In this document: piece after piece, positions 1 through 64,000 of the stretch
How the letters are laid out: each line of letters starts with the position of its first letter
Numbering within the stretch: the stretch's first letter is position 1
Source of the DNA: Brachyspira hampsonii 30446
GTDB taxonomy: Bacteria > Spirochaetota > Brachyspiria > Brachyspirales > Brachyspiraceae
Length of the DNA stretch: 64,000 nt
NCBI RefSeq assembly: GCF_000316195.1
Contig: NZ_JH994110.1
Location: 196,916-260,915 of the forward strand
Direction of reading: 5' to 3'
The notes under the pieces: model-generated
The model's input: only the letters and a program-made list of their open reading frames with translations
Told to the model about the DNA's origin: nothing
The model's database searches: none
Program-made: the position numbers and the translations under genes

Positions 1-206
1 TATTCATAAATAGGAATTCCTATATTAAAAGCTCTTCCGCTTGAAATATTTCCAATACCTGTTTTTATAGAATATGATCTGCTTCCGTCTGTTACTTTAT
101 AATCTGTTTTTATATCATCAGCTTTGATACTTTGCACTGTATTTATAATATCAAAAATTTCTTCTGAATATTTATCTCTTACTATCAGTTTAAAATCAAA
201 AGCCAT
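1..206 (-). CDS. Hypothetical protein, C-terminal part beyond window edge
   Basis: An open frame runs leftward from ATG at 206 off the window edge and begins MAFDFKLIVRDKYSEEI. A good ribosome binding site (AAGGAG, 8 nt upstream) fixes the start. About 68 residues are visible. They look soluble, with mixed alpha/beta character and no signal peptide. I do not recognise the family. It lies downstream of the chemoreceptor on the same strand, but a 780-bp repeat array and a terminator separate the two, so it is probably transcribed on its own. Confidence 0.7.
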   Translation of the reverse strand, partial: MAFDFKLIVRDKYSEEIFDIINTVQSIKADDIKTDYKVTDGSRSYSIKTGIGNISSGRAFNIGIPIYE

Positions 207-294
207 AATAAGAACTCCTTAATATGTTTATATTAATAATAAAAAATATAAGTAATTATAAGAATTATTAACTCTATTTTTAAGAAAATTATTT

Positions 295-1074
295 AACGCA
301 CGATAAGCAGATTCTTATTTATTATTTAAATTAGAATTTTTAATAATCATACATTTTAAATTTTATTCACCGTGCGTTGTATGCATTACAAATTAAAAAA
401 ATATTTGGGTGGGCAGCTAAAGATTCTAATTTTAGCAATAAAAAAATAAAAAATAGAAATTCCAGATTTAAGCCATAACCCTAGAGGGTGGGCAAGTGTA
501 ATTAAATTTTTAAACTTAATTTACATACCCCGCCCTTTTATTTTTTCTGTTCAATTTTAAAATTATAATTTAGATTCATTTTGATACGGTATTTAGAAAT
601 TAAAGCACCCGCCCAAGTGATTATTAAATTTAGAATTTATTTAACGCACGCTAAGCAGATCCTTATTTATTGTATAAATTTGAATTTTTAATAATCATAT
701 ATTTTAAATTTTATTTACCGTGCGTTGTGCAAATAAAAAATTTAAAAATAACTGGGGTTGGGGGTTATAATTTCTAATAAGACAATAAAGAAATAAAAAA
801 ACAAAAATGACAAAATAAATTAAAAATTCTAGAGGGTGTGCAAGTGTAATTAAATTTTCAAACTTAATTTACATACCCCGCTCTTTTATTTTTTCTGTTC
901 AATTTTAAAATTATAATTTAGATTCATTTTGATGCGGTATTTAGAAATTAAAGCACCCGCCCAAGTGATTATTAAATTTGGAATTTATTTAACGCACGGT
1001 AAGCAGATTATTATTTATTGTATAAATTAGAATTTTTAATAATCATACATTTTAAATTTTATTTACCGTGCGTT
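295..1074 (+). repeat. Intergenic A/B inverted-repeat array, A-B-A-B-A
   Basis: Five alternating modules are visible: A 295-378, B 402-619, A 643-726, B 751-966, A 991-1074. Each A has arms AACGCACG and CCGTGCGTT around an AT-rich core. Each B has outer arms of the type TTGGGTGGG/CCCGCCCAA and inner arms AGGGTGGG/CCCCGCCC. The A modules start exactly 348 bp apart, and the right halves of the two B modules are almost identical, so this is a tandem duplication of one A-B unit. The left arm of the second B is degenerate. No gene is visible inside. The array lies beyond the chemoreceptor stop codon. Confidence 0.85.
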
Positions 1075-1099
1075 GTGTTTGTAATGAATTTAAAAATAA

Positions 1100-1139
1100 T
1101 ATAAAAATAAAAACATCAAGTATCTATTATACCTGATGC
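1100..1139 (-). terminator. Rho-independent terminator of the chemoreceptor gene
   Basis: Read on the minus strand, GCATCAGGTAT pairs across a short loop with ATACTTGATG and is followed by a T-rich run. It starts about 25 nt after the chemoreceptor stop codon. Confidence 0.75.
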
Positions 1140-1165
1140 TTTAAATTCAATTTGATAAAATTATT

Positions 1166-3286
1166 TTAGAATGAAGCAAAACCATCATCTGTCATTTCAT
1201 TAGAAGTTGAAGAATATGTAGCTCCAAATTCATCATTTCTAACAGTAGTACTATCTTGTTTTTGAGATTCCATAGCTCTCTCTCTTTCTATAGAAGGCGG
1301 TACTTTCAATTCTTTTTTAGAAATATCTTTTTTTATAGTTTCTTTTTTACTGAAGTCTTGTTTTCTTGTATTTTCAGTTTTTATTTCTTGTTTAGGTTCT
1401 TTTTTTACTTTTACTGTATTTCCTTTCATTAAATCATCAGCACTTAATTTAAAGAAACTGACAGTATCTTTAAGAGCATGGGCCTGAGCAAGAAGCGATT
1501 CAGATGTATTTGCACTTTCCTGTACCAAAGAAGCATTATGCTGCGTTACGGTATCCATTTCAGCAACGGCTTTATTAACCTGATCTACACCTGTCTGCTG
1601 TTCCATAGCGGTAGCACTTATATCCTGCATTATTCTGGCAGTATCTTCTATTTTCTGCTGAATATCGATAAATATGTCTTGGGACTGACGAGCTGTTTCT
1701 GTAGCTTTACTAATTTTTTCATTTGTATTATCAACTAAAACAGTAATATCCTTAACAGATGACTGTGTAGTCTGTGCTAAGTTTCTAACTTCAGATGCCA
1801 CTACAGCAAAACCTTTACCCTGATCTCCTGCTCTTGCTGCCTCAACCGCTGCATTCAAAGCCAATATATTAGTTTGAAAAGCAATGTCTTCAATGATTTT
1901 AGTTATATTTTTAATTTTTGTACTAGCCTCATAAACTTCTTCTATATTTATTGTAGTTTCAGCAATAATTTTACCAGCATTTTCAACAGCCTCTTTTGAA
2001 GCAAGCATCATATTATTACCTTCAACAGCATGATCGGTAGAAGATTTTATTGTAGATGCCATCTCTTCCATAGAACTTGCAGTCTCCTCAAGACTTGCCG
2101 CCTGAGACTCAGTTCTTCTTGATAAATCAGTATTGCCCTGTGATAATTCCTGAGCGGCTTTTACTATATTATTAGATGCGGTATTAACTTCTGTTATAGT
2201 TTCAGCAAGTTTTCTTCTCATACTAACAAATGATTTTGATAAAACGCCTATTTCATCTTTTCTAGGTTTTATACGCTGCTTTATATTGCTCAAATCACCT
2301 TTTTCTATTTCCTGAGCCTCTTCAACTACTATTTCAAGCGGTTTAGTTATAGTTCCAATAAATAAACTTACAAATATTGCAAGTGCTATTATTGATATAA
2401 TACCTATTATTACACTTGCTATTATTAATTTTCTATTCTGTGAAAATATTTCATAATCCATCATAGCTAATGCTATTATCCAAGGTCTACTTTTCATCTT
2501 ATAATAAGCGGCTGTTCTTTGATCTCCATTTAAATCATAAGTAATTATTCCGCTTGATGCACCTGAGAAAGCCTGCTTATATATAGGATTAATTTGCATA
2601 TTGGCTATATTTTCATACTTTGAATCCATTATATTGTAAAGATTTTCACTAGTTATAAAAAGTCCGCCTGTCTCTCCTAAATCTATATTAGAAAAATGTG
2701 TTTGATGCAGAATATACCAATCAAGAAGAACATATATATATCCTATATTTTGATTATTATCGTCTTTCACAAGTTTTACAGCCGGCATAGCCCATTTACC
2801 TGTCACTTCTGACTGCATTAAAATATCTCCGTATACAATTTCATCATTATTAGCCGATACTTTAGACCAAGTTTTAGGAATATAATCTTTTAAATTCCTT
2901 CCTACAAGTACAGATGATACAGAATCAGAAATGATATTTCCATTAACATCAGCAAGTCCGATATTAATTATATACAAATTATTGCTTTTAAAATTCTTTA
3001 TTGTGCTTAACAATAATTCTGATGTAATAGTTTCATTTCCTTCTAAATATCTGACAACTACAGGAGTTACGGCATAAGTATTTATTAGGGAGCTTTCTAA
3101 GCCAAACCAAGTATCTAAAACAGAAGCATATCCTGCTATGGTACTGTTAAATCCTCCGAGCTTACTGTCGCTTATCCCTTTACTTCCTATTCTGATAGAA
3201 GATATGAGCATTGCTATTATTATCACCACAACCATAATACATATAACAAAAGGCATTCTAAATGCTAAGCTGTTTATTTTTTTCAT
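1166..3286 (-). CDS. Methyl-accepting chemotaxis protein (dCache-type sensor)
   Basis: This is a transmembrane chemoreceptor that passes periplasmic ligand signals to CheA/CheW. Residues 9-31 form the first membrane segment. A periplasmic region of about 250 residues has the length and pattern of a double Cache domain. A second membrane helix lies near 288-310, followed by a HAMP segment (about 312-365). The long cytoplasmic coiled coil contains the invariant hairpin tip ([20 protein letters not shown], roughly residues 475-495). After the signalling domain comes a Lys/Glu-rich linker of about 80 residues ending in DGFASF. A flexible tail closed by an aromatic-rich pentapeptide resembles the CheR/CheB tether of some receptors, although this is not the canonical NWETF. 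GGAG lies 11 nt before the ATG. Ligand unknown. Confidence 0.95.
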
Positions 3287-3331
3287 ATATTATTATTCTC
3301 CAAAATAAAAATTTATTTAGAATAAATAAAT

Positions 3332-3550
3332 ATTATACTTATTTCAAATTTCAAAACTAATTTTTTATAATTCTGTGGGGACTAGCCCTACGAAATACGT
3401 CTCACTGTATGTGCCTACGGCAGGCGAAAGACTGCATATTTATATACTAAAACAATAATTTATACAACATGTAAAACATTATATTTGTAATTGTTAAATT
3501 AAATAATTTTAATAATTAATCTTGTCAAGTAGTTTTGAAACAAGTCTATT
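3332..3550 (-). repeat. MITE-like element, copy 1 (reverse orientation)
   Basis: The right end at 3522-3550 (TCAAGTAGTTTTGAAACAAG then TCTATT) is the reverse complement of the left terminal repeat of the element at 32349. The left end (about 3332-3360) is a degenerate match to the other terminus. The interior shares a GC-rich stretch (GGGGACTAGCCCTACGAA, then GGCAGGCGAAAGACTGCAT) with that copy. It is about 220 bp long and encodes nothing recognisable. It fills the gap upstream of the chemoreceptor. Confidence 0.6.
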
Positions 3551-3638
3551 ATTATATATATAGTAACAAATAATTGAAATTTTTGATAAATAAATTATTA
3601 AATTTAATAATTTTTTTTAAAATAAAACAGGTAATTTC

Positions 3639-3673
3639 AAAAAAAGCTATAGTAAAATTACTATAGCTTTTCT
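3639..3673 (-). terminator. Terminator of the alcohol dehydrogenase gene
   Basis: A perfect stem AAAAGCTATAGTA/TACTATAGCTTTT with a 4-nt loop is followed on the minus strand by a T run. It sits 26 nt past the stop codon of the gene at 3699. Confidence 0.85.
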
Positions 3674-3698
3674 TTATTTATAAAATCAATACATAAAA

Positions 3699-4859
3699 TT
3701 ATTTATAAGATTTTTCTAATACACTTAAAACTTCATCATCAGTAAAATTATGAGGATCGCATTCAAATAATCCGCCCATAGCAAATTTAGCATTTTTAGC
3801 TATATCTGGTAAATCTTCTTTTTTCATTCCATAATCTGAAAGCTTCAAATTATCAACTCCGCATGCTTTTTGTAAATCAACTAAAGCATCAACAAAATCC
3901 ATAGCTTTACTAGCATCTTTTTTACCTAAAGCTTTAGCCATATTAATCATTTTTTCATCACAGTCATGTGAATTAGCAATAACTGTATAATATTCTTTAC
4001 TAATAATGATAAGTCCTGCACCATGTTCAAGTTTAGGATAATAAGCACTCATAGCATGCTCCATAGAATGTTCAGAAGTGCAGCTTGAAGTACTTTCTAC
4101 TATACCAGACAAAGTATTAGCCATAGCAACATTCTCTCTAGCTTCCATATTATTTCCGTCTTTAACAGCATCTGCCAAACTTTTTCCTATAAGTTCTATA
4201 GCCTTTAAAGCAAATAAATCACTCATTTCACTAGCAATTTTATTTATATAACCTTCTGTACTATGAAATAAAGCATCAAAACCTTGATAAGCTGTAAGTT
4301 TTGGAGGCACTGTTTTCATAAGTTCAGGATCTACTATAGAAAGATAAGGGTAAGTTTTTTCATATCCGAATCCTATTTTTTCATTTCCATTAGTAATAAC
4401 AGTCCAAGGATCTGCTTCTGTTCCTGTACCTGCAGTTGTAGTTATTGCCACTATTGGCAAAGGATCATTTGGTATAGGTTTACCTTTACCTGTACCGCCG
4501 AATATATAATCCCAATAATCTCCCTCATTGGCAGCCATTATAGCAATAGATTTTGAAGAATCCATGCTGCTTCCGCCACCTATTCCTATAACAAAATCAC
4601 AGTTTTCTTTTTTAGCCAAGGCAGCACCTTCCATTACATGATCTTTAATAGGATTAGGAAGTATTTTGTCAAATAAAACATGATTTACATTTGCTTTATC
4701 TAATTGTTCTTGAAGTCTTTTTAAATATCCGTATTTTTTTACAGATGTACCGCCTGTAACTATTAATGCTTTTTTACCTGGCAATTTTTGTTTATGCAGC
4801 TTTTCTAATGAACCGCATCCAAATATTACTTTACTAGGCATATAAAAATTAAAGTTCAT
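3699..4859 (-). CDS. Iron-containing (type III) alcohol dehydrogenase, BdhA/YqhD-like
   Basis: This NAD(P)H-dependent reductase probably reduces aldehydes to alcohols (butanol-dehydrogenase type), consistent with anaerobic fermentation. At 386 residues it is full length. The N-terminal nucleotide-binding half carries GIGGGSSMDSSK. The metal site is visible as D and H in GFDALFHSTEGY and the two later histidines in SEHSMEHAMS and KLEHGAGL, matching the D-H-H-H pattern of the family. TTTAGTGTEAD is also typical. AGGGG lies before the ATG. It is flanked by a terminator on one side and an unrelated TPR gene on the other, so it is probably monocistronic. The exact substrate cannot be read from the sequence. 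Confidence 0.92.
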   Translation of the reverse strand: MNFNFYMPSKVIFGCGSLEKLHKQKLPGKKALIVTGGTSVKKYGYLKRLQEQLDKANVNHVLFDKILPNPIKDHVMEGAALAKKENCDFVIGIGGGSSMDSSKSIAIMAANEGDYWDYIFGGTGKGKPIPNDPLPIVAITTTAGTGTEADPWTVITNGNEKIGFGYEKTYPYLSIVDPELMKTVPPKLTAYQGFDALFHSTEGYINKIASEMSDLFALKAIELIGKSLADAVKDGNNMEARENVAMANTLSGIVESTSSCTSEHSMEHAMSAYYPKLEHGAGLIIISKEYYTVIANSHDCDEKMINMAKALGKKDASKAMDFVDALVDLQKACGVDNLKLSDYGMKKEDLPDIAKNAKFAMGGLFECDPHNFTDDEVLSVLEKSYK

Positions 4860-4952
4860 ATTACTACCCCTTATATAAAATTAATATCAATATATTATGT
4901 TTACTATTATATACCTATAATTTATTTAAATCAAATTAATTTATTATGATTA

Positions 4953-7900
4953 TCAATGAGGAATTTTTTTTATTATTTGAAGATATTTAATAAACCTTTT
5001 TATTTTTATATTTTTTTTATTGATAGTCAATGCTTTCTTATAGTAATATAAAGAATTATTAAAATAATCATTTACTTTTCTATGTTTTTTATATTTAAAA
5101 TAATAGCATATTCCTAAACTAAAATAAACTTCATAATTATTCCTGCCATAATAATTATTTTCTATAGATAGATTATAATTACATATAGCCCTGTCCAAAT
5201 ATTCTTCATCTGGTTTTTCTCTTTTATATAAAAGTAAATATATATCTCCCATAAGTGAATATGCTTCTATATTTCCAAGATTTACAGAAGATATAAGATT
5301 ATCAAAAGCATTTTCTATAAAATACATTTTTGAAGTTTTTTCAAATAAATGCTTTAAGATTAATGCTCTATTATAATTGCATTTAGGATATTTAGAGTTT
5401 ATATCCAAAACTCTGCTGTAGCAATGAAAAGAGTTTACAGCATATTCATAATTTTTAGTTCTAAGAAATATTTGATAATGCATCATTCCCATGTCAAAAT
5501 AATAATCTATATTATTTTTTTCTATATTAATTATATATTCCAAATAAAATAATGAAAATAAAGCATATTTTATTCTTTTGGTAATAGAAAATAAATGTTT
5601 AAAAAAATCAATACATAACCTTAGAGAAAATATATCTATATTCAAGCTGCTAAGACATTTACCAGCCTTTATCAGATATTTATTATTTTTATGAATATCA
5701 TACATAACATTATTTAAAATGAATAAATATTTATTAGCAAGAATTCTATTTTCATGCATAAGATTGATATATTTATCAAAATAATCATTTATAATAATTT
5801 TGTCATTGTATTCGCTGAATAATATAAAATAAATATTGCTTAACTTTTTATAAATAATATCTATACCAGCCCCATTATACAAAGCAGCATTGTAATAATC
5901 TAAAGATTTCATAATATATTCATATTTAATTTCTTTATCAAAAGTATTATTATAAATTTTTAAATAATATATATCACCTAATCCTTCTAATGATATTAAT
6001 GATTTTTGATTATTATATAATACAGTTTCAAAGCAGGATAAACTATTATTAAAAATTTCTTCAACATTATAATTACTGTATAGATTGTTATACAAAAATC
6101 CCAAATTCTCAAATGCAGTATAATATGTACTGTCAATATCAATAGCTTTAAGATAATTTTTTTCAGCTGATTTATAATTCTCAAAACTGCTTTCTAATAA
6201 TTGTAAATGATAAAGAAGTGCCAAATTATAATATAATGTTTTATCATATTCATTTATCTCTAAAGCATAATTAAAATTTTCCAAAGCAGTATTAAAATAT
6301 TCTATATCCTTTTTTACTTTGTATGCCTCATAATACAGCATAGCTTTCTGGGATAAATTTTTTATATCATATCTGAAACTATTAAAATGTTTTTCTATAT
6401 ATGACAATGATAAATTAAAGTATTTATCATCGTTATGATCTTCAATATATCTAAGCCTATAAAGATCGCTTATAGCAATGAGTGAATTTGAATGACTGAA
6501 AAATAATAATGATTTACTGAAAAATTCATCTCTTAAATTATTATCAGAGCATGAAAACTTATCTTCCAAACTATTACTGTATAAAAAATGATAAAAGCAG
6601 CCCAAGTTATAATTCATATAATAATTTAATACATTATCATTATATAATTGTCCTTCATTTAATAAAGTCTCATAATCATTAATAACAAATTTAAAATAAT
6701 TTACATCATCAAAATATAAAAATGCCAATCTGTATAATTCAAATCTATTAATATATGTGTAAAAATAATCACTGTCTATAGCAAGTGCTTTATTATAATA
6801 AAATAAAGAACTATCAAAATCATCTTTATTTTTAGTTATTGAAAATCGGCATTCATACAAATAGGCAATAGAATTTAATATATCTGTATCATCTGTATCT
6901 AAATGATTGAATGCTGACAAAGAAGCATTAAAATATAATTCATCTTTTGTATTTTTATAGCATAAAATATAAATGTGTGCTATAAAATAATATGCATTAT
7001 TATCTGAATTTTTTACTTCATTGTAATAATTCATAGCAGAAGAGAAGTCTTCGCTATTTTGAGTTAAACTATATCTTATACAGTAAATATATCCCAAAAG
7101 AATATATAATTTAGAATTATTAATCTTTTCTATCTTTTTTAAAACAGAAACAGCATCATCAGAAAAATGTATATATTTGCTGTACTTGAACATAATAGTA
7201 TGTAAAAAACCTATATTAAGTAAAACATCAATATCATTACTTGTGTAGTACAAATCTATATAATAATTTATAGAAAGCAAATAATAGTCAGGATTTTTAG
7301 TAATAATAAATTGGGATTTATATAATTCAGCTATATGCTCTAAAGCGAATATATTATCATTATCAAAATCTAATATTTGTAAATATTCTTCTGCAGCAAT
7401 ATTAAGATGTTTCTCTTTTTCTGCATTGGAATACTTACATTTATAGAGTGAAAAAATATTATAGCTTAAATTTATATCACTGCCTATTAAATTCAATACT
7501 TCTTTATACGATTCTAATGCCTTATTAAAATATTCATTATTTTTAGTTATACTATATTTAAAATGATTTAATATTGCCGAAATAAAATGACTAATTTCGC
7601 TATTATAATGAATTATTCTTTCTATATGATCTGATGCTATATCATAATAAATATCATCATAATCATAAATATATTTAGTATAATATAAAAATGCAGCCTT
7701 ATTTCTAGCATATAAATTACCGCTATTTTTTATAAGTATTGAATTTACACTTCCTATAACATTTTCAAAACTTTCATCATCGCCGTTATAGGCACATTCA
7801 TCTATATAAGAATCTACAAGCAGCTGAAGTATTGCAGTATCATTATAGCGAATATTTAATCTTTTATCATTTTTTAGTTTTTCAGTTAAATCATAAAAAA

Positions 7901-8030
7901 ATGAATCATTATTTTCAAATGTTTCAAAATTGAGTTTTTTAAGGAATGAAAGTCCGGAATCTGCTTTCATATTATGAATAAAATTATAATAATTCATATT
8001 GTAATTTTCTATTTTTTTGTATTCCTTCAA
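4953..8030 (-). CDS. Large tetratricopeptide-repeat protein, 1025 residues
   Basis: Almost the whole protein is helical repeats of about 34 residues with the TPR spacing of small and aromatic residues (motifs such as YYNKALAIDSDYFYTY and NFNYALEINEYDKTLYYNLA). I estimate more than 20 units. Composition is strongly biased to Tyr, Asn, Ile and Asp, as expected from AT-rich codons. There is no signal peptide, membrane segment or catalytic domain, so it is probably a cytosolic scaffold. The longest frame begins at a TTG (8030) with no clear ribosome binding site; an ATG at 7997 is the alternative start. No partner is implied by the neighbours. Confidence 0.75.
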   Translation of the reverse strand: MKEYKKIENYNMNYYNFIHNMKADSGLSFLKKLNFETFENNDSFFYDLTEKLKNDKRLNIRYNDTAILQLLVDSYIDECAYNGDDESFENVIGSVNSILIKNSGNLYARNKAAFLYYTKYIYDYDDIYYDIASDHIERIIHYNSEISHFISAILNHFKYSITKNNEYFNKALESYKEVLNLIGSDINLSYNIFSLYKCKYSNAEKEKHLNIAAEEYLQILDFDNDNIFALEHIAELYKSQFIITKNPDYYLLSINYYIDLYYTSNDIDVLLNIGFLHTIMFKYSKYIHFSDDAVSVLKKIEKINNSKLYILLGYIYCIRYSLTQNSEDFSSAMNYYNEVKNSDNNAYYFIAHIYILCYKNTKDELYFNASLSAFNHLDTDDTDILNSIAYLYECRFSITKNKDDFDSSLFYYNKALAIDSDYFYTYINRFELYRLAFLYFDDVNYFKFVINDYETLLNEGQLYNDNVLNYYMNYNLGCFYHFLYSNSLEDKFSCSDNNLRDEFFSKSLLFFSHSNSLIAISDLYRLRYIEDHNDDKYFNLSLSYIEKHFNSFRYDIKNLSQKAMLYYEAYKVKKDIEYFNTALENFNYALEINEYDKTLYYNLALLYHLQLLESSFENYKSAEKNYLKAIDIDSTYYTAFENLGFLYNNLYSNYNVEEIFNNSLSCFETVLYNNQKSLISLEGLGDIYYLKIYNNTFDKEIKYEYIMKSLDYYNAALYNGAGIDIIYKKLSNIYFILFSEYNDKIIINDYFDKYINLMHENRILANKYLFILNNVMYDIHKNNKYLIKAGKCLSSLNIDIFSLRLCIDFFKHLFSITKRIKYALFSLFYLEYIINIEKNNIDYYFDMGMMHYQIFLRTKNYEYAVNSFHCYSRVLDINSKYPKCNYNRALILKHLFEKTSKMYFIENAFDNLISSVNLGNIEAYSLMGDIYLLLYKREKPDEEYLDRAICNYNLSIENNYYGRNNYEVYFSLGICYYFKYKKHRKVNDYFNNSLYYYKKALTINKKNIKIKRFIKYLQIIKKIPH

Positions 8031-8110
8031 TTTGTTTATAACTTATAAAACTAGTAATTATATTATATATGTAAAAACAATTTATTTAAATATAAAAAAT
8101 AATTTTATAT

Positions 8111-8142
8111 AAAAAAGAAGAGACTGATTATCTCTCCTTTTT
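8111..8142 (-). terminator. Terminator after the Spy-like gene
   Basis: On the minus strand GGAGAGATAATCAGTCTCTTC folds into a short stem followed by TTTTTT. It lies 30 nt past the stop codon at 8172. Confidence 0.7.
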
Positions 8143-8171
8143 ATAATACTTGGTTTCGTTTATTGTATGAA

Positions 8172-8537
8172 TTATTTCTTATTTTTTATTTTATTATATT
8201 TTTGAAGAAAATCATTTACTATCTTTCTTAATTCTTTAGCATATTCCATATTTAAATTTATTGAATTATTAATAATAAGTTCATGAGGATTTCTTTTATA
8301 TATTTCTGAATTTATTTTATTTCTTTCCAAATACATTTTTTTTCTTAATTCTGAGATTTTAGGCTGATATTCTTTTTTTAATTCCATTATTTTATCTAAT
8401 TGAGCTTTAGTAAGAGAATCTCCATTATATATAAAGTAAGTATAAGGTTCATTACTACAATAATAATTTTTTCTTTCAGCGAATAATGATACAGATAATA
8501 CAACTGTAATAAAGATAACTAGAATAACGCGTTTCAT
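8172..8537 (-). CDS. Small exported Spy/CpxP-like protein
   Basis: At 121 residues, it has a clear Sec signal peptide (MKRVILVIFITVVLSVSLFA, cleavage after FA). The mature part is highly charged and helical, with an LTKAQLDKIMELKKEY segment like the LTxxQ motif of Spy/CpxP and periplasmic metal-sensor proteins. Members of that family are periplasmic chaperones or stress sensors. Homology here rests on pattern only, so the role is tentative. AGGAGA lies 7 nt before the ATG. It has its own terminator. A repeat array lies upstream and separates it from the metallopeptidase gene. Confidence 0.6.
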   Translation of the reverse strand: MKRVILVIFITVVLSVSLFAERKNYYCSNEPYTYFIYNGDSLTKAQLDKIMELKKEYQPKISELRKKMYLERNKINSEIYKRNPHELIINNSINLNMEYAKELRKIVNDFLQKYNKIKNKK

Positions 8538-8649
8538 AGTTTTCTCCTGATGAAAATTCTAATATATATTAATTAGACGAATTATATGATTAAAAGTTTC
8601 CCTATATTTTAAATATTTTAGCAGTGTATGGCTATAAATTTAAAATACG

Positions 8650-9216
8650 CTTGGGCGGGTGCTAACAAATGTTATTTAAACAATAAAACAGTATAAAGCT
8701 AAAATTCAAAGTAAAATAAGAAAGCATAAAGGGTGGGGATAGAGGAAAAGTTTTTAAATTTTTGGCTTTATTTTAATTTCAACCCTCTAGGTCTATTGTT
8801 TAATTATGAAATTTAAATTTCATTTGTCTTTTTACTTTAATTTAATTTATTAACACCCACCCAAAATGTAATTAGGTTTAAGACTTCTTTAACGCACGCA
8901 GAAAGAATTTCAAAACATAGTAAAAATTGAATTTTTAATCAGATTTATATTTTTTGTTTCATTTACCGTGCGGTGTATAGGCAATAAATTAAAAATTCAC
9001 TTGGGCGGGTGCTAACAGATGTTATTTAAACAATAAAATAAATATAAAGCTAAAATTCAAAGTAAAGTAATAAATTATAAAGGGCGGGGATAGAAAAAAG
9101 TTTTTAAATTTTTGGCTTTATTCTAATTCCCACCCTCTAGGTCTATTATTTAATTATGAAATTTAAATTTTATTTGTCTTTTTACTTTACTTTAATTTAT
9201 TAACGCCCACCCAAGT
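8650..9216 (+). repeat. Intergenic A/B inverted-repeat array, B-A-B
   Basis: B 8650-8865 (CTTGGGCGGGTGC ... CACCCACCCAA), A 8891-8974 (AACGCACGC ... ACCGTGCGGT) and B 9000-9216 (TTGGGCGGGTGC ... GCCCACCCAAG). The two B modules start 350 bp apart and are close copies throughout, including inner arms AGGGTGGGG/CCCTCTAGG. The array ends 23 bp beyond the stop codon of the minus-strand gene at 9240, and no other terminator is visible there. Confidence 0.85.
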
Positions 9217-9239
9217 TTTTATTAGGTTTATAGAATTAA

Positions 9240-12014
9240 TTACCAAGACATTTGAAAACCAAAGCCTATATATATATCATTCAAAGTAGGGTAGTTTTGA
9301 ATTGCACTCTTATCAAGACTTGTAGGAATCCTCAAAGCCAAAAGTAAATAAGGTTCTCCTGTAACAATATTCTGATATCCTGATATAGGTATGCTTGCAT
9401 CAAATCCAACTTTTACAGCGGCAGAATGCATGTATTCTGCCGCATAATAGGCATATCTGTATGAAAGAGATGCAAAGAAATTATCAAAGTATATATGACT
9501 TAAATTAAACTGTGAATCTAAATATCCTAACAGCTCAAAATCTCCTCCCAAAAGAAGACTGCTTTTATATTTTTTATTTTGTATATATGAATAAAACTCT
9601 TCAGGAGCTTTAACATATCTTCCTCCAAATACTGTAGAAGAGCCGTCAAATGCCGTATTTGTACCAAATGCATAAGAGCCGTAAAAACTTGCCCTTATAG
9701 GAACATATCTTGTTTGAAACTTTGTACTGAAGTCTATTGCAAATTTATTATATTTTATAGAGTATGTTGGATATATGGTAATATCAACTAAATCATCTCT
9801 GTACGGCTTGTCAGTTCTCACTCTAAATATCATTGATGCTTTTAAGGAAATATTAACAGTATATGAAGAATATTTCCAAGTAAATGCTGATGATGTATTG
9901 GTCTGAGGATTAACAAATTCAGAGAATAAAGCTCCCGAAATCGTAGGCTCTAATAAGAAATGCACTTTATCGCTTTCTGTATTAAGCAGAAACTGCATGG
10001 CAAGGTATGTATTTAATCTCCAATAATTGTATGTAGAATATACTACATCGCTTTTAAATCCGAAGTACAAAGGATAAAGCATACTAAAAGATGTAACAGT
10101 TAATTCTGTCTGAAGAAAATTAGAAGGTATATCATATCCAAGCCATATTAAAGCCAAATCATTTGCAGAAGGAGAAGAGACTACAGATAATATTCCAAGC
10201 CCATTTATAAGAAAAGGAAAACTATCACTCATCTGCGGCAGAGGCACCCACATAGACCAAGGCTTAAAATATTTAAAACTATTATAATTTCCAATCTCCA
10301 TTTGAGGAGTAAAATCATATTTATTAATTGTTTTGTCTGTATATGTAAAGTTTTTTGTTTGAGATGTATTGTCTGTATACTTCATAAGCCTGTCAAACTC
10401 TGAAAATCTCCCTTTATAATAAATGCTCTCTCCAGCATATACAGCAGAAAATACTCCTCCTGAATAATCTTTTGTATATAGCTTAATGCTGTTATTATTT
10501 AAATTAATTTCACCTAGCTTGTAAAACCTGTCATTATTATTGTACGAAAAAAGAAGTTTATTATTTGAGTATTTTAAATAGCGTACATAGTTAAGAGTAT
10601 TATCTTTTGTATAAATATATTTTAATGTTTTGTCATTATAATTAAATATTGCTATATGTTTTACTCCGTTTTCTGCAACTATCAATGCTATATTATTATC
10701 ATCAATAACCGCAGGAAAACCGTATCCGAAATTATCATTTGCCTGTAATAAAATTTCTTTTTCATTATTTTCATTTATGTATACTAAAATAGAGTTGTGT
10801 AAATCTTTTGATATTCCTATAATCCCATTTCTAAAATATCTTGCATACTGCATGTCAAACCATTTTCTTTTAGTTCTAGTTTTTTTATTTAAATCATATT
10901 CTTTTACAATGTATTTATAAAGTCCTCCGTTATACATATATGATACTATCAAGGCATTGCTTCCGTCTTTTGATATATCCAAACTTTCAGAACTTTTATC
11001 TATTAAAAATTCTAATTTTAAATCTTTTTTATTATTTTCATTATTTCTTTTTTCTTTATATGAGTATAATGCTCCAATGTCTCCGTCTATATAGTATAGA
11101 GTATCATTGTATGAGGCAATATCATTAATAAAAGTTTCTTTATCATTTACTCTTAACTCTTCGCTTGGATTAATATCTGTAAGCACCAAATAGTTTTGAA
11201 AGTCCGACCATATCTCAGTAAATTTTATTCCGTATACTTTTTTAAAAGCTCCGTAAACTCCAGAGTTATAAATAAGAAATGAAAAACTAAGACTAGTCTG
11301 CATTTTTTTCCAAAACTCATTATATTTCTCCATTCCAAATCTATCTTGTAAATATTTTGAGAAAAGTCCGCCGTATTCATAATATACATCTCCATAAGGG
11401 CTTTTAGTCCATAAATAGGATGTTTGAATTGGTGTTCTAAAATTGCCTTCAAATATATCCTGTCTTAATCTCTGTTTAATAAGCGGGTCATTAGCCCTGC
11501 CAAATCCTGTGAAACTTTCCATACTTACAGGAGCCCCCTCTATCATAAAAGGCATAGCATTAAGATGTACAAAAGAAGCCCAATTTCCCATTACCTTTGT
11601 TGCAAGTCCTGTATTTTCTGATGCCATAGTTAGTAAATGAGTAAGTTCATGTATAAATACTGTTTCAAAGTTGTTATTATAGCTTGTAAAGTTTTCATCT
11701 ATATTAGTATCATATAAAATAAGAGTTGAATATGGTATTATCATTGCTGAAGAATTAAAAATATTAAAGTCTGGAGTGATAGTTATAGGTATTTTTCCTC
11801 TTACTGTGCTATTTAAAATTTTAGAATATTTATAATATATATCATCAGCAACCTTTGCCAGATTCTCAGCTGTTCTTCTGGACTCTATAGGAAAGATTAT
11901 TTCAAATTTTTCTGTTTGTATAGTATATAATTTTCTAAACGGTTTGAAAACTTGAGGGTAAAGATTAGCCGCCATAATAAGAATTAAAGCAAAAAATAAA
12001 ACAGTTTTTTTCAT
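9240..12014 (-). CDS. Outer-membrane gluzincin-like metallopeptidase with beta-propeller and C-terminal barrel
   Basis: A signal peptide (residues 1-20, ending ANLYPQ) is followed by a peptidase-MA-like domain with the zinc motif HELTH in FETVFIHELTHLL (about residue 120). Residues of roughly 290-560 are repeats of blades reminiscent of TolB/WD40 propellers (for example SLDISKDGSNALIVSY). The last 330 residues alternate aromatic and polar residues like an outer-membrane beta-barrel and end in GFGFQMSW. A terminal W in place of F is acceptable for barrel assembly. It is probably surface-exposed or outer-membrane anchored. The family occurs in spirochaetes, but the substrate is unknown. The repeat array lies directly downstream. 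Confidence 0.75.
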   Translation of the reverse strand: MKKTVLFFALILIMAANLYPQVFKPFRKLYTIQTEKFEIIFPIESRRTAENLAKVADDIYYKYSKILNSTVRGKIPITITPDFNIFNSSAMIIPYSTLILYDTNIDENFTSYNNNFETVFIHELTHLLTMASENTGLATKVMGNWASFVHLNAMPFMIEGAPVSMESFTGFGRANDPLIKQRLRQDIFEGNFRTPIQTSYLWTKSPYGDVYYEYGGLFSKYLQDRFGMEKYNEFWKKMQTSLSFSFLIYNSGVYGAFKKVYGIKFTEIWSDFQNYLVLTDINPSEELRVNDKETFINDIASYNDTLYYIDGDIGALYSYKEKRNNENNKKDLKLEFLIDKSSESLDISKDGSNALIVSYMYNGGLYKYIVKEYDLNKKTRTKRKWFDMQYARYFRNGIIGISKDLHNSILVYINENNEKEILLQANDNFGYGFPAVIDDNNIALIVAENGVKHIAIFNYNDKTLKYIYTKDNTLNYVRYLKYSNNKLLFSYNNNDRFYKLGEINLNNNSIKLYTKDYSGGVFSAVYAGESIYYKGRFSEFDRLMKYTDNTSQTKNFTYTDKTINKYDFTPQMEIGNYNSFKYFKPWSMWVPLPQMSDSFPFLINGLGILSVVSSPSANDLALIWLGYDIPSNFLQTELTVTSFSMLYPLYFGFKSDVVYSTYNYWRLNTYLAMQFLLNTESDKVHFLLEPTISGALFSEFVNPQTNTSSAFTWKYSSYTVNISLKASMIFRVRTDKPYRDDLVDITIYPTYSIKYNKFAIDFSTKFQTRYVPIRASFYGSYAFGTNTAFDGSSTVFGGRYVKAPEEFYSYIQNKKYKSSLLLGGDFELLGYLDSQFNLSHIYFDNFFASLSYRYAYYAAEYMHSAAVKVGFDASIPISGYQNIVTGEPYLLLALRIPTSLDKSAIQNYPTLNDIYIGFGFQMSW

Positions 12015-12103
12015 AAATAAATGATAGTATATTATAGTTTAGTATTTTTGCAATAAATTGTTATATATATCTTAAAATTAAAGAAATAAAAATATTCAAA
12101 TAA

Positions 12104-12568
12104 TCATAGAATTAAAAAACTATAAAAGATATATACCGTTAAAAATGGATTTTTCTTTACAATATAAAGTCCAAAATAAATTATTGGCAATCCTATAACA
12201 ATGCTTAATATATAAGAAATACTATCAGAAAGCGGAAGTTTTATATTTTTGGTTCATCAGGATCATACCATAAAGGCAATTCATCACCTACTTTTCTAAA
12301 TGGATAATGACTTCTTAAAGTAGTATATAATGTTCCATGATTATCAGCTTCATAACTTATTACCATTACATTTTTATATCCAATTTTTCTAGGGTTATAT
12401 ACTATTTTTTTCTATCTAACTTTTCAACCACTCCTACAGTATGAATATAATTTTTTGTATCAATAAAAGAAAAGAATCCTGCTGCCACCCTCCAAAGTTA
12501 AAGCTATTCCTGAAAAACATACTAATATTTTTTCTATAATTGAAATAATTAAATTTTTTTCTATTCAT
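12104..12568 (-). pseudogene. Decayed DUF3592-type membrane protein gene
   Basis: Translating the minus strand in shifting frames recovers a coherent protein. It has a start with GGAG before ATG 12568, an N-terminal hydrophobic stretch (ILVCFSGIALT), then FIDTKNYIHTVGVVEKLDRK, then YNPRKIGYKNVMVISYEAD ... VGDELPLWYDPDEPK, then a second membrane segment (ISYILSIVIGLPIIYFGLYI). The order TM, 'YDP.EP' domain, TM is that of DUF3592 proteins. At least three frame changes, mostly at A-runs (such as near 12410) and at a G-rich spot, break it. It occupies most of the 660-bp gap between its neighbours. Confidence 0.65.
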
Positions 12569-12674
12569 TATTAGAACTCCAATATCTTTTAATAATATAT
12601 GAAATTTAAAACAATATTACTTTTTCATTAAAATAGCTTAGTATTATATTTCATTTTAAATACTTTTATTTGGG

Positions 12675-13250
12675 TTAATCTATTTTGTTATTGTATTTTT
12701 TACTTCTAATTTTTTCCCATATAGAGTTTAATTTTTTCTGCATAATTATATCTGGAATAATTAAAGAGGCAGTAATTACAAAAAGAATAATAAAACTAAT
12801 CAATATAGTACCCAAAAATATTAGTAATGCTTCAGGATTATCAATGAAATCAATAAAGTTAAAATCATTATAAACTAAAGCCATAGTGCTTACTAATAAT
12901 CCAAAAAAAAGCACATAGCATAAAATTCCTATAATAGGAATTCCTACTAATAATACTATAATGCTTGCAGTCATAACTATTTGAGTTTTATTGTCTTTAT
13001 CATTTTCATCTATTTTTAAGGCTATTTCTTTATGAATGATATTTCCGTATTTATTATACCAATATATAGTATAAAGATTACAAGTCATAACAGAAAGTAA
13101 AAGCTCCAAAGCAGGAGATATATCTTTTCTTTTTGTAAACTTCTCTGCTTCTAAAGTAATATAGTAAACCCAATAGAAATGATATATTCCTAAAGTTATT
13201 AAGTTTAGCACAAACATTGCTGGAATAGATCTTATAGTCCCCATACTCAT
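12675..13250 (-). CDS. DUF4234-type membrane protein
   Basis: At 191 residues, the N-terminal half fits DUF4234: GTIRSIPAMFVLNLITLGIY, then FYWVYYITLEAEKF, then the repeated pattern CNLYTIYWYNKYG. These are short membrane-associated domains often paired in bacterial integral membrane proteins. Two further long hydrophobic stretches (about 93-125 and 140-170) add membrane spans. AGGA precedes the first of two close ATGs at 13250. Function is unknown for the family. It follows CtpA on the same strand but is separated by a terminator. Confidence 0.7.
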   Translation of the reverse strand: MSMGTIRSIPAMFVLNLITLGIYHFYWVYYITLEAEKFTKRKDISPALELLLSVMTCNLYTIYWYNKYGNIIHKEIALKIDENDKDNKTQIVMTASIIVLLVGIPIIGILCYVLFFGLLVSTMALVYNDFNFIDFIDNPEALLIFLGTILISFIILFVITASLIIPDIIMQKKLNSIWEKIRSKKYNNKID

Positions 13251-13270
13251 ATTATTTTCCTATTATTGTT

Positions 13271-13317
13271 ATGCCACCCAAATGGTGCCTTGCAGAGCGT
13301 AGGTCGCCTACCGAAAA
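13271..13317. repeat. Short GC-rich remnant, possibly of the MITE family
   Basis: This is a GC-rich patch in an AT-rich gap. Its sequence GTAGGTCGCCTACCGAAAA resembles GTAGGTGCCTATTCGGAAAA inside the element at 32349. An 82-codon frame crossing it overlaps the CtpA terminator and looks non-coding, so I treat the patch as a repeat relic. Confidence 0.35.
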
Positions 13318-13462
13318 TGTTTATTATATTTTTGGAATATAGCATTAATGACATAATACAATCTTTAAAATTAATATAAACCTCTCTTAAAAGATAAACT
13401 ATTAAAATCAAAAAGTCAATATATACATATATGATGATTTTATCAAATATATTTATGCAATT

Positions 13463-13497
13463 AAAAAAGGTGATAATATTAAAAAATACTATCACCC
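13463..13497 (-). terminator. Terminator of ctpA
   Basis: On the minus strand GGTGATAGTAT and ATATTATCACC form a stem followed by TTTTTTAA, 26 nt after the ctpA stop codon. Confidence 0.85.
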
Positions 13498-13522
13498 TTA
13501 TATTTAAAGAAATTAAAACTTA

Positions 13523-14992
13523 TTAATTTTCTTCTTTTTCATTTGACCAATTTTCTCTAGGCTCTTCTTTATCCTGAGGAGGCTCTTTACCTGTTTGTAA
13601 ATATTCAATAGCAGCCTTTAACTGTTTATCATAACGAAGATCATATATCTCTTTATAATTATCTAAGTTTCTTTCATTATATATCAAACGCTCAAGCAAA
13701 TAATCGCTAGGCATTATATTTTGTTTTCTAAGCTCCTCTTTGAAAGCAGGCAAAGCATCTGCATCTGAACTTTCATTAGGATATTTTTTAGCATAAGCAG
13801 AAATCTGTCCGCCTTTTCTAAGCTCTGTTAAAGCAGTTATATCAGTGCTTGTAAGTTTAGGCTCTACTACAACAAAGTCAGGAGTTAAGCCTTTGCCATG
13901 AAGCCTTCTTCCATTTGGAGTGTAATAATGTGCCACAGTGAATTTGAAAGAAGTATTATCTCTTGCATCTAATGGAAGTACATACTGAACACTGAATTTT
14001 CCGAATGTAGTTTCACCCAAAAGTTTAGCTCTTCCGCTGTCTTGCAAAGCACCGGAAAGTATTTCAGAAGCAGAAGCACTGTACTGATTAACTAAAACTA
14101 ATGTATCGCCTTCAAGCCATTCATCGCCTTTCTTAGAGGCATAATAATCCTGATTCTCATTTCTGCTTCTTCCTCTTGTATAAACTATTTTTCCTTCAGT
14201 TAGGAACTCTTCTACTATATTTATGGCAGTATCAAGTCTTCCGCCCGGATTATTTCTTAAATCAAGTATAAGTTTTTTCATACCTTGTTTTTTAAGATCT
14301 ATCAAAGCATTTTCTAAATCTTTTGCTGTATCATCACCGAAAGTAGTTATTCTTATATAACCTATAGAATCATCAACCATTTTATATTTAACGCTTTTTA
14401 TTTCTATGATTGCTCTTGTAAGAGGATATTTAATAGGTTCAGCAACCCCATCTCTCACTATTGTAAGAGTAACTTTAGTACCCTCTTTACCGCGCATTAT
14501 ATTTGCCGCATTATCAACTGACATATCTTTTGTGCTTTTACCGTCTATCTCTGTTATGATATCTCCTGATAATATACCAGCTTTCTCACCTGGACCGTCT
14601 TCTATAGGAGAAACTACCATTAAACCTTTATCTGCATTCTTTGAAATAGAAAGCCCTACTCCGCCGTATTTTCCAGACATTTCAGTATTTAATGCTGTAT
14701 TTAATTCTTCATCAAGAAGAAATGTAAATGGGTCATCAGTTGCCTCTAGCATTCCTTTTATAGCACCATACATGAGTTTTTTTGTTGTTACACTATTAGT
14801 ATCAACGAAATTCTGCTGTAATGTGGCAAATACTTTTTGAAATAATCTGCTGTAATAATAAAAATCATTATCAGACTGAGCATTCCCCTGCTGTGCTATT
14901 GCAAGCGAAGGACTTTTAAAATTAAAAAAAGAAATTGCTACTACAAAAATTAAAAGAAATATCCATAAAAGTCTTTCTTTGTTTTTTATCAT
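13523..14992 (-). CDS. ctpA: S41 family C-terminal processing protease (CtpA)
   Basis: This is an envelope serine protease that trims or degrades periplasmic proteins from the C-terminus. An N-terminal signal-anchor helix (about 9-25) leads into the substrate-gating region, a PDZ domain (about 95-180, with GGVGLSISK and SGDIITEIDGKS), and the S41 catalytic domain. SASASEILSGALQDSG holds the catalytic serine, and the lysine in GETTFGKFSVQ is the usual partner of the Ser-Lys dyad. LILDLRNNPGG is also diagnostic. At 489 residues it is normal length, with an acidic, glutamate-rich tail. The neighbours give no operon partner. It has its own downstream terminator. Confidence 0.95.
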   Translation of the reverse strand: MIKNKERLLWIFLLIFVVAISFFNFKSPSLAIAQQGNAQSDNDFYYYSRLFQKVFATLQQNFVDTNSVTTKKLMYGAIKGMLEATDDPFTFLLDEELNTALNTEMSGKYGGVGLSISKNADKGLMVVSPIEDGPGEKAGILSGDIITEIDGKSTKDMSVDNAANIMRGKEGTKVTLTIVRDGVAEPIKYPLTRAIIEIKSVKYKMVDDSIGYIRITTFGDDTAKDLENALIDLKKQGMKKLILDLRNNPGGRLDTAINIVEEFLTEGKIVYTRGRSRNENQDYYASKKGDEWLEGDTLVLVNQYSASASEILSGALQDSGRAKLLGETTFGKFSVQYVLPLDARDNTSFKFTVAHYYTPNGRRLHGKGLTPDFVVVEPKLTSTDITALTELRKGGQISAYAKKYPNESSDADALPAFKEELRKQNIMPSDYLLERLIYNERNLDNYKEIYDLRYDKQLKAAIEYLQTGKEPPQDKEEPRENWSNEKEEN

Positions 14993-15199
14993 GTCTAAAA
15001 TCCTTATATTAAAAATATATTATAAAAAATATATAGATATTCAAAAATTTTATATTTATATAAATAAATTATAACATAAATAGTAAAAAATTTATATACA
15101 TAAACTTAAAAATATTATGATAACTTTGTATTATTTGCTTTACTTTTAAAATGATTTCTATATAATAAGTATATAATTTTTAATTAAACGGAAATATTT

Positions 15200-15898
15200 A
15201 TGAAATATACTAAAAAATTTATATTAATTTCGGCAATATCAATGGTATTACTATCATGCAGCAATATGCCCACAGGAACAAATGAAACTCTTAAACTTAA
15301 AGATAGAGCAGGAAGATATATTGTCAATGGTAATTTTGATAAAGACATAGAATTAAATTTTATAATATTTGAAACAGGAAATATAAATTTCATAGCAAGT
15401 AAAGCAGATAAAGCAAATAATCTAGGAACTTATGTACTTGGAAATCCGGAGAGTACAAATAAAACTTTTTCTTTCGATATAAAAGAAACCATAAACGGAG
15501 TTGCTCCAAATACCTATTTTATAGATTTTCTATATGCTAAATTAAAATATTCAGGCAATGAAATTCCATTTGAAAAAATTTCAGACAGTACAAATATAAA
15601 ATTTAAAGAGAGAATAGGAGTATATTATAATCAAAATAAAAATAATAAAATTACCGTATCAGAAAACAAAATTGAATGGAGTTATTTTACTGATGCTTAT
15701 ATGGATATAACTAACCAATATAGTGAAGAAACAGAATTTATAAAAATAGTAGATTTCATAAATGATCAAAATGAAAATCATATATTCATGGCAGCATTCA
15801 CTTTTACAGATAATTCTATAAAATTCCAATTTACTATAACTGATCCTGCTTACTCTCAATATAACATAGAAGAAGAATATAGAATATCTTGGGAATAA
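15200..15898 (+). CDS. Putative lipoprotein, unknown function
   Basis: At 232 residues, it has a lipoprotein signal: a basic N-terminus, hydrophobic core and lipobox LLSC with Cys at residue 20. The mature part is rich in beta-strand pattern (KDRAGRYIVNGNF; KIEWSYFTDAYMDITNQY; repeated 'TFTDNSIKFQF') and ends in EYRISWE, recalling lipocalin-like or calycin-like lipoproteins, but no family is certain. It is followed after 22 nt by a glycosyltransferase gene on the same strand, so the two may be co-transcribed. Confidence 0.7.
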   Translation: MKYTKKFILISAISMVLLSCSNMPTGTNETLKLKDRAGRYIVNGNFDKDIELNFIIFETGNINFIASKADKANNLGTYVLGNPESTNKTFSFDIKETINGVAPNTYFIDFLYAKLKYSGNEIPFEKISDSTNIKFKERIGVYYNQNKNNKITVSENKIEWSYFTDAYMDITNQYSEETEFIKIVDFINDQNENHIFMAAFTFTDNSIKFQFTITDPAYSQYNIEEEYRISWE

Positions 15899-15920
15899 AA
15901 ATTTGTTAAGGTTATAATTT

Positions 15921-17030
15921 ATGATTAAAGTATCCGTAGTTTTACCTATATATAATATAGAAAAATATTTGCCTAAATGTTTAGAGAGCATTATCAATCA
16001 AACTTTAAAAGATATAGAGATAATATGTATTAATGACTGCTCTCCTGATAATTCAGAAAATATAATAAAAGAATATATAAAAAAAGATAATAGAATAAAA
16101 CTTATAAACAATGAAAAAAATATCGGCGTAGGACTTTCAAGAAATATAGGTGTTGATTTGAGTAATGGAGAGTATATTTCTTTTATAGACTCTGATGACT
16201 TTATAAATAATAATTATTTGGAGAGTTTATATGGTACAGCAAAAAAATATGATGCCGACATAGTTTTTACAAACAATATATATACCGTTAATGATAATAA
16301 AGGATATATAAAACCTTATTATCATAATAGAATACATATATGGAAAAAAAAGTTTAAAAATACTTGGAAAGAAGGAAAAAGCAGCTTTGATATAAGCACA
16401 ACAGAAAAAGAAAATACTCCTGAATATCCTCTTGTCGCAGTTTGGAACAAATTATATAAAAGATACTTTATTACAAATAATAATTTAAAATTTCAAAATT
16501 ATATTGTAGCCGAAGACAGTGAATTCTTTTACAAATATTTAGTATATAATCCGAATATGTATTACAATAATAATGCAGAGTATTATTATGTTCAAAGAAA
16601 ATCATCAGCTGTTCATTCTATAGAAAAAGATGAAAAAACAGCATCAGATGCTTTATCTGTATTCAGCAGTATATTTAACTTTTATAAAGAAAAAAAATTT
16701 AATCTATTAAAAGAATCCAATTTTTATAATTTCTATTCATTTTTATTTGTATTTAATAATTATAAAGCTGAAAATAAAAATGAATTCTATAAAAAATGCC
16801 ATGAGACAATGAAAAAATTAGATGTTGAAATAGACCGAGATAAACATGCATTTTATGCTTACAGCGTATATATAATAAAGACTTATGATGATTATAATAT
16901 TTATTTAGAAAAGATTGAATCAATTAAGAAAAAAGTTTTTGATATAGCTTGGTGGATACCTTCAATTACTTTGAGAGAAAAATATAAAAAATATGCTTTA
17001 GACAAACTTGCAAATAAAAATTGGAAATAG
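15921..17030 (+). CDS. Family 2 glycosyltransferase
   Basis: The N-terminal 110 residues are a classic GT-A fold: VSVVLPIYNIEKYLPKCLES, the nucleotide-contact INDCSPD, and the metal-binding DSDD in YISFIDSDDF. These enzymes transfer a sugar from a nucleotide donor to glycans or lipids. The C-terminal 200 residues are rich in Lys, Asn and Tyr and have no recognised domain; they may set acceptor choice. At 369 residues the length is normal for EpsJ/WaaV-like enzymes. It is not in a larger polysaccharide cluster, so the acceptor (lipooligosaccharide, lipoprotein or other) is open. Confidence 0.9.
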   Translation: MIKVSVVLPIYNIEKYLPKCLESIINQTLKDIEIICINDCSPDNSENIIKEYIKKDNRIKLINNEKNIGVGLSRNIGVDLSNGEYISFIDSDDFINNNYLESLYGTAKKYDADIVFTNNIYTVNDNKGYIKPYYHNRIHIWKKKFKNTWKEGKSSFDISTTEKENTPEYPLVAVWNKLYKRYFITNNNLKFQNYIVAEDSEFFYKYLVYNPNMYYNNNAEYYYVQRKSSAVHSIEKDEKTASDALSVFSSIFNFYKEKKFNLLKESNFYNFYSFLFVFNNYKAENKNEFYKKCHETMKKLDVEIDRDKHAFYAYSVYIIKTYDDYNIYLEKIESIKKKVFDIAWWIPSITLREKYKKYALDKLANKNWK

Positions 17031-17044
17031 AAAAAATCAAATAC

Positions 17045-17072
17045 TTGAAAAAATATTCAGTTATACTATACT
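17045..17072 (+). promoter_or_regulatory. Sigma-70-type promoter for the YcxB-like gene
   Basis: TTGAAA and TATACT are separated by 16 bp. The predicted leader of about 30 nt carries AAAGG before ATG 17111. Confidence 0.55.
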
Positions 17073-17110
17073 AATAAAAGTTAAATATTTGTAAAAGGTA
17101 TATAAAAATA

Positions 17111-17629
17111 ATGAAAAAAGAATATAAATATAGATTAACTGAAGATGACTTTATAGATTTTCAGCTTCATTATTTAAAATCAAATTCAAATATGACCTCA
17201 TCAATAAAAAAAACTATTATTATACTCATAGCACTTTATATCATTGTATTTGCCTCTATGGCAATATATTTCAGGAATAATGCATTTTTAATAGTGATAA
17301 TAGCTTTACTAGTATCTGCTTTTTCTATACTTCAAATATTTACATATAAAAAGCGTCTTGAAAAAAAGATAGTGAAAAAAGTGAAAGAGTATGCAAGAAG
17401 CGGTAAATTAGATAAGGTTTTCGGAGATAAAGAATTAACTATATATGATGATAAAGTAATTTTCAAAGAAGACAAATCTACAAGTAAATTTAATAAAGAT
17501 GAAATAAAAAAAATAGATTCTGCAAATAAATGCATATTTCTCTATACAGATGAAATGTCTGCTATAATAATACCTAAAAATATATTAAGCTCTGAAGATA
17601 TAGATTTTATTTTATCTTATAAGAAATAA
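17111..17629 (+). CDS. YcxB-like membrane protein
   Basis: At 172 residues, it has a short cytosolic start (EYKYRLTEDDFIDFQLHYL), two adjacent membrane helices (about 35-55 and 60-78), and a C-terminal cytosolic domain with the pattern typical of the YcxB family (LTIYDDKVIFKEDKSTSKFN, then IPKNILSSEDIDFILSY). Family function is unknown. It is monocistronic by context, with a promoter directly upstream and another in front of the next gene. Confidence 0.75.
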   Translation: MKKEYKYRLTEDDFIDFQLHYLKSNSNMTSSIKKTIIILIALYIIVFASMAIYFRNNAFLIVIIALLVSAFSILQIFTYKKRLEKKIVKKVKEYARSGKLDKVFGDKELTIYDDKVIFKEDKSTSKFNKDEIKKIDSANKCIFLYTDEMSAIIIPKNILSSEDIDFILSYKK

Positions 17630-17655
17630 ATAAGAAATAAAATTTTAAATTATAC

Positions 17656-17683
17656 TTGAAAAACTATTTATATTTATTATACT
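17656..17683 (+). promoter_or_regulatory. Sigma-70-type promoter for recX
   Basis: TTGAAA and TATACT are separated by 16 bp, the same architecture as the promoter at 17045. The expected start point is only a few nucleotides before ATG 17693. Confidence 0.55.
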
Positions 17684-17692
17684 GTTTTTATT

Positions 17693-18316
17693 ATGGTTAT
17701 TTTAAAAATGAAATTAAAAGGCGATAAAATATACATTAAAGTATCAGGCGGAGATGTATTTACTATACCCAAAAACGGACTCTATGAACTTGATTTATAT
17801 GAGGGAATGGAGCTTGAATATGATGAAATACCTCATATAAGATTCAGAGCTTTTGAGTCTGCCGCAAGAAAATCCGCTGTATCAATACTTAAACGCGGAT
17901 TTATAAGCGAGGGTATGCTTAGAGAGAAACTCACAAAAAAAGGTCATAAAAAAAGATTTATTAAACATGCTGTAAACTACTGCAAAGAATATGATCTTAT
18001 AGATGATAAAAGATTCGTAAAAATAGCAATTAATAGCTTAAAACTTAAAGGCAAAAGCAAAAGGCATATAATAGATTATTTAAAGAAAAATAAAGTAAAG
18101 CCAAGTTTAATAGAAAAAGCACAAAACTCTATAAGCGATAAAATAGACGATAAAGCCTTAAAAGATGCTATAAGAAAATATTATAAACTATATGAAAATA
18201 AAGAAAGAAAAGAAGATTATATTATAAAGACATTAATGCGTAAAGGTTTTAAATACGATAGAATAAAAACTTTGCTAAGAAAGTATATAGACAAAAAAGA
18301 GAATTATGAAGATTAA
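17693..18316 (+). CDS. recX: Regulatory protein RecX
   Basis: RecX binds RecA filaments and limits their activity. The 207-residue protein shows the three-helix repeats of the family: RGFISEGMLREKLTKKGH, then FIKHAVNYCKEYDLIDDKRF, then SKRHIIDYLKKNKV, and a last KGFKYDRIKTLLRKY. The first 60 residues are an extra beta-rich segment, as in longer RecX proteins. No ribosome binding site precedes ATG 17693, which lies about 10 nt after the -10 box, so the mRNA may be leaderless. ATG 17708 is an alternative start, also without a binding site. recA is not in the window. Confidence 0.9.
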   Translation: MVILKMKLKGDKIYIKVSGGDVFTIPKNGLYELDLYEGMELEYDEIPHIRFRAFESAARKSAVSILKRGFISEGMLREKLTKKGHKKRFIKHAVNYCKEYDLIDDKRFVKIAINSLKLKGKSKRHIIDYLKKNKVKPSLIEKAQNSISDKIDDKALKDAIRKYYKLYENKERKEDYIIKTLMRKGFKYDRIKTLLRKYIDKKENYED

Positions 18317-18428
18317 TTATTGTTCGGCTGCTTCTATAGCATAAGCTTTATTAAAAAATAATATTAAATATTGAATTATAAAATTAATATAATATAATAC
18401 AAAAAATATTATTTTAGGATTTATCATT

Positions 18429-19250
18429 ATGATTGAAAACAATATTAGTGAAATTGCAAAAAAAATAGAAATAGAATCAAAAAAGCTAGATAAAAAAATA
18501 AAAGATATTGAAAAAATCAAATCATCTATAACTAAAGACTTAAAGAAAAATGTTAAAGAATTAAAAACAAATCAGTTAAAAAAACTTCAGGAAGAAAAGA
18601 AAAATATTACAGAGAAAGTTAAGGAAATGAAACATAATCTATTGAGTGCTAAAGAGGCAAATGCTTCTCAAGATGAAAATAAAAAAAATACAAAAATAGA
18701 AAATAATTCAAATAAAAAGCCTATAGATAAAACAGCAAAAAAAATTATGAATATGATGGCTTTATACAATAAAAATGCAAATAAAAAACTTATTGAAATT
18801 TTACAAACTGTTAAAGATGAAGATTTAAAAAAAGAAACAAATGCATATTTTAAATCCATACATGGAACTTTTATGCATATTATTCAATGCGATATGTATT
18901 TCTTTAAAGAATACAGAAAATATTCAAACAAGAAGAAAATAGAAAATGAAAATATATTAAACTATCTAAATGAAGATTTCACTTTCAATATAAGTATAAA
19001 TGAAGATTTAAAAAGTTTAATAGATATAAGAACAAAATTAGATGATGTTATAATAGCTATTGTTAATAGTATAGACGATTTTAATATATCAGAAAAAGTA
19101 ATTGTTCCAAATGCGGTAATAAAAAAGCCTAGATATCATTTGATAATGCATGAATTAAATCATGACACTCATCATAGAGGTGAGATTTCTGTGATGCTCG
19201 ATCAAATGGGATATAAAAATGATTATTCAAATTTAATGACTATAGTTTAA
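18429..19250 (+). CDS. Coiled-coil plus DinB-like domain protein
   Basis: Residues 1-95 are a Lys/Glu-rich coiled coil (repeats such as KKLDKKIKDIEKIKS). Residues 100-273 match the DinB/YfiT four-helix fold, with the metal-binding histidine pattern HGTFMHII near the first helix and HELNHDTHHRGEISVML near the end. DinB-like proteins are often thiol- or metal-dependent transferases; the substrate here is unknown. AGGA lies before the ATG. A bidirectional terminator separates it from the convergent ddl. The long coiled-coil extension is unusual for this family. Confidence 0.75.
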   Translation: MIENNISEIAKKIEIESKKLDKKIKDIEKIKSSITKDLKKNVKELKTNQLKKLQEEKKNITEKVKEMKHNLLSAKEANASQDENKKNTKIENNSNKKPIDKTAKKIMNMMALYNKNANKKLIEILQTVKDEDLKKETNAYFKSIHGTFMHIIQCDMYFFKEYRKYSNKKKIENENILNYLNEDFTFNISINEDLKSLIDIRTKLDDVIIAIVNSIDDFNISEKVIVPNAVIKKPRYHLIMHELNHDTHHRGEISVMLDQMGYKNDYSNLMTIV

Positions 19251-19270
19251 AAAATTAATAGACTAAATTA

Positions 19271-19310
19271 AAACATATATGCAAATAAATATCTGCATAT
19301 ATGTTTTTTA
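19271..19310. terminator. Bidirectional terminator between the DinB-like gene and ddl
   Basis: A long stem AACATATATGCA/TGCATATATGTT has A-rich and T-rich flanks on both sides, so it can serve both convergent genes. Confidence 0.85.
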
Positions 19311-19316
19311 TAAAAA

Positions 19317-20303
19317 CTATTTTAAAAGACCTAATATATACAAAACAAGATCATTAAAATCAAGATTTACATGCTTAGCCATTGCAGGTATATCAGAAGT
19401 ATTAGTCATGCCTCCTTGAGTATTTACCTCCATAAGATAAACTTCATTGTCCTCCCCTACTATAGCATCTATTCTTGAAAGCCCACTGCAGCCTAAAACT
19501 GTATACGCCTTTTTACATGTTTCCATTACTTTATTTTCCATTTCTTTTGATAATTTGGCAGGCATTTCCATATCTGTTTTTCCAGGTGTATATTTTGCCT
19601 CATAGTCATAGATTTCATTTTTAGAATTTATTCCTAGTATTGGAAAAACATAAATATTATCATCGTCTTGTCTTACTAAACCTACTGTAATTTCTTTTCC
19701 TTTTATATAAGGCTCTAAAAAATAATTTTTTGTTTCTTTTATACCGCTTACTATACTTTCAAACTCTGATTTTGTTTTTATCAAATGAACACCTACGCTT
19801 GAACCATCTGATATGGGCTTTAATATGATAGGAAAATTCAAAGTGAGTAAACTTCCTTTCACATTTTTATCATTAATCTCTTTAACATCTTTAAGAAGCA
19901 TAAAATCTGCAGTAGATACATTTGAAGACTTCCATATTCTTTTTGTATAAACCTTATTCATACAAACAGCGCTAACTAAAATATTCTCGCCTGTATATTT
20001 AATATTAAGACTTTCCAAAAGCCCCTGAATAGTTCCGTCCTCTCCTGATGTGCCATGCAGAATATTATAGCAGTATTCAATATTATTTTCTTTTAAAGTA
20101 TTTACCAATTCATACGAATCCTTCACATCTATTAAAATACAATTATCTTTTATTTCATCAAAGCTAGTCAATGCCTTATAAACATTCTGTCCGCTTCTAA
20201 GCGAAACTTCCCTCTCGGAACTTAATCCGCCATGCAAAACTGCTATTTTTTTATTTTTAAACCTATTTAAAATATTTTGTTTTAATTCGCTGTTTAATAT
20301 CAT
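19317..20303 (-). CDS. ddl: D-alanine--D-alanine ligase
   Basis: This enzyme joins two D-alanines with ATP for peptidoglycan precursor synthesis in the cytosol. The 328-residue protein has the N-terminal HGGLSSEREVSLRSG loop, HGTSGEDGTIQGLLE, the ATP-grasp segment LKPISDGSSVGVH, and the C-terminal metal-binding VNTQGGM, all standard. No VanA-type features are obvious. It stands alone; no other cell-wall genes are adjacent. It ends 6 nt from the shared terminator. Confidence 0.95.
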   Translation of the reverse strand: MILNSELKQNILNRFKNKKIAVLHGGLSSEREVSLRSGQNVYKALTSFDEIKDNCILIDVKDSYELVNTLKENNIEYCYNILHGTSGEDGTIQGLLESLNIKYTGENILVSAVCMNKVYTKRIWKSSNVSTADFMLLKDVKEINDKNVKGSLLTLNFPIILKPISDGSSVGVHLIKTKSEFESIVSGIKETKNYFLEPYIKGKEITVGLVRQDDDNIYVFPILGINSKNEIYDYEAKYTPGKTDMEMPAKLSKEMENKVMETCKKAYTVLGCSGLSRIDAIVGEDNEVYLMEVNTQGGMTNTSDIPAMAKHVNLDFNDLVLYILGLLK

Positions 20304-20483
20304 TTTATGTACCTATTTATTTTATATTTTAATTGTATTCTTTTAATAAATAATCTTAATGTTATTATATCGTATAATTTTATATTTCTATAATGAAATT
20401 TTTTAATACATTATTACTTTAATATGAAAATAGTTATAAATTACCATTTACTTTATTACAAATAAGGTTTATTATTTAATATT

Positions 20484-21155
20484 ATGGATATTAGTTTGAA
20501 GAATAACAATATAAAAAATTCAGTTTCTAAAATAAGTGCTGTTATATGCATAATATGTGCTAGCTCAGCAATAGCAGTTTTAGTGCTTTTAATACTTAAT
20601 TCTAAAACTGCAAGGGAAATAACTTCATTTTCTCTATACTCTAGCTTTTTAACAATATTTTATATAATAAATTCAATATACCATTTTTTCCCTTTTAATA
20701 ATAAAGCTAAAAAAGTTTTTTATATACTATCTCATGCATTTTTTATTATGATGATTTGGGGCATATATATTCCGCCCTGTCTAATATCATTACAAAACGG
20801 ATGGGGCTGGAGTTTTTTTGGAATTATTACAGGACTTTGTATATTGGGTATTACATTAAGAAGTATATTCGGCTACAGATGGCGAGGGGCTACTGAAACA
20901 ATATACTATTTTTTATTAAATTGGATTTGGCTCATAGCAATATCAAAAATATCTGCCGCTGTAGGTGAATACGGTGCTATATTATATTTAACAGGTTTTC
21001 TTCTGCTAAATATATCAATGGTATTTTACAGACTTGCTATGTACGAAGCTAACAAAAGATATACTCTATTCTTACCTTTGTTTTATTCGCTGTTAATAAT
21101 ATCCAATATATGTCATGCAGTTTTTATGTTTAGATATGTTGCAAATATTTTTTAA
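20484..21155 (+). CDS. HlyIII/PAQR-like membrane protein
   Basis: At 223 residues it has seven predicted membrane helices, laid out like hemolysin III/YqfA proteins. The family landmark S-x-x-Y-H is present as NSIYHFF, and SHAFFIMMIWGIYIPP corresponds to the 'DH.xIy..IaGxYtP' region. The usual Asp there is Ser, and the last-helix HxxxH is reduced to CHAVFMF, so part of the zinc site of the superfamily seems lost. It may therefore be catalytically inactive or a divergent subfamily. The acyl-CoA ligase follows 20 nt downstream, suggesting a two-gene unit. Confidence 0.6.
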   Translation: MDISLKNNNIKNSVSKISAVICIICASSAIAVLVLLILNSKTAREITSFSLYSSFLTIFYIINSIYHFFPFNNKAKKVFYILSHAFFIMMIWGIYIPPCLISLQNGWGWSFFGIITGLCILGITLRSIFGYRWRGATETIYYFLLNWIWLIAISKISAAVGEYGAILYLTGFLLLNISMVFYRLAMYEANKRYTLFLPLFYSLLIISNICHAVFMFRYVANIF

Positions 21156-21175
21156 TAAATATATAGGAGGTAAAT

Positions 21176-22822
21176 ATGATTAAAGAAAGACTAAGCGACT
21201 ATATTCAAAATAGTATAAAAGAAAATTGGGATATAAATGCATTAGCCGATTATGGAACTAATAATATATTAAAATATTCTGATATAGCTAAAAATATATT
21301 AAAAATACATACAGGTTTTAAAAAGCTCGATATACATAAAGGAGAAAAAATAGCTCTATGCGGTGCTAATTCTGTTAATTGGGCTTTAACATACATTTCA
21401 ATAGTAACTTACGGTGCAATCGTAGTTCCTATACTCGTGGACTTTTCAAAAGAAGATATAGCGTCTATTATCAAAGATTCTGGGGCTAAGTTTTTATTTG
21501 CAGATTCAAATATATTAAAAGGAATTGATGCGGATACTTTATCAATTATTACTAAAGCTTTTCATTTAAATAATTTTGACACTTTTACTATAGAAAAGGA
21601 AAATACAGATAATAATAAAAAATCTGAAAATATATTCAGCGATATAGAAATTGAAAATATAAGCAAAGAAGATTTTAATCTTACTATATTTGAAAATGAT
21701 ACTTTAGCCACTATTATATATACTTCCGGAACTACAGGATTCAGTAAAGGAGTTATGCTCAATCATAATTCATTAGCAGCAAATATAAGATACGCTATTA
21801 ATAATATGCCTGTAAAACCTAATGATCATATACTTTCTTTTCTTCCTCTTGCCCATGTATTCGGATGCTTATTTGACTTTTTATTCCCATTTTCAAGAGG
21901 GGCATGCATATATATGCTTAATGCTATACCTAGTCCTAATATTTTGCTTAAAGCATTTGATGAAGTAAAACCTAATCTTATACTTATGGTTCCGCTTATC
22001 ATAGAAAAAATTTATTTGAAAAAAATACTCCCTACCATAAGCAAACCTCTAATTGCTGGTTTATTAAAAATGCCTATTATATCATCTTTACTAAAATCAA
22101 AAATTAGAAATACGCTTACGCAATCTTTCGGAGGAAATTTTTATGAGGTTATAATAGGAGGAAGTGCTTTAAATAGTGATGTAGAAAAATTTCTTATGGA
22201 TATAGGTTTTAAATTTACAGTAGGATATGGTATGACCGAATGCGGACCTTTAATCAGTTACGGACCTTGGAATAAGCATGTACCTAGAAGCTGCGGATGC
22301 ATAATTGACACACTTGAAGTTAAAATTGATGCTGAAAAGGAAGGAGATGTAGGAGAAATCATGGTAAAAGGTGAAAATGTTATGCTTGGATATTACAAGA
22401 ATTACAAAGCAACTGCTGATGTTCTTTCTAAAGACGGATGGCTTAGAACAGGCGATTTAGGAGTGCTTGGTGAGAACAACAGAATATTCATAAGAGGAAG
22501 AATCAAGAATATGCTTCTTGGTGCTAGCGGTCAGAATATTTATCCTGAAGAGATAGAAAGTAAATTAAATGCTATGCCTTATATATTAGAGTCTTTAGTT
22601 TTACAAAGAGAAAATAAACTTCATGCTCTCTTATATTTGGATGCAGAAAGAATAAAAAATGAAAAATTAAGCGAAGAGGAAATTAATAAACTTATAGAAA
22701 ACAATAGAATAGAAGTTAATAAAATGCTTCCAGAGTTTGGAAGAATATCAGGATTTACAATACAAAAAGAAGAGTTTATAAAAAATCCTACTAAAAAAAT
22801 AAAAAGATTTTTGTATAAATAA
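21176..22822 (+). CDS. AMP-dependent synthetase, long-chain acyl-CoA ligase type
   Basis: It activates a carboxylic acid (probably a fatty acid) with ATP and then CoA. The ATP motif is IIYTSGTTGFSKGVMLNH, followed by VGYGMTECGPL, the hinge WLRTGDLG, and the C-terminal PTKKIKRF lysine. At 548 residues it is slightly shorter than FadD but complete. A strong AGGAGG binding site lies 6 nt before the ATG. It probably shares a transcript with the HlyIII-like gene. It is followed by a hairpin terminator at 22842. Confidence 0.9.
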   Translation: MIKERLSDYIQNSIKENWDINALADYGTNNILKYSDIAKNILKIHTGFKKLDIHKGEKIALCGANSVNWALTYISIVTYGAIVVPILVDFSKEDIASIIKDSGAKFLFADSNILKGIDADTLSIITKAFHLNNFDTFTIEKENTDNNKKSENIFSDIEIENISKEDFNLTIFENDTLATIIYTSGTTGFSKGVMLNHNSLAANIRYAINNMPVKPNDHILSFLPLAHVFGCLFDFLFPFSRGACIYMLNAIPSPNILLKAFDEVKPNLILMVPLIIEKIYLKKILPTISKPLIAGLLKMPIISSLLKSKIRNTLTQSFGGNFYEVIIGGSALNSDVEKFLMDIGFKFTVGYGMTECGPLISYGPWNKHVPRSCGCIIDTLEVKIDAEKEGDVGEIMVKGENVMLGYYKNYKATADVLSKDGWLRTGDLGVLGENNRIFIRGRIKNMLLGASGQNIYPEEIESKLNAMPYILESLVLQRENKLHALLYLDAERIKNEKLSEEEINKLIENNRIEVNKMLPEFGRISGFTIQKEEFIKNPTKKIKRFLYK

Positions 22823-22841
22823 AATATCCTTAAAATAATAT

Positions 22842-22876
22842 AAAAAGGCTTGGATTAATTATTCAAGTCTTTTTAT
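22842..22876 (+). terminator. Terminator of the acyl-CoA ligase gene
   Basis: AAAAGGCTTG and CAAGTCTTTTT pair across an AT loop and are followed by TTTTATTTT. Confidence 0.75.
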
Positions 22877-22888
22877 TTTGACTTATTT

Positions 22889-23230
22889 TAATACCCGCCC
22901 TTCAGGCTTTTTGATACAATTTCTAATTTTTAAAACATTTTTCTTTTTAATATTAAACTGTTATTTTAACTGCCCGCCCAAGAGTTTTATAATTTAAGGC
23001 TTCCAAACCGCACGCAGAACAAAGTTTTAAACTTATGACTATTAAAAATTGTAATTTAAATAATAAATAAAATTCTATTAACCGTGCGTTGAGTAAAATT
23101 ACCAAGCTAATAAAAACTTGGGCGGGTGCTGAAATTTCTAATTAAGCAATAAAATAATTTTAAATTATAATTTAAATTAAAACAGAAAATATTAAAGGGC
23201 GGGGTATGTAAACAAAATTTTAAACTTAAA
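22889..23230 (+). repeat. Intergenic A/B array with two half B modules
   Basis: A right half of B (22889-22983, CCCGCCCTTCAGG ... TGCCCGCCCAAG) is followed by a full A (23006-23090) and a left half of B (23117 to about 23230, CTTGGGCGGGTGC ... AAAGGGCGGGGTATG). The second B loses its right half abruptly at about 23230. The remaining gap (23231-23385) has unrelated AT-rich sequence. In it, a short frame (AEYPIDLALLSDIEVIKITQ...) may be a gene relic but has no start signal. Confidence 0.75.
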
Positions 23231-23385
23231 TGGATTTTAAGGATTACATACTTTGCATGCAGAATATCCAATTGATTTAGCTTTACTTAGTGATATTGAA
23301 GTTATAAAAATAACGCAAAGAATACAGTATTTATTTACTTATTTAGAAGAAATTAAAATGAATTTGACAATTCTAATATCGTTTT

Positions 23386-25563
23386 TTAATAAATATAATA
23401 ATAAATATTTCCGTTTTTATTTTTTATATGCTCTAATATAAAGCTGGTTTTATTATGCATCTTCACGCAGTCAAATATTACCGTATTTCCTTTATGGTCA
23501 ATAATATCTTCTTCTTTGCATTTAGAGCAGCCAACCGACATACTTTTTGGACAGAACGCAAAGTTCATAGCAGGTATAAAACCTTCTTTTATGCTTATAG
23601 TATGTTTTAGAGTTTTACCTGCTTCAACAGCTGATATTACAGTATCAATACCTAATTTATATAAAAAGTTCACACTGTAATTATTAATGGCATTAAGTCC
23701 TATTCCAGACCATAATACAGCTTTTCCTTTTAATGCTTCAATATGCCCCAAGTTATTGCATATTACAATCATTCCGTCTGTTTTTTCTGCTATGCTTTTT
23801 ATAACCTCAATATCTTTGTCAAATGTTACATGAGGAAGTATTATACCGTCTATTTTTTTATTTTCAAAAAGTGTTATTATGTTTTCATCATAAACACTTG
23901 GAAATAATATTCTTTTATCATAATGAATATCAGAATATAATTTTAATTTCTCTTCGCTGTTTACAATCAAAACTTTTATATCAGTATTAGGATAATTTAT
24001 ATTATTAAAAATATTTTTATCATAATGGATTTCTTTAGACTTCATTAATATATTTTCTAATTTCTCAATTAAAGCCCTTCTAGCTTCATTTAAAACTTTT
24101 ACTGGTATAAAAGGATTTTTGAAATTCTCTTCTATAATAATATTTTCAAATTCAAATACTGTGCCTCCAGTCTTTGAAAGAGAATTAAAAATATCTTCTT
24201 TAGTAGTCGATTTTGTTTTAGCCTCTTGAAGAGTATAATCGCTTATGTATTCTATATTGTTTAATCTATCATCGTATTTGCTATGAACTTCCAATTTTAT
24301 TTTGTCATTATCAAATCCAATTATGCATTTCAAATCAAGGATATGTTTAAAACTATCATTTTCAATTATTTTGTTTGCCTTATCAATCTGAAGTTTATCA
24401 GTGGTTCTATAAACCTTATCTCCTACATTGACATTTTTTATAACAGCAGAAAAACTCAAATTTCCTTTAGCTCTTTTTACCCTCTCATTATCTTTATATA
24501 AATCAGAAATCTGCATTCCAACTGTTCCGCTCTCACCGAATGAAAGCCCGTCATATACATTCAATTCTTTATCTGCTTTTATATATATTTTATTTTTCTT
24601 GTATGCTTTAACTTCTCCTATATATTCGCCGTCATGGCTAGGCTTATAATTTTCAAAAATATCCTTTGAATTATAATAATACCCTTGAGAAAAACCTCCT
24701 CTGTTAAAAATCTTCATCAAACTTTCTCTGTACTTCTCTATGGGTATATACTTATTTTCTAAAGCCAAATCAATAGCATGCCTATATATAGAAGTTGTAA
24801 TTGCGGCATATTCACTTCTTTTAGCTCGTCCTTCAATTTTAAAAGATGTTATACCGCTTTCAAGGAGATTAGGAATTATATCAATAGTCATCAAATCTTT
24901 TGTACTTAATGGATAATTGGTTTTACCTCCTGTGTACTCCATTCTGCAGGGCTGAGCACATGCACCTCTGTTTGCACTTCTTCCTCCATGCAGATATGAA
25001 TAAGCACATTGACCTGAAAAACTCACGCATAAAGCTCCATGCACAAAAGTTTCAAGCTCTATATCAGTATTATCTCTAATATATTTTATATTATCCAAAC
25101 TCATTTCTCGGGCTAAAACTACTCTATCAAGCCCAATACTTTTTAAAAGTTTTACACTGTCTAAATTATTACAAGACATCTGCGTACTAGCATGCATAGC
25201 AATATTTAAATTATTTCTTACAATATCAATAATACCCAAGTCCTGCACTATAATAGCATCAGCCCCCATATTATAAACACTTTTTATAAGAGGAAGCACT
25301 TTATCAATTTCATCATTATAAACTAAAGTATTAACAGTTATATAAACATTAACATCTCTTAATTTAGCAAATCTTATATTCTCTTCAAGTGCCTTTTCAT
25401 CAAAGTTTTCTGCCGCCCCAACCCTAGCATTAAAACTTTTAGTACCAAAATACACAGCATCAGCCCCAGCATTAACAGACGCCTTCAAAGCTCTTTCATC
25501 TCCAACAGGTGCGAGAAGTTCTATTTTTTTATTTTGAGTTTTTATATTCAAGTTATTTTCCAT
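23386..25563 (-). CDS. U32 family peptidase-like protein, RlhA type with DUF3656
   Basis: At 725 residues, the N-terminal domain is a U32 barrel (ELLAPVGDERALKASVNAGA; AVYFGTKSFNAR) with the family signature ETFVHGALCVSFSGQC and the cysteine run CAQPCRMEY. Later parts fit the DUF3656 insert and a second barrel-like region ending with CPKSMSVGCSKC. Long U32 proteins of this kind (RlhA, TrhP) are known to take part in hydroxylation of rRNA or tRNA cytidine/uridine rather than proteolysis; that role is inferred here. The conserved cysteines may hold an Fe-S cluster. The gap of 115 bp upstream holds nothing recognised. Confidence 0.88.
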   Translation of the reverse strand: MENNLNIKTQNKKIELLAPVGDERALKASVNAGADAVYFGTKSFNARVGAAENFDEKALEENIRFAKLRDVNVYITVNTLVYNDEIDKVLPLIKSVYNMGADAIIVQDLGIIDIVRNNLNIAMHASTQMSCNNLDSVKLLKSIGLDRVVLAREMSLDNIKYIRDNTDIELETFVHGALCVSFSGQCAYSYLHGGRSANRGACAQPCRMEYTGGKTNYPLSTKDLMTIDIIPNLLESGITSFKIEGRAKRSEYAAITTSIYRHAIDLALENKYIPIEKYRESLMKIFNRGGFSQGYYYNSKDIFENYKPSHDGEYIGEVKAYKKNKIYIKADKELNVYDGLSFGESGTVGMQISDLYKDNERVKRAKGNLSFSAVIKNVNVGDKVYRTTDKLQIDKANKIIENDSFKHILDLKCIIGFDNDKIKLEVHSKYDDRLNNIEYISDYTLQEAKTKSTTKEDIFNSLSKTGGTVFEFENIIIEENFKNPFIPVKVLNEARRALIEKLENILMKSKEIHYDKNIFNNINYPNTDIKVLIVNSEEKLKLYSDIHYDKRILFPSVYDENIITLFENKKIDGIILPHVTFDKDIEVIKSIAEKTDGMIVICNNLGHIEALKGKAVLWSGIGLNAINNYSVNFLYKLGIDTVISAVEAGKTLKHTISIKEGFIPAMNFAFCPKSMSVGCSKCKEEDIIDHKGNTVIFDCVKMHNKTSFILEHIKNKNGNIYYYIY

Positions 25564-25678
25564 TATTTTTTAGATATATATATTATGATTTGCTTCACTA
25601 AAATGCAAGTAAAAATATAAAAAACAAAACTTATTATTGATAATAACAATCACATATATAACTATATCTAAAAATATT

Positions 25679-27727
25679 CTATTTCTTCTTTATATATAAA
25701 GTAATTTCATCTGTACTTATATCTAATTTATCTAAAACATTTATAATCAACTTTATTTTTGTATTTGTATCTGTATCAGTATTTACAAAGAAATTCGATT
25801 CTGTTTTAGTTGCTTTACCATAGTTATAAAAAAAATTCTTCATCACTTATTTTATTTTTAAAACTATCATCTTTAAATATAAGGTTATTAAATCTCACTG
25901 AATCTTCTTCATATATTAAATTTAATATTTTAATAATAAATTTAGCCCATTTACTAGCTTCATATTTAACATTTTTATATTCAAAAGAATATATATTCAT
26001 ACCTGAAAAATCTATACTATCATCTAAAGGATATTCTAATATATCATTATTTTCTTCTATTGTAATATTAGGATATTTATAATATTTTAATAGTTCATTT
26101 ATCAATCTTTTACTTCTATCAACTATAATATTCTCTCCCCAATCATCCAATTCTATCAAATCCTTATTTAAAAAAGTAAACTTACTATTTTTATATACTT
26201 TTATTTTTTCTTTTAAATGATTATTTGAAAGTTCAGGATTATAAGCTGTTAATGTAAGATTACCTAAAGTATTAATATATTTTTTATGTACCTCTTTATA
26301 ATTATTGCCTATTAAATCTATCCAGTCATTATTTAATGTTATTGGCATAATATGTTCTATTGTTATATTGTTAATATCTATTTTTTCTTTACTATTTAAT
26401 CCTTCTAATCTAGTTAATATAAATTTACCCAATACTGTTTTATATACATCTTTTTCTATAATTGAATTTATCACACTTAAATCATCGGGAAACTCTGATC
26501 CACCTTTCAAATCAATTAAAGACGAAGCAATATATTCTATAAATTTATCTGTATTAATTTTATCATTAAAAAATGAACTTATTTTTTTTATTAAAGAAAT
26601 GCAAATTTTATTTAAACCGTTAGCAGGCTTAGAACATATTAATCTTCTCAATATATAATTTTCTATTAAATGTAATGAATCAAATAATATTTCATCTGAT
26701 ATATATCCATCATCTCTATATTGCAGTAATAAAATTATTAATGGATTTAAAACATTTATTTTTAATTCCTTTATATTATTTAATTTAATTTTAATATTTT
26801 TATTTAATTCTTTTTCTGTATTTAAAATAATATTATAATATTCAGAATACTTTAACAAATCTTTTAATACATCTTCATTGTTTTTATTTTCTAAATATTT
26901 TTTAAAATCATTATAAACTTCAGATTCTTTTGAAAATTCTTTATTTTCTATAATTAAAAAAAATCTTATAAATGTTGACACATTTTTATCGTCTAAATTC
27001 TGCATGCAATTTTCTTCTATTTTCACCCAATATTTTTCATATAATATATCTTGATTTTGATACATCAAAATATAATTTCTAATTTTATCACCTTCTTTTA
27101 ACGATAAACCTGTAGCATTTAGAGTTTCAAAAATAATTTGAGGTTCATCTTCCTGTTCTAAAGTTACTATAATTCCCTTAAGTAAATATAATCCTTTCCA
27201 TAATTTATAAATATATTTTTCATCATTATTTAATTTTTCTTTAAAAAATAAATAGTTATTAATTATATTAGATTCCCCTTTTCTTATCTTATTTTCCTAT
27301 TATCTATTATATCATTTAAATATTTATCATCTCTTTGTATTTGTTTCAAAAATAATCTACCTCTATTTTTTTCTATATCAGAAAATATTAAAGGTTCTAT
27401 ATTATCTTTTAATCTTTCATCATTATTTTTTGCAAAGTCTAAAATGGCAAGTAATAATAAAATTATTGTTGTTATTCTTTGTTGTCCATCTATAATGTAA
27501 AAACTATTTGGTGAAAAAAAATTTTTCTCATCTTTTCTAGAAACTAAAACAAAAGAACCTATAAAATATTCTTTAGCATTTCTATCAACAGCTCTTTCTA
27601 TATCATGTATTAATTTTTCACACTGTTCTTTTTTCCAATCATAATTTCTCTGATATACAGGAATATGAAATGTATCCCTTGAATTAAACATATTTTTTAA
27701 AACTTCTATATCGCCACCCTTTATCAT
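25679..27727 (-). pseudogene. DUF262/DUF1524 (GmrSD-like) defence-type gene broken by two small indels
   Basis: The N-terminal DUF262 domain is clear: IPVYQRNYDW and the nucleotide motif IDGQQRITT. Its frame ends at 27284. The next frame continues with PQIIFETLNATGLSLKEGD, which belongs to the same domain, then the DUF1524 nuclease-like segment TIEHIMPITLNNDW ... NTLGNLTL. The break is a tandem duplication CTTAT-CTTAT (27283-27292). Removing one copy restores the frame as DNRKIRKGES. A second break is an A8 run (25828-25835); with seven A's the protein continues for about 50 residues (NYGKATKTESNFFVNTDTDT...) to a stop at 25679. Corrected length is about 680 residues. Such proteins are modification-dependent restriction enzymes. 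No partner gene is adjacent. Confidence 0.85.
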
Positions 27728-27817
27728 AATAAAACTCCCAAAACTTCATCATAGCATTATAACATATTTATACAAAAATTAAACTAATTATAATATACAT
27801 TATTACAGCATTTACAT

Positions 27818-27846
27818 TTGATATATACAAAATTAAATGATATAAT
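27818..27846 (+). promoter_or_regulatory. Sigma-70-type promoter for thymidine kinase
   Basis: TTGATA and TATAAT are separated by 17 bp, with the start codon about 32 bp after the -10 box. This is one of the best promoter matches in the window. Confidence 0.7.
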
Positions 27847-27877
27847 AGTATAATTCATTTAAAAATATTGGACTATT

Positions 27878-28471
27878 ATGAATCATTTAATTACAGGCCC
27901 TATGTTCGCAGGAAAATCAAAATATTTAATTAAAACTTTAGATTATCTTTTAATGGAAAATAAAGATATAAAAATATTATTCATATATCCGGCAATATCT
28001 TTTAGAGGCTATTTCTGCCGCGATAAAGATGTTTCTTTAGATAAGAGAATAGATATAATTACTGAAGAAGAAATCGAAAATAATATTGGAAAAGATGTAG
28101 AAAATATTTATAATTACATTTCAAGATATGATATTATAGGAATAGATGAATTTTGCTTTTTAAATGATACTTCCATTTTTATAAAACTAATAAAAACATG
28201 CTCTCAAAGAAATTCTGCAACTAACTTTTGTATAGCTTCTCTTGATATGGACTATAAAAGAAATTATTGGGAAAGTGTATCGGCATTAATAGAAGAAGAT
28301 CTGATTGATATACATACAAAAGTTTTTGGTAAATGCGACTGCGGAAAAAAAGGAATATACTCAAAAAGAATAGTTAAAGATGTGGACAGAGTTGTAATCG
28401 GAGATGATATATATAAATGCGTATGCAGGTATTGCTACGAAGGCGAAGATGAAGTTAAATTTGATTTATAA
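27878..28471 (+). CDS. tdk: Thymidine kinase, type II
   Basis: It phosphorylates thymidine for salvage into dTMP. The 197-residue protein begins with the P-loop GPMFAGKS (residues 7-14). It has the Walker-B-like IGIDEFCF and a C-terminal zinc site from CDCGKKG and CVCRYC. The lasso region is divergent, but the order and length match the family. A strong promoter precedes it. A repeat cluster begins 25 nt after its stop codon, lying between it and the convergent NhaC gene. Confidence 0.88.
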   Translation: MNHLITGPMFAGKSKYLIKTLDYLLMENKDIKILFIYPAISFRGYFCRDKDVSLDKRIDIITEEEIENNIGKDVENIYNYISRYDIIGIDEFCFLNDTSIFIKLIKTCSQRNSATNFCIASLDMDYKRNYWESVSALIEEDLIDIHTKVFGKCDCGKKGIYSKRIVKDVDRVVIGDDIYKCVCRYCYEGEDEVKFDL

Positions 28472-28496
28472 ATATTTCTAATTTTTTTATTTATAC

Positions 28497-28824
28497 TACG
28501 CACGCAGAACAAATTTATAAAATATATTTTCATTATTATTTCTAGTTTACACTATATAATAAATCTCACTAACCGTGCGTTATTATTCATTATCAATTTA
28601 AAAAATACTTGGGTGGGCAGCTATAATTTCTGATGAAAATATTAAATATAATAAAATTTTAAATGCATATTAAAATTATAAATCTAAAGGGTGGGATTTC
28701 TAAGTGATTTTTGTTTTAAAAAATTACTTACATACCCCACCCTTTTTCCTTTTTAAATTAATAAGTAATAAAAATACTAATATTCTTTTTTATTAAAATT
28801 AGAAATGTTAACACCCACCCAAGC
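28497..28824 (+). repeat. Intergenic A/B inverted-repeat pair
   Basis: A 28497-28580 (TACGCACGCAGAACAAA ... AACCGTGCGTT) and B 28608-28824 (CTTGGGTGGGCAGC ... ACACCCACCCAAG, with inner arms AAGGGTGGG and CCCCACCCTTT). Both are complete. The cluster lies between the convergent tdk and NhaC genes and is followed by the NhaC terminator. Confidence 0.85.
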
Positions 28825-28851
28825 GTATATTAAATTTATTGAATTATATAA

Positions 28852-28912
28852 AAATAAGCAATTCCTTAATATTAAATGAATAATATTAAAGGATTGCTTT
28901 TTATATTTAATT
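28852..28912 (-). terminator. Terminator of the NhaC-type gene
   Basis: A 19-bp near-perfect stem (AAGCAATTCCTTAATATTA and its complement with one bulge) ends in T or A runs on both sides. It starts 11 nt after the stop codon at 28923. Confidence 0.85.
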
Positions 28913-28922
28913 ATATTTTTAT

Positions 28923-30557
28923 TTAATTAGATTTATTAAAACTTGAAATTTTATCATAGAAATTAGGAGCAAGCATAGCAAGTAAACACATTACTATAAA
29001 ACCTGTTAATAGTGCAGCTATAGGATTTAAAGTTATTCCTCCAACTAATACACCAATAAATGCAGATATTGCCACCAAACCGGCATAAGGAATCTGTGTT
29101 GCAACATGTTCAAGTAAAGGACAGTTACTTCCGGTAGAAGAAAGTATTGTAGTATCTGATATAGGAGAGCAGTGATCTCCAAATACAGCACCAGAAACAA
29201 CAGAACCTACATTTATAAGAAGAACATTAAGAAGAGCATTGTCAGTATATCCATTAGCAGCAGCAAGCCCATTTGCAATAGGTATTACTATAGGAATAAG
29301 TATAGCAAAAGTACCCCAGCTAGTACCAGTTGAAAATGCTATAACACAGCCTAGTAAATATCCTATAGCAGGAAGTATCCAAAGAGGAAAACCGCCTCCT
29401 TTTACAGCTTCAGATAAAAAAGCAGCAAGTCCAAGTCCGCCGTCTGACGGAGATGATTTAATAACACTTCCTATAGACCAAGCTAAAGATAGAACTACTA
29501 ATGCCGGAACCATTGATTTAACCCCTTCCATAATAGAGTTTCCGGCAGAACGAATACTTAATAATCTTCTAGCTACATAATATATGTACATTATTATAAG
29601 AGAAATAACAGCTCCGTAAAATAAAGCCTTAGAAGCATCAGTATCCAAAAAAGCCTGATTCAATGATATGCTTGACATAGCTTGAGAGAAAGTTTCTATT
29701 CCATCACTTCCAACTAATCCCATATATGTAGTAACAGGAAACATTACTATACATACTATTATAAGTACAAGTATAGCTATAACCATATCATACCATTTAG
29801 CTTTATTATTTGAAGAAGTTTCCATATTACCCGGACAAGCTCCGTATAATTCTTCATCAAAAAGTTTTCCATTTTGAGCATTATCTTCACTTCTCTTCAT
29901 AGGTCCAAAATCTTTAAATACTAAAGAAATAAGAACTACAAAAGCTAAAGCAAGAAGCGGATAAACGGAATAAGGTATCATCTTTATAAAAAACACAAAT
30001 TCACTTATATTTAAAGATTCAAATCCTTGAGAATCTCTTATATAACTCATAACCGTTACTACCCAAGTGGATATAGGGGCAAGTATACATACAGGAGCAG
30101 CTGTAGAATCCAATATATAAGCAAGTTTCGCCCTTGAAATTTTATTCTGATCTGAAACAGGACGCATAACAGTACCAACTGATAAACTGTTGAAATAGTC
30201 ATCTATAAATATAATAAGTCCGAAAAACCAAGTAAATATAAGTACACTCTTTTTGCTTTTTAAATATTTGCTGGCCCATAAACCAAAAGCTCTAGTAGCA
30301 CCTGTCTTTGACAGCATACTGACAAAAGCACCAAGCAAAGCACAAAATAAAAGTATTCTTATATTCCAAGCATCTCCGCTCATCTCTGCTACTTTATCAG
30401 TAAATATTGTAATAGCAGTAAATACATTACCATGTGCTATTATTAAAGTTCCAGATAATATACCAAGCGTAAGAGAAATAATAACTTCTTTAGTCACTAA
30501 AGCAAGTATAATAGCTAAAAGAGGCGGTATAATACCCAACAGACCATAATGTTCCAT
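28923..30557 (-). CDS. NhaC-family Na+/H+ antiporter
   Basis: At 544 residues with about a dozen membrane helices, it matches the COG1757/NhaC group: KEVIISLTLGILSGTLI at the N-terminus, FGLIIFIDDYFNSLSVG, FSTGTSWGTFAILIPI and FGDHCSPISDTTILSSTG. These transporters exchange sodium for protons, or carry amino acids or lactate with sodium. GGAGTGA lies before the ATG at a suitable distance. The 220-bp leader upstream has a strong promoter and a terminator hairpin, so expression is probably controlled by attenuation. Which ion or metabolite it moves cannot be read. Confidence 0.9.
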   Translation of the reverse strand: MEHYGLLGIIPPLLAIILALVTKEVIISLTLGILSGTLIIAHGNVFTAITIFTDKVAEMSGDAWNIRILLFCALLGAFVSMLSKTGATRAFGLWASKYLKSKKSVLIFTWFFGLIIFIDDYFNSLSVGTVMRPVSDQNKISRAKLAYILDSTAAPVCILAPISTWVVTVMSYIRDSQGFESLNISEFVFFIKMIPYSVYPLLALAFVVLISLVFKDFGPMKRSEDNAQNGKLFDEELYGACPGNMETSSNNKAKWYDMVIAILVLIIVCIVMFPVTTYMGLVGSDGIETFSQAMSSISLNQAFLDTDASKALFYGAVISLIIMYIYYVARRLLSIRSAGNSIMEGVKSMVPALVVLSLAWSIGSVIKSSPSDGGLGLAAFLSEAVKGGGFPLWILPAIGYLLGCVIAFSTGTSWGTFAILIPIVIPIANGLAAANGYTDNALLNVLLINVGSVVSGAVFGDHCSPISDTTILSSTGSNCPLLEHVATQIPYAGLVAISAFIGVLVGGITLNPIAALLTGFIVMCLLAMLAPNFYDKISSFNKSN

Positions 30558-30780
30558 AAGTCACTCCTAATTAATATATACACCTTATAATTTTGAATGA
30601 TTTCTTGAATAAGATTGTTAAAATATAAAAAAGCCCCCTTGTTTAGGGAGCCTTAAATATTAAAAATTATTATACAAAGAATATAATAATTCAACACTCC
30701 CAAGAATAGAATGCTTTTTTAAACTTCTTATATAAGAAAAAATTATTCATAAAAAATATCCAAAATTATCCTTACTTTTT
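30558..30780 (-). promoter_or_regulatory. Structured leader with attenuator hairpin upstream of the NhaC gene
   Basis: From the promoter at 30781-30809 the transcript would run about 125 nt to a strong GC stem (GGCTCCC ... GGGGGCTTTTTT, 30631-30654). About 75 nt then remain before the start codon. An upstream segment GGGAG (about 30700) can pair with the CTCCC arm of the stem, which would give mutually exclusive antiterminator and terminator folds. I could not match it to a known riboswitch. The lysine riboswitch often found before NhaC genes is not evident. Confidence 0.5.
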
Positions 30781-30809
30781 ATAGTATATTAAAAATATCA
30801 GTTTGTCAA
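30781..30809 (-). promoter_or_regulatory. Sigma-70-type promoter of the NhaC leader
   Basis: On the minus strand, TTGACA (30804-30809) and TACTAT (30781-30786) are separated by 17 bp. Confidence 0.65.
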
Positions 30810-30856
30810 TAGTATTATTAATAAAGAATACCTCCGTATTATATATATTGATAATT

Positions 30857-31064
30857 TAAATTACATACCCCACCCTTTTTTCTTTTTCATTTTATTCACA
30901 TTTAATAGTTTTATTTATGTTTGAAATTCTTATCATAAAAGTATGCCCGCCCAAGTGACGATTAGTTTTACAATCTATTTAACGCACAGTGTATGCATTT
31001 TTATTTATTGTATAAATTATAATTCAAAAATATTTTTATATTTTAAATTTAGTTTACCGTGCGT
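30857..31064 (+). repeat. Half B plus A module
   Basis: Only the right half of B is present (30857-30957, ATACCCCACCC ... ATGCCCGCCCAAG), followed by an A module (30981-31064, AACGCAC ... ACCGTGCGT). The A ends 9 bp from the stop codon of the minus-strand symporter gene. The missing left half of B would extend into the promoter region of the NhaC leader. Confidence 0.75.
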
Positions 31065-31073
31065 ATAATAAAA

Positions 31074-32255
31074 TTAACTTGCCCCATCTTTTTTGAATAT
31101 ACCTTGAAGTATTAAAGCTAAAGCACCGTCTCCTGTAACATTACATGCAGTACCGAAACTGTCCTGTAATGCAAATATCGCAAGTATCAAAGCAGTGCCA
31201 TCATCATTAAAACCTAAAACAGAAATTATTATTCCCAAAGAAGCAACAACCGTTCCGCCCGGTACACCCGGAGCCCCAACAGCAAATATACCAAGCAATA
31301 TAATGAATAGAATCATAGTGCCAATTTCAGGCAAATGTCCGTATAATATTTTTGATATAGTCATAACAAAGAAAGTTTCTGTGAGTACAGAGCCGCATAA
31401 ATGTATAGTTGCTCCCATAGGTATTGCAAAGTTCACAATATCTTTGTCTAAAGCATCAGATTTACTTGCACATTTCAAAGCTACAGGTAAAGTTGCCGCA
31501 GATGACATAGTACCAACTGCAGTAAAATATGCAGGTCCATAATGTTTAAATACTCTTGCCGGATTTTTCTTTGATACAATACCAGCTATAGAATATAAAA
31601 AAGTAAGCCATATAAAATGTCCTATTATTGCTATGATTATAATTATCAGGAATATAGGCACACTTTTAATTATAGTACCCTCATAGGATAAAGTAGCAAA
31701 AGTAGTTCCTATATAAAATGGTAATATTGGCACTACAACATTATTTACTAAAAATAATATTATATTATTAAGCTCATCTAATAGACTTTCAAAATATTTT
31801 GATTTAGTTTTAATAACAGCTACTCCTCCGCATATAGCCAAGAATAATGCAGTTATTACAGGAAATATAGGGTTAATATCTAATTTAAATATTATTTCAG
31901 GAAGTTCTTTACCTCCTGCAACATTTGAAGCTATATTTAGATTAGGTATTATTATATATCCTGCAATAGCAGCAAATAAAGCAGCACCTACTGAAGAAAA
32001 ATATGCTAAGGCTAGAATTACACCTAACATCTTATTTGCCTTGCTTCCCATTCTAGTAATAGCAGGTGCAATAAACCCTAATACTATTAATGGAACCATA
32101 AATGATATTACCTGATTAAGAACATATTTTATAGACTGTATTACATTAATTACAGCTTCATTACATAGCATACCTATTATAATACCTAAAGCTATACCTA
32201 ATAAAAGCTTTATTAATAAATAATCTTTTTTTACTTTTGCTTCTAGCTCTTCCAT
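31074..32255 (-). CDS. Dicarboxylate/amino acid:cation symporter (DAACS family)
   Basis: This 393-residue GltP/SstT-like transporter imports glutamate, aspartate, serine or dicarboxylates with Na+ or H+. Hairpin 1 is represented by AVGTMSSAATLPVALKCA and hairpin 2 by APGVPGGTVVASLG. The usual NMDGT of helix 7 is HLCGS in IPMGATIHLCGSV, so a sodium-site Asp is missing; the last helix has NVTGDGALAL. I chose ATG 32255 because GAGG lies 8 nt upstream; the frame stays open 15 codons further (to 32300) without a binding site. The A repeat lies immediately beyond the stop codon, and no other terminator is seen. Confidence 0.88.
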   Translation of the reverse strand: MEELEAKVKKDYLLIKLLLGIALGIIIGMLCNEAVINVIQSIKYVLNQVISFMVPLIVLGFIAPAITRMGSKANKMLGVILALAYFSSVGAALFAAIAGYIIIPNLNIASNVAGGKELPEIIFKLDINPIFPVITALFLAICGGVAVIKTKSKYFESLLDELNNIILFLVNNVVVPILPFYIGTTFATLSYEGTIIKSVPIFLIIIIIAIIGHFIWLTFLYSIAGIVSKKNPARVFKHYGPAYFTAVGTMSSAATLPVALKCASKSDALDKDIVNFAIPMGATIHLCGSVLTETFFVMTISKILYGHLPEIGTMILFIILLGIFAVGAPGVPGGTVVASLGIIISVLGFNDDGTALILAIFALQDSFGTACNVTGDGALALILQGIFKKDGAS

Positions 32256-32348
32256 AAAAATATCCTCAAAATTTATCTTATAAAAAAATAGTATATTCAA
32301 TTTATATTCATTTGCAAATAAAATTTATTATTTAATGTTTTTTATTTA

Positions 32349-32656
32349 TTAGACTTGTTTCAAAACTACTTGACAAATAATTTTATAAGTTTATTATTTT
32401 ATGTTAAATTAAATAATATTAATTATAATTTAATTAAATGTTTTATATTTTGTATAAACTGTATGTTTAAGCTAGAAAATGCAGTCATTTTGCTTCTCGC
32501 CTGCCGAAGGCACGCACAGCGAGGCGTACTTCGTATGGGTCACCACCGAGTAGGTGCCTATTCGGAAAAAGAAGTGGAGGTGTGGCACGACTGTGTACTT
32601 CGTAGGGCTAGTCCCCACAAATTATAAATAAAATTACTTTTGAAACAAGTCTATTA
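32349..32656 (+). repeat. MITE-like element, longest copy
   Basis: Terminal inverted repeats of about 16-18 bp are visible: AGACTTGTTTCAAAACTA at 32351 and TTTTGAAACAAGTCT ending at 32653, both flanked by ATT. The 300-bp interior has no convincing gene. A GC-rich middle (GCCTGCCGAAGGCACGCACA, then TACTTCGTAGGGC near the right end) stands out from the AT-rich surroundings. TACTTCGTA occurs twice about 80 bp apart, suggesting an internal duplication that copy 1 lacks. The following 225 bp (32657-32882) hold no gene or repeat I can name. Confidence 0.65.
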
Positions 32657-32882
32657 TTAATATTTAGGGAATAAGAATGTAAATCAAACAGTAAAATTCA
32701 ATTTATAAATTAACGAAGTCGGATTACCTAATCAATAAATAATCAGCCGAGTGCACTAGATTATATTTTCCTAATCAGGCACTCCTATTTATTATTAAAG
32801 AAATTGTATGGCAGTTAATTATATAAATTTGATTGATCTCTTATGCATAAATAAACCAAATATATAAAAATTAGACATATTT

Positions 32883-33845
32883 TTAAATATTAATGTTTAT
32901 ACCCTGAACTATATTTTTTTCTTTCATCTTCTTTGATATTAGATTTATTATTTCACCTTTTGATTTTGTCCATTTAGGAGCTATTAAACTTTCTCCCAAA
33001 CTATCACCCATTAAACGAGCTATTATAATATCAGACCTTGTAAAAGAAATGGCGTCGCTCATTAAATCTATATAAAAATCTTCATCTAAAGTAGGAAAAA
33101 CATAATCACTATACATATTCTCAAAATAAGAATCTTTCACTATGTCAAGCTGATGAAATTTTACAGCATCAATTTGTAAAGCAGATACATCTTTAACTGT
33201 TTTTATCATATCATATTTGCTTTCTAATTCTATTACTTTACTATTAATTTTTTTAGGAAGTCCGAATATTATATGAGTACATATTATGATATTACTATAA
33301 TTCTTTTTTATATGATTTACCATTTTAGCAAAAGAATTATAATCATGCCCTCTATTAATAAATTTTGAAGTTTCATCATTTGATGATTGAAGCCCCATTT
33401 CAAGCCAAATTTCTTTGCCAGATGAAGATGATAAATCACTAAGTTCTTTCAATACCTCATCTTCAAGCATGTCGCTTCTTGCCCCAAACATAAGTCCCAC
33501 ACATTCATCAAAATTCACTAATTTATTAGCATATTTTAATGATTCTTTGGAAGCTAATGGTGATAGCGGCGTACCTAATTGAAAATATCCGTAGAATTTT
33601 TGATATCTTCCTTTATAATTTTTTAATCCGTTAATCCATTGATTGTTAATATCTTCATCTGTTATATATGGAGGTTTATAGCTATTTAAATTACAGAATC
33701 TGCATCCGCCGTCATTAGCTTTATGAGCACAGCCGAAATCTGTATCTATAGAAATCTTCCCTACTTTTACTCCAAATTTATTTTTAACATAATCAGAAAA
33801 TGAATAGTAATTTTTATTATTTTGAATATTATTTTTATTTTGCAT
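32883..33845 (-). CDS. Radical SAM protein, YhcC family (TIGR01212-like)
   Basis: The 320-residue protein has the iron-sulfur motif C-x7-C-x2-C in DFGCAHKANDGGCRFCN, spaced as in YhcC-type radical SAM enzymes rather than the common CxxxCxxC. FGVKVGKISID before it and GYFQLGTPLS, LEMGLQSS and HIIFGLPKK after it match the family, as does LHQLDIVKDSY. The reaction is unknown. It has no operon partner, and the start is taken at the first ATG; no strong binding site is seen. Confidence 0.88.
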   Translation of the reverse strand: MQNKNNIQNNKNYYSFSDYVKNKFGVKVGKISIDTDFGCAHKANDGGCRFCNLNSYKPPYITDEDINNQWINGLKNYKGRYQKFYGYFQLGTPLSPLASKESLKYANKLVNFDECVGLMFGARSDMLEDEVLKELSDLSSSSGKEIWLEMGLQSSNDETSKFINRGHDYNSFAKMVNHIKKNYSNIIICTHIIFGLPKKINSKVIELESKYDMIKTVKDVSALQIDAVKFHQLDIVKDSYFENMYSDYVFPTLDEDFYIDLMSDAISFTRSDIIIARLMGDSLGESLIAPKWTKSKGEIINLISKKMKEKNIVQGININI

Positions 33846-33949
33846 AATGCTGTAAGTATATCATAAAATAAAATTTTTAAAACTATTGATAATAAATGTA
33901 ATTTTTATTTAATTTATGGGCGGTATATGTACTATAAAATAAAAAAACA

Positions 33950-34373
33950 CTTGGGTGGGCATCTAAAATAACAATATAAAATGAAAAAGAAAAATAATAT
34001 TTAAAACACATAATATGTTAAAAACTTAAAGGGTGGGCAAATGTAATCAAATTTTTAAACTTTTATTACATACCCCGCCCTTTTTCTTTAGTACTTTATT
34101 CTGAAATTATTATTTTTTATTATTGCTAATAAAAATTGTTCGCTAAAAATGTATAGCAAATAAATTTGCTATACGCTCACAATTTTTATATTTTGCTTTC
34201 TAGTATTTAAAAATTATTATTTTTATTTTCTTAAATGCTTATACAGAAATATTAACACCCGCCCAAGATTTATTTAGATTTATAATTCTTATACCGCATG
34301 CATAGTCAAATTTCAAATACGGCTGATAATGAATTATAATTTAAATAAATTAAGAGTTCATTTACCATGCGTT
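33950..34373 (+). repeat. B module with an internal insertion, then A module
   Basis: B spans 33950-34267 (CTTGGGTGGGCATC ... ACACCCGCCCAAG, inner arms AAGGGTGGG and CCCCGCCC). It is about 100 bp longer than the standard 217 bp because of an inserted palindromic segment (34131-34187). A follows at 34292-34373 with altered arms (ACCGCATG/CATGCGTT), a compensatory change that keeps pairing partly intact. The A ends 2 bp before the stop codon of the sulfotransferase-like gene. Confidence 0.8.
34131..34187. repeat. Nested palindrome inserted in a B module
   Basis: Outer arms AAAAATTGT/ACAATTTTT enclose a near-perfect palindrome TATAGCAAAT-AA-ATTTGCTATA (34152-34173). This segment is absent from every other B module in the window. 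Confidence 0.6.
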
Positions 34374-34375
34374 AA

Positions 34376-35953
34376 TTAATTGATAAAAGAGCTATCCTCA
34401 CTATATTTGTACCCATCAGAATAATAGAAAGGCATTTTATCAATTCGGTAAATTCCCCAAGTTCTTATTCCAAATCTTAAATGATAATAAACTTCCTTAG
34501 TATCTTTATTTACTTCCATTATCTGTGAATTATTTCCGAAATCAAGAAGCATATTCCCATTACTCAAAAAATCTATATCTGATATATAGTGAGAATATAA
34601 TTTATTTTCTGTTTTATACTCGTAAATTTTTTCAGCCTTCCAAGAACCATGAGAACCAGTGATTTTATATTCTACATATCTAGAGCCGTTATAGTTAATA
34701 TCTTCATCGCCCTGATTGTCAAACATACCTATTACATTTGTTGATATCAAAAATAAAGCATGCTGACTTTTAGGTCCGTCTGTATTGCCGTCTCCAAGAA
34801 CCTTATAAGGATCAAATGATTTTAAATCTTTTAAATATCTGCCGTATGGGTTGTATGATTCCATAGTGTCCAATGTATCATCAGCCATATACCAAATAAG
34901 CTCCCATTCACTGTAATCAACCGCCATAACAGCTAAACTTCTCACAGATAAATAAAGTATATCATTATCCTCATCATAAACCAAAGAATTACAATGTGCC
35001 CAATCCATAGGAAAATCTCTTTTTCTTCCTATGCTGTAGTATTTATTATCTTCATCAAATATAAGTTTTTTTAAATACTCTTTCTCTGCCTCATCGCCAT
35101 TTTTATTTACTATCTTTTTTATCAAATCTCCGACATACAAATCTCTTATTAAATTTCCGTTATTATCAACTTCGCAAATTCTGTCTTCAACGCCCCAAGT
35201 AGAATTAGCAAGCATTATATAATTACTGTCAGACTTTTTTCTTATAGTGTCATGATGAACTCCTATATCAAGTTTTGTAACATCAAGTTTTGCATTTCCA
35301 AGCAAATCGCTTACTCCCATAGTATCGTAAATAACAATATCATTATCTTCATCAATGACCTTTGCTATTTCATTAGTAAGATAAAAGTTGGAATAATTCA
35401 CATAACGCAAATTTCCGTTTCTGCTTACCCCCATTAAGAAAAGACCTTTCCAGCTTCTATTTATAACAGGGCTTGCAAAATATATCTCTTCGTTATTATC
35501 AGTTAAATTGCTTATTGAACTTTCATCATTGATACCGGCAAAATATACATTCTCTTCAGGCACTAAATTTTTTATAACTCTGTTAGTAGCCGGTATATAA
35601 AGGCCGTCAATATATAGTTTATCTACTATTATATTGGTTTCTATTCTGTTAGTACCGTTAATAATATAGATGGTATTTGTATTCTCAGGATACATACCAT
35701 GTATAGCAAAATTAGATCCGTAATTTTTAGGATAAGTAAATATGATATCATTATCTCCAAGCATTCCTTTTGTTATGACTGTAACAGGGTAATTATTGTT
35801 GGTTTCTGTTTTGTATACTAATGATAATGGCGTTTGTCCGTTAGGATTTAATATAATCTCCCCTATCTTATCATCTGGAAGCGGTATTTCTTTCTTTGAA
35901 CATGAGAAAAATAAAAATAATATTAAAATTGTAAATGCAGTAAATCTTTTCAT
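34376..35953 (-). CDS. Aryl-sulfate sulfotransferase-like lipoprotein
   Basis: A lipobox (LFFSC, Cys about residue 18) indicates export and lipid anchoring. The 525-residue sequence has the two parts of ASST enzymes: an N-terminal beta domain (LNPNGQTPLSLVYKTET) and a six-bladed propeller. Histidines in DIGVHHDTIR, DWAHCNSLVYDED and SQHALFLIS occur in the order of the catalytic His residues of E. coli AssT, and YLSVRS carries the conserved Arg. ASST moves sulfate between phenolic compounds without PAPS. The usual DsbL/DsbI partners are absent nearby. The substrate is unknown. Confidence 0.8.
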   Translation of the reverse strand: MKRFTAFTILILFLFFSCSKKEIPLPDDKIGEIILNPNGQTPLSLVYKTETNNNYPVTVITKGMLGDNDIIFTYPKNYGSNFAIHGMYPENTNTIYIINGTNRIETNIIVDKLYIDGLYIPATNRVIKNLVPEENVYFAGINDESSISNLTDNNEEIYFASPVINRSWKGLFLMGVSRNGNLRYVNYSNFYLTNEIAKVIDEDNDIVIYDTMGVSDLLGNAKLDVTKLDIGVHHDTIRKKSDSNYIMLANSTWGVEDRICEVDNNGNLIRDLYVGDLIKKIVNKNGDEAEKEYLKKLIFDEDNKYYSIGRKRDFPMDWAHCNSLVYDEDNDILYLSVRSLAVMAVDYSEWELIWYMADDTLDTMESYNPYGRYLKDLKSFDPYKVLGDGNTDGPKSQHALFLISTNVIGMFDNQGDEDINYNGSRYVEYKITGSHGSWKAEKIYEYKTENKLYSHYISDIDFLSNGNMLLDFGNNSQIMEVNKDTKEVYYHLRFGIRTWGIYRIDKMPFYYSDGYKYSEDSSFIN

Positions 35954-36145
35954 TTTTAAATATCCTAATTGTTATCATTAATGTAAAGTTTTTTTATATT
36001 CTAAATAATAAAATAAGTTTTTGCAATAAAAATATATAAAAAAATATAAATATAATTGAAAATATCTATTTTATTATATAGAATACAATCTCTATTTTTT
36101 AGAAGTTAGTTTTTATAATAGTTACAAAAGGAGAAAAAATCAAAA

Positions 36146-37384
36146 ATGAAAAAATTAAAATTTCACGATTTTATTTTTCACATAATTTCTATTATGTGCT
36201 TTTTTTTAATATTATCTAATAATATTCTTTTAGGTCAGAAATTAGATAAAACTAAATTAGATTTAAATTATTATGAAAAATTTAAAGGTCAAAACAGAAT
36301 ATTAAATATATGCAACTGGGGAGAATATATAGCTGACGGTTCTGATGATTCTATGAACATAGTAAAAGAATTTGAAGACCTTACAGGTATTAAAGTGAAT
36401 TATACAACTTTTAATTCTAATGAAGAGCTTTATATTAAATTAAAATTAGGAAATACTGATTATGATCTGATATTTCCTACAGATTATATGGTCATAAGAA
36501 TGATTAAAGAAGGATTGGTGCAGAAAATGAATATAGATTTACTTCCTGCAAGAACTAATATAGATCCGTTTTTCTTATCATTAGCTTATGATAAAAACGG
36601 CGAATATACTATTCCATATACTTGGGGAATGAGCGGCATAATATATAATATGAAAGAAGTTGATGTAAAGCCTGAAGATGTGAGCTGGTCTTTATTATTT
36701 GATGAAAAATATAAAGATAAAATATTAATGGCTTATGGTCTTAGAGATTCTTTTGCCGCTGCTAAAGGATATTTGGGATATAATATCAATACTACAAATG
36801 AAACCGAAATAAGAAATGCTTATGAGGCTTTAAAAAAACAAAAACCTATTGTTCAGGGTTATGTTATGGATGAGATATTTGACAAAATGGAATCAGAATC
36901 CGCTTATTTAGGAATAACTTATGGAGGAGATGCTTTAAGAACCATAGCAAATAATACTAATCTTAATTTTGCGATTCCTAAAGAGGGAGGAAATGCCTTT
37001 GTTGAATGCATAGCTATACCTGCAAATGCTAAAAATGTTGAAGAAGCCCATATGTTTCTTAATTTCTTATGCGAGCCTCAGGTTGCTTTGGCAAATGCCA
37101 ATTATATAGAATATGCCTCTCCTAATATGACAGCTGTTAATATGATGCCCGATGAAGTAAAAAATGATAGGAGAATATATCCGGATAAAAAAGCTATGGA
37201 AAATATGATTCATTATGTGGCTAATCCTGATGGTAAAGATAGTTTGCTTATGGAAAGCCTTTGGAAAGAAATGCTTACTACAGAAACTACTAAATCCAAT
37301 AACGGTATTATTATAATATCTGTTATTGTTGTTATATTAATTGCTGTTATAGTTATTAAAAAAACTAGAAAAAAAACTTATTAA
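36146..37384 (+). CDS. PotD-like polyamine-binding protein with C-terminal membrane anchor
   Basis: At 412 residues, it has an N-terminal signal sequence (about 12-33). The mature domain is a spermidine/putrescine-type substrate-binding protein (NICNWGEYIADG; GIKVNYTTFNSNEELYIKL; YDLIFPTDYMV; MSGIIYNMKEVDV). Unlike PotD, it ends with a membrane helix (IIIISVIVVILIAVIVI) and a basic tail KKTRKKTY, so it should be tethered to the inner membrane. No potABC genes are adjacent, so it may work with a distant permease or as a sensor. A terminator-like stem follows. Confidence 0.85.
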   Translation: MKKLKFHDFIFHIISIMCFFLILSNNILLGQKLDKTKLDLNYYEKFKGQNRILNICNWGEYIADGSDDSMNIVKEFEDLTGIKVNYTTFNSNEELYIKLKLGNTDYDLIFPTDYMVIRMIKEGLVQKMNIDLLPARTNIDPFFLSLAYDKNGEYTIPYTWGMSGIIYNMKEVDVKPEDVSWSLLFDEKYKDKILMAYGLRDSFAAAKGYLGYNINTTNETEIRNAYEALKKQKPIVQGYVMDEIFDKMESESAYLGITYGGDALRTIANNTNLNFAIPKEGGNAFVECIAIPANAKNVEEAHMFLNFLCEPQVALANANYIEYASPNMTAVNMMPDEVKNDRRIYPDKKAMENMIHYVANPDGKDSLLMESLWKEMLTTETTKSNNGIIIISVIVVILIAVIVIKKTRKKTY

Positions 37385-37420
37385 TTAATTTTTAACTTCT
37401 AAAAAATATAAAAAATGATT

Positions 37421-37448
37421 GGGTTAAAGTATATTTTTACTTTAACCC
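37421..37448 (+). terminator. Hairpin after the PotD-like gene
   Basis: The stem GGGTTAAAGT/ACTTTAACCC lies 36 nt after the stop codon. The T run after it is weak, so termination may be partial. Confidence 0.5.
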
Positions 37449-37474
37449 ATAAATAAAATTGAGGCTTTAAATAT

Positions 37475-38191
37475 ATGAAAGAGTTTTTTGATGCTGCTAA
37501 AAATGGAGATTTAAAAACATTAAAAGAATGCTTAAATAAAAATATAGATATAAACAAATTAGATGATGAAGGATTTACTGCTTTGATGCTTGCCTCTATA
37601 TTCAATAGAATCAGCATTGCAGAAGAATTAATAAAAAATAATGCTGATATTAATTTGAAAACAGAAGAAAATTGGACTGCTTTGATATTTGCTTCATTTT
37701 ACGGACATGACAAAATAGCTGAAATTTTACTTAAAAACAATGCCGATTTAAATATCAAAAATAAACAAGGTTTTGATGCTTTGCTTATTTCTGTTTTTTA
37801 TAAAAAAATTGATACTGTTAAGCTATTATTAAAATATAATGCTGATGTTAATACAAAAAATAATGAAGGATTTACTCCGCTTATTTATGCATGTAATCAT
37901 GATAATAATGATATATTAAAACTTCTTATAAATTATCATGCTAATATCAATGATAAAACTAATAATGGGGTTAATGGACTTATGTATGCATGCTTAATGC
38001 TTAGAGAAGATATAGTAAAAGAACTTCTTGAAAACAATATTAATATTTATGAAACTGATAATAATGGAGATAATGCATATATTTATTTAAAAAGTAATGA
38101 AAATAATGAAGATGATGAAGAATTAAAAACTATGAATAGAATAAATGATATGATAAGCAATTATATAAAAAATAGAAAAAATAATAAATAA
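37475..38191 (+). CDS. Ankyrin-repeat protein
   Basis: At 238 residues, it consists of about six ankyrin repeats of 33 residues (for example EGFTALMLASIFNRISIAEE, ENWTALIFASFYGHDKIAEI, EGFTPLIYACNHDNNDILKL), with no signal peptide. The last repeat (NNGDNAYIYLKSNENNEDD) is degenerate and acidic. Ankyrin repeats mediate protein binding; no partner is evident. It is 90 nt after the PotD-like gene and may be co-expressed if the hairpin between them is leaky. Confidence 0.9.
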   Translation: MKEFFDAAKNGDLKTLKECLNKNIDINKLDDEGFTALMLASIFNRISIAEELIKNNADINLKTEENWTALIFASFYGHDKIAEILLKNNADLNIKNKQGFDALLISVFYKKIDTVKLLLKYNADVNTKNNEGFTPLIYACNHDNNDILKLLINYHANINDKTNNGVNGLMYACLMLREDIVKELLENNINIYETDNNGDNAYIYLKSNENNEDDEELKTMNRINDMISNYIKNRKNNK

Positions 38192-38318
38192 AACTCTATT
38201 TTGTTTTTTTATCTTATCTGCCCGCCCACCAGCCCCCCTAAATATTAATTTGTAATAATGCTTTTTTTACTATATAATAATTAGAATTATAAATAAATTT
38301 TAAATAGTTGTAAGATTT

Positions 38319-40031
38319 ATGCAGGATATATGTATAATAACTGATATAGGAACAATATACGGGTTCGGACATATTACTCGTATGAAATTTATATCAAATA
38401 AATTAAAAGAATATTATAATTTCACATTTTCTTCTATTAACGATAACAGCGGTATATTTAAAGATAATACTATAAATACATGCAAATATAATGAGATAAA
38501 AAATTTAAATCCTTATCTGATAATAGTAGACAGCAGAGAAGTAGATTCAGCATATATAAAAGAATTAAAAAAAATAAGCAGTGTTATAATAGTAGACAGT
38601 GTAGGAAATGAGAGAGTATTGGCTGATATAGTTATAGAAATGCTTCCTAATATAGATAATTCCAAAGAGGTAAATATAAAGCCTTTTATAGCTACTATAT
38701 TAAACTCTAATGTAAAACCAAAATATGATGCTGATGCTCCTGTACTTCTATATTTAGGATTTAATAATGAATTAAAAAATAAAGCCATAGAAATAATAAG
38801 CAAAATAGAAAATAAAAACTTTATCTTAATAGATACAGAGAAAGAAAGCGAATACAGTAATATAAGCTATAAAAATTTCGGTACAGATATATTTCAAAAT
38901 CCATACAGTGCCGTTATAACCTATTTCGGATTAACTGCTTTTGAATGTATAGAATCATCAATTCCTGTAATTTTGCTTTCTCCTACAAAATATCATGATG
39001 ATTTGGCAAAAAGTCAGGAGGAATTATTCTTTAATTTAGGCTTCTTTCAAAATATAGATACAAATGCATCGGTAAATAAATTAAGAGAATTTTTATTTAA
39101 TGATGATATACAAAATAAGTTTAGAGAAAAAGGCAAATTAATTAATACAGAAAAATCTTTAGATCGTATAAAAACTATAATAGATAATATAAAAGATTTT
39201 AAAGATATAGAATGCCCTTTTTGTAAAAGCAGAAATATAGAAATGAAAAATAGAAATTTGGAATCTAATCTATATAAATGTAAAAAATGCAGTACTTTAT
39301 TTAGAAAATATTTTCTTCCTCCTTTTACAGATTATTCATCTAAATATTTTGTTGAGGATTATAAGAATCAATACGGTAAAACTTATGAGGAAGACAGTGC
39401 TAATTTAACTGCTTTGGCCAAAAGAAGATTAGAAAAAATAATAAAAATAAAGCCTAATGGAAAAATACTTGATATAGGAAGTGCAATGGGTTTTTTTCTT
39501 AAAGAGGCAAGAGAATACGGATATGAAACAGAAGGTATAGAAATAAGCGAATATGCATCAAATTACTGTATAAATACTCTTAATCTCAATGTGCATAATT
39601 GCTCTTTGCTTAATTTTGAATATAAAGAAAAAGAATATGATATAATAACTGCTTGGTATGTTGTAGAGCATATATACAATTTTGAAAGTATTTTAGAGCG
39701 TATAATTTACTCACTTAAAGATGATGGAATATTAGCCTTTGCAACCCCTAATGGCAATGGTTTAAGCGGAAGATTTAATAAAAACTATTTTTCTATAGTG
39801 CCTTCAGATCATGCATTTGAGGCTAATCCTAAGTCTCTTGATATACTTATGTCTAAATATTCATTGAAATGCATAAATTTAGAAAATCAAAGCGTTTATT
39901 ATAATAGATTCTGCGATATATTCGGTTTTAATCTTATTAGAAAGAATAATTTTCTATCAAGAATATATAATTCTTTGGCCAAAAATAAAAACTTAGGTGA
40001 TACATTTGAATGCATATATCAAAAATCATAA
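38319..40031 (+). CDS. PseG-like sugar enzyme fused to a zinc-ribbon methyltransferase
   Basis: Residues 1-285 resemble PseG/SpsG-type nucleotide-sugar hydrolases or GT28-like transferases: IYGFGHITRMKFISN, then YSAVITYFGLTAFECIESSI and PVILLSPTKYHDDLAKSQ. Residues 295-325 form a zinc ribbon (CPFCKS and CKKCSTLF). Residues 350-570 are a class I SAM methyltransferase (ILDIGSAMGFFLKEAREYGY; YDIITAWYVVEHIYN). In other bacteria, PseG acts in pseudaminic acid synthesis for flagellin or surface glycans, and ribbon methyltransferases of this type modify sugars. The fusion suggests one protein that both trims and methylates a sugar. The substrate is not known. Confidence 0.75.
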   Translation: MQDICIITDIGTIYGFGHITRMKFISNKLKEYYNFTFSSINDNSGIFKDNTINTCKYNEIKNLNPYLIIVDSREVDSAYIKELKKISSVIIVDSVGNERVLADIVIEMLPNIDNSKEVNIKPFIATILNSNVKPKYDADAPVLLYLGFNNELKNKAIEIISKIENKNFILIDTEKESEYSNISYKNFGTDIFQNPYSAVITYFGLTAFECIESSIPVILLSPTKYHDDLAKSQEELFFNLGFFQNIDTNASVNKLREFLFNDDIQNKFREKGKLINTEKSLDRIKTIIDNIKDFKDIECPFCKSRNIEMKNRNLESNLYKCKKCSTLFRKYFLPPFTDYSSKYFVEDYKNQYGKTYEEDSANLTALAKRRLEKIIKIKPNGKILDIGSAMGFFLKEAREYGYETEGIEISEYASNYCINTLNLNVHNCSLLNFEYKEKEYDIITAWYVVEHIYNFESILERIIYSLKDDGILAFATPNGNGLSGRFNKNYFSIVPSDHAFEANPKSLDILMSKYSLKCINLENQSVYYNRFCDIFGFNLIRKNNFLSRIYNSLAKNKNLGDTFECIYQKS

Positions 40032-40204
40032 AAATGTTGTATATGTAGTTTAAATACCATGTATTAAATGATTAATCCTATATATGAAAATAACTATCAT
40101 TTTTTTAATTTTACGAATATATTATTATCATTGTTATAAATGTATATTATGTTAATTATTTTAATATAATAGTATACAAATATGATATTTAAGGAAATAT
40201 AATT

Positions 40205-40816
40205 ATGAAAAAAATATTTTTACTTATGTCAGTAGTGATTATAGCAGCTGCATGTAAAAGTGCACCTGTTGCTACTGGTCCTGAAGACAATAGCGGATTC
40301 AAAACAACTGAAGCAAATAATCAAAATTCTAAAGGGCTTAATCTACCTGACGGAGCTACTGTTAGAGAAACTCCAAGAGGAAAAATATTGGTACTTCATG
40401 ATCCTAAATCTAAAACAGATGTTGGCAAGCCAGGTTCAACTTATGAGGTAAAATTCGGATTTGATAATACTATAGAAATAGGAACTTATAAAGAAGCTTA
40501 TAACTTAGTATATCAAATAATAAATAATAATCCGGATATCAGAATAATTTCTGAAGGGCATTCAAGTAAAGAAGGTCCTGCTCCTTATAACTATGCTCTA
40601 TCTCAAAGAAGATCTGATAAGAGCTTTAATTATATAATAAAATTAGGTGTAGAAAACAGCAGATTATTAAAAAATGCATTCGGAGAGGCTTTACCTGAAT
40701 ATCCTACTCTTAAAGAAAATAGAAGAAGTGAATTCATAATAATAATGACTGAAGATGATTTGAAAAAATATAACGATTTTGCCGAAACTGTCGACATTAA
40801 TAAAGAAACAAATTAA
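40205..40816 (+). CDS. OmpA-like lipoprotein, first of a tandem pair
   Basis: At 203 residues, it has the lipobox IIAAAC (Cys at about 17) followed by KSAPVATGPEDN. The C-terminal 100 residues have the OmpA/Pal fold pattern: INNNPDIRIISEGHSSKEG, then YNYALSQRRSDKSFNYIIKLG, ending with ENRRSEFIII. These domains hold the peptidoglycan diaminopimelate. The Asp that normally follows GHT is missing (GHSSKEG), although the later Arg is kept. AAGGA lies before the ATG. It shares a transcript with its paralogue 21 nt downstream. Confidence 0.82.
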   Translation: MKKIFLLMSVVIIAAACKSAPVATGPEDNSGFKTTEANNQNSKGLNLPDGATVRETPRGKILVLHDPKSKTDVGKPGSTYEVKFGFDNTIEIGTYKEAYNLVYQIINNNPDIRIISEGHSSKEGPAPYNYALSQRRSDKSFNYIIKLGVENSRLLKNAFGEALPEYPTLKENRRSEFIIIMTEDDLKKYNDFAETVDINKETN

Positions 40817-40836
40817 GTCGAGGTTTAAGTGAGATA

Positions 40837-41490
40837 ATGAAAAAACTTTTATTTATTTTTAGTTTATTGATCTTTGTCATAGCATGTAAAAGTACGCCTA
40901 CAAACACAACACCGGAAGATGTAGTTATAGCAGACAATCCTCCTGCAGTAGAAGAAGAAAAGCCAAACCCTGAAGAAGTGGTAGCTGATACAAGTATGGA
41001 ATCAGATACTCAAACATTGACATCTAGTTCTGAAGAGCTTTATCTTCCTGTAGATACTTCAATAAGAGATACTGAGAGAGGAAGAATTTTAGAAACTACT
41101 CCAAAAATAGTATTCAAATTTGTAGAAACTAATATGCCTGCAACAGTAGAAATGTCATTCAATCAGGTAATAGAGTTTTTAGAGAAGAATCCTAATGTGA
41201 ATATAGTTTTAGAGGCACATACAAGCAATAGAGGAAAGGCATATCCTTATAATTACAATCTTTCTGTTGTAAGAGCTAAAAATGGTAAGGCATACTTATT
41301 GGCTAAAGGTATTCCTTCAGAAAGAGTTATAGAAAGTCCTCTTGGTGAGGCTTTGCCTGAATATCCTACTCAAAATGAGCTTAGAAGGTATGAGTTTGTT
41401 ATAATAGCCAATGATGAAGATTTAGTAAAATATAATACTTATATTTCTAATTTGGATGTGAGAAAAGAAAGTACATATCAGGGAAACTGA
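40837..41490 (+). CDS. OmpA-like lipoprotein, second of a tandem pair
   Basis: At 217 residues, it has the lipobox VIAC and an acidic Pro/Glu linker (about 20-70) longer than in its neighbour. The C-terminal domain matches the first paralogue closely in layout: NIVLEAHTSNRGKAYPYNYN, LSVVRAKNGKAYLL and the shared GEALPEYPT motif before ELRRYEFVII. The Asp of the peptidoglycan-binding loop is again absent. It arose from tandem duplication, and the pair probably tethers the outer membrane. A strong terminator follows. Confidence 0.82.
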   Translation: MKKLLFIFSLLIFVIACKSTPTNTTPEDVVIADNPPAVEEEKPNPEEVVADTSMESDTQTLTSSSEELYLPVDTSIRDTERGRILETTPKIVFKFVETNMPATVEMSFNQVIEFLEKNPNVNIVLEAHTSNRGKAYPYNYNLSVVRAKNGKAYLLAKGIPSERVIESPLGEALPEYPTQNELRRYEFVIIANDEDLVKYNTYISNLDVRKESTYQGN

Positions 41491-41515
41491 TTAAATTATA
41501 ATAAATAGTAAAATT

Positions 41516-41553
41516 AACCTCCTTTATTATTCACATTTTAAAGGAGGTTTTTA
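41516..41553 (+). terminator. Terminator of the OmpA-like pair
   Basis: A 11-bp stem AACCTCCTTTA/TAAAGGAGGTT is followed by TTTTATT, 26 nt past the stop codon. Confidence 0.85.
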
Positions 41554-41581
41554 TTATAAACTTTAAGGAAATTTTTATTTT

Positions 41582-42733
41582 ATGAGAAATATTATTATTT
41601 GCATTTTATTATTCACTATTTTTATTAATTTTGAAGCTTTTTCAGAAAGTCCTACAAATGAAGCTCCTACAGCAGCACCTAGTATTTCAACTAATACTTC
41701 ATTAGGGCTTATAAATCCTGAATATGAAAAAGCTTTTAAATATGGAACTCCTACACAAAAAATATCAACTATAGCTAAAATAAAAAGAACTAAAAATGAA
41801 GCTGATATTGCAATGCTTGCTAATCATTATCCTGAAGAAAAGAATAATAGAGTTAAAAGCGAGATTATTAATTTCTTTAAGCAAAATAAAAATGATAATG
41901 CAAAAGCTGTAATAGAATATGCTATTAAAGATGAAAATGATAATGTAAGAAAAGATGCTTATTATTTATGCTCAATTTATCCGGATATTCAATATGAAGT
42001 ACCTATAATGTCTGAAATTTCTAATGCTTCTGGGCTTGTATTAGATAGTATGGTTAATGCTTTGGGGGCTATAAAATCAGAGATGGCTGCGGATTATTTA
42101 CTAGAAATATATACAAATAATACTGCTGCTTCAAGCACTAAGGTTGAGATATTAAGATATTTCAGCGAAACTAAGAATACTAAAGGTGAGAAGATTTGTC
42201 AGAATGCAGCTCAGAATGCCGGGGAGCCTGCTTTGGTTAGATATATGGGGGTTGTTGCATTGGGGGCTTATCCTAGTGCTGAAAATTATGAGATACTTCA
42301 GAAACTTCTTGCCGAAGATTTACCTGAAATTACTGCCAGAGTTATATATGTACTTCCTGAATATAGTGCTTATGGAGATGTAAAAAAAGATATAATAGAA
42401 GCTGCTAAAAATGACAGCGATTCTGTAAGAATTTATGCTATTAAGGCACTATCTAATTATAAATCTGAACCTGAAATAGAAGAACTTCTTATATACAGAC
42501 TTAAAAATGATAATTCAGAAGCTATCACTGTAGAAATAATTAATTTATATAAAGAATCTGCACCTACAGGAAATATGTATGATGCTATAAAAACATTAGC
42601 TGATTCATCTGCAAGCGAAAAAATAAAGAATCTGGCAAAATCTGTTATAGGTGAAGATAAAGATTCTTCAGCTGCTACTATAGAAGAATCACTGACAGGT
42701 ATAAAAAATGAATCTTCTGATAACCCTAATTAA
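41582..42733 (+). CDS. Exported HEAT-repeat protein
   Basis: At 383 residues, it has a Sec signal peptide (residues 1-20, ending EAFSE). The mature protein is a solenoid of alpha-helical HEAT-like repeats (AVIEYAIKDENDNVRKDAYY; MVNALGAIKSEMAADYLLEI; DIIEAAKNDSDSVRIYAIKA). Helices of about 35-residue period run to a Ser/Glu-rich tail. It is probably a periplasmic binding scaffold; no catalytic residues are seen. It starts 28 nt after the terminator of the OmpA-like pair and has its own terminator. Confidence 0.85.
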   Translation: MRNIIICILLFTIFINFEAFSESPTNEAPTAAPSISTNTSLGLINPEYEKAFKYGTPTQKISTIAKIKRTKNEADIAMLANHYPEEKNNRVKSEIINFFKQNKNDNAKAVIEYAIKDENDNVRKDAYYLCSIYPDIQYEVPIMSEISNASGLVLDSMVNALGAIKSEMAADYLLEIYTNNTAASSTKVEILRYFSETKNTKGEKICQNAAQNAGEPALVRYMGVVALGAYPSAENYEILQKLLAEDLPEITARVIYVLPEYSAYGDVKKDIIEAAKNDSDSVRIYAIKALSNYKSEPEIEELLIYRLKNDNSEAITVEIINLYKESAPTGNMYDAIKTLADSSASEKIKNLAKSVIGEDKDSSAATIEESLTGIKNESSDNPN

Positions 42734-42750
42734 AAAGTTATATATTTTTT

Positions 42751-42790
42751 AGGCTTGCTGTTATAATTAATATAATAGTAAGCCTTTTTT
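42751..42790 (+). terminator. Terminator of the HEAT-repeat gene
   Basis: AGGCTTGCTGTTATA pairs with TATAATAGTAAGCCT and is followed by TTTTT. Confidence 0.85.
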
Positions 42791-42845
42791 ATTTTTAAAT
42801 CTAATTATCCTACCCACCAGCCAAAAACTAAAATTAGTAATTTAT

Positions 42846-43046
42846 AAAAAACCCCAAGTATTATATTAATAACACTTGGGGAAAACTATGATTAGAATAT
42901 ATTAATTAAAAGTTGACATCATTTCCATAGTAAGCTGCTTCTAATACTTTTTTAATATTAACTTCATATGTTTATAATGCATTAAAATCTGTATAAAGTA
43001 CAAACTTTTGAATTATGCACTATAGTATAAGCAGCAAATTTATTGT
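42846..43046 (-). ncRNA. Candidate small RNA or very short gene
   Basis: On the minus strand, a strong promoter (43052-43079) is followed about 165-190 nt later by an intrinsic terminator (CCCCAAGTGTT ... AACTTGGGG type stem then TTTTTT, 42846-42881). No obvious coding sequence lies between. One 13-codon ATG frame and a 22-codon frame without an ATG (ending LEAAYYGNDVNF) are the best candidates. It could be a regulatory RNA, or the relic of a lost gene with its signals kept. Confidence 0.45.
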
Positions 43047-43051
43047 TCTAT

Positions 43052-43079
43052 ATTATAGTATTTATATAAAAATTGTCAA
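43052..43079 (-). promoter_or_regulatory. Sigma-70-type promoter of the candidate small RNA
   Basis: On the minus strand, TTGACA (43074-43079) and TATAAT (43052-43057) are separated by 16 bp. Both hexamers are perfect. Confidence 0.65.
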
Positions 43080-43157
43080 TTATATTATTATAAATTATTA
43101 CTTTTTTATAACTAATAAGTATAATAAAATGTTTATAGATTAAAAATTTAAAAAAGA

Positions 43158-43427
43158 CTTGGTCGGGTGCTAATAGGTGTAAATTAAATGACAAAATAAT
43201 ACAAAGCTAAAATTTAAAGTTAAGTAATAATTTCTAAAGGGCGGGATATGTAATTAGATTTTAAAGCCTATTTACATACTGCATTATTTACTTTTAGTTT
43301 TATAATAATTAAAAACTAATTATAAATTTTATAAAAATAACTCAACGCACGATGAACAAAGTTTTATTTATTGTTTCGATTATAATTCAAAATTAATATA
43401 TATTTTTTATATCATTCTGCGTGCGGT
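43158..43427 (+). repeat. Decayed B module plus A module
   Basis: The left half of B is recognisable (43158 onward, CTTGGTCGGGTGC, inner arm AAGGGCGGGATATG), but its right half has lost both C-rich arms. A follows at 43344-43427 (AACGCACGATGAACAAA ... TGCGTGCGGT). A ends 32 bp before the stop codon of the minus-strand TonB-like gene. Confidence 0.7.
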
Positions 43428-43459
43428 ATTTAAAATTAAAAAATAAAATATTTATATAA

Positions 43460-44386
43460 TTAATCCCTGCTGAAATTTTGATATATAAATTTGAAAGGAA
43501 TATAAATCTTTCCATTTTCAGCATAATCATTCCATAAACCTTGAGGCGGAGGCTTTAATTTTTTGGCATATTCAACAGCCTTTGAACATGAATTATCAAG
43601 ACTAGTCTGACCAAATATAGAAGTTTTCAAAAACTTTTCAAATTCTATATTTCCTTCTTCATCTATAGAAAGTAAAACTTCAACCTCATCAGTTCTTATA
43701 AGTCCCAAATAATGAGCCTGATTAGGTATAGTAAGATACCAAGAATCTCTTATAGATCCAACCAATGCATAGAAATACCAAAAATATTCCTGTGCCTTAG
43801 TACCAAGCTGCATACTTCCTGTTTCGCTTGAAAATACAACAGCTCTGTCAGCACCTTCTTCAAATGATGCAGGTATTTTAGTATCACCTTTAATTCCAGG
43901 ATTTTTAGGTTTATAAGTCTCTACATTATCTCTGGATATATCCTTTCCTAATTCTTTTTTTTCTCTATTTTGATTTTGATTATTATTAGGCTTAATATTT
44001 TCTGTAGGTCTTCTTTCTATTATAGGGCTATTTGCTCCGTCTCCCAAAAAAGAAAATACTGAAGTATCAGAAAATACTTTTGAAGGCTTAACATCTGTCT
44101 GACCTTTGGATCTTAATGTTTTGTCAGAGGCAAAAGGAGTATCTTCTTTACTCTCTTCCTCTTCTATTTCAGGGGTTTCCACCAAGAACATATAATCATC
44201 TTTTTTATATCTTTCCTCTGCTTCTTTTTTAGCCTTTTCATAAGCAAACACTTCCTGCATTATAGAAGTGTTTATAAAGCTGAATAAAAATATATGCAGT
44301 ATAAAAGATACTATAACAGAAAATAGTATATCTTTTCTTTTTATTAATTTTCTTTTTATATTAATAATTTTTTCTTTTATATTCAT
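43460..44386 (-). CDS. TonB-like energy transducer
   Basis: At 308 residues, a basic cytosolic start and one membrane helix (about 22-42, SVIVSFILHIFLFSFI) are followed by a charged linker and a C-terminal TonB-type domain. LTIPNQAHYLG, then VEVLLSIDEEGNIEFEKFLK, then DNSCSKAVEYAKKLKPPPQG and FKFIY have the order typical of TonB C-termini. TonB couples inner-membrane proton force to outer-membrane receptors. ExbB/ExbD are not in the window. The linker is acidic and Asn-rich rather than Pro-Lys-rich. The repeat array lies directly downstream. Confidence 0.82.
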   Translation of the reverse strand: MNIKEKIINIKRKLIKRKDILFSVIVSFILHIFLFSFINTSIMQEVFAYEKAKKEAEERYKKDDYMFLVETPEIEEEESKEDTPFASDKTLRSKGQTDVKPSKVFSDTSVFSFLGDGANSPIIERRPTENIKPNNNQNQNREKKELGKDISRDNVETYKPKNPGIKGDTKIPASFEEGADRAVVFSSETGSMQLGTKAQEYFWYFYALVGSIRDSWYLTIPNQAHYLGLIRTDEVEVLLSIDEEGNIEFEKFLKTSIFGQTSLDNSCSKAVEYAKKLKPPPQGLWNDYAENGKIYIPFKFIYQNFSRD

Positions 44387-44518
44387 ATCAACAATTTTAT
44401 ATTAATTAATATATTTTACAAGTTTTAAAACATATTAAAGCACTTAAAATAAAATATTGTTTTAAATTTATTTGATGCTAAATATCGTAATTAATAGTGA
44501 TTTACTTAAATACAAAAA

Positions 44519-44534
44519 TGTTTCACATGAAACA
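44519..44534. promoter_or_regulatory. parS-like centromere site 1
   Basis: TGTTTCACATGAAACA is the bacterial parS palindrome (consensus TGTTTCACGTGAAACA) with one central change. AAAA/TTTT flanks extend the palindrome. It is non-coding, upstream of the TonB-like gene. Confidence 0.75.
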
Positions 44535-44638
44535 TTTTATTTACTAAAAAATTAATTATTAATATGACGATATTAGCTTTCAGATATAATTTTATTAATT
44601 AAAGAAAATTATTAAGCCCGCCCGCCCACCCCAAACCA

Positions 44639-44720
44639 AACGCACGATTAAAAAATACATACATTAAAAATGAATATATAAAAACATGCCTAATATATTA
44701 TTTGTCTAATAACCGTGCGT
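44639..44720 (+). repeat. A module with remnant of a B arm, between the parS sites
   Basis: The arms are AACGCACG and CCGTGCGT around an AT-rich core of about 65 bp. A C-rich remnant (GCCCGCCCGCCCACCCC, 44616-44632) to its left is probably the last arm of a lost B. This is the only A module in the window that is not next to the stop codon of a minus-strand gene; it lies between divergent genes. Confidence 0.75.
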
Positions 44721-44725
44721 CAAAA

Positions 44726-44741
44726 TGTTTCATGTGAAACA
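44726..44741. promoter_or_regulatory. parS-like centromere site 2
   Basis: TGTTTCATGTGAAACA is the exact reverse complement of site 1, 207 bp away. It begins 5 bp after the A module and lies about 95 bp upstream of rsmI. Confidence 0.75.
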
Positions 44742-44835
44742 TTTTATTATAGTATTATTGTATTAATAAAAACTTTAATATATAATAGAGATAAATAAAT
44801 AATGGAGAATAACTATTAAAAATAATAATAAAAAA

Positions 44836-45660
44836 ATGATTAATAATGATGATATAAAAACTGATGAAGAGTTCGTAGAAGAAATAATAAATCATGGCAA
44901 TAATAAAAATATAGTGGAAAATGGTGTCATATATGTAGTTGCTACTCCTATAGGAAATATGGAAGATATAACTATAAGAGCTTTGAAAATACTTAGAAAT
45001 GTTGACTTTATATTGGCTGAAGATACAAGGGTAGCACTAAAACTCCTTAACTTCTATAATATAAAAAATAAATTATTTTCTTATCATAGCCATTCATCTG
45101 AATATAGAATCAATGAATATATAAATGAAATATTAAATGGAAACTCAGCTGCCATAGTTAGCGATGCAGGAACTCCATGTATAAGCGATCCGGGTGTAAG
45201 CATCATAAAATTAGCTATAGAAAAAAATATAAAAATAGTTCCTGTAGGAGGAATATCAGCATTTACTTCTTTATTATCAGTTTCAGGTATTTCAGGCAAT
45301 ACTTTATTCGTAGGATTTCTTTCTAATAAATCAGGAAAAAGAAGAAATCAATTAAAAGAATTATACAATAATCAAAAAACAATAATAGTAATATATGAAT
45401 CTGTTTATAGAGTTAAAGAATGCATAGAGGATATTGTTAACATATTCGGAGAAAAAACGGATATTGTTATCGGAAGAGAAATTACCAAACAATTTGAGCA
45501 AATAATCAGATCAGAAGCTAAAAATATCCTTGATTTTTTTATAGATGGTAGTATACTAACTAAAGGAGAATTTTGTATTATAATAGATAATAGAAAATCT
45601 AAAGTATGCAAGGCTAATGCCGAAAATAATCTATGTAAGGAGTCAGACTATGACAATTGA
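44836..45660 (+). CDS. rsmI: 16S rRNA (cytidine-1402-2'-O)-methyltransferase
   Basis: RsmI methylates the ribose of C1402 in 16S rRNA with SAM, in the cytosol. The 274-residue protein has the diagnostic YVVATPIGNMEDIT, LAEDTRVALKLL, SDAGTPCISDPG, PVGGISAFTSLLSVSG and FVGFL motifs. About 30 N-terminal residues before the core (KTDEEFVEEIINHGNN) are an unusual acidic extension; ATG 44836 lacks a clear binding site, so the true start could be further in. Its 3' end overlaps the FlgM-like gene by 11 nt, so the two are translationally linked. Confidence 0.93.
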   Translation: MINNDDIKTDEEFVEEIINHGNNKNIVENGVIYVVATPIGNMEDITIRALKILRNVDFILAEDTRVALKLLNFYNIKNKLFSYHSHSSEYRINEYINEILNGNSAAIVSDAGTPCISDPGVSIIKLAIEKNIKIVPVGGISAFTSLLSVSGISGNTLFVGFLSNKSGKRRNQLKELYNNQKTIIVIYESVYRVKECIEDIVNIFGEKTDIVIGREITKQFEQIIRSEAKNILDFFIDGSILTKGEFCIIIDNRKSKVCKANAENNLCKESDYDN

Positions 45661-45943
45661 TAAAATAGGCGGCACATCAAATATACAACAAAAATCTAAT
45701 ATTAAGTATAATGAAAAAGTTTCTAAAATGGGTTCAGATAGAATAGAAATTTCTAATGAATCAAGATTAGCTTTGCAAAATGAAAAATTAATTAACATCA
45801 TCAAAGAAGCTCCAGATGTAAGAGAAGAAAAAATCGCAGAAGCTAAAAAAAGATTGGAATTATATATGCAAGATGGTGCATTAAGAGAAGAGGTGTTAAA
45901 CTCTTTAGCTAATTCTATAATAGATTCTATGCCTATAGAATAA
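45650..45943 (+). CDS. flgM: FlgM-like anti-sigma-28 factor
   Basis: At 97 residues with the start chosen at ATG 45650, because AAGGAG lies 8 nt upstream and the longer frame has no binding site. N-terminal MTIDKIGG and GSDRIEISNES and the C-terminal helix pattern (APDVREEKIAEAKKRLELYM, then EEVLNSLANSIIDS) match FlgM proteins. FlgM binds sigma-28 (FliA) until the hook is complete and is then exported. It overlaps rsmI and is followed by a terminator. The name is based on pattern, so treat as probable. Confidence 0.75.
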   Translation: MTIDKIGGTSNIQQKSNIKYNEKVSKMGSDRIEISNESRLALQNEKLINIIKEAPDVREEKIAEAKKRLELYMQDGALREEVLNSLANSIIDSMPIE

Positions 45944-45984
45944 TAGAACTCTATTATCGTCTAGTTGTTTTTTTAATCTAATCT

Positions 45985-46018
45985 TAAAAATAGTAAGTAT
46001 TATCCTTACTATTTTTTT
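45985..46018. terminator. Terminator between flgM and the LuxR-type gene
   Basis: AAAATAGTAAG and CTTACTATTTT pair across a 6-nt loop and are flanked by T and A runs, so it could serve both convergent genes. Confidence 0.75.
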
Positions 46019-46063
46019 AAAATTAAGTTATCATAAACAAGTAATTATATACATAATTTAAGC

Positions 46064-47020
46064 CTATTTTTTAGAAAACTTATTTACTAATTCTACCCTA
46101 TTCTTTACTCCTGATTTCTCATATATATTAGCTACATGATTATTTACCGTATTAAGAGATATACTCAATATTAATGATACCTCTTTATTAGTTTTACCAT
46201 CGAGAAGATATGATAATATCTCTTTCTCTCTCTTAGTTAAATTTACATCTATTTTTTCTGTATTATTATAATTAACATCATCTTCTATAGCATTTTCACT
46301 ATTAATATTATTACTTGAGTTTGATATTTTATTATTGAGAATATTGATAAAATACCAAGATAAATAACCAAGCATAACTAAATTCCACCATATATAAAAT
46401 AATACCAATGTAATATCCATAGAACCTATATCAGCTGCTTCAATTCGGTAAATAATAAGCTGATATATAAGAACTGGATATATTATTATAGTTATAAGTC
46501 CAAGTATCTTTACTATTAATTTTACCGTCTTGTCTTTTATATTCTTATAGTTCACTGCACCTATTATAAATATTACGATTATAGAAATATAAAAAATAAT
46601 GCCGCTTATAATATAAATATCAAACTTTATCAATATTCCTAATATACTCAAAATAAAATGAATTATTGATATAGTTATATATATAATATTTTGTTTTAAA
46701 TTCCATTTTATATTTAAAAATCTATATAAAAATGCCGGTATAAAATAAAGCATAAGTGACATAGCTACAGAAAAACTAAAAAAGTATAATGTATTAAATA
46801 TATTATTAGACATGAAATAAGGAACTGTTAAAAAACTTAAAATTTTTACAGCCCTTATCATAAGAAGAAGAGAAAAAGTGAATAAAAATACTATATAATA
46901 TTTAAGCCATGCAACTCTTTCTATTATATAATAAATAATAGAAAAAAGTATTGAAGAAAAACCTATTATAAAAGAAAATAAATAGGCAATTAAGAGAATA
47001 TATCCTAATACATAATTCAT
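46064..47020 (-). CDS. Membrane-bound LuxR-type transcription regulator
   Basis: At 318 residues, about seven membrane helices fill residues 1-235, then a linker leads to a LuxR/GerE helix-turn-helix (residues 255-315): LTKREKEILSYLLDGKTNKE, then LSISLNTVNNHVANIYEKSG. Such one-component regulators pass a membrane or extracellular signal directly to DNA. The start overlaps the upstream gene by the 4-bp ATGA, so the pair is translationally coupled. The target genes are unknown. Confidence 0.85.
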   Translation of the reverse strand: MNYVLGYILLIAYLFSFIIGFSSILFSIIYYIIERVAWLKYYIVFLFTFSLLLMIRAVKILSFLTVPYFMSNNIFNTLYFFSFSVAMSLMLYFIPAFLYRFLNIKWNLKQNIIYITISIIHFILSILGILIKFDIYIISGIIFYISIIVIFIIGAVNYKNIKDKTVKLIVKILGLITIIIYPVLIYQLIIYRIEAADIGSMDITLVLFYIWWNLVMLGYLSWYFINILNNKISNSSNNINSENAIEDDVNYNNTEKIDVNLTKREKEILSYLLDGKTNKEVSLILSISLNTVNNHVANIYEKSGVKNRVELVNKFSKK

Positions 47021-47790
47021 AACTTATTCTTAGCCGGTAATATTATATTGATTCTCTGCTCATTTTTCACTGATTCAAACCATATATTACCATAATGTTC
47101 TTTTATTGTTCTATAGGCAGTATACAGATATAAATTATTAAAATTGAAATTATCATAAGATATTAAAGGCGTTTTAAAAAGCATTCTTTTTATATCATCA
47201 GGTATATCATCGCTTTTAAATGTTATAGATATATCTATGCATTCTTCATTCAAATCAAGCGTTTTCTCATCTTTTTTACTTATATTGTCAATTCCATTTA
47301 TTAATAAAAATTCTTTATCATCATCATAATCAATTAAATTATATGTTATATCCATCGATGTATTCACTTTTATTATATTGTAAATAAAGGTAAATACATT
47401 AAGAATACTTCTTTTTATCTTATCCCTATCCATTAAAACTATGCATTCTTTCAATATTTTATCATTTAATGTCATTTTAATTCTTTTAGATTTAAACAAA
47501 TCAAATATATCATCTAAAGCTTCATTTATAATAACAGATATATTTTCAAAATTCATATTGAGTTTAAAAGAATCAGAGTTTATATCATTAAAATCATTTA
47601 AAGCTTCCATAGTTCTATTTATTAGAAGAGATTGTCTTACTATTGTTGCTCTTGCTTCGCTGCAATAATTATTGGCACATCTTTCTATATCTATGTATTT
47701 GGATATTATATTATTATAATTTTGAACATCGTAAATTATATTTGAAATTAAATCTTTTAATTTATTGTTTATATAAAAATTTTGTTTCAT
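47017..47790 (-). CDS. Histidine-kinase-like protein lacking a typical ATP site
   Basis: At 257 residues, the first 85 are helical, like a dimerisation domain (QSLLINRTMEALNDFND). The rest resembles a HATPase_c fold: DRDKIKRSILNVFTFIY stands where the N-box would be, and TAYRTIKEHYGNIWFES leads to INIILPAK, as in kinase C-termini. The N-box Asn and the G1/G2 glycine motifs are not evident. It may be a non-catalytic relative that signals by binding to the LuxR-type protein encoded 4 bp downstream. This is an inference from pattern only. Confidence 0.55.
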   Translation of the reverse strand: MKQNFYINNKLKDLISNIIYDVQNYNNIISKYIDIERCANNYCSEARATIVRQSLLINRTMEALNDFNDINSDSFKLNMNFENISVIINEALDDIFDLFKSKRIKMTLNDKILKECIVLMDRDKIKRSILNVFTFIYNIIKVNTSMDITYNLIDYDDDKEFLLINGIDNISKKDEKTLDLNEECIDISITFKSDDIPDDIKRMLFKTPLISYDNFNFNNLYLYTAYRTIKEHYGNIWFESVKNEQRINIILPAKNKL

Positions 47791-47949
47791 AATACGCCTG
47801 AAATAAACATAATATTTTTACTTATTATAACATAAAATTATTAAAAATGCCAATTTTATAAAATAAATTCAAAATTTGAATTCATAATTTAAATTTATAT
47901 TATAAATTCTTTTATTAAATTTTATAGTAAAATTTATACAGTATTTTTA

Positions 47950-48320
47950 TTTTAAGTTATTAACATTATAAACAAGTTATTAACATTATTAAAATAATTG
48001 AATTCATTATATTTTTATTTTTTCAAATTCAAATTTTGAATATATGAAGATTTCTTTTATATAATAATATTATATATTTAAATTTTTAAATAAATTTTTT
48101 ATTATTATTAAGATGTTGATATGTTGATAATTTATTGCATATAAGAAGAAAATAGAAAAAATATATAAATATAATGTTGATAACTATGTTGATATTAACA
48201 AATATTAAAATATATAAAAACAATAAATTTTATAATGAAATTCAGAATTTTTATAAAATATAAATTTGTTTGCAATGTTAATATTTTTTTATTATTTATT
48301 AACATTTTATCAACAATATT
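47950..48320. other. Candidate chromosomal origin of replication (oriC)
   Basis: In an 850-bp non-coding gap, nine-mers matching DnaA boxes cluster: TTATTAACA at 47957, 47977 and 48296; TTATCAACA at 48307; its reverse complement TGTTGATAA at 48122 and 48175; TGTTGATAT at 48114 and 48187. Long stretches of pure A/T lie between, as expected of an unwinding element. The two parS-like sites lie 3.3 kb away. dnaA, dnaN and parAB are not in the window, so this remains a candidate. Confidence 0.5.
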
Positions 48321-48359
48321 GTTTTAATTGCCTATAGAATATGAATTAATTTATATAAT

Positions 48360-48570
48360 TTTATTTATTAGTTGTTGGTAATACTCAGTAGTTGTATTTG
48401 GTGCTGCAAACTTATTTTTTACTATGTATGCCTCGCTTGCTTAGAAAATCTATATCCTAGACAAGTTCAGATACGCTTAGAGAATGAATATTGGTATACT
48501 AAAATAATAATTTGTACAGCATATAAAATATTATATACAATCTTGTTAAGTAATTTTGAAAGAAGTACAT
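48360..48570 (-). repeat. MITE-like element, degenerate copy 3
   Basis: The segment TATACTAAAATAATAATTTG followed by TACAGCATATAAAATATTAT and the end CTTGTTAAGTAATTTTGAAA matches copy 1 (3450-3550) over about 120 bp. The GC-rich middle has diverged, and the left end is uncertain. It sits between the candidate oriC and the EamA gene. Confidence 0.5.
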
Positions 48571-48641
48571 TACAATTATTGATTTTTAGATCATTTTAAT
48601 ATAATATTTTCCGACAATCATGAACCAAAAAGCAAATAACT

Positions 48642-49517
48642 ATGATTAATGATTCAAATAATAATATAAAATTAGGTTCTTTATTTATAATATTTTCTGC
48701 TCTTTCGTTTAGTATAATGGAGATAGCAGTAAAAATTTCAGGCTCAAATATACCAGTAATGGAGCAGGTTTTTGCCCGTAACTTTATAACATTGTTTATA
48801 AGTGCCTTTGTTATGATTAGAGATAAAGAAAAACTATTTCCTAGTAAAAGCAATATTTTATCAATAGTATGCAGAAGTATTTCTGGATATTTAGGTATTA
48901 TATGCTATTTTTATGCTACTAATAATATGGTTCTTGCCGATGCATCCGTACTTCAGAAAACATCGCCTTTTTGGTCTAGTTTTTTTGCTTTTATTTTAAT
49001 TAAAGAAAAGGTTTTGAAAATACAGTGGCTTGGAATGATTATTGCTGCAATAGGATCTGTATTTATAATAAAGCCGTCTATGAATTCAAATGTATTTCCT
49101 GCTGTAGTGGCTTTGTCTGCTGCCATGTTTGCCGGTATTTCTTATGCTATAATAGGTTCTCTAAAAGGAAAAGAGAGCAGCTCTTTAATAATATTTTATT
49201 TTTCTTTGTTTTCATGTGTATTTTCATTATTCTTTGTGAAAAGTTTTGTTATTCCTAATTTGCTTGAAGTGTTATTACTTTTGCTTATAGGAATATTTGC
49301 GGGATTTGGACAGTTCTTTTTAACTGTAGCATATAAAAAAGCACCTGTTTCTGCTGTAAGTATATATAATTATACAGGAGTAATATTTTCATATATTTTC
49401 AGTGTATTTTTATTTAAAGAAAAAGTGGACATTTATTCTGTAATAGGAATGATTCTTACAATATTTGCTGCATTGATTGTTTATTTTTATAAAAATAGAG
49501 TCTATATTAAAAATTAA
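48642..49517 (+). CDS. EamA/DMT-family transporter
   Basis: At 291 residues with ten predicted membrane helices arranged as two EamA repeats: FIIFSALSFSIMEIAVKISG starts the first, and ALSAAMFAGISYAIIGSLKG starts the second. QKTSPFWSSFFAFILIKEKV is a typical repeat end. These drug/metabolite carriers move amino acids, nucleosides or nucleotide sugars; the substrate cannot be assigned. It lies alone beside the candidate origin, with the MITE-like copy upstream. Confidence 0.88.
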   Translation: MINDSNNNIKLGSLFIIFSALSFSIMEIAVKISGSNIPVMEQVFARNFITLFISAFVMIRDKEKLFPSKSNILSIVCRSISGYLGIICYFYATNNMVLADASVLQKTSPFWSSFFAFILIKEKVLKIQWLGMIIAAIGSVFIIKPSMNSNVFPAVVALSAAMFAGISYAIIGSLKGKESSSLIIFYFSLFSCVFSLFFVKSFVIPNLLEVLLLLLIGIFAGFGQFFLTVAYKKAPVSAVSIYNYTGVIFSYIFSVFLFKEKVDIYSVIGMILTIFAALIVYFYKNRVYIKN

Positions 49518-49585
49518 TTTATTGGTATATTTTTATTTCATATTGTTATATAATATAAAATAAAAATATACTATTGGAAAATAAA

Positions 49586-50467
49586 ATGAATAATAATATT
49601 TCTAAAAACACTATGAAGCTTTTATTAGAGATGCAGCAAAATGAGGTAACGGAGCATGCCGTTTATTTGAATCTTGTAAAATTTGTAAAAAAAGAAGATG
49701 ATAAAAGAGTATTAGAAAATATTGCAAAAGAAGAGTATGCTCACTCAAAAATACTAGAGAAATATACAAATAAAAAATTAAAGCCTCAAAAATTAAAGGT
49801 ATTAAAATATTTTATATTAAGTTTTCTCTTAGGATATACATTTGTAATAAAGATAATGGAAGGCGGTGAAAAGAACGCTGAGAATATTTATTCAAGAATA
49901 GTATCAGAAGTACCTGATGCTAAAAAAATAGCTTTTGATGAAGATGAGCATGAAAATAGACTTATATCTATACTAGATGAGGACAGGCTTAAATATGCAG
50001 GTTCTATGGTTTTAGGTTTAAGCGATGCTTTAGTAGAGATAAGCGGTACATTAGCAGGTTTAAGTTTCGCTTTGCAAAATAACAAATTAGTGGCATTATC
50101 TGGTATTATAACAGGTATTTCTGCCACATTATCAATGGCTTCTTCTGAGTATTTATCTGCTAAAGCCGAAGGCGATAAAAATGCTTTTAAATCATGTTCA
50201 TATACAGGAATAATGTATTTAATAACGGTAACACTCTTAATACTGCCTTATCTTATTTTTCCGAGTAATCATTATTTATATGCTTTGATTACTATGCTTT
50301 GTATAGTTGTATTTATAATATTTTTCTTTACATACTATATATCTGTTGCTAAAAGTCTTCCTTTTAAAAAAAGATTCATTGAGATGGCTGGGATTAGTTT
50401 AACAGTTGCTGCGATAAGTTTTTTAATAGGTCTTTTGGTAAAGCAGTTTTTAGGTATTGATATTTAA
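49586..50467 (+). CDS. Rubrerythrin-like plus VIT1/CCC1 membrane protein
   Basis: The N-terminal half (about 10-130) is a ferritin-like domain with paired metal motifs (NEVTEHAVYL; IAKEEYAHSKILE; FDEDEHENRLI). The C-terminal half is a VIT1/CCC1 domain with about five helices, including VLGLSDALVEISGTLAGLSF and SMASSEYLSAKAEG. This order is that of the membrane-bound ferritin MbfA, which exports iron under peroxide stress. It probably detoxifies iron or manganese. I start at ATG 49586 because GGA lies 8 nt before it; a TTG four codons upstream is the alternative. Confidence 0.85.
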   Translation: MNNNISKNTMKLLLEMQQNEVTEHAVYLNLVKFVKKEDDKRVLENIAKEEYAHSKILEKYTNKKLKPQKLKVLKYFILSFLLGYTFVIKIMEGGEKNAENIYSRIVSEVPDAKKIAFDEDEHENRLISILDEDRLKYAGSMVLGLSDALVEISGTLAGLSFALQNNKLVALSGIITGISATLSMASSEYLSAKAEGDKNAFKSCSYTGIMYLITVTLLILPYLIFPSNHYLYALITMLCIVVFIIFFFTYYISVAKSLPFKKRFIEMAGISLTVAAISFLIGLLVKQFLGIDI

Positions 50468-50474
50468 AAAATCA

Positions 50475-50894
50475 TCAGCTTACTATATTCTCAAGCTCTT
50501 CTATGATATTGGATATTATTTCATTATATTCTTTGAACCAGCCACTGTTAGTGAGGGTATCCCAAATGCTGAATTTTAAATCCTTAGTATTTCCTGTATT
50601 ATTATCTAAAAGTTTTATATTAGAAAAATTTACTATAAATTTGTCGTATTCTAAATGAAAGCTTATATCAAAACATAGAGAATTATTGTTTATAACATTA
50701 TTAGATACAAAAAATAAATATACTAGTCCATTATCATAACTGCTGAATTTATTATTTGCAGCTTCATTTTTTACCCATTTGAGAATTTCTTTTCTTAAAT
50801 TACTTCCTTTTAATTTTGTAGATACAAATATTTTCTGTTCGGCTGCAGCTATTGTATAAATACTAAATAGAAATATTAATACTATCTTTTTCAT
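50475..50894 (-). CDS. Small exported protein, unknown function
   Basis: At 139 residues, it has a signal peptide (residues 1-18, ending IAAAEQ). The mature domain is alpha/beta (KIFVSTKLKGSNLRKEILKW; CFDISFHLEYDKFIVNFSNI) and ends with a helical IISNIIEELENIVS. I do not recognise the family. It is 13 nt downstream of another exported protein on the same strand, so the two form an operon. It converges with the MbfA-like gene at only 7 bp. Confidence 0.65.
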   Translation of the reverse strand: MKKIVLIFLFSIYTIAAAEQKIFVSTKLKGSNLRKEILKWVKNEAANNKFSSYDNGLVYLFFVSNNVINNNSLCFDISFHLEYDKFIVNFSNIKLLDNNTGNTKDLKFSIWDTLTNSGWFKEYNEIISNIIEELENIVS

Positions 50895-50907
50895 TTAAAG
50901 TTTTATA

Positions 50908-51438
50908 TTATAATTCTCTTATTGTAGATAAAATATTATTAATCTGTTTATATTGTCTTTTATAATCATTTCTTATCAAAGCAACCATAACCTGATGATA
51001 ATAATTTTTTGTTTCTAGTGTATATAAAAGATAATGAACTAATGTATTTTCATAATATGAATCAAATTCTGTTATATACATTTCTTTATTATTAACTTCT
51101 ATTTTACTAGAAGATATAATATTTTCGCCATTCATTCCATTTAAAATATTTGTATTATATTCTTCCAAGCTTATATTATTTAATTCCTCTTTAGATTTAG
51201 AGAACATTATAAAACATACGCCTTTTTTATTATTTATAGCTTCTAAATTAGAGTTTTCATTAAGCTCATTTTTTTCTTTAGATAATTTCCATTCATTATC
51301 AAATATAAAAGCAAATTTTCCGTCATAACTTTTTATAAAAAACTCGCCATTGCTATTTCTTCTTTTTAATACTATTAAAGCTGCCGAAACTGTGATGATT
51401 GTACTGCTTAAAATGATTAGAGGAAGTTTTTTGCCCAT
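50908..51438 (-). CDS. Membrane-anchored extracytoplasmic protein, unknown function
   Basis: At 176 residues, it has one N-terminal membrane helix (about 4-24) and a soluble domain outside. The domain (KSYDGKFAFIFDNEWKLSKE, then EMYITEFDSYYENTLVHYLL, then KNYYHQVMVALIRNDYKRQY) has the look of PsbP/LpqN-like alpha-beta proteins, but this is a weak resemblance. The ATG at 51438 is preferred because AGGGG lies 8 nt before it; a GTG three codons upstream is possible. It forms an operon with the smaller exported protein that follows. Confidence 0.65.
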   Translation of the reverse strand: MGKKLPLIILSSTIITVSAALIVLKRRNSNGEFFIKSYDGKFAFIFDNEWKLSKEKNELNENSNLEAINNKKGVCFIMFSKSKEELNNISLEEYNTNILNGMNGENIISSSKIEVNNKEMYITEFDSYYENTLVHYLLYTLETKNYYHQVMVALIRNDYKRQYKQINNILSTIREL

Positions 51439-51549
51439 AGTAATCACCCCTATATTTTATTACTAATAATAGGCTATAACATTTTAGTTAAAAAATCAAG
51501 GAATTGTATAAAATTATTTCTTATTATAGCAAAAATATTTGTATTAATT

Positions 51550-52558
51550 AACGCACGGTAAGCAGATTATAATATATAATTTTTTCTTTAATTGTATATT
51601 GATTAACAACTATAGTACCATCAATCGTGCGGTGTATAAGCTATAAATTTAAATAAAACTTGGGTGGGTGCTAATAGGTGTAAGTTAAATAATAAAACAG
51701 TGTAAAACTAAAATTAAAAGTGAAGTAATGAATTCTAAAGGGCGGGAAGTGAGAAAATTTTTTTAATTTTTTGGCTTTATTCTCATTCCCACCCTCTAGG
51801 CTTATTGTTTTATTTTAAAATTAAGATTTTATTTGTTTTTATATTTTCTCTAATTTATTAACGCCCGCCCAAGTTTTGATTAGGTTTTAAATCTTTACAA
51901 CGCACGCAAAATAAATTTTAAAACATAGCAAAAATTGTATTGTTAATGAATTTATATTTTTTGTTTCATTTACCGTGCGGTTGATAGGCTATAAATTTAA
52001 ATTAGTCTGGGCGGGTGCTAATAAATGTAATTTAAATAATAAAGCAATATAAAGTAAAAATTCAAAGTAAAGTAATAAAGAATAAAGGGCGGGGAGCGAG
52101 AAAAAGTTTTTAAATTTTTTACTTTATTCTAGTTCCCACCCTCTAGGCTTATTGTTTTATTTTAAAATTAAGATTTTATTTGTTTTTATATTTTCTCTAA
52201 TTTATTAACGCCCGCCCAAGTTTTGATTAGGTTTTAAATCTTTACAACGCACGCAAAATAAATTTTAAAACATAGCAAAAATTGTATTGTTAATGAATTT
52301 ATATTTTTTGTTTCATTTACCGTGCGGTTGATAGGCTATAAATTTAAATTAGTTTGGGTGGGTGCTGTAATTACATAAAAAGTTTTAAAGAAAAACGGCA
52401 TAAAAATATATTGGAGTATTGAAAAGTATAGAGGGTGGGGTATTGATAATAAAGTTTTAAAACTTAATTATATTTGGCAAACCTTTATATTTAAAGTTCT
52501 ATTATTAACTTTTATTTTTTTATAACCTAATTAGAATTTATTAGCTGCTAACCCAAGT
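51550..52558 (+). repeat. Intergenic A/B array, A-B-A-B-A-B (longest)
   Basis: Six modules: A 51550-51633, B 51659-51875, A 51899-51982, B 52006-52222, A 52246-52329, B 52353-52558. The B starts are exactly 347 bp apart. About 130 bp from the right arm of one B through the next A is identical between units, showing recent duplication or gene conversion. The first A differs in core sequence, and the last B has lost its right-hand C-rich arm. The array ends 25 bp beyond the argS stop codon, with no other terminator there. Confidence 0.88.
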
Positions 52559-52583
52559 TTTTTTAAATTTAAAGAATATATAA

Positions 52584-54173
52584 TTATTCTTCAGACCACA
52601 TTCTCTCTATTTTAGTTATTCCTATTATATCAAAGCATATACCAAGTATTTTTTTAACAGCTTTAATTAGAGTGAGTCTCTCCTGCCTTATTTCTTCATT
52701 TTCTTCTAGTACAATATTGTCATAGTAGAATCTATGCAATGCACCGGCTATTTCATAAGTATAATTAATAAGAGTATAAACTTCTAAAGATTTAGCCGCT
52801 TCATTTATTTCATCAGGAAATCTTAGTATTATTTTAGCAAGTTTTAAAGAGCTTTCATCAGCAATTTGTGAAATATCAAAAGACTTATTATCATCATAAG
52901 ACATATTTTTTTCTTCTAATTTGAAGAAAATATTGCAAATTCTAGCATAAGCATATTGAACATAATAAACAGGATTATCATTATCCTTTTTCTTAGCAAG
53001 CTCCAAATCAAAATCAAGCGAACTAGAATAAGAACGCATAAGAAGGAAATATCTAGTAGGATCAACACCTATCTCATCTATAACATCTTCAAGACTAATC
53101 ATATCCCCAGTTCTTTTACTCATTCTAACAAGTTCATTTCCCCTGTAAAGACGAACTAACTGTCCTAGTATAACTTTCAAAGAAGCAGTATCCTTACTAA
53201 CCGCCCTAACAGCAGCAGTAATTCTAGGTACATAACCATGATGATCAGCACCTAGTATATCTATTAAATAATGATACCCTCTATCGATTTTATTTTTATG
53301 ATATGTAATATCAGGAGCGAAGTATGTGTATGTTCCGTTACTTTTTTTAACTACTCTGTCTTTATCATCACCGTATTTAGTGCTTCTAAACCAAACAGCA
53401 TTATCCTCTTCAAATAAAAGCCCTTCTTTGTCAAGAAAGTCCATAGTTTTTTCTAATTCTCCGCCTTCTCGTATTTTTAACTCGGAAGCATAATTGTCCA
53501 TGTGTGTACCGAATCTTTCAAGAAGTTTTTTTTGACTCTCTAATATAATGTCTTTAGGTACTCCGTCTTGTTTAGCAACTTCCTTTATATACTCTCCATG
53601 ATAACCGTCTTCAGGAATTTCTCTTCCTTCTTTCACAGCCTTGACACTCTCATTTAATTTAGTTATCTGCTCTCCAGCATCATTAACATAAAACTCCTGA
53701 TAAACTTCATGTCCTGCATATTTAAGTATATTAGATAATGCACTTCCTATAGCAGCCCATCTTCCATGACCTATATGAAGCGGACCTGTAGGATTAGCAC
53801 TTACATATTCTATTAATATCTTTTTTTTATCTTCTGCTGTATTTTTTCCGTAGTTATTATTATTTAAAAGATCATTTATGCATTCATTTATATAATTATT
53901 TGAAAGAGTTAAATTAATGAATCCAGGTTTTGCCACTTCTATTTTTTCAAAATATTTTTTATCTATTTTTTCAGCTATTTCATTTGCTATCTCTAAAGGG
54001 TTTTTCTTTAATAATTTAGCAAGTCTCATAGCAGCAGGGCAAGCATAATCACCGAATTTATCATCTACTGCATATCCTATTTCTATATAAGATTCTATAT
54101 TTTCAATATCAGTATTTTTTAAATATTCTTTTAAAGCCTCTTTTAGGATATTTGAGATAATTTTCTTAAGCAT
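52584..54173 (-). CDS. argS: Arginyl-tRNA synthetase
   Basis: It charges tRNA-Arg in the cytosol. The 529-residue protein has the N-terminal additional domain, the HIGH-type motif in [16 protein letters not shown] (about residue 125), the VSKD/KMSK-like element as [10 protein letters not shown], and the C-terminal anticodon-binding DALR domain. The frame is open 28 codons further upstream (54257), but AGGAGAGA directly before ATG 54173 and the alignment of [14 protein letters not shown] with known starts fix this start. Downstream lies the longest repeat array. No frameshift is seen. Confidence 0.96.
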
Positions 54174-54340
54174 ACTCTCTCCTGTTGATATTATGTGAAA
54201 AGTAAAAATATTTTTTAGTATATAGAGTATATCAAAGATTAGAAGTTCTGCAAGCATAATTTTGGATCTATTAAAAAATTATAAAAGTTAAATTATAAAA
54301 AATCCGATTTTCATAATATATTAGTAATTAAGGATAAAAA

Positions 54341-55063
54341 ATGAATGATAGAGAAATAGAAAAAATATGGAGAATTATAACAGATAATTATAATAAATAT
54401 CTTTCTGATAAATGGGTTAAACTACCATCTTTAAAAGATAAGAATGGATATACTAAAAATGCTTTGGTTTTGCTTAGATTAGCAAAAAATTATCCGAATA
54501 CAGATATAGTATCAAAGTCAGAATTGACAGATTTTATAAAACAGTATTATCCAGATGTTAATGATGTACAGCAGGCAAGACATTTATCTATGCAAAGCGG
54601 TTTTAATATAGTTTCAGGAACTAGGGGAGATAGCAGATACAATATCCCCTCTGGATCTTATAAACTCATAGATTTAGAAAATCCGTATCCTGCTTTTTCT
54701 TCAGAAAGGAGAGAAGGATTTTCAGGCGATTGGGAAAAAATAAAAGGGCTTTATAATTATCGCTGTGCCAGCTGCGGTTCAAAAGAAGGTGATGAGCATT
54801 TATTTAGAAAAGGTGTTAAAGTAAGTTTACATAAAGGACATATGAATCCTGCTTTGCCTTTAGAGGAAGGAAATATTATTCCTCAATGTCAAATTTGCAA
54901 CAGACCTGATAGAAATAAATGGATTTATGATAAGACAGGAAGAGTTATTGGAGTTGCTAATACAAAAGATGGATTTAGAATTGTAGAAAAATTTATAAAT
55001 AATGCCTCAGAAGAAGTTTTAGAAAAATTATTGCAGTTGCTTAGAAAAATATTAAAAAAGTGA
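54341..55063 (+). CDS. HNH-type restriction endonuclease
   Basis: At 240 residues, the N-terminal half is helical with a winged-helix feel (DFIKQYYPDVNDVQQARHLS; FNIVSGTRGDSRYNIPSGSY). The C-terminal half is a zinc-bound HNH nuclease: CASCG, then HKGHMNPALPLEEGNIIPQC, then CQICNRPDRNKW. That arrangement of His, Asn and paired Cys is typical of type II HNH restriction enzymes. AAGGA lies 6 nt before the ATG. Its 3' end overlaps that of the methyltransferase gene by 12 bp, tail to tail, making a restriction-modification pair. The recognition sequence is unknown. Confidence 0.8.
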   Translation: MNDREIEKIWRIITDNYNKYLSDKWVKLPSLKDKNGYTKNALVLLRLAKNYPNTDIVSKSELTDFIKQYYPDVNDVQQARHLSMQSGFNIVSGTRGDSRYNIPSGSYKLIDLENPYPAFSSERREGFSGDWEKIKGLYNYRCASCGSKEGDEHLFRKGVKVSLHKGHMNPALPLEEGNIIPQCQICNRPDRNKWIYDKTGRVIGVANTKDGFRIVEKFINNASEEVLEKLLQLLRKILKK

Positions 55064-56029
55064 TTTTTGATAAACTTCTTTTTCTAATCTGTTTTTGGCG
55101 ATATCAAAATATTTTTTTTCTATTTCATATCCTATAAAATTACGATTATTCATAACAGCAGCAATTGCATGAGAGCCGCTTCCTACAAAAGGATCTAATA
55201 CTGTTTGACCTTCTTTTGTAAAAAGTCTAATCAGATGTGAAATTAAATGCACTGGTTTTACAGTCATATGTTCAATCTTTTCATCTGTTTCATTTTTTCT
55301 TATATTTTTAGAAACTTCCATAACAGTACCTGGGAATTTACCGTCTAAAGATTCATTTGTATTCATTAAACCTACTTGATATTTTTCCCAATTTTCAACG
55401 AATGTTCCTTCTCTCGGTTTTTGTGCTAGCACCATAGGCTCCATTTGTGGTTTAAGCTGAGGAGTTTTAAGCCCTCTAAGTTCAGCAATGAGTTTTTCTT
55501 TTTCTTCTTCTGTTTTATTTTTATCTCTTTTTATAAAATGATCCTGAGAAAATGCTTTAGCCTGTCCCTCATATTTCCAAGCCATTAAATCTCTAATTTC
55601 AAAACCTGCTAAATCTAAAGCCATAGCCGTTCTATGATACAATCTTCCTTGAGAAAATATTATACAAAATCCGCCGGGCTTTAATATTCTAAAAAAATCC
55701 AAACATATAGGCTCTAAAAATTTCTGAAGGTTTTCACCTTGTTTTCTGTCAAATTTCATTCCGGCTGGTATTCCGCCTATCACATTGGAATATTTACTTC
55801 TTCTTTTTAATTCTCCGTCATTCCAATTATTATCCATTCCGTCAATAAAATATGGAGGGTCTGTTACTATGAAATCTATATTGTTATCAGGTATTTTTTT
55901 TAAACCTTCCCTGCAGTCTTTATTAAATATATAGTAACTGCTTTCTGTATTATTTTTATAACAATAATCATCTGCATTTGATTCTAATGAGTTTTCTATA
56001 ATTTTATCTAAATTCATATATGTATCCAT
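55052..56029 (-). CDS. DNA methyltransferase (beta-class, N6-adenine or N4-cytosine)
   Basis: At 325 residues, motif IV (TDPPYFIDGMDNNW) comes early and motif I (DPFVGSGSHAIAAV) late, which defines the beta class of amino-methyltransferases. The catalytic DPPY fits N6-adenine more often than N4-cytosine. EGTFVENWEKY and KPVHLISHLIRLF agree with the family. A consensus promoter (56041-56069) puts the start codon about 11 nt after the -10 box, without a ribosome binding site. The start is therefore probably leaderless at ATG 56029, or at ATG 56017. It protects the host DNA from the adjacent nuclease. Confidence 0.9.
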   Translation of the reverse strand: MDTYMNLDKIIENSLESNADDYCYKNNTESSYYIFNKDCREGLKKIPDNNIDFIVTDPPYFIDGMDNNWNDGELKRRSKYSNVIGGIPAGMKFDRKQGENLQKFLEPICLDFFRILKPGGFCIIFSQGRLYHRTAMALDLAGFEIRDLMAWKYEGQAKAFSQDHFIKRDKNKTEEEKEKLIAELRGLKTPQLKPQMEPMVLAQKPREGTFVENWEKYQVGLMNTNESLDGKFPGTVMEVSKNIRKNETDEKIEHMTVKPVHLISHLIRLFTKEGQTVLDPFVGSGSHAIAAVMNNRNFIGYEIEKKYFDIAKNRLEKEVYQKSLF

Positions 56030-56040
56030 ATTTTTACTAG

Positions 56041-56069
56041 ATTATATAAACATAAATAAAATTTGTCAA
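56041..56069 (-). promoter_or_regulatory. Promoter of the methyltransferase gene
   Basis: On the minus strand, TTGACA (56064-56069) and TATAAT (56041-56046) are separated by 17 bp: a consensus match. Confidence 0.75.
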
Positions 56070-56203
56070 AATAAATTATAATAATTAATCTTATAAATAT
56101 AATATATCTTTTACATTTTCATACCTATTTTTTATTTAATAAATTCTACAAATTTACGATACTTTAATATAAGAATTTATATATTTTGAAGATGTAATTA
56201 ATT

Positions 56204-57226
56204 ATGAATGAAAATATTTTAGTAGTAGAGCATAGAGCAGACCTTTTAGACAGGTTTGTTGATCTATTAAGAGGAAGACATTATAATCCGATAGCAACAA
56301 AATCCAGATCTCAGGCAGTTAATATTTCTAATGAAAGTACATTGGATTTAATACTTTTGGATGCCGACATAGGTGACTCGCAAGGTTTGCAGCTTCTTGA
56401 TACTTTTAAAAATCAGGAATCTACTAAAGGAACTCCTGTAATTCTTTTAAGTACGCCGTATAGAAAAATGGAGTTCATAGAGGAAGCTATAAATTTAGGT
56501 ATTGACGGACTTATATTTATTCCATTTGATGAGATGGAGCTTGTAGTAAGGGTTAATAGCTGTTTGAAATACAGAAGACTTTACTTAGAACATCAGAAAT
56601 TAATTAAACAGGCAGATTATCTTCAGAATTCTTTAGCTGATATGACAGAAGTTTCCAATAGAAATTATCAGTCATATAAAGATGCCCAGAAAAAATACGA
56701 TGATATACTTAATGTAGATTTAGAAACAGGGCTTTGGAATAAAAAAGAGTTTTATGAGCAGTTTACAAGACTTCTTTATGAAACAGTAAGGCATGAAGAA
56801 ACTATAGTGCTTGCATGCTTTTGTATAGACGGACTTGACAGTATTATAAGCGAATATGGAATCATAGCCGCTGAAGAAATAATGCTTAAGTTTACAGAGG
56901 TTCTTAAAAAAACAACAAGAAGAGAAGATATTCTGGCAAGATTTGATAATAATCAGTTTATGGTTGCTTTCAATAGAATGAATATAAAATTATATGATAA
57001 GAAGATTGAAGAAATAAGAGGTTTTGTTGATAAAAATGAACTTGAATATAACGGCGTTATAATCAAATATACAATATCTGTTGGAATATCATACACAGCA
57101 TATAAAAAGAATTATCATATAGAGGGTATGGAAAAAGAAATATCTCCTGTATTACTAGCACTTCATAATGCTAAAAGGAGAGGATTTGCAAGTTTGTTTG
57201 TACACCCTACACTTATTAAAAGGTGA
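56204..57226 (+). CDS. Response-regulator plus degenerate GGDEF protein
   Basis: Residues 1-120 are a receiver domain: acidic phospho-acceptor in LILLDADIGDSQG and the conserved Ser/Thr in VILLST, but the usual Lys-Pro is IPFDEMEL, so the invariant Lys is missing. A coiled-coil linker (about 125-175) leads to a diguanylate-cyclase fold (VDLETGLWNKKEFYEQF; ILARFDNNQFMVAF). The active-site GGDEF is FDNNQF, so it should not make c-di-GMP; it might bind GTP or a partner. The tsaC-like gene follows after 9 nt, so they are probably co-transcribed. Confidence 0.85.
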   Translation: MNENILVVEHRADLLDRFVDLLRGRHYNPIATKSRSQAVNISNESTLDLILLDADIGDSQGLQLLDTFKNQESTKGTPVILLSTPYRKMEFIEEAINLGIDGLIFIPFDEMELVVRVNSCLKYRRLYLEHQKLIKQADYLQNSLADMTEVSNRNYQSYKDAQKKYDDILNVDLETGLWNKKEFYEQFTRLLYETVRHEETIVLACFCIDGLDSIISEYGIIAAEEIMLKFTEVLKKTTRREDILARFDNNQFMVAFNRMNIKLYDKKIEEIRGFVDKNELEYNGVIIKYTISVGISYTAYKKNYHIEGMEKEISPVLLALHNAKRRGFASLFVHPTLIKR

Positions 57227-57235
57227 TAATTATTT

Positions 57236-57826
57236 ATGATAATTAATCTTGAAAAAAATAATTCAGAAAGTATAGAGTATGCAGCTAATGAGGTTATAAA
57301 AGTTATTAATGAAGGCGGAATAGTAGTTTCCCCAACAGATACAGTTTACGGAATGCTTGCTGATGCTTTTAATTCTGATGCTGTAAATAGAATATATACT
57401 GTAAAAGAAAGAGAAAAAAATAAGCCTCTTTTAATATTATCAAAAAATTTAGAAAGTGTGAAAAGATTCTCAAATAAAGAAGTACCTGAAATCATAAAAA
57501 AAAATATCCCCGGAGAATTAACTTTTATAATGCCTCTTTTAGATGAATTAAAAAATAAATTCTCATATTTGAAAGATACGGTAGCTTTAAGAATACCTAA
57601 TGATAAATATATGCAGCTTATACTAAAAGGAACTAATCCTTTGGTAGCTCCTTCGGCCAATCCTAGCGGTTACGGTATTATACTTGACGGTAATGAATTA
57701 GCAGAGCTTTACAAAGATAAAGCTGACTTAATAATTAATGCCGGTATATTAGAAAATAAGATGCCTTCAACACTTTATGACTGCTTAGAAAATAAAGTTC
57801 TTCGTCAGGGTTCTGTTCATTTGTAA
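57236..57826 (+). CDS. tsaC: Threonylcarbamoyl-AMP synthase, YrdC/Sua5/TsaC type
   Basis: It makes threonylcarbamoyl-adenylate for the universal t6A37 modification of ANN-reading tRNAs. The 196-residue protein has the family landmarks: GGIVVSPTDTVYGMLADA, RIYTVKEREKNKPLLIL, PGELTFIMP, VALRIPND and VAPSANPSGYG. It lacks the C-terminal Sua5 domain, so it is the short YrdC form. It starts 9 nt after the REC-GGDEF gene and is followed by a terminator at 57893. Confidence 0.93.
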   Translation: MIINLEKNNSESIEYAANEVIKVINEGGIVVSPTDTVYGMLADAFNSDAVNRIYTVKEREKNKPLLILSKNLESVKRFSNKEVPEIIKKNIPGELTFIMPLLDELKNKFSYLKDTVALRIPNDKYMQLILKGTNPLVAPSANPSGYGIILDGNELAELYKDKADLIINAGILENKMPSTLYDCLENKVLRQGSVHL

Positions 57827-57892
57827 TTATATATTTTCATTTAATCTTAAAAATTAAATATCATAGTGTAAAAAATTTCTCTAATAAATTCT

Positions 57893-57928
57893 CCAAGTAT
57901 TATTTATATAATGCTTGGTTTTTTTATT
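57893..57928 (+). terminator. Terminator of the tsaC transcript
   Basis: CCAAGTATTAT/ATAATGCTTGG is a stem with one mismatch followed by TTTTTTTATTTTT, 67 nt past the tsaC stop codon. Confidence 0.8.
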
Positions 57929-57957
57929 TTTAAAATACATTAACAACTTGAAGTTTA

Positions 57958-58238
57958 GTGGGACAAAGCGAAGAAGAGAGAAAATCTATAATATCTAAAT
58001 TCGGTACTACATTAAAAGGCATCGCAGATAAATTCAAAAGCCTTATTAATTTTAAGAAAAAAGGAAAATCAAATACCCAATGGCTTTATCAGGATTTAGA
58101 AAAAAGTATGGAAGGCTTGGAAGAAGAGGATAAAACTATAATACTTGAAGTGTAAATAAAGCTTTAAAAGAAACTAAAAATGATCATTTAAAAATACTTG
58201 AAAAAGCTGAAAAAATGAAAGAAGAAAACAATAATTAA
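57958..58238 (+). pseudogene. Broken small gene at the head of the AAA+ operon
   Basis: A frame starting at GTG 57958 (GQSEEERKSIISKFGTTLKG, then a Lys-rich helix) runs for 65 codons. It ends at a TAA directly after LEEEDKTIILEV. The next frame carries on smoothly with SVNKALKETKNDHLKILEKA EKMKEENNN to a stop at 58238, so one or two bases have been lost near 58150. The GTG has no ribosome binding site and lies 30 nt after a terminator, so the 5' end may also be lost. It was probably a small helical, charged protein. It is 15 nt upstream of the CFI-box gene. Confidence 0.6.
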
Positions 58239-58252
58239 ATTGGGGGAATAGT

Positions 58253-59350
58253 ATGTCAGAAGAAATAAAAAATAATGAATATGATTTAACTACAGAGGAA
58301 GGAAGAAAGGCATTAATACAGGATACAGCCGATGATATAAGAGATAATTCTTTGATAGGAGCTATAGAGTTTTCAGAAGGTTATGACAAAGTAGAAATAA
58401 ATACAGATCATAAAGAAGTAAAGGCTTTAAAAGAATATATAACTTCAGATATAGATGATGAGAAAGATGAAGATGTAAAAAAGATGGTAACTACAGCCGC
58501 ATATATAGCAGCTCAAAAAGGTTATTTAGGTGATAAAATGAAAGATAAAAATCCTGATGATGTTGCGCGTATAGTTGATAATTCTTTAACTACTACAAAG
58601 GTTGCATATAAAGTTGCTTCAGGAGAGGTGGACGCCGAAGAAGTAGTTGATTATGCAGTTGACAGAACCACAGCACAAGTAGGCGAGATAGTAAGCACAA
58701 AAATAGAAGAAGCAACAACAGTTACAGGAACAGTTATAGGAACAAAAGTAGGTGAAAAGGCTGGAAAAGCTGTTGGCGATGCAATAGGAAAACATATAGG
58801 CGGTGCAATAGGAGCTTCAATAGGAAGTGTTTTAGGACCTATAGGAGCTGCAGCTGGTGCGGTTGTGGGAGCAGTTGCAGGAAGTACTGTAGGAAAAGCT
58901 ATAGGCGGAGTTGTTAAGAAAGGAATTGAGATAGTAGGCGGGGCAGTAAAAGCAGTAGGACGAGCTATAGGCGGAGCAGTTAGAGCTGTAGGAAATTTTG
59001 TAAGCAGTGCTGTAGATTTTGTTACAGGAGGATGTTATATAACAACTGCAGTATGCCGTAAGGATAATAAAGAAGATGATTGTTATGAACTGACTATGTT
59101 TAGGGATTTTAGAGATAATTGGCTAATGCATCAAAAAGATGGAAATGCATTGATAGATAGATATTATAAAATAGCTCCTCAAATAGTAAAAAATATTGAT
59201 TTAGAAAATAATAGTAGTTTTATATATGATGAAATTAATAATAAATATTTGAAAAACTGTTTAAAAATGATAGAAAATAAAGAGTATGAAGAATGCAAAA
59301 AATTGTATATAGAAATGGTTGAGAGTTTAGAAAATAAATATTTAAATTAA
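58253..59350 (+). CDS. Glycine-zipper protein with CFI-box C-terminal domain
   Basis: At 365 residues: residues 1-130 are acidic and helical (DYAVDRTTAQVGEIVSTKIE lies just after). Residues 160-260 are a long glycine-zipper stretch (VGEKAGKAVGDAIGKHIGGA and ASIGSVLGPIGAAAGAVVGA) that should insert in or assemble on membranes. The C-terminal 100 residues start GGCYITTAVC and continue MFRDFRDNWLMHQ and YYKIAPQIVKNI, matching the CFI-box-CTERM pattern (CFIATAAYG-type start, FRD, YY..sP). GGGGG lies before the ATG. It is followed by two further genes in a tight operon. It resembles pore-forming or membrane-tethered effectors, but function is unknown. Confidence 0.75.
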   Translation: MSEEIKNNEYDLTTEEGRKALIQDTADDIRDNSLIGAIEFSEGYDKVEINTDHKEVKALKEYITSDIDDEKDEDVKKMVTTAAYIAAQKGYLGDKMKDKNPDDVARIVDNSLTTTKVAYKVASGEVDAEEVVDYAVDRTTAQVGEIVSTKIEEATTVTGTVIGTKVGEKAGKAVGDAIGKHIGGAIGASIGSVLGPIGAAAGAVVGAVAGSTVGKAIGGVVKKGIEIVGGAVKAVGRAIGGAVRAVGNFVSSAVDFVTGGCYITTAVCRKDNKEDDCYELTMFRDFRDNWLMHQKDGNALIDRYYKIAPQIVKNIDLENNSSFIYDEINNKYLKNCLKMIENKEYEECKKLYIEMVESLENKYLN

Positions 59351-59368
59351 AATTAAGGAGTTTGTCAA

Positions 59369-60298
59369 ATGTTGAAAAGAATTAAATTTAATCTTTTACT
59401 TGGAAATAAATATTGTAAAAATCTTGAAGATGTAAAAAACAATTTTAATATTCATGATATATTAGATTATTTTGATAAGGGTATTTTAGAGAAATGGCTT
59501 ACAGCACAGAATTTAAATGATGTTAATGAAAAAGTATCAGCTATCGATAAGAATGCAGATATTTATAAAAAAGTTAATAGCCTAATGGAAATATTTTATG
59601 AAGATGAAGATGAAAACACTATAAAAGAGATGTCAAAAGAAGCTACTTATATGATAGAGTTTGAAAATAAGAGAAAGGACGACTTAGAAATTTTCAGCAA
59701 AAACAATTTCAAAGAAAAAGAAGTAGTTGATAATTATTTTAAAAACTATGAGGATATAGTTAATCTTATAATAGAGAAAAAAGAGGATTATGAATTTATA
59801 AAAGAATCTGTAAAAAATATTAGCAATAATTTTATGAATGCATTTAAATATGATTATTACAATTTATTTTTAAAACTCCATAAAGAAGATAATTATTTTT
59901 CTATTCTTTCAATATTATCAAATAAAAAAACCAGAGACTATTTTATAGATGATGAAGATATCATGAAAGGTCTAAATGAAATGTTTTCACATACATACTA
60001 TTATTCAGGTTCAAAAAAATCTAGGTTTGGATTGTATGAAAAAAAATTAGAAGATGATAGTTATTTGTTAAAAAAAATAAAAATTTACTCACAAAATACA
60101 AAAAAACATTTCTCTACTGTTGTTGAAGATAAAAAATGCTTAATACTTCATATAGACAGCGGATGCAATGTAACTAGTTTCAAAGATAAGAGTAAAGAAT
60201 ATTCTTCTGATGATGTAAATAATAAATTTTTAATATTAGAAGGTATTACTTATATGGGTTCAAGCGAATCTGCTCAATTAGTATATATGGAGATATAA
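59369..60298 (+). CDS. Unknown protein in the CFI-box/AAA+ operon
   Basis: At 309 residues, I do not recognise a full domain. The N-terminal segment FNIHDILDYFDKGILEKWLTAQ fits a short 'ILxYFxxGxLxxWL' motif that I have seen at the start of several bacterial multi-domain proteins. The middle is helical and acidic, with many Lys/Glu/Asn, and the end (KKCLILHIDSGCNVTSFKDK, VYMEI) looks beta-rich. There is no signal peptide or membrane helix. AAGGAG lies 9 nt before the ATG. The stop codon is one base before the start of the AAA+ gene, so translation is coupled. Confidence 0.6.
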   Translation: MLKRIKFNLLLGNKYCKNLEDVKNNFNIHDILDYFDKGILEKWLTAQNLNDVNEKVSAIDKNADIYKKVNSLMEIFYEDEDENTIKEMSKEATYMIEFENKRKDDLEIFSKNNFKEKEVVDNYFKNYEDIVNLIIEKKEDYEFIKESVKNISNNFMNAFKYDYYNLFLKLHKEDNYFSILSILSNKKTRDYFIDDEDIMKGLNEMFSHTYYYSGSKKSRFGLYEKKLEDDSYLLKKIKIYSQNTKKHFSTVVEDKKCLILHIDSGCNVTSFKDKSKEYSSDDVNNKFLILEGITYMGSSESAQLVYMEI

Positions 60299-60299
60299 T

Positions 60300-61709
60300 A
60301 TGGAATATAATGATATAAAAGAAAAATTAGCTTCGTATATATATGCTTTAAGACCAATAATTTATATTAATCATTTTGACTTTGAGAAGATTGATAAAAT
60401 TATATTTGATGTTTCAAGCGGATATAAAGTTTATGAATGGGTTAATAATAGTCTTACTTATAAATGGGAGAAGGATAAAGAAACAGGAGAGTTAATTAAA
60501 AAATTTTCTGCTGCCAAAGATATAATAGGCTTTTTAAAATTAGAACATGAACATGATAATAATCATTTTATAGTTTTCAAAAATATTAATTGTTATTTAA
60601 AAGATAATGAAGTTTTATCATGGCTTACAGATATAGCTCATAAAAACATGAAAGACAATGATTATAATGTTACTATATTTATAATTTCTTCTTCTCTTTA
60701 TATACCTAATGAAATAGAAAAATATACTACTATTCTTGATATACCTTATCCTAAAGATAATGATATTTCAAAGATACTAGATGAGTATATAGAAAATTAT
60801 AATCTTACCCTTGAAAAAGAAGTGAGAGATGAGATAACGGCTTCTCTTAGAGGTTTAAGTGAATTTGAGATTACACAAATATTAAATTTAGCTATTCAAA
60901 GAAAGGGCTTTATATCTTTAGATGATCAGGATTTGATATTAAGAGAAAAAGAGCAGACAATAAAAAAATCAGGCATTGTTGAAATAGTAAATTACAAAGG
61001 CGGACTTGATAATATAGGTGGGCTTGACAATTTAAAAGATTATATAAAAGTTAAGGCTAAGATTTTTGAGAATTTGGGAAAGGCTATGAAGTTTGGTGTG
61101 GACATTCCAAAGGGTATTTTACTTGTGGGTTTGCCCGGATGCGGAAAGTCTTTAGCTTCTAAATCAATAGCCAATATTTTTAAAACTCCTCTTTTAAGGC
61201 TTGATATTGGTAAGTTAATGGGTAAGTATGTTGGGGAGAGTGAGGAGAATTTAAGAAAGGCAATAAAAATAGCTGAGGCAGTTGCTCCTTGTGTTTTATG
61301 GATTGATGAGATTGAAAAGGCTTTTGCTGGTATTGGCGGAACAGGCGGGGCAAGCGATATTACTACTAGGCTTTTGGGGTATATACTTACTTGGCTTCAG
61401 GAAAAAGATTCTACTGTTTATGTGGTTGCTACTTCAAATGATATTACCAAACTTCCAGCTGAGTTTTTCAGAAAAGGAAGATTCGATGAACTATTTAGAA
61501 TAGAGCTTCCTAATGCTAAAGAAAGAAAAGAGATTTTTGAGCTTCATCTAAAGAAAAGAAATCAGGATATTTCCAAATTAGATATTATTAGTCTTCTTGA
61601 TAAAACAGAAGGTTATTCTGGTGCTGATATTGAATCTATTATTCAGCATGCTATAGAGAAATGTTTTATTGAAGATTGCAAAAAAATGGAGACTAAAGAT
61701 TTGGAATAG
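60300..61709 (+). CDS. Ycf46-like AAA+ ATPase, cut short by an in-frame amber stop
   Basis: The N-terminal half (about 1-230) is a Ycf46-type degenerate AAA region (RPIIYINHFDFEKID; ISKILDEYIENY; LRGLSEFEITQILNLAIQRK). The second half is a canonical FtsH/CDC48-like AAA+ module: Walker A GLPGCGKS, Walker B CVLWIDEIEKAF, sensor 1 VVATSN and arginine-finger region FFRKGRFDELFRIELP, then YSGADIESIIQHAIE. The frame stops at TAG 61707-61709 after KDLE. It stays open for 34 further codons (AMKDFKCISVTFKEKLEDMK to a stop at 61812), and Ycf46 proteins normally continue there. The product is 469 residues instead of 504. The ATPase should drive or remodel the other operon proteins. Confidence 0.85.
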   Translation: MEYNDIKEKLASYIYALRPIIYINHFDFEKIDKIIFDVSSGYKVYEWVNNSLTYKWEKDKETGELIKKFSAAKDIIGFLKLEHEHDNNHFIVFKNINCYLKDNEVLSWLTDIAHKNMKDNDYNVTIFIISSSLYIPNEIEKYTTILDIPYPKDNDISKILDEYIENYNLTLEKEVRDEITASLRGLSEFEITQILNLAIQRKGFISLDDQDLILREKEQTIKKSGIVEIVNYKGGLDNIGGLDNLKDYIKVKAKIFENLGKAMKFGVDIPKGILLVGLPGCGKSLASKSIANIFKTPLLRLDIGKLMGKYVGESEENLRKAIKIAEAVAPCVLWIDEIEKAFAGIGGTGGASDITTRLLGYILTWLQEKDSTVYVVATSNDITKLPAEFFRKGRFDELFRIELPNAKERKEIFELHLKKRNQDISKLDIISLLDKTEGYSGADIESIIQHAIEKCFIEDCKKMETKDLE

Positions 61710-61814
61710 GCTATGAAAGATTTTAAATGCATATCTGTAACATTTAAAGAAAAACTTGAAGATATGAAAAAGAATTTGGATAAATACGATATGAAATACG
61801 CTTCTAAAAAATAG
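61710..61814 (+). pseudogene. Cut-off C-terminal tail of the AAA+ gene
   Basis: These 34 codons are in the same frame as the AAA+ gene, directly after TAG 61707. They encode AMKDFKCISVTFKEKLEDMK and a Lys-rich amphipathic tail ending YASKK. No start signal exists inside, so without readthrough or reversion they are not translated. Confidence 0.7.
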
Positions 61815-61835
61815 CATGTATTTTTATGATGATAA

Positions 61836-61879
61836 AAATAAAGGGCTTTACTTTTAATCAAGTATAAGCCCTTATTTAA
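61836..61879. terminator. Terminator at the end of the AAA+ operon
   Basis: AAGGGCTTTACTT/AAGTATAAGCCCTT is flanked by A and T runs, so it can also serve the convergent TPR gene at 61925. Confidence 0.8.
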
Positions 61880-61924
61880 TTTATTTAAGCAAATATATTT
61901 TTTGTATACTATATTGATAAAATA

Positions 61925-63124
61925 TTATATTTGTAGTTTTTCTAGTTTTTGGGTTATTTCATTTCTTTTTTTTATGTATTTATCATATAATACAGGATTA
62001 GGCTTTTCATTATTGATTATATAAAGATTATAATTAATAGCTTCAAGTAATTTACTATAATAGATTTGAGAATTATATTTATCGCCCAAATTTTCATATA
62101 TATTAGCCAATTCCTCTAAAGCCTCATCATCATTTTTATTTATATCAATAATCTTTTTTAAATATCCTATTACTAAATTCCCATTCTGATTCATATCTCT
62201 TTTAAGCAAATACACAGCATCTTTTATCAAACTTATATCTTTATCATAAATTTCTATAGCGGCATTATAACACTTTGAAGCATTACTGTAATCATTTTTT
62301 AATATATAAGCATCAGCAAGTTTTTTATAATATATATAATTATCTTTTTTAGCATTTATTGCCTTTATATAATTTTCTATACTCTTTTCTATATCCTCAT
62401 TTTCTACATTAACTTTATATCTGCTGTAATATAAATCTCCTAAAGCAGACAGATAATAATGATTATTTTTATCCAAGTATTTTTTTATATTATCTGCTAT
62501 TTTAGTCATATCATTAATAGAATCTTTATTTCCTTTTTCTGTAAGATATTCCAAATAATCAATGTTGAAATAAATATTATCTTTGTAGAAATTAAAAAAC
62601 ATTTCATAAACTTTGTTCTTATCATTACTGTTTATGATTTGGCTGTAATAACCTATAAGTGAAATGTATTCATCTTCTGTTATAAGATTATTATTTTTCT
62701 TGGAATAGGAATATATCTCTTCTAATACTTTGTTAATAGATTCGAATAAATTTTCTTCTTTTGAATAAAGATTTTTTTCTTTCCATTCATTAGGTTTTTC
62801 TCTGTCAAATATTACATAATTAAGTACAAGTCCATTTTTATATTTAAACAGATCATAAGTTATTGATAAATCTGCATTATTATTTAAAGTGAGTTCTTTA
62901 ATTTTTGATTTTATTTCTTTATAATCACTTTTTTTATACGGCATATATGGTATTATATGAAAGTCAGAATTAACAAATAAATTTTTTATTATTAAATCTT
63001 TCACTGCATAAGAGTTATAATTATTACTGTATTCTGTTTCAAATATTATTATTTTTTTTTGAGCAAAGGATATGCTGTTTATAGTTAAGACAGTAAAAAA
63101 GATAATGAATATTTTTTTCATCAT
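61925..63124 (-). CDS. Exported TPR protein
   Basis: At 399 residues, it has a Sec signal peptide (residues 1-21, ending SISFAQ). The N-terminal mature domain (about 25-120) is alpha/beta and resembles the periplasmic nucleotide- or CsgG-like folds found before TPR domains in spirochaete exported proteins (KKIIIFETEYSNNYNSYAVK). Residues 220-385 hold about four TPRs (HYYLSALGDLYYSRYKVN; DNYIYYKKLADAYILKNDYS; DDEALEELANIYENLGDKYN). It is probably a periplasmic or outer-membrane-facing scaffold. Monocistronic; it converges with the AAA+ operon. Confidence 0.8.
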   Translation of the reverse strand: MMKKIFIIFFTVLTINSISFAQKKIIIFETEYSNNYNSYAVKDLIIKNLFVNSDFHIIPYMPYKKSDYKEIKSKIKELTLNNNADLSITYDLFKYKNGLVLNYVIFDREKPNEWKEKNLYSKEENLFESINKVLEEIYSYSKKNNNLITEDEYISLIGYYSQIINSNDKNKVYEMFFNFYKDNIYFNIDYLEYLTEKGNKDSINDMTKIADNIKKYLDKNNHYYLSALGDLYYSRYKVNVENEDIEKSIENYIKAINAKKDNYIYYKKLADAYILKNDYSNASKCYNAAIEIYDKDISLIKDAVYLLKRDMNQNGNLVIGYLKKIIDINKNDDEALEELANIYENLGDKYNSQIYYSKLLEAINYNLYIINNEKPNPVLYDKYIKKRNEITQKLEKLQI

Positions 63125-63239
63125 AGCTTAATAATATACAATATAAATATTAAAAAATCTATACTTGTTTTTTATTTTACGGCATTATATTATTATAAAA
63201 AAATAATAAGAAAATTTAAAATTTTTATTAGGAGTTTAT

Positions 63240-64000
63240 ATGTTTAATATTTTAGATGGAAGAGAATTAGCAAAGGAGATAAAAGAAAGAATAAAAAAGG
63301 AAACAGAACTTCTTGAGAGAAAACCAAGAATAGATTTTATATATTTTGAAGATGATAAGTCTACAGAAGTTTATTTTACAAGGGCAAAGAAGCAGGCTGA
63401 AAGTGTTGGAATGATAGGATCTTTGCATAATCTTTCTGTAAACACAACAGAAAAAGATTTTTTGACATTGATAGAATATTTAAATGAAGAATCTGAAACA
63501 AGCGGAATAATGATTCAGATGCCTCTTCCTAAACATATAGATAAGAAAAAAGTTTATGAGACAATTTCAATAGAAAAAGATGCTGATGCAATATCACATG
63601 TTAATTTAGGAAGAATATTTATAGGAGACAGCAATTTAGCTCCTTGTACGGCAAAGAGTGCTATGGCTTTGATAGAGAAATCTGGTATAAATATAGAAGG
63701 TGCTAATGCTGTTGTTATCGGAAGGAGTGAGATAGTTGGTAAGCCTTTAGCTCATTTGCTTTTACAGAAATCGGCTACTGTGACAATAGCACATTCAAAA
63801 ACTAAAAATTTAAAAGATATTTGCAGAAATGCTGATATATTATGCGTATCTATTGGAAAGCCTGAATTTATTACAGGTGAATATATAAAGAAAGATGCTG
63901 TTGTTATAGACATAGGTATAAATGTATTAGAAGATGGTTCTTTAAAAGGAGATGTTAATTTTGAGGAGGCTTCTAAGATAGCTTCTTATATTACACCTGT
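63240..64000 (+). CDS. folD: Bifunctional methylene-THF dehydrogenase/cyclohydrolase, divergent, 3' end beyond window
   Basis: It interconverts one-carbon folates with NADP. Visible are LDGRELAKEIKERIK, MIQMPLPKHID, VVIGRSEIVGKPLAHLLL and ATVTIAHSKT, leaving no doubt about the family. AGGAG lies 6 nt before ATG 63240. Several conserved residues differ: the catalytic Lys after the active-site Tyr is Ala in VYFTRAKKQ (Lys is one position later), DADAIS replaces KDVDG, and PCTAKSA replaces PCTP. It may have lost the cyclohydrolase activity or be a diverged paralogue. About 254 residues are in the window; the C-terminus is missing. Confidence 0.85.
   Translation, partial: MFNILDGRELAKEIKERIKKETELLERKPRIDFIYFEDDKSTEVYFTRAKKQAESVGMIGSLHNLSVNTTEKDFLTLIEYLNEESETSGIMIQMPLPKHIDKKKVYETISIEKDADAISHVNLGRIFIGDSNLAPCTAKSAMALIEKSGINIEGANAVVIGRSEIVGKPLAHLLLQKSATVTIAHSKTKNLKDICRNADILCVSIGKPEFITGEYIKKDAVVIDIGINVLEDGSLKGDVNFEEASKIASYITP

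Follow-up and report, generated by a model that had tools for sequence, protein, structure and literature searches.

The window analyzed here, a stretch of 64,000 nucleotides from Brachyspira hampsonii 30446 (contig C3; window position = C3 position minus 196915), harbors nine clusters of an intergenic repeat that is composed of two module types: A, which spans ~83 bp and occurs 13 times, and B, which spans ~211 bp if whole and occurs 13 times as a full or a half module (profile lengths 83 and 211; see Table 1). In A, the motifs CGCACG and CGTGCG are located ~74 bp apart, and in each half of B a pair of GGGYGGG motifs is separated by ~78 bp, in both cases within very AT-rich DNA. All 13 A modules, together with their arms, were present at the places claimed in the preliminary description of this DNA, and the 13 B or half-B modules were recovered as well. 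The sequence AACGCACG occurred in 14 copies in the window versus 0.06 copies on average over 100 shuffles; direct-repeat families with a period of ~348 bp were found, the tandem units reaching a similarity of 92% over 300 bp. Strict alternation of A and B, as described earlier, was confirmed for 97 of the 99 multi-module clusters in the sampled stretches of the genome and failed in two (window 33950-34373 and C4:498057), each of which lists two adjacent B pieces; single modules made up 22 of all 121 clusters.

Table 1. Clusters of A and B modules in the window (window coordinates; orientation as +, - or undefined (.)) with neighboring genes and the orthologous place in the relative G004.
Cluster	Orientation	Modules	Neighboring genes	G004
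295..1074	+	A-B-A-B-A array, 348-bp period; A 295-378, 643-726, 991-1074; B 405-617, 752-965		at 1723725, one unit fewer
8650..9215	+	B-A-B; B 8650-8864, A 8891-8974, B 9000-9215	25 bp before stop of minus-strand gene 9240-12014	half-B only
22878..23228	-	half-B, reversed A (23008-23090), half-B	convergent genes on either side	retained at 1771442
28499..28823	-	reversed A (28499-28581), B (28608-28823)	convergent genes on either side	retained at 1765759
30847..31065	+	half-B (30847-30955), A (30981-31065)	~10 bp before stop of gene 31074-32300	
33950..34373	-	long B (33950-34267; ~105 additional bp between inner and outer 3' arms), degenerate reversed A (34294-34373)		
43158..43427	+	half-B (43158-43275), A (43344-43427), ~68 bp apart		aligned 1862-bp gap without element
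44617..44721	.	degenerate copy under profile threshold; C-rich run 44617-44632, A arms 44639-44721		
51550..52555	+	A-B-A-B-A-B array; A 51550-51633, 51899-51981, 52246-52328; B 51659-51873, 52008-52220, 52354-52555	directly past argS (52584-54257, minus strand)	

The A modules had been reported to lie all the same way round; according to the iterated profile, however, three of the 12 scorable ones in the window fitted the opposite strand better (23008-23090: 53.1 versus 27.2 bits; 28499-28581: 43.6 versus 27.8 bits; 34294-34373: 28.8 bits, the score of this strand being the only one reported), and the thirteenth (44639-44721) was too degenerate for a profile report. The proposed fixed polarity to the neighboring gene had to be rejected: in the sampled stretches, A orientation was independent of gene strand (13 A+ and 15 A- clusters with plus-strand genes as nearest 3'-facing neighbors, 19 A+ and 18 A- with minus-strand genes; Fisher p 0.80), and B orientation, as read from the inner-arm bases, showed no link either (p 0.43). 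To the right of eight window clusters, at a distance of 3-158 bp, a minus-strand gene does reach its 3' end, as had been noticed, a pattern that proved to be local. Among the 111 intergenic clusters of the sampled stretches, 48 were positioned between convergent genes, 43 between genes of the same direction (26 minus-minus, 17 plus-plus) and 20 between divergent genes; the convergent to divergent ratio of 48:20 in gaps with an element compares with 31:68 in element-free gaps of more than 100 bp (p 8e-7). The data uphold a preference of the clusters for gene 3' ends, which is strongest between convergent genes, and support an intergenic two-module repeat family with a link to such ends.

Judged against one relative (G004), the elements are mostly old and inherited: An A/B piece was present at the orthologous G004 place of 72 of the 75 mapped own clusters and, conversely, at the own-genome place of 67 of the 68 mapped G004 clusters, both figures being ascertainment-biased in that most G004 stretches were picked around exact A sites, which inflates element and A-arm retention, and in that a few ortholog assignments are loose (two own clusters share one G004 place). 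Unit numbers differed between orthologous sites, which indicates gain and loss of units. With motifs defined from the own genome, 2.9% (A) and 3.1% (B) of the arm GC positions differed in G004 versus 16.2% of the other GC positions in element-free gaps and 24.5% of those elsewhere in gaps with elements; motifs defined from G004 yielded 0.5% and 4.4% versus 16.8% and 23.0% in the other classes, and a comparison limited to contiguous G004 sequence (1.70-1.88 Mb) gave 1.1-2.7% versus 15.3-32.3%. Whole elements drifted faster than element-free gaps (10.6% versus 7.0%), and the kept part is thus the motifs. The contrast in spacing lay in the size of the changes (mean 0.98 bp for half-B, n=65, and 0.95 bp for A, n=41, versus 5.55 bp in 403 background windows of 78 bp), the fractions with unchanged length being near background (A 0.56, half-B 0.63, 78-bp background 0.43; A-B and B-A spacers 0.52 and 0.58 versus 0.58-0.62 for background of 40-50 bp). 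Within this single species pair, the comparison demonstrates constraint on the arm motifs and on the spacing within A and within half-B. Gene conversion among copies could be another cause of the arm likeness, and the mosaic similarity among some dispersed copies would be in line with neutral relics homogenized in this way; conversion would, however, also homogenize the sequence between the arms, and the faster drift of precisely this DNA than of other intergenic DNA, which the arms do not share, speaks against relics and makes such an origin very improbable.

Hairpins formed in the RNA of 3' untranslated regions, with a role in stabilizing mRNA or in ending transcription from either side, would agree with the location at gene 3' ends and with the strong folding of one B+A unit (well below shuffles on each strand, z -6.6 and -6.8). 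We nevertheless regard this explanation as unlikely: Across 47 modules of type A and 26 of type B, pair-breaking single changes (163 and 234, respectively) far exceeded double changes that keep Watson-Crick pairing (8 and 13). The co-variation of the arms that had been put forward as a test amounted to little or nothing in A, where compensated pairs hardly exceeded those at shifted registers (8 versus 1-7), and was recovered in B solely as a weak excess (13 versus 3-7), which favors hairpins and is to be counted against a reading as protein sites. The single arm position that varies freely formed Watson-Crick pairs in a minority of cases (34 of 160), the stem mismatches revealed no G-U bias on the sense strand (216 G.T versus 236 A.C, p 0.37), and the indifference of orientation to gene strand is likewise adverse to hairpins. 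Intrinsic terminators are short GC-rich hairpins with a T run behind them; none of the five terminator-like sites in window positions 40001-60000 (5.1 expected by chance) was situated inside an element. In view of the scant compensation, the lacking G-U bias and the mostly non-Watson-Crick variable pairs, an RNA hairpin as main function was rejected, as was a known RNA family (no Rfam match at gathering score in the window). The suggestion that the G-runs form quadruplexes was abandoned, a canonical quadruplex being present in none of the 121 clusters.

MITEs are short, non-coding, intergenic elements with inverted-repeat ends. The A/B elements share these features and include one recent copy: two G004 copies (at 2540901 and 803242) contain an identical run of 202 bp within largely unrelated flanks, which shows recent copying as in a selfish element and weighs against protein sites. 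That the elements are mobile but non-autonomous, akin to MITEs or REPs, with arms that serve as transposase signals and without host function, is a possibility to be taken seriously, albeit a doubtful one; the location at gene ends would then reflect tolerance and the arrays unequal recombination, in keeping with the close likeness of tandem units and the differing unit numbers at orthologous sites. In contrast to MITEs, no target duplication or parent transposase was found (Y1 transposases being the only ones sought), and many positions are common to two species; constraint on the arms at such shared positions is not expected of dead insertions. The best identity to a copy elsewhere was usually low (medians 83% and 81%; these alignments may extend into flanks). 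The search for a clean empty site with target duplication was negative; C3:172036 in the own genome, the only candidate examined in detail, displayed other changes too. The Y1 transposase of the IS200/IS605 type that accompanies GTAG REPs (RAYT, PF01797) was detected in neither of the two genomes (G000, the own genome, and G004), with control matches in 5 of 14 genomes, and a RAYT-driven REP was rejected on this ground. A conserved REP tag was absent from the module ends (no full module had CGTC near an end, and GTAG lay near an end of 11 of the 138 full A modules and of one of the 66 full B modules).

The kept motifs and spacing, the at most weakly compensated pairing and the missing G-U bias favor phased protein sites over RNA hairpins. 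We give about even chances to the reading that these are Brachyspira-specific intergenic elements working like the BIMEs of E. coli, i.e. sites in duplex DNA for proteins with a role in topology. From the sequence we infer protein binding, the kind of protein and the topological role as follows: The 348-bp unit would set out GC-rich sites at fixed distances across very AT-rich DNA; one or more DNA-binding proteins, with nucleoid proteins and topoisomerases such as gyrase as candidates, may read the CGCACG/CGTGCG and GGGYGGG sites in the duplex; and, given their location beyond gene ends, at which converging polymerases and positive supercoils come together, the elements may help to maintain chromosome topology there. 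Compared with BIMEs and REPs as described in PMC2817692 and PMC3733652, the likeness extends to more than 100 intergenic copies, palindromic modules arrayed with spacers in variable unit number, a location mostly between convergent and same-direction genes, and the proposal of protein sites with a topology role; both the regularly spaced, alternating palindromes and the rarity of divergent locations were found here. BIMEs bind gyrase and IHF (PMC2817692). The modules of 83 and 211 bp differ from the REP palindrome of 20-40 bp (PMC3733652). Moreover, a BIME alternates the orientation of one REP type, whereas two module types alternate here, with constraint on arm motifs and spacing. Repeat families of such kind are often put down to RNA hairpins or mobile junk; motifs and distances that persist while the sequence between them is free represent a testable sign of protein docking, and, if a protein reads the elements, spirochete chromosome architecture would be opened to direct study.

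The own genome contains 132 exact A modules. The family was present in 24 of 26 Brachyspira genomes and restricted to this genus in the sample; phage and plasmid collections yielded no match to the elements and thus no sign of such an origin. The two-part repeat, which amounts to more than 100 multi-site elements in each genome of a genus that includes pathogens, is apparently undescribed so far, as it is not mentioned in the accessible parts of the Brachyspira genome literature examined.

In two genomes the elements were concentrated in one chromosome half, in one of them around the GC-skew minimum; in G004 (111 of 118 exact sites used) they were concentrated on the skew-origin side. Two other genomes exhibited no regional concentration: G010 (p 0.29; 42 of 52 exact A sites could be placed and thinning left 31) and G009 (p 0.28; 12 of 48 placed), the skew of the latter (20 samples) being too noisy for locating the origin. 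In E. coli, MatP and its matS sites mark the terminus region. The concentration of many A/B sites in one chromosome part of two genomes resembles this system; the long multi-site arrays, the skew-origin side in G004 and the lack of regionality in two other genomes differ from it. By this analogy, the elements might form the DNA half of a chromosome-organizing system whose dedicated protein would recognize phased CGCACG and GGGYGGG sites in duplex DNA beyond gene ends and, for the own genome's lineage, mark the chromosome half around the GC-skew origin; we consider this improbable.

At the argS loci of relatives, where synteny is too broken to yield a clean empty site, elements past argS were absent in some and present in others, three loci (L031, L033 and L034) having A-B-A directly past this gene.

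The exact arms, the module counts and the period of approximately 348 bp that a preliminary description had given for the intergenic repeat were borne out in the window (GC content 26%). Profiles of the A module (approximately 83 bp, arms CGCACG/CGTGCG) and the B module (approximately 211 bp, arms GGGYGGG/CCCRCCC) were built from 12 A and 6 B modules of the window and then iterated over 750 kb of stretches fetched from the same genome (3.04 Mb, four contigs), which had been selected around matches of earlier searches and include 124 of the genome's 132 exact A modules. This search yielded 142 A sites, 172 sites of B or of one of its halves (half-B) and 121 clusters of neighbouring modules. Strict A/B alternation was present in 97 of the 99 clusters with more than one module; 21 of the 121 clusters had the layout half-B, A, half-B (approximately 345 bp), 22 contained a single module only, and the 348-bp unit is repeated in longer arrays. 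Within the half-B of these stretches, the start-to-start distance of the two GGGYGGG motifs was 76–80 bp in 93 of 96 cases, and the inner arms were separated by 32–36 or 40–42 bp. In one B module of the window, approximately 105 extra bases separate the inner 3' arm from the outer one, among them an inverted repeat around GCTATA, and an array of another genome, G010, consists of four A modules approximately 234 bp apart, i.e. of a unit shorter than the 348 bp found here (see table).

Based on simple ORF calls, a called ORF of 183–561 bp was overlapped by 8 of the 121 clusters, and for 2 a neighbour was missing within the stretch; the remaining 111 were located between convergent (48), same-direction (43) or divergent (20) gene pairs, at median distances of 42 bp (3' ends) and 122 bp (5' ends). 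Element-free gaps of more than 100 bp comprised 31 convergent versus 68 divergent ones, compared with 48 versus 20 for gaps with an element (p 8e-7). The fixed polarity claimed earlier did not hold: 3 of the 12 scorable A modules in the window, formerly all described as the same way round, are reversed, and in the own-genome stretches A orientation was unrelated to the strand of the nearest gene whose 3' end faces the cluster (plus genes 13 A+/15 A−, minus genes 19 A+/18 A−; Fisher p 0.80; left out were 5 clusters whose A modules point both ways and all clusters with no clearly oriented A or no facing 3' end). The orientation of B, taken from the inner-arm bases with exclusion of 11 symmetric cases, gave 22/11 for plus and 15/13 for minus genes (p 0.43) in the stretches of this genome and of G004, the relative used for pairwise comparison. 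Ordinary terminator-like hairpins with T runs occur at three places of the window outside the elements, and a direct repeat is shared between two neighbouring plus-strand ORFs that are likely tandem paralogues (see table).

For the comparison with G004, 219 of 407 gaps had both anchors in the relative, and 37 with very different lengths (14 with, 23 without an element) were excluded. Change per site amounted to 10.6% in elements, 8.2% in element flanks and 7.0% in element-free gaps. GC positions were changed in 2.9% of cases in A arms and 3.1% in B arms, compared with 16.2% in element-free gaps and 24.5% in the rest of the element gaps; with motifs derived from G004 the values were 0.5% (A) and 4.4% (B) versus 16.8% and 23.0%, respectively. 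Retention of intact arms was 81/96 and 81/83 for A, and that of intact B-arm motifs 123/153 and 123/144. By itself, the choice of motifs as intact in one genome is expected to lower the change rate up to twofold, whereas the observed drop was nearly fourfold or more; chance motif copies in element-free gaps (2–5) were too few to serve as a control. Mean spacing change was 0.98 bp inside half-B and 0.95 bp inside A versus 5.55 bp in background windows; spacing changes of 1–2 bases are common, and the A–B spacers hold their exact length no oftener than background.

Watson-Crick pairs changed on both sides numbered 16 in A and 26 in B (8.1 and 12.0 expected if independent), of which 8 and 13 were still Watson-Crick, versus 1–7 and 3–7 at shifted registers, the excess in B being weak; pair-breaking single changes amounted to 163 in A and 234 in B. 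Mismatches in the sense-strand stems revealed no G-U bias (216 versus 236, p 0.37). From this sparse compensation and the missing G-U bias it follows that the predicted fold stems from the palindrome and is not apparently selected as RNA; B is perhaps a weak exception. The middle base of GGGYGGG was swapped between C and T in 15 of 66 comparable sites between the two genomes. Across the B hairpin, the middle bases formed a Watson-Crick pair in 34 of 160 cases in the stretches of both genomes; the combinations T/G and C/A were common, C with G was found in only 4 of 160, and the departure from independence was strong. The one explanation that we offer for this linkage in the "wrong" direction is that B is a directional element.

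We favour, at roughly even odds, the interpretation that the elements are protein sites in duplex DNA, set at fixed spacing in a BIME-like manner and placed where transcription ends. The protein that would read these sites and the topological role are inferred. Membership in the REP family failed on size, tag and transposase, and the repeat was therefore not filed as REP.

On the single contig of G004 (3.19 Mb), positions were obtained for 111 of the 118 exact A sites; 81 of these fall within 1.2–2.0 Mb, and the first 0.6 Mb contains none of them (Rayleigh p 2.6e-21; 1.9e-11 once thinned to 74 places). The cumulative GC skew of 63 sampled stretches has its minimum at approximately 1.435 Mb, and 99 of the 111 sites are located inside the quarter genome on either side of it, where half would be expected. 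According to the relevant passages of the B. intermedia study (PMC3163572), the origin is assigned by skew, away from dnaA, and leading strands are G-rich; if this convention holds, the G004 elements surround the skew origin. The best dnaA match (2.957 Mb) is far from the skew minimum, in line with the skew-based origins published for the genus. In the genome of the window, 113 of 124 placed A sites are within C3 0–0.6 Mb and C4 0–0.8 Mb. Convergent-gap density was 11.1 versus 7.8 per 100 kb, and elements occupied 7 of 20 gaps in a rich part versus 1 of 33 in samples from poor parts (p 0.003), so that this density does not explain the regional concentration. No such concentration was detected in G010 (p 0.29, from 42 of 52 sites and a rounded genome length) or in a further genome, G009 (p 0.28; 12 of 48 sites).

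The exact A pattern was present in 24 of 26 Brachyspira genomes including the present one (2 to 146 copies) and absent from two (G001 and G003), the reversed-pattern control giving 0 in all 26. With one unit as BLAST query against the phylum (247 genomes), E ≤1e-12 was reached in 23 of 26 genomes within Brachyspira (G019 with a weak match only) and in none of the 221 others, 33 of which had a match at E ≤0.001 (best 1.7e-7 over 39 bp, longest approximately 93 bp) that we judged to be chance in AT-rich sequence. Phage and plasmid records contained no match. Such a repeat is not described in the listed titles and abstracts of open-library Brachyspira papers on intergenic, extragenic, palindromic or inverted repeats, nor mentioned in the repeat, intergenic or palindrome passages of the Brachyspira genome papers covered.

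Both flanks of 75 of the 121 clusters were found in the G004 stretches, and in 72 cases they enclose an A or B piece; conversely, 68 of 93 G004 clusters were mapped, and 67 of these have a piece in the own-genome stretches. These values are to be read with the selection of most G004 stretches for their A sites in mind, and a small number of mappings are loose. In the contiguous region 1.70–1.88 Mb of G004, a piece was kept for 14 of 14 mapped clusters (two map to one place). Orthologous clusters often differ in unit number, e.g. three A modules versus two at window 295–1074, and a clean empty site was not found among the orthologous sites examined. Two G004 copies share an identical 202-bp run that begins with the inner arm CCCGCCCT and stops shortly beyond the end of A, within largely unrelated flanks, which indicates recent copying. 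Segments of up to 1.2 kb with 91–98% identity recur beside clusters at three loci (see table), as if a gene had been duplicated together with the repeats.

Coordinates of individual features (window position = C3 position minus 196915)
Feature	Sequence	Position
B module with extra bases	window	33950-34267 (extra bases between arms at 34082-34257)
Array of four A modules	G010, C1	2494846-2495625
Terminator-like hairpins	window	42751-42785, 42852-42881, 57893-57918
Direct repeat	window	40661-40773 / 41323-41435
Plus-strand ORFs of the direct repeat	window	40205-40816, 40837-41490
argS	window	52584-54257
Best dnaA match	G004, C1	2957080
Recurring segments, locus L073	C3	279-281 kb
Recurring segments, locus L078	C3	391-393 kb
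Recurring segments, locus L098	C4	99-101 kb

Relatives of argS with at least 76% identity comprised Brachyspira loci and one labelled Spirochaetes. Downstream of argS, synteny is broken between Brachyspira species (loci L031–L046), with elements near several breakpoints; the rearrangements may have been seeded by the repeats.

Follow-up and report, generated by a model that had tools for sequence, protein, structure and literature searches.

A conserved DnaA-box cluster apart from dnaA as the probable chromosomal replication origin of Brachyspira hampsonii

Introduction

In Escherichia coli, oriC lies apart from dnaA and its arrays of DnaA boxes face inward; in the general oriC layout, exemplified by E. 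coli R1, the ACA end of a box faces the unwinding element. The A/T-rich element of E. coli oriC contains TTATT (PMC8235120). The basal unwinding system of B. subtilis and other bacteria has tandem boxes, the distal one stronger (PMC8287927; PMC6669920), and DnaA-trios, whose strict consensus consists of 5′-[T/A]A[G/A]-3′ repeats after a GC cluster (PMC7561715) and whose distance from the box peaks at 10–13 bp (PMC8287927). The trio sequence of C. difficile is consistent with an orientation of the ACA end toward the unwinding element (PMC7561715).

For Brachyspira, the genome papers of 2009 and 2010 placed the origin at dnaA in B. hyodysenteriae and B. pilosicoli (PMC2650404; PMC2897892). This early claim was revised in 2011–2012, when GC skew and Ori-Finder located oriC away from dnaA, and unlinked to it, in B. 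intermedia, B. murdochii, B. hyodysenteriae and B. pilosicoli (PMC3163572; PMC3532143). The passages on these placements give no sequence, box layout, parS sites or unwinding element, and in the literature searched we found no paper on the box layout or the parS sites of Brachyspira. The separation of oriC from dnaA in this genus is already published and, because of this, the novelty of our results is modest.

Here we analyze a window of 64,000 nt, the whole stretch of DNA examined (C3:196916–260915), from the 3.04-Mb genome of the gut spirochete B. hampsonii 30446, which is on four contigs. An intergenic gap at around 245 kb of contig C3 is, with a probability of roughly 94%, the chromosomal replication origin, having DnaA boxes, a putative unwinding element between them and nearby parS sites, with binding and opening predicted from the sequence. 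This result confirms, and does not overturn, the published view of Brachyspira oriC, with which the locus shares the genus, by sequence conservation, and the lack of linkage to dnaA. It narrows the origin in the genus to about 360 bp, where earlier placements were at dnaA and later ones were rough and based on skew, and gives origin plasmids and marker-frequency studies in Brachyspira a defined DNA segment, as well as offering a natural case of an origin apart from dnaA whose boxes and parS sites have drifted from the usual consensus.

Results and Discussion

A cluster of DnaA boxes in an A/T-rich gap

The gap and the boxes, with their occurrence in an alignment of 22 genomes (own included; the congeners are not mutually independent), are as follows:

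47791..48641, intergenic gap between a minus-strand gene (start codon at 47790) and a plus-strand gene from 48642
47957..47965, plus strand, DnaA box B1, TTATTAACA; TTATYAACA in 21/21 genomes with sequence
47966..47974, plus strand, DnaA box B2, TTATAAACA; weak in this genome, replaced by TTATCAACA in 9 congeners
47977..47985, plus strand, DnaA box B3, TTATTAACA; TTATYAACA in 21/21
48114..48122, minus strand, DnaA box B4, ATATCAACA; weak, WTATYMACA in 11/22
48122..48130, minus strand, DnaA box B5, TTATCAACA; TTATYAACA in 21/22, one-base overlap with B4
48175..48183, minus strand, DnaA box B6, TTATCAACA; exact in 18/22, one mismatch in the other 4
48187..48195, minus strand, DnaA box B7, ATATCAACA; 9/22
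48192..48200, plus strand, DnaA box B8, ATATTAACA; 8/22
48276..48284, minus strand, DnaA box B9, ATATTAACA; 11/22
48296..48304, plus strand, DnaA box B10, TTATTAACA; 19/22
48307..48315, plus strand, DnaA box B11, TTATCAACA; exact in 11/22, at most one mismatch in 20/22

A motif scan of both strands of the gap revealed, within 47957–48315, six exact TTATYAACA sites, starting at 47957(+), 47977(+), 48122(−), 48175(−), 48296(+) and 48307(+), and four ATATYAACA sites, starting at 48114(−), 48187(−), 48192(+) and 48276(−), plus TTATAAACA at 47966(+). An earlier note on this DNA had counted eight nine-mers; only six of the sites are exact, and that count arose from these six together with several one-mismatch sites. 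The remainder of its description held: there are sites on both strands, two boxes (47957 and 47977) are 20 bp apart, and the setting is about 360 bp of intergenic DNA of extreme composition, with 10.8% GC over 47950–48320. The value is 12.1% over 47791–48400, and no 400-bp windows in the 64 kb are richer in A/T than those of the gap region. Except for a spurious reverse ORF overlapping its end, the gap contains no ORF of at least 80 aa, and scanning the window for tRNAs and Rfam families gave no matches.

With 7–8 A/T per nine letters in each box and around 12% GC in the gap, the nine-mers could conceivably have piled up by chance. Nevertheless, 0/5000 dinucleotide shuffles of the gap reached the observed count, either for relaxed boxes (10 observed; shuffle mean 0.37, maximum 4) or for strict boxes (6 observed; mean 0.19, maximum 3), and the boxes are conserved over the 22 genomes. 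Shuffling and conservation refute chance accumulation, whose probability is negligible. Likewise, many A/T gaps with comparable clusters, which the earlier note had named as evidence against an origin, did not appear, since there were at most two relaxed boxes per 400 bp in the remaining window and at most four in 1.13 Mb of other stretches from the same genome, with two of those four inside a CDS.

Conservation of the locus in Brachyspira

Beyond the boxes, the following parts of the gap stand out in the alignment:

about 47802–48327, conserved oriC core, with homology across 22 genomes that extends to about 48327
47866..47882, 17-bp palindrome AATTCAAAATTTGAATT, with the form AATTCAAAWTTTGAATT in 18/21 aligned genomes

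Sequence resembling the gap occurs in most genomes of the genus. Each of the 22 aligned genomes has a single conserved locus, and sequence variation is not evenly spread along it: five boxes (B1, B3, B5, B6, and B10) are kept across the alignment, while much of the intervening sequence drifts. The right-hand flank beyond about 48327 is not conserved among congeners. One of the two later papers describes the genes at oriC as varying extensively among Brachyspira species; in our alignment such variation is confined to the right flank, and both the core and the left flank, with its kinase-like gene, are conserved. We did not find the homologous region in G005, a fragmented assembly, or in G024, a genome of the same genus that is 99% complete; in the latter the kinase-like gene that flanks the gap is also absent, the sole tandem TTATYMACA pair is at C8:1378543, and a parS site is at C8:2254053. 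A signature scan (box, gap, ATATAAGAAGA) of 84,980 genomes retrieved Brachyspira records, among them pilosicoli, alvinipulli and innocens, plus about 20 unrelated ones; because of the latter, this signature alone is not specific.

The palindrome, which has one exact AATTCAAAWTTTGAATT copy genome-wide and separates boxes B1–B3 from the flanking gene, might at a guess be a binding site. Separately, we observed a second tandem box group, TTATCAACATTGTTGACAAGTTATTAACA, off oriC in two B. pilosicoli-like genomes (G006:C1:843011–843039 and G041:C18:1825–1864), which may serve in DnaA titration or in regulation.

A putative unwinding element between inward-facing boxes

Three elements of the core bear on where the duplex would open:

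47986..48113, putative DNA unwinding element, 9 G/C in 128 bp (7% GC), between the inward-facing box groups
48100..48111, plus strand, DnaA-trio-like TAT-TAT-TAT-TAA, 10 bp from the strong box B5, putative function
48139..48151, plus strand, ATATAAGAAGAAA, the most conserved element, identical in 21/22 genomes and with one substitution in the remaining one

Boxes B1–B3 face right and B4–B6 face left, both toward 47986–48113, an arrangement of inward-facing arrays also found in E. coli oriC. In a nearest-neighbor stability scan, no 50-bp stretch of the window was less stable than the one at 48058, inside the putative unwinding element; at 100 bp the element ranks third, and the window minima for 100 and 150 bp are elsewhere (15004). 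There is, then, an easily melted A/T-rich element beside the boxes, and like that of E. coli it contains TTATT (PMC8235120). Conversely, the boxes differ, being TTATYAACA in Brachyspira and TTATMCACA in E. coli, and Brachyspira has parS and ParB.

As in the basal unwinding system, the trio-like run lies on the expected strand at 10 bp from the stronger, distal box of a tandem pair (B5) and two bases from the weaker one (B4). The 10-bp distance is in agreement with the published peak of 10–13 bp (PMC8287927), and TTATTATTA, at 48102–48110, shows no variation in 22 sequences and ranks next to ATATAAGAAGAAA in constancy. The run fits a loose definition (at least three NAN, at most 16 bp from a box, correct strand), a pattern that is easily matched in A/T-rich DNA. 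Unlike in the basal unwinding system, TAT-TAT-TAT-TAA agrees with the strict consensus only at TAA, the single strict trio beside B4/B5, and neither a preceding GC cluster nor a GC-rich spacer is present. A strict series, AAG-AAG-AAA, does occur within ATATAAGAAGAAA, but at 23 bp from B6, beyond the 16-bp limit used for that system; it may represent a second loading strand or have some other role.

Genes flanking the gap on the left

Two genes transcribed away from the gap lie on its left:

47017..47790, minus strand, gene for a degenerate histidine-kinase-like protein, adjoining oriC, with weak kinase-like matches
46064..47020, minus strand, gene for a membrane protein with a C-terminal LuxR-type HTH (PF00196), overlapping the previous gene by 4 bp

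The product of the first gene lacks the usual catalytic motifs of histidine kinases, and its structure model is poor (pLDDT 56); among the matches listed for it, most are to histidine kinases or to domains that resemble them, and TM-scores are low. Its homologs are present in 24/26 genomes of the genus and, wherever both share a contig in congeners, lie directly beside the oriC core. It is possible that this gene pair (46064–47790) is an oriC-linked regulator.

The strand bias switches at the gap

Uncorrected GC skew of the sampled stretches proved too noisy, since skew tracks gene direction in the genus, a point also made in PMC3163572. We therefore used third-codon bias: in B. intermedia, leading-strand genes have more G and more T at the third position of their codons (PMC3163572, Table 2). 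That table was converted into a log-likelihood for each gene, and giving this value a sign according to the strand of the gene removes the effect of gene direction. In the window, the running sum is lowest at the gene that ends at 47790 and climbs beyond 48642, with 29/34 genes negative to the left of the gap and 9/13 positive to its right (Mann-Whitney p = 1e-4). The G/C component alone gives the same window minimum, and the T/A component alone has its minimum at 59350. A switch from left-negative to right-positive was found at the homologous region in 19/22 genomes, own included, or 19/20 informative ones, as two of the three others have no left-side genes on the contig and G021 disagrees, showing no local switch; among control midpoints of sampled stretches, 8/112 showed such a switch. 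In the single-contig genomes G006 (2,555,556 bp) and G016, the best sampled break interval holds the homologous region, at 1.886 and 1.597 Mb, respectively, while the coarse fit of G019 is ambiguous across about 0.4 Mb. Independent records point to the same place: the B. intermedia record (3,304,788 bp), rotated by its authors to an approximate skew origin, has the homologous region at 11.15–11.67 kb, and the complete congener record G008 starts at a base matching about 48133, inside the cluster.

Despite the gene-level minimum at the gap, the genome-wide cumulative curve of the own genome, built from sampled stretches covering about 37% of it, had its top-scoring break at about 445 kb of C3, 200 kb from the gap, which would favor an origin there. 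The sampled stretches at C3 ~300–440 kb are mostly wrong-signed, and when they were flipped the minimum fell again in the interval whose end is the gap. Furthermore, a segment of 3.1 kb in this region (C3:400.9–404.0 kb) has a 97% identical counterpart in G019 that lies to the same side of the origin but is reversed with respect to it, and the neighborhood of this counterpart carries the expected polarity. This comparison, of one segment, indicates that a recent inversion within one arm would account for the displaced fit. Since, additionally, the best box group near 445 kb consists of four relaxed boxes, two of them within a gene, and there is no parS, an origin at that position is extremely improbable.

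The region of dnaA

Gene dnaA maps at C4:1612593, on a different contig from the gap. A start site beside it, with another role for the cluster in the gap, would agree with the location of oriC at dnaA in many bacteria. It is also what the first genome papers stated for B. hyodysenteriae and B. pilosicoli (PMC2650404; PMC2897892), a claim that the later ones revised (PMC3163572; PMC3532143). However, the surroundings of dnaA contain at most one box per 400 bp and no cluster, and lie within a uniformly negative bias arm (−42 to −78 on both sides). In addition, the records of G006 and G016 start at dnaA (positions 366 and 495) and their bias switches far from it, at ~1.89 and ~1.60 Mb. We consider a dnaA-adjacent origin highly unlikely.

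The domain IV signature of DnaA (L001:964–2346) is FNRDHASV, one residue shorter than FGGRDHTTV, which the closest solved DnaA has and which is found in B. subtilis-type DnaA. As a lead only, this signature may accompany the loss of the second C that the usual TTATCCACA box contains.

parS sites and a model for initiation

The parS-like pair reported at around 3.3 kb from the cluster was confirmed as two sites:

44519..44534, plus strand, parS TGTTTCACATGAAACA, one mismatch to TGTTTCACGTGAAACA
44726..44741, plus strand, parS TGTTTCATGTGAAACA, the TGTTTCACATGAAACA sequence inverted, one mismatch to TGTTTCACGTGAAACA

These are the only two matches to TGTTTCAYRTGAAACA in 3.04 Mb, in opposite orientation and at 3.2–3.4 kb from the box cluster; in most congeners, one or two parS sites are retained, and their distance to the boxes is again about 3 kb. 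The ParB gene is at C4:1883267, with parA (C4 ~1.88 Mb), and this is the single chromosomal parAB pair of the genome. The locus thus resembles chromosomal parS/ParB (Spo0J) systems in having near-consensus 16-bp sites confined to the vicinity of oriC and one parAB pair, and differs in that parAB is on another contig, far from the sites. The center of the Brachyspira sites, usually an inverted pair, is the non-palindromic CACATG/CATGTG, whereas the matches listed for other spirochete genera all have CACGTG.

DnaA-box clusters outside oriC occur in other bacteria, and the operon of the 47017–47790 gene has this gap as its upstream region, so the cluster could be thought of as a titration or regulatory site (datA/DARS-like, or controlling the promoter of the flanking operon) rather than a start site. 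We regard this as very unlikely, given that the bias switches exactly at the gap in the own genome and in congeners, that the sole parS pair adjoins the cluster, and that the sampled 37% of the genome has no comparable cluster. Together, the bias switch, the conservation of the boxes, the unique parS pair, a dnaA gene located elsewhere and lacking boxes, and the published placement support the proposal of the earlier note of a chromosomal oriC apart from dnaA.

In an origin of this kind, DnaA would bind the TTATYAACA boxes, with B1–B3 on the left and B4–B6 on the right pointing inward at the 128-bp, 7%-GC unwinding element. From the strong B5 and the weak B4, DnaA would spread onto the adjoining, conserved trio-like single strand; opening of the duplex, presumably at this site, would be followed by helicase loading and bidirectional forks, and the two parS sites 3.2–3.4 kb away would load ParB for origin segregation. 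A broader scheme, in which the altered DnaA signature FNRDHASV, the TTATYAACA boxes, the invariant ATATAAGAAGAAA, flanked by two groups of boxes, as a single-strand loading element, and a kinase-like/LuxR operon locked to oriC form a co-adapted system coupling initiation to a signal, is speculative and rather doubtful.

Between the two parS sites, at 44617–44632, there is a C-rich run, CCCGCCCGCCCACCCC, which is a G-quadruplex motif on the opposite strand. Similar runs occur near parS in some congeners and elsewhere in the genome, with six motifs in 1.12 Mb of the own genome, for which reason CCCGCCCGCCCACCCC is probably a dispersed element.
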